This document shows, one piece after another, positions 1-19,248 of a stretch of DNA of 19,248 bases. This stretch comes from Opitutaceae bacterium. GTDB taxonomy: Bacteria; Verrucomicrobiota; Verrucomicrobiia; Opitutales; Opitutaceae. The stretch is from NCBI GenBank assembly GCA_031272375.1, contig JAISTY010000213.1, positions 1-19,248 on the forward strand, given 5' to 3'. The notes under the pieces were generated by a model. It saw only the letters and a list, made by a program, of their open reading frames with translations, was not told the DNA's origin and did not search any database. The position numbers were made by a program, and so were the translations under genes. Numbering within the stretch: the first letter of the stretch is position 1; every line of letters starts with the position of its first letter.

Positions 1-1
1 C

Positions 2-283
2 GCGCACGTCCTCAAAATCGAAAATCCGCCCGACTGGATCAACCTTGGTCGCGGCAGCGACGTCACCATCCGCGAGCTCACCGAGACCGTCGCCGAAGTC
101 GTCGGCTACACCGGGAAAATCACCTGGGACGCCACCAAGCCCGACGGCACGCCGCGCAAGCTCCTCGACGTTTCACGCCTCGACGCCCTTGGGTGGAAGC
201 CGCGCCTGACGCTCCGCGAGGGCATCGCGCAAACCTACCAAAGTTTCCTCGCCGAACTCGCCGCCGGCACCCTCCGCGGCTGA
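2..283 (+). CDS. fcl: GDP-L-fucose synthase, C-terminal 93 residues (partial, 5' end outside window)
   Basis: The frame is open from base 2 to the TGA at 281-283. The translated end contains [20 protein letters not shown] and later [15 protein letters not shown], followed by [11 protein letters not shown]. This is the characteristic C-terminus of GDP-L-fucose synthase (GDP-4-keto-6-deoxymannose epimerase/reductase, extended SDR family), which makes GDP-L-fucose in the cytoplasm for capsule or O-antigen sugars. The NAD(P) motif and the catalytic Ser-Tyr-Lys lie before the window and cannot be checked. The stop codon is part of a copy of the dispersed repeat (281-298). Another extended-SDR sugar epimerase is possible, but the [10 protein letters not shown] segment favours Fcl. 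Confidence 0.88.
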
Positions 284-298
284 CAAGCCGCCGCCGGG
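281..298 (-). repeat. Dispersed GC-rich repeat, copy 1
   Basis: TGACAAGCCGCCGCCGGG contains the complement of the core CGGCGGCTTG. It begins with the stop codon of the GDP-L-fucose synthase gene and runs into the spacer before engD. Confidence 0.7.
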
Positions 299-377
299 AT
301 CGCGCGGGGATTGCGGGGCGTGCGCGGGCCAGCTCGCCGCTTGACGCCGCGGCTTCCGGGCGGTGCCCTCGCGAACC

Positions 378-1481
378 ATGTTAAAAGCCGGTATCGTCGG
401 ACTGCCAAACGTCGGAAAATCCACCCTCTTCAACGCGCTCACCCGCTCGCGCAAGGCGGAGGCGGCGAATTATCCGTTCTGCACGATAGACCCCAACGTG
501 GGCGTCGTCACCGTGCCCGACGCGCGGCTCGGCGTGCTGCAAAAAATCGCGAAAACCGGCGTCGTCATCCCGGCGGCGGTCGAGTTTGTGGACATCGCCG
601 GCCTCGTGAAAGGCGCGAGCAAGGGCGAGGGGCTGGGCAACCAGTTCCTGTCGAACATCCGCGAGGTGGACGCCATCGTGCACGTTGTCCGCTGCTTCGA
701 GAACGCCGACATTTTGCACACGATGGGCAGCGTGGATCCGGTGCGGGACATCGAGGTCATCACGACGGAGCTGATACTGGCGGATCTGGCGTCGGTGACG
801 TCGCGGATTGAGAAGACGCAGAAGAAGGCGAAGAGCGGGGACAAGGAGGCGCAGGCGGAGCTGGCGTTGTTGCAACGGCTCGAGCCGCACCTGAACGCGA
901 ACCGGCCCGCGAACATTCTGCCGGTCAACGAGGAGGAGGCGCGGTTGATGAGGCTGTTCCAATTGCTCAGCGGCAAGCCGGTGATTTACGCGTGCAACGT
1001 GGCCGAGGGCGACCTGGCTGCGGTCAACGAGAACCCGTTTGTGAAGTCGGTGGCGGCGTTTGTGGGCGAGCACCACGACGCGGCGTTCGCGCCGATCAGC
1101 GCGCAAATCGAGGCGGAGCTGGTCGAGCTGCCGCCGGAGGAGGCGGCGGCGTTCCTGCGGGATCTGGGCGTGGAGGACTCCGGCGTGTCGGCGCTCATCA
1201 AGGCGACTTACGAACTGCTGGGGTTGCGGACGTATTTCACGGCGGGCGAGAAGGAGGTGCGCGCGTGGACGATCCGGAAGGGCTGGAAGGCGCCGCAGGC
1301 GGCGGGGGTCATCCACACGGATTTCGAGAAGGGCTTCATCAAGGCGGAGGTGGTGTCCTACGAGGATCTGGCGCGGCTGGGGAGTGTGGCGGCGGCGCGC
1401 GAGGCCGGAAAATACCGGCTGGAGGGCAAGGATTACGTTTTCCAGGACGGCGACGTGGCGCTGTTCCGTTTCAATGTGTGA
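378..1481 (+). CDS. engD: Redox-regulated/ribosome-associated ATPase YchF (EngD, Obg-like)
   Basis: The 367-residue product aligns from end to end with E. coli YchF (363 aa). The P-loop GLPNVGKS is at residues 8-15, FCTIDPN at 34-40, the G3 motif DIAG at 72-75 and KGASKGEGLGNQFL at 78-91. The G4 position reads NVAE (207-210) rather than NKxD, as expected for this ATP-preferring subfamily. The TGS-type C-terminal domain (about 283-367) includes FTAGEKEVRAWTI and ends DVALFRFNV. YchF binds the ribosome and hydrolyses ATP, and is linked to stress responses; it is cytoplasmic. ATG 378 was chosen over an in-frame GTG at 363 because homologues start at this point. No Shine-Dalgarno is visible (upstream bases end CCCTCGCGAACC). 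It converges with the gene at 1503-3587 across only 21 bases. Confidence 0.97.
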   Translation: MLKAGIVGLPNVGKSTLFNALTRSRKAEAANYPFCTIDPNVGVVTVPDARLGVLQKIAKTGVVIPAAVEFVDIAGLVKGASKGEGLGNQFLSNIREVDAIVHVVRCFENADILHTMGSVDPVRDIEVITTELILADLASVTSRIEKTQKKAKSGDKEAQAELALLQRLEPHLNANRPANILPVNEEEARLMRLFQLLSGKPVIYACNVAEGDLAAVNENPFVKSVAAFVGEHHDAAFAPISAQIEAELVELPPEEAAAFLRDLGVEDSGVSALIKATYELLGLRTYFTAGEKEVRAWTIRKGWKAPQAAGVIHTDFEKGFIKAEVVSYEDLARLGSVAAAREAGKYRLEGKDYVFQDGDVALFRFNV

Positions 1482-1502
1482 GGCGCGCGCGGGCGGGTCG
1501 CG

Positions 1503-3587
1503 TCAGGGGGCGAATTCGAGGGCGAAGAGGGACGCGTTCCGCAGGTGGATGGCGAGGGTGAAGGGATGCCCGGGAAGCCGGCTGACGGCGCCGCCCGACC
1601 AGCGGAGCGGAGCGGCGGTGGCGTCGCCGGAGAAACGGGCTGCGTCGGGGCCGGAGTAGCCGGGCAGGGGGCTGCCGCCGGCGTCGCGGACTTCGACGCG
1701 GATTTCGCCGGCGGCGGCGAGGGCGTTGAGGGCGAGGGTTTGCCCCGGCGCGGAGAGGGGTTTGGTCAGGACGGTGGCGGTCCTGTTTTCCGGGGAGAGC
1801 GAGGCCCAGCGATCCCTGCGGTAGCGGAAGAGGGCGGGGGTGGAACGCTCGCCGCGGGTGGCGTTCAGGAGGGCGTCCCAGGAGCCATACCACTTCCAGA
1901 TCGGGGAGGAGGGGAGACCGTCGGGGCCGGCCATGCGGCCTCCGTAGCGGGTCCGGTAGATGTCGTCGGGGATGGTGGAGCGGTCGGCGACGGGGGCGGC
2001 GACGAGGGCCATGAAGTGGAGGGCGTCAACGCCGTGCATGGTTTCGTAATAGTGATCGCCGAAGGCCATGCGGCGGCGGTTGGCGGTGGGGCGGGAGAAG
2101 CCGAAGTTCCATTCGCCGGGGGCGCCGTTTTTGAGAAAGGGGTTGCCGGGATCCACGCGGCGCCAGAGGACGCCGTCGCGGCTGCAAACCAGCTCGGTGG
2201 AGATTTGCTGGAGGCGGGCGTCGTAGATCTGGAGGTAGGCCATTTCGAGGGCGCCGTTCTCCTCGCGCCAGACGCGCATGTCGTAGTGCTGGAGAAAGGG
2301 GGAGTCGCCGGGGCCGGGCGGGGCGAAGGCCGCGGGCGTCCAATGGATGCCGTCGTCGCTGCTCCACGTGACCTGTATCCGGGCGGAGAAGAGGTTGTCG
2401 TAATGGACGCGGAAGGGGGCGTGGCGGGGGACGCGGCGGGTCTGCCAGAAGCGGAGGGTTTTGCCGTCGGCGGAGAGGAGCGGGCGGCCGAAGTTGTCGT
2501 TGACCGACGACCAGTCGTTTTTTTCGGGGACGCCGTTTTTGTTGGAGGGAATTTCCGTGACGGGGTTTTTGAGGACGAGGCGGAGGCCGGGGGTTTTGTC
2601 CCAGACGGAGACCACGCGGCGTCCTGGAACCTTGAAGCCGGCCCAGTCGAGGGTCTCGTGCAGGAGGCCGGTGTAATAGACGCGGACTTGCGCGATGTCG
2701 GGCGGGCCGTCGAGGGCGGGGTCGTGGGGGCGGCAGACGGCACCGGGCGGAAGGGGCGGCGCGGAGAGGTGGAGGGGGGAGTTGGCGAAGGTGGCGCCGG
2801 GGTGGGGCGGCGCGGGCTTTTTGACCGGCTCCCAGTCCCGTAGGTCGGCGCTTTTGAGCCAGTAGCGGGTGGTTTGGGCGTTCGCCATGTCGTTGCCGCG
2901 CGAGGCGCGCGCGGCGGTGACGCGGACGTTCATGGCGCCGTCGGCGTCAACGTGGAAGTCGCTGATAGTGTTCCTGGGGAAACGGGCGAGGTCGGGGTGG
3001 TTTTTCCAGGGGACGACGGGGAACAGCTCGGGCGGGTGGACGCGGCGGACGGTTCCGGCGCGGGAGGCGAGGAGCCAGTCGTCGAGGAACAACAGGCGCG
3101 TGCCGCGGACATCGCGGGGATTTTCCGGCGGGGGCGGTTCGGGGAGGGTTTGCTTGATGAGGGTGCGGACGAGCGGACGGGCGGCGGTGGCGCCGGGGGC
3201 GGGGATTTCGCGGATGCGGGTCCTGTATTGGCCGTCGGGCCTGCCGGCGATGCGGACGACGTGCTCCGCGCGCGGCGCGCCGGCGGCGAGCGTGACGCGC
3301 GCGGGCGGCGCGGGGACGCGGCGGGTGGTTTCCTCCGCGAAGGAGATTTCCAACGCGAGGGGTGCGGCGGGGCTTTTGTTTTCAAGGACGAGGACGGCCT
3401 CGCCGAGGTTAAGGTGGATGGGGAGGGAAAACTCGGCGGCGAGGCGGTCGGAGAGGGAGGCTGCCTTGGGTTTTCCCTTTTCAACTTCGACGCGGAATTC
3501 GGCGTCAAGGCGTTCGGGGAGAGAGGGCGCGGCCTGGGGAAAGAGCGGCAGCGCTGGGAGGAGGAGGGCGTGGAGGACGGCTTTCAT
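1503..3587 (-). CDS. Secreted protein with GH32/GH43-like beta-propeller repeats, function unknown
   Basis: The product has 694 residues. Residues 1-19 form a signal peptide (short basic start, then LLLPALPLFPQA). After about 160 residues of probable beta-sandwich comes a segment starting GTRLLFLDDWLL (162-173). Propeller-type repeats follow: SADLRDW (246-252), the Asp-box-like SSDDGIHW (409-416) and SRDGVLW (469-475). These SxDxGxxW/SxDLxxW signatures are typical of five-bladed glycoside hydrolases (GH32, GH43 and related families). The last about 80 residues (VEVRDAGGSPLPGYS, then FTLAIHLRNASLFALEF) match the beta-sandwich tail often seen in planctomycete and verrucomicrobial secreted glycosidase-like proteins. 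I could not assign catalytic acids or a substrate. ATG 3587 was chosen because it starts the signal peptide; the frame stays open upstream only because of GC-rich shadow coding across metH. It lies 44 bases behind metH on the same strand. Role by inference: periplasmic or extracellular sugar hydrolysis. Confidence 0.75.
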   Translation of the reverse strand: MKAVLHALLLPALPLFPQAAPSLPERLDAEFRVEVEKGKPKAASLSDRLAAEFSLPIHLNLGEAVLVLENKSPAAPLALEISFAEETTRRVPAPPARVTLAAGAPRAEHVVRIAGRPDGQYRTRIREIPAPGATAARPLVRTLIKQTLPEPPPPENPRDVRGTRLLFLDDWLLASRAGTVRRVHPPELFPVVPWKNHPDLARFPRNTISDFHVDADGAMNVRVTAARASRGNDMANAQTTRYWLKSADLRDWEPVKKPAPPHPGATFANSPLHLSAPPLPPGAVCRPHDPALDGPPDIAQVRVYYTGLLHETLDWAGFKVPGRRVVSVWDKTPGLRLVLKNPVTEIPSNKNGVPEKNDWSSVNDNFGRPLLSADGKTLRFWQTRRVPRHAPFRVHYDNLFSARIQVTWSSDDGIHWTPAAFAPPGPGDSPFLQHYDMRVWREENGALEMAYLQIYDARLQQISTELVCSRDGVLWRRVDPGNPFLKNGAPGEWNFGFSRPTANRRRMAFGDHYYETMHGVDALHFMALVAAPVADRSTIPDDIYRTRYGGRMAGPDGLPSSPIWKWYGSWDALLNATRGERSTPALFRYRRDRWASLSPENRTATVLTKPLSAPGQTLALNALAAAGEIRVEVRDAGGSPLPGYSGPDAARFSGDATAAPLRWSGGAVSRLPGHPFTLAIHLRNASLFALEFAP

Positions 3588-3631
3588 CGGGGGACGGGGA
3601 AACGCGGGCGGGTTTTCGGGGCGCGCGGAAG

Positions 3632-6280
3632 TCAGGCCGTGTCGTAGCCCAGCCACGGGCCGAGCCAGCGTTCGGCCTCCGCCACGCTCCAGCCCTTTCG
3701 CGCGGCGTAGTCCTCCAGCTGGTCGCGGCCGATTTTGCCGACGCCGAAGTATTTCGCCTCCGGCGCGTTGAAATACCAGCCGGCCACGCTGCTCGCGGGC
3801 GACATGGCGCAGGTTTCCGTCAGGCTCGCACCCGTTGCCGCCGTCGCGTCCAGCAAGGCGAACAGATCCCGTTTCGCGGTGTGGTCCGGGCAGGCCGGGT
3901 AGCCCGGCGCGGGGCGGATGCCGCGGTGCTTTTCGCGCGACAAGCCGCCGCCGTCCGCCTCCGTCCGCCCGAAGCCGCAAAAATCCCGCGCCCGCTTGTG
4001 GAACAGCGCGGCCAGCGCCTCCGCGACGCGGTCGCCCAGCGTCCGCGCCAGGATCGCCCGGTAGTCGTCGCCCTCCGCCTTGAGGCGCGCGGCCAGCGTC
4101 TCGACGCCGGCGCCCGCGGTGACGACGAAGCCGCCCACGAAATCCCGCCGCCCGGAGGCGCGCGGCGCGACGTAGTCGGCAAGGCAGTGGTTCCGATGTC
4201 CGGCGGGCTTTTCCATTTGCTGCCGCAGGCAATGGATTTTCACCGGCGGGTTGCGGCCGGCATCGAGGACGATGTCGTCGCCCTCGGCGTTCGCCGGCCA
4301 GAAACCGAGCGCGGCGCGGGGCGTGAAAAGTTCCTCGCGCCCGATCCGCGCCAGCAGCTCCTGGGCGTCCGCGAACAGCCGCTCCGCCTCGGTTCCGGTT
4401 TTCGCGTCCTTGAAAATGTCGGGATAGCGTCCGGTCAGCTCCCAGGCGGAGAAGAACGGCGTCCAGTCAATGAACGGAATCACTTCGGCGAGCGGCACCT
4501 TGTCGAAGACGCGGACGCCCGTGAACTCCGGTTCCGCGATGTCCGCCCGCGTCCAGTCAACGCGCTCCGCGTTCGTCCGCGCCTTGGCGAGCGGCAGCAA
4601 TTTCCGCGCGGCCTGCCGCGCCCCGAACTCCCCGCGCAGCCGCGCCTGCCCCGCCGCGTTTTCCGCGAGAAACCGCTCCCTGCCGTCCGACAGCAGCGCG
4701 CCGGCGACGCCCGCGACCCGCGAGGCGTCGAGCACGTGGACGACGCCGCCCGCGTATTCCGGCGCGATTTTCACCGCCGTGTGGATCGCGCTCGTCGTCG
4801 CCCCGCCGATGAGCAGGGGTGTTGAGAAACCCTCCCGCGCCAGCTCCCGCGCCACGTGGACCATCTCGTCGAGCGACGGTGTTATCAGGCCCGAAAGCCC
4901 GATGAGATCGGCGCCGAGCCGCCGCGCCTCCGAGAGGATTTTCGCGCAGGGCGTCATGACGCCGAGGTCGTGAACCTCGTAGCCGTTGCAGGCCAGCACG
5001 ACGCCCGCGATGTTTTTGCCGATGTCGTGGACGTCGCCCTTCACCGTGGCGAGGACGACGCGTCCGCGGGAGGCGGCGGCGCCCCGCCGCTCCGCCTCCA
5101 TCAACGGCTCCAGGAGGGCGACGGCGCGCTTCATCACGCGGGCGCTTTTCACGACCTGGGGCAGGAACAGTTTGCCGGCGCCGAACAAGTCGCCGACGGC
5201 GCGCATCCCGTCCATCAGCGGCCCCTCGATGATTTCAAGGGGGCGCAGGGTTTTCAGCGCCTCCGCCGTGTCGGCCTCGACGAAGGCGTCCGCGCCCCGC
5301 GTCAGGGCGGTCGCGAGGCGTTTTCCGACGGGTTCGTCGCGCCAGGTTTCCCTCGCGGCGGCTTGTCGCGCCGCGCCCGCGCCGTCCGCGGCGGCGGCTT
5401 GTCGCGCCTTGAGATCCCCGGCCAGCGCGACGAGGCGCTCGGTGGCGTCGGGGCGGCGGTTGAGGAGCACGTCCTCCACGCGGTCGCGCAGCTCCGGTTC
5501 GATGGCCTCATAACGCCCCAGCATTCCCGCGTTGACGATCGCCATGTCCAGTCCGGCGCGGATGGCGTGGTGGAGGAAGACGGTGTGGAGGGCCTCGCGG
5601 ACGGGGTTGTTGCCCCGGAAGGCGAAGGAGACGTTGGAGATGCCGCCCGAGACGCGCGCGCCCGGCAGGGTTGCCTTGATAATCCGCGTCGCCTCGAAGA
5701 AATCCACGGCGTAGTCCGCGTGCTCCTCCATGCCGGTGGCGACGGTGAGAACGTTCGGGTCGAAGAGGATGTCGTCGGGCGCGAGGCCGGCGCGCTCCGT
5801 GAGGAGTTTGTAGGCGCGGGAGCAGATGCGCACCTTGTCGGCTTTCGTGACGGCCTGGCCCTGCTCGTCGAAGGCCATGACAACCGCCGCGGCGCCGTAG
5901 CGCCGCAGCAGCCGCGCGCGCCGCAGGAACTCCGCCTCGCCGTCCTTCAGCGAGATCGAGTTCACGACGCCCCTGCCCTGGAGGCAGCGGAGGCCGGCCT
6001 CAATGACGGACCACCTGGACGAGTCGATCATGACGGGCACGCGGGCAATGTCCGGCTCGGACGCGACGAGGTTGAGGAAGCGCGTCATCGCCGCCTCGCC
6101 GTCCACGAGGGCCTCATCAACGTTGACATCAATGATGGAGGCGCCGCCGGCGACCTGCTGGCGGGCGATTTCGAGCGCGGCGCCCCAGTCGCCCGACCGG
6201 ATGGCGCGGGCGAATTTCGGCGAGCCGGTGATGTTGGCGCGCTCGCCGACGACAATGAAACCCGATGCGTTTTTGCTCAT
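3632..6280 (-). CDS. metH: Cobalamin-dependent methionine synthase, core lacking the homocysteine-binding domain (split MetH)
   Basis: The 882-residue product matches E. coli MetH from its second module onward. The pterin-binding module starts [10 protein letters not shown] (11-20) and continues with MIDSSRW and [15 protein letters not shown]. The B12 cap has EGPLMDGM and [14 protein letters not shown]. The B12-binding domain has DVHDIGKN, whose His418 is the lower cobalt ligand, then [13 protein letters not shown] and IGGATTS. The activation domain binding S-adenosylmethionine has [12 protein letters not shown] (789-800) and ends WLGPWLGYD. The N-terminal module of about 350 residues with the zinc cysteines is absent, and a stop codon in the same frame (that of proA) lies upstream, so a separate partner must supply homocysteine. 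ATG 6280 was chosen; an in-frame TTG at 6361 is possible but adds only non-homologous residues. Residues 292-309 hold a 12-residue duplication (ARQAAA repeated) and 777-782 read GGGLSR, both from the dispersed repeat. Codon third bases are mostly C in the first half and mostly G in the second. Confidence 0.95.
3935..3952 (-). repeat. Dispersed GC-rich repeat, copy 2 (inside metH)
   Basis: The minus strand reads GGCGGCGGCTTGTCGCGC and is translated in metH as GGGLSR, in a variable loop just before the conserved S-adenosylmethionine-binding motif. E. coli MetH shows no such glycine run at this place. Confidence 0.75.
5355..5408 (+). repeat. Dispersed GC-rich repeat, copies 3 and 4 (36-base tandem spacing inside metH)
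   Basis: The 18-mer GCGGCGGCTTGTCGCGCC occurs identically at 5355-5372 and 5391-5408. The 36-base period keeps the frame, so the metH protein gains two ARQAAA blocks twelve residues apart, in the linker between the pterin and B12 modules. Confidence 0.85.
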
Positions 6281-6394
6281 GGAGAATGCGGAGGAACCGT
6301 CCTTGGAGAACGGCGCCACAATTCCGCCCGTCGCCGCGCTTGCAACCCCAAGCCCCGACAAATCCCCGCCCGCCGATGCGTTGCCGGGCCGCCG

Positions 6395-7699
6395 TCAGCC
6401 GCGCGTCTGCCCGTCGCCGAGGATCTGGTATTTATAGGTGCAGAGTTCGGGCAGCCCCATCGGGCCGCGGGCGTGCAGGCGGTCCGTGCTGATGCCGATC
6501 TCGGCGCCGAAGCCGAACTCGAAGCCGTCGCTGAAGCGCGTGCTGGCGTTCCAGAACACGCAGGCGCTGTCCACGCCGGCCAGGAACCGCGCGGCGGTGT
6601 CCGCGTTGGAGGTGACGATGGCGTCGCTGTGACCGGAGCCGTCGCGGTTGATGACGGCAACGGCCTCGTCGAGGCCCGCGACGACGCGGATGTTGAGGTC
6701 GAGGGAGAGGTATTCGGCGGTGTTGTCGGCCTTGCGGGCGGGGGTGAAGGGGAGGCTGTTTTCGCGGAGGATGGCGGCGGCTTGTCCGGCGGCGTGGAGG
6801 GTGACGTTTTTGGCGAGGAGGGCGCGGGCGAGGCCGGGGAGGAGTTTTTGGGCGGCGGGGGCGTCAACGAGCAGTTGTTCGAGGGCGTTGCAGACGCCCG
6901 TGCGCTGGGTTTTCGCGTTGACGAGGATTTTCTCGGCGAGGGCGGGGTCGGCGTCGCGGTCAACGAAGAGGAAACAGACGCCGTTGTAGTGCTTGATGAC
7001 CGGGATGGTGGAGGTTTTGGCGACGAAGCGGATGAGGGACTCGCCGCCGCGGGGGATGACGCAGTGGACGAGGCTGTTGAGCTTGAGGAGGGTTTTGAGG
7101 GCGGCGCGGTCGGTGGTGGGGATGAGCTGGGCGGCGTCGGCGGGCAGGCCGGCGGCGGCGAGCGCGCCGGCGATGAGTTTCGCAAGGGCGGTGTTGGTGT
7201 TGAAGATCTCCCTGCCGCCGCGGAGGATGGAGGCGTTGCCGGACTTCAGGCAGAGGACGGCGCAGTCAACGGTGACGTTGGGGCGGGCCTCGTAGATGAT
7301 GGCGATGACGCCGATGGGGACGCGGATTTTGCGGATGACGAGGCCGTTGGGGCGCGCGGTTTCGGAGAGGACGTCGCCGACGGGGTCGGGCAGGGCGGCG
7401 ACCTGGCGGACGGACTCGGCGAGGTGGGCGAGGCGCTCGGGGTTGAGGGTGAGGCGGTCAATTTGCGCGGGTGTGAGGGCGTTGTCCCTCGCGGCGGCGA
7501 GGTCGAGGGCGTTGGCGGCGAGGATGGCGCCGGTGTTTTCGGGGGCCTCGAGCCGGCGGGCGAGGTCGAGGAGCGCGGCGTTCTTTTGGGCGGCGGGGGC
7601 GTTGGCGAGAACGAGGGAGGCGGCGCGGGCGCGCCGGGCGATGCGGGTGACGGTCGCGGCGAGGGAGGGAACCTTGGTGTTGTCGGCGGTGGTGCTCAT
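6395..7699 (-). CDS. proA: Glutamate-5-semialdehyde dehydrogenase (gamma-glutamyl phosphate reductase)
   Basis: The product has 434 residues, close to the usual 415-430. Family landmarks include VPIGVIAIIYEARPNVT (127-143), LKSGNASILRGG (151-162), VIPRGGESLI, VIKHYNGVC, and the catalytic cysteine Cys270 in QRTGVCNALEQLL. The later segments EYLSLDLNIRVV, HSDAIVT, WNASTRFSDGFEFGFGAEIGIST and RGPMGLPELCTYKY are also present. The enzyme reduces gamma-glutamyl phosphate with NADPH to glutamate-5-semialdehyde, the second step of proline synthesis, in the cytoplasm. No proB (glutamate 5-kinase) is in the window. ATG 7699 gives a normal N-terminus; the leader is pyrimidine-rich (TTTTCCTCCC) with no Shine-Dalgarno. 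A copy of the dispersed repeat is translated as GQAAA near residue 305, in a variable stretch. metH follows 114 bases downstream on the same strand and may be co-transcribed. Confidence 0.97.
   Translation of the reverse strand: MSTTADNTKVPSLAATVTRIARRARAASLVLANAPAAQKNAALLDLARRLEAPENTGAILAANALDLAAARDNALTPAQIDRLTLNPERLAHLAESVRQVAALPDPVGDVLSETARPNGLVIRKIRVPIGVIAIIYEARPNVTVDCAVLCLKSGNASILRGGREIFNTNTALAKLIAGALAAAGLPADAAQLIPTTDRAALKTLLKLNSLVHCVIPRGGESLIRFVAKTSTIPVIKHYNGVCFLFVDRDADPALAEKILVNAKTQRTGVCNALEQLLVDAPAAQKLLPGLARALLAKNVTLHAAGQAAAILRENSLPFTPARKADNTAEYLSLDLNIRVVAGLDEAVAVINRDGSGHSDAIVTSNADTAARFLAGVDSACVFWNASTRFSDGFEFGFGAEIGISTDRLHARGPMGLPELCTYKYQILGDGQTRG
6773..6790 (+). repeat. Dispersed GC-rich repeat, copy 5 (inside proA)
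   Basis: GGCGGCGGCTTGTCCGGC on the plus strand; in proA it is read as AGQAAA in a variable segment after the catalytic-cysteine region. Confidence 0.65.
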
Positions 7700-7710
7700 G
7701 GGAGGAAAAT

Positions 7711-7728
7711 CGGCGGCAGCTTGCCGGG
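7711..7728 (+). repeat. Dispersed GC-rich repeat, copy 6 (A-variant, upstream of proA)
   Basis: CGGCGGCAGCTTGCCGGG lies 11 bases ahead of the proA start codon (7699, minus strand). It has the CAGCTTG variant, which in this window is found only in copies next to start codons. Confidence 0.7.
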
Positions 7729-7731
7729 CGG

Positions 7732-7759
7732 CGGCGGCTTGGCGAGCGGCAAGCCGCCG
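7732..7759. repeat. Perfect inverted repeat made of two copies of the dispersed repeat
   Basis: CGGCGGCTTG (7732-7741) and CAAGCCGCCG (7750-7759) are exact reverse complements separated by 8 bases, able to form a 10-base-pair hairpin. It lies in the divergent region between proA and the RNA helicase gene. No T-run follows on either strand, so it does not look like an intrinsic terminator. Confidence 0.85.
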
Positions 7760-7867
7760 TCCGGCGTTTTTTCATCCCGCGCGGAAATCCCGCGCGAAGC
7801 CGCACATTAGCCTTCCCCCTTTCCCGCATCGTCCCCATTTCAACGGCAAAGATCCCGGCGCCCGTCG

Positions 7868-7881
7868 CAAGCCCCCGCCGG
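7868..7881 (-). repeat. Degenerate copy of the dispersed repeat upstream of the helicase gene
   Basis: CAAGCCCCCGCCGG differs by one base from the 3' part of copy 1 (CAAGCCGCCGCCGG). It ends 14 bases before the helicase start codon. Confidence 0.35.
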
Positions 7882-7895
7882 CAAACAGAACCAAC

Positions 7896-9419
7896 ATGCT
7901 CAAGAAACTTTTCAAAAAACTCCGCGGCTCCCTTTCCGCGAAACCGGCGTCCGCAAAAGCCGCGAAACCGGCGTCCAAGCCCGCCCCGCAACCTTCCCGG
8001 AAGCCCGCCGCCGGACGGCGCGGCGCCTCCGAGCGCCCCTCCCATGGCGACCGCGCCGGCGGCGGCTTGTCCCGCCGCGACGCCCGCGGTCACGACGCCC
8101 GCCAGCGGCGGGGCGGACGGCGCGACGGCGGCGGGCGCCCTCCCGCCCGCGGAGCCGGCTTCGAGCTGCCCGCGCGCGCCTCCGTCAAGCCCGCCGCGCC
8201 CGTGGAGATTCCCCCGCAGGACACCCCGTTTTCCCGGCTTGGGCTTTCCGATCCGCTCGCCTTCGCGGTCTCCGAGATGGGCTACACCGCCCCCACGCCC
8301 ATCCAGGAGAAGGCCATCCCCGTCGTCCTGTCGGGGCGCGATGTCACCGGCTCCGCGCAGACCGGCACCGGCAAGACGGCCGCGTTCGCCCTGCCCATCC
8401 TCCAGCGTCTTGGGGCGCATGGGCGGCTCCGCTGCCTCATCCTCGAGCCGACGCGCGAGCTGGCCATCCAGGTCGAGGAGGCGTTCCAGAATTTCGCCCG
8501 GCACACCGACCTTGCCGCCACCGTCGTCTATGGCGGCGTCGGCTACGGCCGGCAGCGCGAGGAGCTTGCGAGGGGCGTGGACGTCCTCGCGGCGACGCCG
8601 GGGCGCCTGCTCGACCACATCGAGCAGGGCACGGTCAGCCTTTCCGGCATCGAAATCCTCGTCCTCGACGAGGTGGATCACATGCTCGACATCGGCTTTC
8701 TGCCGGACGTCCGGCGCATCGTCGGGCTTTGCCCCAAGAATCGCCAGACGCTCTTCTTCACGGCGACGCTTCCGCCCGAGCTTGTGCAGCTCTCCAGCTG
8801 GGCGCTGCGCGACCCCGTTGACATCCGCATCGCCGCCAACCGAGCCCCCGCCGAGACCGTCTCGCACGCGTTCTATCCGGTTGTTGACCGCCAGAAATTC
8901 GACCTTCTCCTCGAAGTGCTCCGCCGCACGGACTTCAAGTCCGTCATCATTTTCACGCGGACGAAAATGGGCGCCGACCGCATCGCCCGCCGGCTGCTGA
9001 AGGAGAACCACAGCGTCGGCGTCATCCATTCCGACCGCAACCAGCGCGAGCGCGTCGAGGCGCTCGAGGGCTTCCGCTCCGGCAGGTTCGAGATCCTTGT
9101 GGCCACGGACATCGCCGCGCGCGGCCTCGACATCGCCGGCGTCTCGCACGTCATCAACTACAACGTTCCCGAAAACCCGGAGGACTACGTCCACCGCATC
9201 GGGCGCACGGGGCGGGCGCGGATGACGGGCGACGCCTTCACGCTTGTCGCGGAGGACGAGGCGCGCGACGCCCGCTCCATCGAGCGGTTCATCGGCGCGG
9301 AGGTTGAGCGCAAGAAGCTCGACGGCTTCCCCTACATTTACTCGGCGGTTTTCGACGAGGCGCAGCAGACCGCCGCGGCGCCGAAGCCGGTCAACCGCCT
9401 TGTCCGCGGCTCCCGTTGA
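7896..9419 (+). CDS. DEAD-box ATP-dependent RNA helicase (RhlE/CshA type) with basic N-terminal extension
   Basis: The product has 507 residues. Residues 1-105 form a Lys/Arg/Ala/Pro/Gly-rich low-complexity extension that may add RNA binding and includes GGGLSR (55-60) from the dispersed repeat. The helicase core follows in order: Q motif with PTPIQ (133-137), motif I AQTGTGKT (154-161), Ia PTRELA (185-190), Ib TPGR, motif II DEVD (258-261) instead of DEAD, motif III TAT (289-291), motif IV IIFTRT (351-356), motif V TDIAARGLDI, and motif VI HRIGRTGR (433-440). It unwinds RNA duplexes in mRNA decay or ribosome assembly. The start ATG 7896 opens with a short basic-amphipathic stretch; the frame is open upstream but only as antisense to proA. 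Val in motif II is a conservative variant. No Shine-Dalgarno is visible. Confidence 0.95.
   Translation: MLKKLFKKLRGSLSAKPASAKAAKPASKPAPQPSRKPAAGRRGASERPSHGDRAGGGLSRRDARGHDARQRRGGRRDGGGRPPARGAGFELPARASVKPAAPVEIPPQDTPFSRLGLSDPLAFAVSEMGYTAPTPIQEKAIPVVLSGRDVTGSAQTGTGKTAAFALPILQRLGAHGRLRCLILEPTRELAIQVEEAFQNFARHTDLAATVVYGGVGYGRQREELARGVDVLAATPGRLLDHIEQGTVSLSGIEILVLDEVDHMLDIGFLPDVRRIVGLCPKNRQTLFFTATLPPELVQLSSWALRDPVDIRIAANRAPAETVSHAFYPVVDRQKFDLLLEVLRRTDFKSVIIFTRTKMGADRIARRLLKENHSVGVIHSDRNQRERVEALEGFRSGRFEILVATDIAARGLDIAGVSHVINYNVPENPEDYVHRIGRTGRARMTGDAFTLVAEDEARDARSIERFIGAEVERKKLDGFPYIYSAVFDEAQQTAAAPKPVNRLVRGSR
8058..8076 (+). repeat. Dispersed GC-rich repeat, copy (inside helicase N-terminal extension)
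   Basis: GGCGGCGGCTTGTCCCGCC is read in frame as GGGLSR, the same peptide as the copy near the 3' end of metH, and lies in the disordered N-terminal extension. Confidence 0.75.
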
Positions 9420-9473
9420 GCGGGCGGGCGGACGCCGGGAGGCGGGGGCGTTTCCGCTTTTCTTCCGGCGGAA

Positions 9474-9493
9474 CGGCGGCAGCTTGTCGCGCG
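9474..9493 (+). repeat. Dispersed GC-rich repeat, A-variant, upstream of nfeD-like gene
   Basis: CGGCGGCAGCTTGTCGCGCG ends 8 bases before the ATG at 9502, in the position where a ribosome-binding site would be expected. Confidence 0.75.
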
Positions 9494-9501
9494 TGGCTGT
9501 C

Positions 9502-9954
9502 ATGGTGACATTGTTTCTGGTCGGGGCCGCGCTGCTCGGGGCGGAGGTTTTCGTGCCGGGCGGGGTTCTCGGCGCGCTCGGCGGGCTGGCGATGCTGGCG
9601 GGGTGCGCGCTGGCGTTCGCGAATTTCGGCGCCGGCGGCGGTTTGCTGGCCGTGGGCGCTGGCTGCGCGCTGATCGGGCTGGTGCTGGCGGCGGAGTTCG
9701 TGTGGCTGCCCAGAACGCGCGCGGGCAAAAAACTCCTCCTGACAGCCGAGGTCTCCGGCGCGGTCCGGGAGGCGCCGGACGCCTCCGTCGTGGGGCGCGA
9801 GGCGGTCGCGCTGACCGCGCTGGCGCCGGGCGGCTACGTTCTGGTGGACGGGAAACGCCACGAGGCGGTCTCGCAGTCCGGGTTCGTCGGGGAGGGCGGG
9901 CGGCTGCGGGTCGTCGCCGCCGACAATTTCCGTCTCGTCGTGCGGCGTCCCTGA
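9502..9954 (+). CDS. NfeD-like integral membrane protein with C-terminal OB-fold domain
   Basis: The product has 150 residues. It starts with a short hydrophobic segment ending AEVFVPGGVLG, the conserved NfeD signature of an acidic residue followed by a PGG turn. Two further membrane segments lie at about 20-40 and 46-68. The soluble part (about 83-150) has the NfeD OB-fold pattern: LTAEVSGAVREA, VGREAVALTAL, GGYVLVDGKRHEAVS and GGRLRVVAADNFRLVV. It lacks the N-terminal ClpP-like protease of long NfeD proteins. NfeD proteins pair with flotillin-like partners in membrane microdomains, and floA follows after 18 bases, matching the yqeZ-floA order of Bacillus. ATG 9502 was chosen as the first Met of the membrane segment; a GTG at 9493 in the same frame is possible. 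Confidence 0.88.
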   Translation: MVTLFLVGAALLGAEVFVPGGVLGALGGLAMLAGCALAFANFGAGGGLLAVGAGCALIGLVLAAEFVWLPRTRAGKKLLLTAEVSGAVREAPDASVVGREAVALTALAPGGYVLVDGKRHEAVSQSGFVGEGGRLRVVAADNFRLVVRRP

Positions 9955-9972
9955 CCCTCAACCTTTCCCATC

Positions 9973-10977
9973 ATGCAAACCGCAAGTCTTGTCCTTCTCG
10001 CCGTCGTCGGCGTCGTCGCGCTCGTGGTGGCGGGCGTCGTGTTCTCGTTTTTCAGCGTCTGGCTGCGCGCGCTGCTCGCCGGCGCCCGCGTGAGCTTCGC
10101 CAACCTCGTCGCCATGCGCCTGCGCCGCGTCCCCTACGGCATGGTCGTTGACGCCCGCATCACCGCGAAAAAGGCCGGCATCGAAATCAGCGCCGACGCC
10201 CTTGAGGCCCACTTCCTCGCCGGCGGCAACGTTGTCCCGACCGTCCAGGCCCTCATCGCCGCCGAGAAGGCCGGCATCGCCCTCGACTGGCGGCGCGCCT
10301 GCGCCATTGACCTCGCCACGAAAGGCTCCGGCAAATCCGTCGTCGAGGCTGTCCGCACCTCCGTTGACCCGAAGGTCATTGACTGCCCCAACCCCGACCA
10401 GGGGCGCGTCACCATTGACGGCGTCGCCAAGGACGGGATCCAGGTGAAGGTGAAGGCCCGCGTCACCGTCCGCAGCAACCTCGACCGCTTCGTCGGCGGC
10501 GCGAAGGAGGACACCATCATCGCCCGCGTCGGCGAGGGCATCGTCACCACCATCGGCTCCGCCGAGACCTACAAGGTCGTCCTCGAATCCCCCGACAGCA
10601 TTTCCAAGAACGTCCTCCATCGCGGCCTCGACGTCGGCACCGCCTTTGAAATCCTCTCCATTGACATCGCCGATGTGGACGTTGGCGAGAACGTCGGCGC
10701 CAAGCTCCAGGAGGCGCAGGCGCTCGCGAACAAGAACATGGCGCAGGCGCAGGCCGAGATCCGCCGCGCCGCCGCCGTCGCCCTTGAGCAGGAGATGAAG
10801 GCGCGCGTCCAGGAGATGCAGGCCAAGGTCGTCGAGGCGCAGGCGCAGGTGCCCCTCGCGATGGCCGAGGCCTTCCGCAACGGGCGTCTCGGCGTCATGG
10901 ACTACTTCAGGATGGAAAACGTCCAGGCCGACACCTCCATGCGCAAAAGCATCGCCAGCCCGGACGAGAAGAAGTGA
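9973..10977 (+). CDS. floA: Flotillin-like membrane scaffold protein FloA (YqfA)
   Basis: The product has 334 residues (B. subtilis FloA has 331) and aligns along its length. A membrane hairpin lies at about 5-30. Then come GMRLRR-type [48 protein letters not shown], and [11 protein letters not shown]. The strongly conserved [22 protein letters not shown] precedes a Glu/Ala-rich helix ([16 protein letters not shown] on through [20 protein letters not shown]), the oligomerisation coil. It ends [20 protein letters not shown]. FloA forms lipid-raft-like foci that organise membrane proteins and affect fluidity, secretion and envelope stress. It sits between an NfeD-like protein and a short membrane-anchored protein with 18- and 21-base gaps, so an operon is likely. 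Codons are strongly C-ending here, in contrast with the G-ending codons of the adjacent nfeD-like gene. Confidence 0.96.
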
Positions 10978-10998
10978 GCCGTCCCGGAGAGCCTCCCG

Positions 10999-11490
10999 AT
11001 GGAATGGGTTCTTGAACATTTGCAGGATTTGCTGGTCGTCGGCGGCATCCTCGCCGCGTGGCTGTTGAAAAGCGCCGCCGCCCGCCGCCCTTCCGAACGC
11101 CCGGCGGAGACACGGGGGGCGGGGGACTTTGAGGCGGACGAGCGCGGGCGGAGGGTGCGCGAGGCCGTCCGCCGGCGCATCGAGGAACGGGCGGGGCGCG
11201 CGGAGGAGGCGCCGGAGGAGGGGTTTTTCGGCGAAATCTTCGCGGAGCCGGGCATGGCGGAAGGGGAGGGGGATTCTGTTCCCGACCTTCCGCCGCCCCC
11301 GCCGGTTGAACCCCGGCCCGCGCCGCTTGCGCGGACGGCGCCTTTGCCTCCGGCGGACGCCCCGGATGCCGCCGCGGAGGGCGTCGTGCCGCCCCGGCGT
11401 TTCCGGGCCGGACGCCTTGCGGCGGGCGGCCTGCGGGAGGCGGTTGTCCTCTCGGAAATCCTCGGCAAACCCGCGGGTCTGCGCCGTTGA
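10999..11490 (+). CDS. Small membrane-anchored protein of the nfeD-floA operon, unknown function
   Basis: The product has 163 residues. An N-terminal membrane anchor (about residues 8-24, DLLVVGGILAAWLL) is followed by a charged, Arg/Glu-rich segment and then a Pro/Ala-rich low-complexity stretch (about 90-125). A compact conserved-looking end reads LREAVVLSEILGKPAGLRR. Short proteins ending in an xLREAxxLxEILGxPxxLR-like motif follow floA in verrucomicrobial and planctomycete genomes as far as I recall; I cannot confirm this here. In Bacillus this third position is held by yqfB, which is not similar. The start has one of the few plausible Shine-Dalgarno sequences in the window (GGAGAG, 10986-10991, 7 bases before ATG). 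Function is unknown; context suggests a role with FloA at the membrane. Confidence 0.75.
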   Translation: MEWVLEHLQDLLVVGGILAAWLLKSAAARRPSERPAETRGAGDFEADERGRRVREAVRRRIEERAGRAEEAPEEGFFGEIFAEPGMAEGEGDSVPDLPPPPPVEPRPAPLARTAPLPPADAPDAAAEGVVPPRRFRAGRLAAGGLREAVVLSEILGKPAGLRR

Positions 11491-11606
11491 GGGGAGGGGC
11501 AAAAAAAACGAAGAAAGTGCTTGCGTCACCCCTTTGCCCTCCCATCGTGCCGCACCAGCTTCCCATCCACACCAGCCCGTAAATTTTTACCTATCTTTTA
11601 GTCACC
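11491..11606 (+). promoter_or_regulatory. AT-rich promoter/leader region of the secreted-protein gene
   Basis: This 116-base spacer differs in composition from its surroundings: an A8 run at 11501-11508 and an AT-rich stretch just before the start codon (TAAATTTTTACCTATCTTTT, 11580-11599). TTGCGT at 11521-11526 could be a -35 element, but no good -10 is seen 16-18 bases on. GGGGCAAA (11496-11503) can pair with TTTGCCC (11533-11539) around a 29-base loop; this could be the tail of the floA transcript or a control structure. The unstructured AT-rich leader would help initiation without a Shine-Dalgarno. Confidence 0.4.
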
Positions 11607-12338
11607 ATGAAAAAAATATTCCACCTCGTTGTAGTTTCCGCGGTTTCGGCAGGCGCCCTTTTGCAGGCGGCGGAAACAGGTATCGTGATCGCCCGTGCCG
11701 ACCGCACGGCTTCGGTGAAACGCGGTGACGTGGTTGCCGCCGGTTCCACCATCAATGTCGCCGGCGGAACGGTGCGCGGCTCGGCCTTCCCGGGCGCGAA
11801 CTTCGCGTTGAGCGGCAAGGACGCCTCCCTGAAGGTTGACGGCGTGACGATCAACGCCCAGGGCGGCTTCATCACCCAGCAGAGCGCGGCCCTCACGCTC
11901 GCCTCCGGCGACCTGATCTCGACCGTCAGCCGCACCGACGGCGTGGTGACCAACTACAGCGTCACCGTCGCCCAGGGCACGGCCTCCGCCGAGCTGACCC
12001 AGAACCAGGGAAGCGCCTCGGGCATTGACGCCACCAAGGACAACGTTGTGGCGGCCAGCTACAAGGGCGTGCTCTACTTCACCTTCAACCACGGCGTTCC
12101 CCTTCCCAACAAACCCGATGGCACCAAGGAAGGCGAACCCAAGGTGATCGTGGCGATCTCCGAGGGAATGGCGCTGGTCTATGACCTCTTCAAAACGGGC
12201 GGCGAGCTGGTGCCCATCAGCGCGCTTAGCTCCATCGGCGGCCCGCAGGCCATCATTGACGCCCTTGGCGAGTTCTCCGCCGGCGAGATTGTGCCGCCCC
12301 CGGATGTCCCCCCCGGCACCATCAGCCCGTCGTGGTAA
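11607..12338 (+). CDS. Secreted protein of unknown function (weakly FecR-like beta-rich)
   Basis: The product has 243 residues. MKKIFHLVVVSAVSAGALLQA is a clear signal peptide, with probable cleavage after Ala21 or Ala22. The mature part is rich in Ala, Gly, Ser, Thr and Val with alternating hydrophobic residues (GDVVAAGSTINVAGGTVRGS, then DASLKVDGVTINAQGGF), typical of beta-solenoid or FecR-like folds. It ends in a Pro-rich tail (VPPPDVPPGTISPSW has the flavour; actual start IVPPPDVPPG). There is no cysteine and no lipobox. It is a single-gene unit with an AT-rich leader before it and a strong intrinsic terminator after it, suggesting separate and probably abundant expression. I do not recognise a specific family; a FecR-like periplasmic domain or a surface/adhesin-like protein are both possible. 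Confidence 0.8.
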   Translation: MKKIFHLVVVSAVSAGALLQAAETGIVIARADRTASVKRGDVVAAGSTINVAGGTVRGSAFPGANFALSGKDASLKVDGVTINAQGGFITQQSAALTLASGDLISTVSRTDGVVTNYSVTVAQGTASAELTQNQGSASGIDATKDNVVAASYKGVLYFTFNHGVPLPNKPDGTKEGEPKVIVAISEGMALVYDLFKTGGELVPISALSSIGGPQAIIDALGEFSAGEIVPPPDVPPGTISPSW

Positions 12339-12357
12339 TCACGAATCATTCCAACCG

Positions 12358-12390
12358 AACGGCGCCCGTCCCACGGACGCCGTTTTTTTT
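12358..12390 (+). terminator. Intrinsic (rho-independent) terminator of the secreted-protein gene
   Basis: AACGGCGCCCGT (12358-12369), loop CCC, then ACGGACGCCGTT pairs as a 12-base-pair stem with one C-A mismatch. It runs directly into a T-tract ending at 12390. It starts 20 bases after the stop codon. It is the only textbook intrinsic terminator seen in the window. Confidence 0.85.
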
Positions 12391-12453
12391 GCGCCGATGA
12401 GGAGGGCGTCCGGGCGCCGGACCGGGGTATTTTGCGCTGGCAAGACGGGCGGC

Positions 12454-12471
12454 GGGCGGCAGCTTGCGGGG
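12454..12471 (+). repeat. Dispersed GC-rich repeat, A-variant, upstream of glgA
   Basis: GGGCGGCAGCTTGCGGGG ends 4 bases before the glgA ATG at 12476, occupying the place of a ribosome-binding site as in the nfeD-like gene. Confidence 0.65.
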
Positions 12472-12475
12472 CGTC

Positions 12476-13948
12476 ATGAACGCCCTGAAAATTCTCTTTG
12501 TTTCGCCCGAGGTGGATCCCTTCGTGAAAGTCGGCGGGCTGGCGGACATGGCGGGTTCCCTCCCGAAGGGGCTTGCCGCGCTGGGACACGACGTGCGCGT
12601 CGTCTGCCCGTATTACGGGCTGGCGCGGGAACGCCCGGGCTGGACGGCGCTGGAGGAGACTCTGGGCGTGGACGTCGGCCCGCGGGCGCTTTGGGCGCGG
12701 ACATGGCGGACCACGCTGCCGGGGTCGCGCGTGCCGGTTTATCTGATTGAACACGATGCGTTTTTTGCGCGCGGCGGGGTTTATGACGGGCCCTGGGGGC
12801 CGCACGGCGACAACGACCTGCGCTTCGCCTTCCTGTGCCGCGCGGCGCTGGCGTTGTGCCAGCAATTGCGCTGGATCCCCGACGTCGCGCACGGGCACGA
12901 CTGGACGACGGGGCTGCTGCCGGTGTTGCTGAACACGACCCTCCGCGCGACGGAGCTGGGCCGGGTGGCGTCGGTTTTCACCATCCACAACCTGGAGCAC
13001 CAGGGCTACGCGAACCCGCGCGTGCTGGATTTCGCGCGCATTCCCCGGAGCGAGTTCCGCCCGGACAGCGTGGAGTCGTTCGGCTCGGTCAACATGATGA
13101 AGGCCGGGCTGTATCACTCGACGAAGCTCACGACCGTCAGCCCGACTTACGCGCGGGAGATACGCACCCCGGAGGGCGGCTGGGGGCTGGATCCGGTGCT
13201 CCGCTTCCGCGGCGGCGACCTGATCGGGATACTCAACGGCATTGACACGACCGTCTGGAACCCGGCCACGGACCGCCTCCTCGCGGCGCGCTACGACGAG
13301 GGCGACCTGCGCGGCAAGGCGCTTTGCAAGGCCGCCCTGCGGGAGGAAACGGGACTGGCGGCGGACGCCGACGCCCCCGTGTTCGGCGTGGTGTCGCGGC
13401 TCGCCTCCCAAAAGGGGCTTGACCTGCTGGCGGCGGCGCTGCCGCGCGTGATGGAGGAAATGCGGGTGCAATTCGTGATTTTGGGAACCGGCGACGCCGG
13501 GCTTCAGGACGCGTTCTCCGGGCTGGCGGCGCGCCACCGCGGGCGGCTGGCGGCGCGCATCGGCTACAGCAACGAGCTGTCGCACCGCATCCAGGCGGGA
13601 TCGGATTTCTTTGTGATGCCGAGCCGCGCCGAGCCGTGCGGCCTGACGCAGATGTATGCGATGAACTACGGCACGCCGCCGATTGTCCGCGCCACGGGCG
13701 GGCTGGCGGACACCGTGGAGCAATACGCCGAGGGGAAGGGCCTCGGCACGGGCTTCCTCTTCGGCGAGGCGAGCGCGCGGGCGCTGTATTACACCATCGG
13801 CTGGGCCTGCTCGACGTTCTACGACCGCCCCGCGGATCTTGCCGCGCTCCGCGCGAACGGCATGCGGAAGGATTTCTCCTGGAACCGCAGCGCCGAGCGC
13901 TACGAGGAGGTCTATCGTTGGGCGGTGGAGGCGCGGCGGCGCGCCTGA
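12476..13948 (+). CDS. glgA: Glycogen synthase (ADP-glucose type, GT5)
   Basis: The product has 490 residues (usual 470-500). The ADP-glucose-binding KVGGLAD lies at residues 18-24 within ILFVSPEVDPFVKVGGLADM. Family motifs follow: DVAHGHDWTTGLLP, FTIHNLEHQGYA, TTVSPTYAREI, GILNGIDTTVWNP, VVSRLASQKGLDLL (about 302-315, with the phosphate-binding Arg and Lys), GTGDAGLQ, and SRAEPCGLTQMYAMNYGT (about 382-399) with the catalytic-site Glu. It transfers glucose from ADP-glucose to the growing alpha-1,4-glucan in the cytoplasm. ATG 12476 was chosen over the in-frame TTG at 12464 because MNALKILFVSPE is the normal start. The downstream phosphohexomutase (76-base gap, same strand) supports a storage-polysaccharide module. 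glgC and glgB are not in the window. Confidence 0.96.
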   Translation: MNALKILFVSPEVDPFVKVGGLADMAGSLPKGLAALGHDVRVVCPYYGLARERPGWTALEETLGVDVGPRALWARTWRTTLPGSRVPVYLIEHDAFFARGGVYDGPWGPHGDNDLRFAFLCRAALALCQQLRWIPDVAHGHDWTTGLLPVLLNTTLRATELGRVASVFTIHNLEHQGYANPRVLDFARIPRSEFRPDSVESFGSVNMMKAGLYHSTKLTTVSPTYAREIRTPEGGWGLDPVLRFRGGDLIGILNGIDTTVWNPATDRLLAARYDEGDLRGKALCKAALREETGLAADADAPVFGVVSRLASQKGLDLLAAALPRVMEEMRVQFVILGTGDAGLQDAFSGLAARHRGRLAARIGYSNELSHRIQAGSDFFVMPSRAEPCGLTQMYAMNYGTPPIVRATGGLADTVEQYAEGKGLGTGFLFGEASARALYYTIGWACSTFYDRPADLAALRANGMRKDFSWNRSAERYEEVYRWAVEARRRA

Positions 13949-14024
13949 GGCCTCCCCGCCCCCGCCTCCGCCGAAAAAACGCTTTGCGCCCCGTCGCTTT
14001 GGGGAAAGGCTGCCGCGATTTTTT

Positions 14025-15989
14025 ATGAACACACCGCTCCCGCAAATCGAGGCGGCCGCCAGGGCCGGACAACTGCTGCCATCATCATTGGAAAACCTGC
14101 GCGCGTGGCTCGCGGCGCCCCTGCCCGAATGGGCGCGGGCCAGCATCGGCGAACTGGTTGGCGCGGGCGACTGGGCCGAGTTGAACAACCGCTTTTACCG
14201 CCACATGGAGTTCGGCACGGGCGGCATCCGCGGGCGCACCATCGGCGCCTCGCCGACGGCGGCGGAACTGGGGCGGACCGGCCCCTTCGGAACGCCGGAG
14301 CACGCGGGCGTCGGCTCCAACATCCTCAACGACTTCAACCTGCTGCGGGCGGTCATGGGGCTGTTCGCCCACGTGAAAAACTACCTCGCGGAGGAGGGCC
14401 GCCCCGACGTGCCGGCGCTCGTGATCGCCCACGACGTCCGGCATTTCTCGCGGCATTTTTGCGAGCTGGCGGCGTCCGCGTGGACGCGCCTCGGCGGGCA
14501 GGCGTTCATCTTCGACGGCCCGCGCCCTACACCGCAGTTGAGCTTCTCCGTGCGCCACCTGCGCGCCCACGCGGGCGTGGTCATCACCGCGAGCCACAAC
14601 CCGCCGCACGACAACGGCTTCAAGGCTTACTTCGAGGACGGCGCGCAGGTCGTCGCGCCCCACGACGCGGGCATCGTCGCCGAGGTCAACAAGGTGCCGC
14701 TGGAGGCGACCCTGCCGTTCCTGGACAAGGATCTCGGGCGCGTCGTGACGCTCGGACGGAAGGCCGACGAGGCCTACCGCGCCGCCGCGATGCGGGCGGT
14801 CATTGACCCCTCGGTTTTCGGCAGGGCGGGACCGCGGGTGGCGTTCACGAACATCCACGGCGCGGGCGGCGTCGCGGCCCCGGCCCTGCTGGAGGCCGCT
14901 GGCTGCGAGGTGCATTGCGTCGCCGAGCAGGCCGCCTTCGACCCGCGCTTCCCGACGGTGAAATCGCCCAACCCCGAGAACCCCGAGGCCCTCGCGCTGG
15001 CCGTCAGACTGGCCGAGACCAACGGACTCGACGCGGTGATGGCGACCGACCCGGACTGCGACCGCATGGGCGTCGCCGTGCGCGGACGCGACGGCCGCAT
15101 GGCGTTGCTGACGGGCAACCAGGTCGGCTGCCTCCTGGCCGATTACCGCCTCTCCAAACTCAAGGAAACCGGCATGATTCCCCCCCGCGGCTCGGACTCC
15201 GTCGTGCTCGTGACGACCTTCGTGACGACGCGCCTGATGAACGCCATCGGCGCCGCCCACGGGGTCCGGGTCATCAGCACCCTGACGGGCTTCAAGTGGA
15301 TCGCCGCGAAGCTGCGCGGCTACGAGGAACGCCTGAAAAAAAGCCTGCTCGAAAAAACCGGCATGGCGCTGGACTACGACGCCACGGAATTCGCCACGCG
15401 CGCCTGGCTGCTCCGCGAGCACAGCGCCTTCTACGCCTTCGGCTGCGAGGAAAGCTACGGCTACCTGCCCAACGACCTCGTCCGCGACAAGGACGGCAAC
15501 GCCGCCTGCCTGATGTTCGCCGAGTTGTGCGCCTGGGTGAAAAACCGCGGCCTCACGGTGCCGGAATACCTCGACGGAATTTACCTGAAGCACGGCTTCC
15601 ACGCCGAGGACGTCATCAACCTCTACTACGAGGGCGCGAGCGGCGCGGAAAAAATCCGCCGCATCCTCGACTCCTACCGCGACAACCCGCCGGCTGCCTT
15701 CGGAGACGTCCCCGTGCGGCGCTTCAACGACTTCGGGCGCCAGGTCTTCAAGGACGCCGACGGCGAGGTCATCCCGAAACAGGACCTCTACATCGTGGAG
15801 CTGGCCAACGGCCACAGCTTCGCCGCGCGCGGCTCGGGCACGGAGCCGAAAATGAAGTTCTACCTCTTCGCCAGCGGAAAGGCGGCGGACGCCCGCGAAC
15901 TCGGCGCGGTGAAGGAGCGGACGCGCGCGGAGCTGGCGCGCCTGAAGGCCCTCATCGAGGCCGACGCGAAACGCCGCGCGGAAGGGTAG
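14025..15989 (+). CDS. Phosphoglucomutase/phosphomannomutase family protein (PGM2-like)
   Basis: The product has 654 residues, longer than the common 550-600 for this subfamily. Alpha-D-phosphohexomutase signatures are complete. FGTGGIRGRTIG near the N-terminus marks the PGM2-like branch. The phosphoserine loop TASHNPPHDNGFKAYF has Ser190 as the catalytic residue. The metal loop is DPDCDRMG (Asp342, Asp344, Asp346), the sugar-specificity loop GCEESYGYLPND starts at 473, and the phosphate-binding loop RGSGTEPK is at 602-609. It interconverts hexose 1- and 6-phosphates (glucose, perhaps mannose) in the cytoplasm. Directly behind glgA, its likely role is the glucose-6-P/glucose-1-P step of glycogen turnover. 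Start ATG 14025 lies behind a GATTTTTT run with no Shine-Dalgarno; upstream frame is open but overlaps glgA. Confidence 0.94.
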   Translation: MNTPLPQIEAAARAGQLLPSSLENLRAWLAAPLPEWARASIGELVGAGDWAELNNRFYRHMEFGTGGIRGRTIGASPTAAELGRTGPFGTPEHAGVGSNILNDFNLLRAVMGLFAHVKNYLAEEGRPDVPALVIAHDVRHFSRHFCELAASAWTRLGGQAFIFDGPRPTPQLSFSVRHLRAHAGVVITASHNPPHDNGFKAYFEDGAQVVAPHDAGIVAEVNKVPLEATLPFLDKDLGRVVTLGRKADEAYRAAAMRAVIDPSVFGRAGPRVAFTNIHGAGGVAAPALLEAAGCEVHCVAEQAAFDPRFPTVKSPNPENPEALALAVRLAETNGLDAVMATDPDCDRMGVAVRGRDGRMALLTGNQVGCLLADYRLSKLKETGMIPPRGSDSVVLVTTFVTTRLMNAIGAAHGVRVISTLTGFKWIAAKLRGYEERLKKSLLEKTGMALDYDATEFATRAWLLREHSAFYAFGCEESYGYLPNDLVRDKDGNAACLMFAELCAWVKNRGLTVPEYLDGIYLKHGFHAEDVINLYYEGASGAEKIRRILDSYRDNPPAAFGDVPVRRFNDFGRQVFKDADGEVIPKQDLYIVELANGHSFAARGSGTEPKMKFYLFASGKAADARELGAVKERTRAELARLKALIEADAKRRAEG

Positions 15990-16003
15990 GGCGGCGCGCC
16001 CCC

Positions 16004-16020
16004 GCGACAAGTTGCCGCGC
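16004..16020 (-). repeat. Variant copy of the dispersed repeat between phosphohexomutase and leuC
   Basis: GCGACAAGTTGCCGCGC matches the complement of the repeat except that CAAGCYGCCG reads CAAGTTGCCG. It starts 15 bases after the stop codon, in the 138-base spacer, and is itself nearly palindromic (CGCG-A-CAAGTTG-C-CGCG). Confidence 0.45.
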
Positions 16021-16127
16021 CCGCGCCGCCGCCGCGCCGCGCGCCCATTTCCGTTGAAATGAGTGTTTCCAACCCGTCCGAACTTCCGCCACCCTCCGCG
16101 CCTCACATTCACATCCTCCCGCCAGCC

Positions 16128-17564
16128 ATGTCCGCCAACGCCGCCTCCTCCACGCCCAAATCCCTCTTCCAGAAAGTCTGGGACGCCCACTCCGTCCGCA
16201 CCCTCGCCAACGGGCAGACCCAGCTCCTCATCGGCGCGCACCTCATCCACGAGGTCACAAGCCCGCAGGCCTTCGGCATGTTGCGCGACCTCGGCCTCAA
16301 GGTCGCCATGCCCTCCCGCACCTTCGCCACCGTTGACCACATCATCCCCACCGACCAGCTCGCCGAACCCTACCGCGACCCGCTCGCCCAGGCCATGATG
16401 GACGAGCTCCGCAAAAACTGCCGCGACAACGCCATCACCTTCTTCGACCGCGCCACCGGCTGCCAGGGCATCGTCCACATCGTCGGTCCCGAGCAGGGCA
16501 TCACCCAGCCCGGCATCACCATCGCCTGCGGCGACTCCCACACCTCCACCCCCGGCGCCTTCGGCGCCATCGCCTTCGGCATCGGCACCACCCAGATCCG
16601 CGACATCCTCGCCACGCAAACAATGGCGTTCTCGCCCCTCAAAGTCCGCCGCATCGAGGTCAACGGCGCCCTCCCCCCAGGCGTCTATGCCAAGGACGTC
16701 ATCCTCCACATCATCCGCGTCCTCGGCGTCAACGGCGGCACCGGCTACGCCTACGAATACGCCGGCTCCACCTTCGACAACTTCTCCATGGAGGAGCGCA
16801 TGACCGTCTGCAACATGTCCATCGAGGGCGGCGCCCGCGTCGGCTACGTCAACCCCGACCAGACCACCTTCGACTACCTCCAGGGTCGCCCCTACTCCCC
16901 GAAGGGCGGCGACTGGGACGCCGCCGTCGCCCGCTGGCGTTCCTTCGCCTCCGACCCCGGCTGCCACTACGACGACATCGTCAAAATCAACGCCGCCGAC
17001 ATCCCCCCCACCGTCACCTGGGGCATCAACCCCGGTCAGGGCCTCCCCATCAACGGAAACATCCCCGACCCCGCCGCCGCCGCCACGCCCGACGAGCGCG
17101 CCTCCATCACCGAGGCCCTCGCCTACATGCGGTTCACCCCCGGCGCCCCCGTCAAGGGCACCCCCGTCAACGTCGCCTTCCTCGGCTCCTGCACCAACGG
17201 GCGCTTGAGCGATTTCCAGGAGGTCGCCCGCCATATCAAGGGCCGCCGCGTCGCCCCCGGCGTCCGCGCCCTCGCCGTCCCCGGCTCCCAGGCCGTCGCC
17301 AAGATCTGCGAGGCCAACGGCATCGCCAAAACCCTCGCCGACGCCGGCTTTGAATGGCGCGGCGCCGGCTGCTCCATGTGCCTCGCCATGAACCCCGACA
17401 AACTCGTCGGAGACCAGATCTGCGCCTCCTCCTCCAACCGCAACTTCAAGGGCCGCCAGGGCAGCGTCACCGGACGCACCCTCCTCATGTCCCCGCTCAT
17501 GGTCGCCGCCGCCGCCGTCACCGGCCGCGTCGCCGACGCCCGCGAAGTCTTCAACCTCACCTGA
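16128..17564 (+). CDS. leuC: 3-isopropylmalate dehydratase large subunit
   Basis: The product has 478 residues (E. coli LeuC has 466). [13 protein letters not shown] opens the family domain. Then come [35 protein letters not shown], and [21 protein letters not shown]. The [4Fe-4S] ligands are Cys355 in FLGSCTNGR and Cys415 and Cys418 in [13 protein letters not shown]. With LeuD it isomerises 2-isopropylmalate to 3-isopropylmalate in leucine synthesis, in the cytoplasm. ATG 16128 gives a homologue-like N-terminus; the in-frame ATG 16059 would add 23 Pro/Ser-rich residues and cannot be fully excluded. No leucine-rich leader peptide or attenuator was seen upstream. Codon use is extremely C-ending, more so than in most genes here. 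leuD follows after 14 bases. Confidence 0.97.
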
Positions 17565-17578
17565 CCGAATTCCTCACC

Positions 17579-18181
17579 ATGCTGCCAAAAATCACACAAG
17601 TCTCCGGCACCGCCGTCTTCGTTCCCGGCAACGACATTGACACCGACCGCATCATCCCGGCCCGCTTCATGAAATGCGTCACCTTCGACGGCCTCGGACA
17701 ATACCTCTTCTTCGACGTCCGCCACACCCCGGACGGGCGCCCCGTCCAGCCGCCGCACTCCATTGACGACCCGCGCTTCAAGGGCGCCACCCTCCTCCTC
17801 TCCGGCGCCAACTTCGGCTGCGGCAGCTCCCGCGAGCACGCGCCCCAGGCCATCCACAAGGCCGGCTTCCGCGCCATCATCGCCGAAAACTTCGCCGAAA
17901 TCTTCTTTGGCAACAGCACCACCCTCGGCATCCCCTGCGTCAACGCCACCCGCGACGACATCGCCCGCCTCGCCGCCGCCATCGCCCAAAACCCCTCCCT
18001 CCAGGTCACCCTCGACCTCGATAAAATGGAGGCCCGCTTTGGCTCCGATAAAATCCCCGTCACCCAGCGCGAAAGCGCCCGCGACGCCCTCCGCAACGGA
18101 CACTGGGACGCCATCGGCGACCTCCTCGAAGCCGCCCCCGCCGCCGCCGCCCTCGCCAGAAAACTCGGCTACATCGCCTGA
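17579..18181 (+). CDS. leuD: 3-isopropylmalate dehydratase small subunit
   Basis: The product has 200 residues (E. coli LeuD has 201). Landmarks are TAVFVPGNDIDTDRIIPARFMK, GANFGCGSSREHAPQAI, and IIAENFAEIFFGNSTTLGIP. The swivelling small subunit forms the isopropylmalate isomerase heterodimer with LeuC, encoded 14 bases upstream, so the pair is surely co-transcribed. The start ATG 17579 follows CCTCACC with no Shine-Dalgarno; translation may be coupled to the end of leuC. Convergent with the hydrolase gene on the other strand. Confidence 0.97.
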   Translation: MLPKITQVSGTAVFVPGNDIDTDRIIPARFMKCVTFDGLGQYLFFDVRHTPDGRPVQPPHSIDDPRFKGATLLLSGANFGCGSSREHAPQAIHKAGFRAIIAENFAEIFFGNSTTLGIPCVNATRDDIARLAAAIAQNPSLQVTLDLDKMEARFGSDKIPVTQRESARDALRNGHWDAIGDLLEAAPAAAALARKLGYIA

Positions 18182-18196
18182 CGGAACCGCGCTCGC

Positions 18197-18222
18197 GGCG
18201 CGGCACCTTGCCGCCCCGCGCC
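18197..18222. terminator. Possible bidirectional terminator between leuD and the hydrolase gene
   Basis: GGCGCGG (18197-18203) and CCGCGCC (18216-18222) form a 7-base-pair stem between two convergent genes. Only a short TTT follows on the plus strand, so termination strength is uncertain. Confidence 0.3.
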
Positions 18223-18242
18223 TTTGCCCGCGCCGCCGCCGT

Positions 18243-19118
18243 TCACTTCCGCTGCGACAGCAGCCAGTCGTGAAACAGCGGGTTGGCGTAGGTGCGCGTG
18301 AAGACATCGTGCCCGCCCCCCTTGTAAATCGTGAGGACAACCTGCCGCGCCCCGGCCTTTTTCAACGCCTCCACCATCTCCACCGAACGCCCGATCGGCA
18401 CCTTCGTGTCCGCGTCCCCGTGAAAAACCCAAATCGGCACGCCGCTCATCCGCCCCGCCCACTCCGTCTTCCCTCCCCCGCAAATCGGCGCCGCCGCCGC
18501 GAACCGCCCCGGCGCCTCGGCCAGCAGCATCCACGTCCCGAACCCGCCCAGGCTCAACCCCGTGACATACACGCGCGACTTGTTGATTTTCAATTCCTTC
18601 TCAACCTCGTCGAGCAACGCCAGCAATTGCCGCGGCGACCAGCGGGCGCCGGCCTTGCACTGCGGCGAAACCACCACCGCCGGATAAGCCGCCGCCCACG
18701 CCGGCTCCTCCAACAGCTTCGCCATCCCGTGCCGCATGACCTTCGCCGGCTCGCTGCCGCGCGACCCCGCCCCGTGCAAAGACAGCACCAACGGCGCCCC
18801 TTCCGCGGCGGCTTGTCGCCCGTAATCCGCCGGCAAAAACAGCCAGTAAAACACCTCCTCCGTCCCCGCCTCTGACGCCGGCGGCCTGGCGTCCTGCCCG
18901 ACGGGGCGGTTGAGGACGTCGCGCTGGTAATTCCAGTCGCTCGTGTTCGCGGGCAAGGTCGCCTTCCGCAACACCTGCGCGCCCGGCCGCGGCTCCGAAA
19001 CCACCGCCGGCGCCGCCCCCGGAGTTGTCTCCGCCGCCGGCAACGCCGCGGCAAACGCGAAAAAAGCCGCTGTCGCGGCGGAACAGAACAGGGAAACACG
19101 AAGAAGTTTTGGAGCCAT
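18243..19118 (-). CDS. Secreted alpha/beta hydrolase (esterase/dienelactone hydrolase-like)
   Basis: The product has 291 residues. A signal peptide spans about 1-29 (MAPKLLRVSLFCSAATAAFF, then hydrophobic to LPAAE). The alpha/beta-hydrolase fold shows the oxyanion-region LSLHGAGSRG (112-121), the nucleophile elbow GLSLGG with Ser189, an acid in FHGDADTKVP (Asp235 or Asp237), and His270 in KGGGHDVF. Such PHB-depolymerase/feruloyl-esterase-like proteins with LFLPADYG early in the domain cleave esters, often acetyl or feruloyl groups on plant polysaccharides; the substrate here is not determined. ATG 19118 was chosen over an in-frame GTG at 19145 because it begins the signal peptide. An AGGGG lies two bases ahead, too close for a good Shine-Dalgarno. 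A copy of the dispersed repeat is read as RQAAA (101-105), in the surface loop between the LFLPADYG and LSLHGAG strands. Confidence 0.88.
   Translation of the reverse strand: MAPKLLRVSLFCSAATAAFFAFAAALPAAETTPGAAPAVVSEPRPGAQVLRKATLPANTSDWNYQRDVLNRPVGQDARPPASEAGTEEVFYWLFLPADYGRQAAAEGAPLVLSLHGAGSRGSEPAKVMRHGMAKLLEEPAWAAAYPAVVVSPQCKAGARWSPRQLLALLDEVEKELKINKSRVYVTGLSLGGFGTWMLLAEAPGRFAAAAPICGGGKTEWAGRMSGVPIWVFHGDADTKVPIGRSVEMVEALKKAGARQVVLTIYKGGGHDVFTRTYANPLFHDWLLSQRK
18805..18822 (+). repeat. Dispersed GC-rich repeat, copy inside the hydrolase gene
   Basis: GCGGCGGCTTGTCGCCCG shares its first 15 bases with the two metH linker copies and is read in the gene as GRQAAA, at a loop just before the oxyanion strand. 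Confidence 0.75.
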
Positions 19119-19248
19119 GCCCCTGTTGCATCCCCCAGCGCGCACCGTCGCAACCCGCTTTTCCTGATTTCTAAATTCGCCGGCAGCCAGTAGTCAGCGC
19201 AACACTTCAGAGGGAGGCGGAGGAGACGGAGGCTGGTGCGGGCATGGC

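Follow-up and report, generated by a model that had tools for sequence, protein, structure and literature searches.

The question raised by this DNA is why the degenerate palindrome RTCGAY is almost missing from it. The window, meaning the whole stretch of 19,248 nt analysed, belongs to an Opitutaceae bacterium and contains one RTCGAY, against 22.2 ± 4.6 in 200 dinucleotide shuffles (Table 1). A first-pass annotation, made by eye, had reported this single site at 6023–6028, with YTCGAY and RTCGAR common beside it; both observations were confirmed by the flanks of the 87 TCGA tetranucleotides in the window (R..R 34, Y..Y 33, Y..R 19, R..Y 1). Its tally of 41 Ile-Asp or Val-Asp codon pairs was matched exactly by independent gene calls, the codon before Asp being ATT in 13, GTT in 13, GTG in 13, ATA in one, ATC in one and GTC in none.

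Table 1. Position of the RTCGAY site and of its surroundings in the window.
Feature	Position	Strand	Basis
Window, contig C146 of the genome, almost without RTCGAY	1..19248		Shuffle count and TCGA flank table
Sole RTCGAY of the window, GTCGAT on the + strand and ATCGAC on the − strand; the single ATC Ile-Asp pair in called genes	6023..6028		
Called gene carrying the one RTCGAY	3635..6259	−	Codon-usage gene call

Depletion of RTCGAY across the genome

The genome-wide tally was performed on 83 of the 242 contigs (520,500 readable bases) of an assembly of 1,461,740 bases that is 67.6% complete. TCGA was flanked by R..R in 953 cases, Y..Y in 916, Y..R in 650 and R..Y in 19, corresponding to an odds ratio of 0.014. 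From the other flanks 1,343 RTCGAY sites were predicted, so that the palindrome is approximately 70-fold rarer than expected; the genome-wide ratio, which the first-pass annotation had proposed as a test, is far from 1 and the depletion stands. In the 20 of these contigs that were previously unused the counts were R..R 179, Y..Y 197, Y..R 133 and R..Y 5, with approximately 265 predicted for R..Y. All four forms of RTCGAY are near absent from the genome: over the whole assembly GTCGAC was found six times and ATCGAC 16 and nine times on the two strands.

The depletion is centred on this hexamer. Tabulated one-mismatch neighbours occurred at 0.58 to 2.36 of expectation, except for GTCTAC/GTAGAC at 0.21. 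RTCGAY was the lowest of the degenerate palindromes ranked with a maximum-order Markov model (0.05), and in the ranking by synonymous shuffle the sole patterns below it were those with a GTAC core and GTCGAC, itself one of the four RTCGAY forms. Contigs reading only N (7 of 61–63) were taken into the Markov ranking and into the counts of codons before Asp given below. HincII-type GTYRAC sites, described earlier as not avoided, were merely mildly low at 0.77 by synonymous shuffle, and that description holds. GTAC, CTAG and GRGCYC are likewise avoided; several palindromes besides RTCGAY are near zero in this genome.

Reading frames, codon choice and routes of escape

Sites were then sorted by position relative to the called genes. 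Frame 0, which holds most of the potential sites, contained 13 RTCGAY against 231.8 expected by independence, frame 2 contained none against 17.9 and intergenic DNA one against 15.8; frame 1, with just four TCGA, is too poor in them to be informative. In a within-gene synonymous shuffle 438.5 ± 10.5 sites were expected where 13 were observed, and the same shuffle gave ratios of 1.04 for RTCGAR, 1.14 for YTCGAY and 0.88 for YTCGAR. The depletion thus exceeds composition and codon usage, and the earlier statement that it is neither plain TCGA avoidance nor a codon preference is borne out. Since it is seen in frame 0, in frame 2 and in intergenic DNA and survives the synonymous shuffle, it acts on DNA and not on codons. 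A codon-pair or translational effect on Ile-Asp and Val-Asp would fit the concentration of potential sites in frame 0, but it would leave frame 2 and the spacers untouched, and the low counts found there, outside the in-frame codon pair, refute it. Phe-Asp moreover keeps TTC (86%) and Leu-Asp keeps CTC (80%) in the same genome, and in 80 named relatives ATC makes up 85% of the Ile codons before Asp and GTC 53% of the Val codons. This explanation is considered extremely improbable. Nothing linking a codon pair with restriction-site avoidance was found in the literature searched.

The codons that replace ATC and GTC allow two easily confounded causes to be tested against each other: selection that disfavours cleavable sites, and loss of a methylated base through deamination. 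In the window's genome Ile before Asp was encoded by ATT in 71% of cases and by ATA in 25.6% (ATA 1.4% before Glu), and Val by GTT in 46% and by GTG in 52.5% (GTG 21.6% before Glu), the ratio of GTT to GTG being 167:192 before Asp and 28:85 before Glu. In g2, a second depleted genus, Ile-Asp used ATT in 124 of 151 pairs and ATA in nine, while Val-Asp used GTG in 79% and GTT in 11.3%, the latter almost flat against 10.2% before Glu. ATTGAC occurred at 1.6 times expectation in both. GTTGAC and GTCAAC were at 1.07.

If a cytosine methylase marked RTCGAY, deamination would convert it to RTTGAY or RTCAAY, which agrees with the predominance of ATT in both groups, with the excess of ATTGAC and with the share of GTT in the window's genome. 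GTT has risen there more than proportionally, and some transition or deamination excess is therefore present. However, C-to-T changes yield neither ATA nor GTG, and selection is preferred for that reason: sites were not lost via C-to-T alone, both codons having risen in the window's genome and Val-Asp having moved to GTG in g2. The figure of 1.07 for GTTGAC and GTCAAC and the loss of sites in frame 2, where deamination is not silent, also speak against a mutational origin, which is regarded as very improbable. PF00145 (C5-cytosine methylase) gave no match in the assembly, which is 67.6% complete. The first-pass annotation had offered both a restriction specificity and m5C deamination; the former is favoured by the genome-wide depletion, its presence in frames 0 and 2 and in intergenic DNA, its centring on RTCGAY and the Bifidobacterium breve filter cited below, and the latter finds no support as the main cause, given the rise of ATA and GTG.

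Relatives and candidate methylases

The 80 named relatives gave a pooled RTCGAY odds ratio of 0.87, and the 68 of them with at least 60 TCGA ranged from 0.27 to 2.10. Within g2 the depletion is graded, ATCGAC and GTCGAT together amounting to 74–102 per Mb in G078, G101 and G001, 273 in G120, 432 in G137 and 450 in G049. A different pattern was found in G134, G117, G052, G076 and G099, other members of the family, where GTCGAC is scarce (16–27 per Mb; 4 in the window's genome) but ATCGAC and GTCGAT are normal (797–965 per Mb), whereas the window's genome is without all four forms. We take this second pattern to be SalI-type avoidance.

The search for five methylase families (PF00145, PF07669, PF02086, PF02384 and PF01555) covered 16 or 20 selected genomes out of 200, and PADLOC was run on eight proteins, all from relatives. 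In the window's assembly PF07669, PF02086 and PF02384 gave no match, as was the case for PF00145, and PF01555 matched two fragments, of which that on C56 runs out at the edge of its contig and that on C154 is interrupted by a stop codon. By this search of methylase families no enzyme pair for RTCGAY was identified in the readable part of the 67.6% complete genome. The five families yielded no methylase common to the depleted genomes, and no match to PF00145 was found in depleted G101 (88% complete).

Depleted G001 is 98% complete and showed no obvious RTCGAY candidate among its HaeII-type, DpnI-adjoining, Type IIG-like, half-profile C5 and other C5 methylases. The half-profile enzyme covers only the second half of the PF00145 profile; it and the other C5 type have relatives also in genomes that are not depleted in ATCGAC. 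A fourth PF00145 match in G001 lies in a 188-residue frame close to where contig C8 begins.

Candidates were rejected where their partners or distribution pointed elsewhere. G001:C5 is a HaeII-type pair (RE_HaeII), G178:C355 and G134:C55 are MvaI/BcnI- and EcoRII-type pairs, and G101:C231 is a PstI/BsuBI-type pair. An N6_N4 methylase is common to G001, G078, G101, G120 and G072. In G001 and G072 its neighbour is a gene of the DpnI family; it was set aside on account of this neighbour, which indicates that its target is probably GATC. A C5 methylase present in seven of the 200 family genomes adjoins an HNH gene in G078 and G117, and five of its seven carriers (G015, G052, G092, G117 and G191) are undepleted, with 705–960 ATCGAC and GTCGAT per Mb. 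For the partial C5 methylase on G001:C12, matches were found in eight of 200 genomes. Eight genomes have an ATCGAC count below 1,000 places, and none of the seven carriers other than G001 is among them. None of the examined methylases fits the set of depleted relatives.

Origin of the depletion

A symmetric hexamer with R/Y degeneracy is a typical Type II site. The near-purge of RTCGAY is likely to be the result of long-lasting selection by a Type II restriction enzyme, and we infer that the restriction-modification system is extant or was only recently lost. Such an enzyme would cleave any RTCGAY left unprotected by its cognate methylase. Every new site would then cost the host through occasional cleavage, and any available change removing it would be retained. 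Transitions, by which ATC/GTC become ATT/GTT before Asp, and transversions, which give ATA or GTG, would serve equally; the escape codons ATA and GTG point to selection of this kind.

According to the sections of PMC4687349 used here, site avoidance is caused only by orthodox Type II systems, is stronger for long-resident ones and may persist as a trace of systems that have been lost. The genome of the window shares with such hosts a palindromic site underrepresented throughout, and is an extreme yet recognisable case of restriction-site avoidance and a very strong footprint: its values of 0.05 (Markov) and 0.014 (odds ratio) lie far below the cut-off of 0.78 applied in that source to another measure (Kr), and the enzyme was not found here. 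The same degenerate palindrome stands in the restriction-site filter for B. breve UCC2003 in the part of PMC12592239 used, although that host is an actinobacterium with three systems. The literature search brought up no description of RTCGAY being avoided in Opitutaceae, and the parts of PMC6045613 and PMC4618763 used hold nothing on RTCGAY.

A narrower version of this history, overlapping with the preferred one, is that the RTCGAY system no longer exists and has left the depletion behind as a fading trace. The five-family search, in which no enzyme was found, and the gradation in g2, which decay or unequal exposure would give, are consistent with such a relic, as are the persisting traces of lost systems cited above. 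An approximately 70-fold depletion would nevertheless require a very recent loss, and with several palindromes near zero the recent loss of all systems seems less likely than their having been missed in an incomplete genome. The relic is possible but doubtful. Another conflict at the DNA level, with a non-classical defence nuclease or DNA modification, or a DNA-binding factor that makes RTCGAY toxic, would agree with the failure of the five families to yield a methylase common to the depleted genomes; it is judged improbable, the symmetric R/Y-degenerate hexamer with its tabulated neighbours mostly spared being what a Type II enzyme sees, and the B. breve filter including the same palindrome.

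A point against the preferred reading is that, with four avoided palindromes, several methylases would be expected even though the assembly covers about two thirds of the genome. With all four near zero and no complete DNA methylase found in the families searched, it is conceivable, but highly unlikely, that the lineage protects itself by purging RTCGAY, GTAC, CTAG and GRGCYC rather than by methylating them, with nucleases of its own or of the community acting on incoming DNA; the chromosome would then be spared mainly since almost nothing is left to cut. Under restriction by Type II enzymes, the preferred reading, the avoided palindromes predict the specificities of enzymes yet to be seen in this genome, namely RTCGAY, GTAC and GRGCYC.

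Depletion of RTCGAY in the window and its genome

The assembly that carries the window (as contig C146) comprises 1,461,740 bases in 242 contigs, with a completeness of 67.6%, and is the single member of its genus (g1) among the 200 family genomes searched. The window's FloA is 78-89% identical to the best 80 of 230 loci in named genomes; these, with titles nearly all from Verrucomicrobiota and top rows mostly from Opitutaceae, make Opitutaceae the likely family.

As the first-pass annotation had noticed by eye, RTCGAY occurs once in the 19,248 bases of the window; dinucleotide shuffles give 22.2 ± 4.6. The annotation's codon table of 41 Ile-Asp/Val-Asp pairs (ATT 13, GTT 13, GTG 13, ATA 1, ATC 1) was reproduced exactly. 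The flanks of TCGA were counted in 83 of the 242 contigs (520,500 readable of 547,336 bases; ten contigs all N), giving R..R 953, Y..Y 916, Y..R 650 and R..Y 19, where the other three classes predict 1,343 for the last; the 20 last-fetched contigs gave 179, 197, 133 and 5, respectively. The corresponding odds ratio is 0.014 versus 0.87 pooled over 80 named relatives; among loci with 60 or more TCGA (68 of 80), individual values range from 0.27 to 2.10. Under a maximum-order Markov model, 14 sites stand against 285.8 expected. This ratio of 0.05 makes the depletion look milder than it is, as the flanking pentamers are depleted too. In the whole assembly, where N-masked stretches are probably uncounted, GTCGAC occurs six times versus 215 for the control CAGCTG (its reversal), and ATCGAC 16 and nine times on the two strands.

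Action at the DNA level and escape codons

Frame analysis was performed on 337 called genes in 422 kb. RTCGAY was seen 13 times in frame 0 (231.8 expected), never in frame 2 (17.9) and once in spacers (15.8), so that depletion is not confined to the in-frame codon pair; frame 1, holding merely four TCGA, is uninformative. Within-gene synonymous shuffling gave 438.5 ± 10.5 RTCGAY for the 13 seen, with the sister sites RTCGAR, YTCGAY and YTCGAR at 1.04, 1.14 and 0.88 of expectation. The avoidance is real and extreme, and it acts at the DNA level, not the codon level. One-mismatch neighbours (cores TCTA, TTGA, TGGA, TCGG and ACGA with complements) were at 0.58 to 2.36 of expectation, except GTCTAC/GTAGAC at 0.21; GTATAC, with two mismatches, was at 0.42. 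Since GTCTAC is at 0.82 in named relatives, a second or wider avoidance touches it.

Codons before Asp and Glu were counted in 63 contigs of the window's genome. Ile was encoded by ATT 159, ATA 57 and ATC 7 before Asp versus 32, 4 and 260 before Glu, and Val by GTG 192, GTT 167, GTC 6 and GTA 1 versus GTG 85, GTT 28 and GTC 280. Restriction and m5C deamination had both been proposed as causes. C-to-T change alone would not raise ATA or GTG, and both rise before Asp, each by transversion, which speaks against deamination as the sole route. A smaller share of deamination, or plain transition bias, may act beside selection: GTT before Asp exceeds its proportion to GTG before Glu, and in the second depleted genus, g2 (15 stretches from G001, G078 and G101), Ile-Asp escapes chiefly to ATT (ATT 124, ATC 18, ATA 9). 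Val in g2 is GTG 204, GTT 29, GTC 18 and GTA 6 before Asp, and 79, 26, 146 and 3 before Glu. Restriction stands as the better of the two: the avoidance is best explained by a Type II system, present now or until recently, that would be the source of the selection purging RTCGAY.

Distribution in the family and other avoided palindromes

Fewer than 1,000 ATCGAC places (both strands together) were found in eight of the 200 family genomes: the window's genome, G001, G078, G101 and G120 (g2), G150 and G178 (genus g44), and G037. The first contig of G037, as sampled (3.5 kb), is rich in AT, with a GC of 0.41. ATCGAC+GTCGAT densities, computed for 20 genomes chosen by eye, were 17 per Mb in the window's genome, 74-102 in G078, G101 and G001, 224-313 in G178, G120, G037 and G150, 432-450 in G137 and G049, and 705-1,179 in the remaining ten. 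A SalI-like pattern, with GTCGAC at 16-27 per Mb and normal ATCGAC+GTCGAT, is seen in five of the latter: G117, G134, G052, G076 and G099. The G001 stretches with methylase genes are more weakly depleted (41 RTCGAY in 120 kb, of which the first contig's 20 kb hold one), and 39 kb of G178 gave 0.62 by Markov (30 versus 48.6). In a LeuC tree of 27 genomes (a single gene, with weak support and g2 not a clade), g1 groups with g46 and g3, away from g2 and g44; separate origins of the depletion in g1, g2 and g44 are likely.

When 1,249 degenerate palindromic hexamers were scored by synonymous shuffle, RTCGAY stood at 0.029, below which lay just GTAC-cored patterns and its own member GTCGAC. GRGCYC, a BanII-type site, is strongly avoided (56 versus 544.8 in genes; four versus 51.6 in shuffles of the window). 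GTAC occurs six times versus 435 in the called genes of the 422 kb, at 21 per Mb versus 768 in named relatives, and is absent from the 19,248 bases of the window. CTAG, commonly scarce in bacteria, occurs 0 versus 23 times in genes and at 8 per Mb (four in 520 kb) versus 487 in named relatives. These several footprints of one kind favour a general restriction-driven cause. CTNAG (37 versus 227) and GTCTAC/GTAGAC (16 versus 60.5) are also scarce in the contigs.

Known systems and candidate enzymes

The general rule for restriction-site avoidance is set out in PMC4687349. The kind is already known; of interest here are how strong it is, which sites are avoided and the enzyme that is missing. RTCGAY also figures in PMC12592239, which screens guides for B. 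breve UCC2003 with a filter of the restriction sites CTGCAG, RTCGAY and GGCGCC. In PMC5514069, the three B. breve methylase genes (BbrI-III) are essential, which its authors regard as confirming active restriction enzymes.

The 67.6% complete assembly was searched for five methylase families: PF00145, PF07669, PF02086 and PF02384 had no match, and PF01555 had two fragments. That on contig C56 is truncated by the contig end and may be intact in the organism; it is the sole candidate lead in this genome. The absence of methylases is the more striking given several avoided palindromes; that three to four such genes all fall in the missing third would be improbable, unless they are sited in islands lost by binning.

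Coordinates of GRGCYC sites and N6_N4 methylase loci
Feature	Location	Positions	Remark
GRGCYC	Window	74-79
GRGCYC	Window	8842-8847
GRGCYC	Window	12788-12793
GRGCYC	Window	16404-16409
N6_N4 methylase (PF01555)	C56 (L205)	~6780-7367	Cut by contig end
N6_N4 methylase with DpnI-family gene	G001:C9 (L133)	361-2415	Just upstream of DpnI-family endonuclease gene
N6_N4 methylase with DpnI-family gene	G072:C197 (L130)	376-2436	Just upstream of DpnI-family endonuclease gene

By translation, two Phd-like antitoxin remnants adjoin the C56 fragment. Methylase candidates in relatives were set aside individually, all but a single C5 match, which lies close to where contig G001:C8 begins. The pairing of an N6_N4 methylase with a DpnI-family gene in two relatives is odd, because DpnI cuts methylated GATC.
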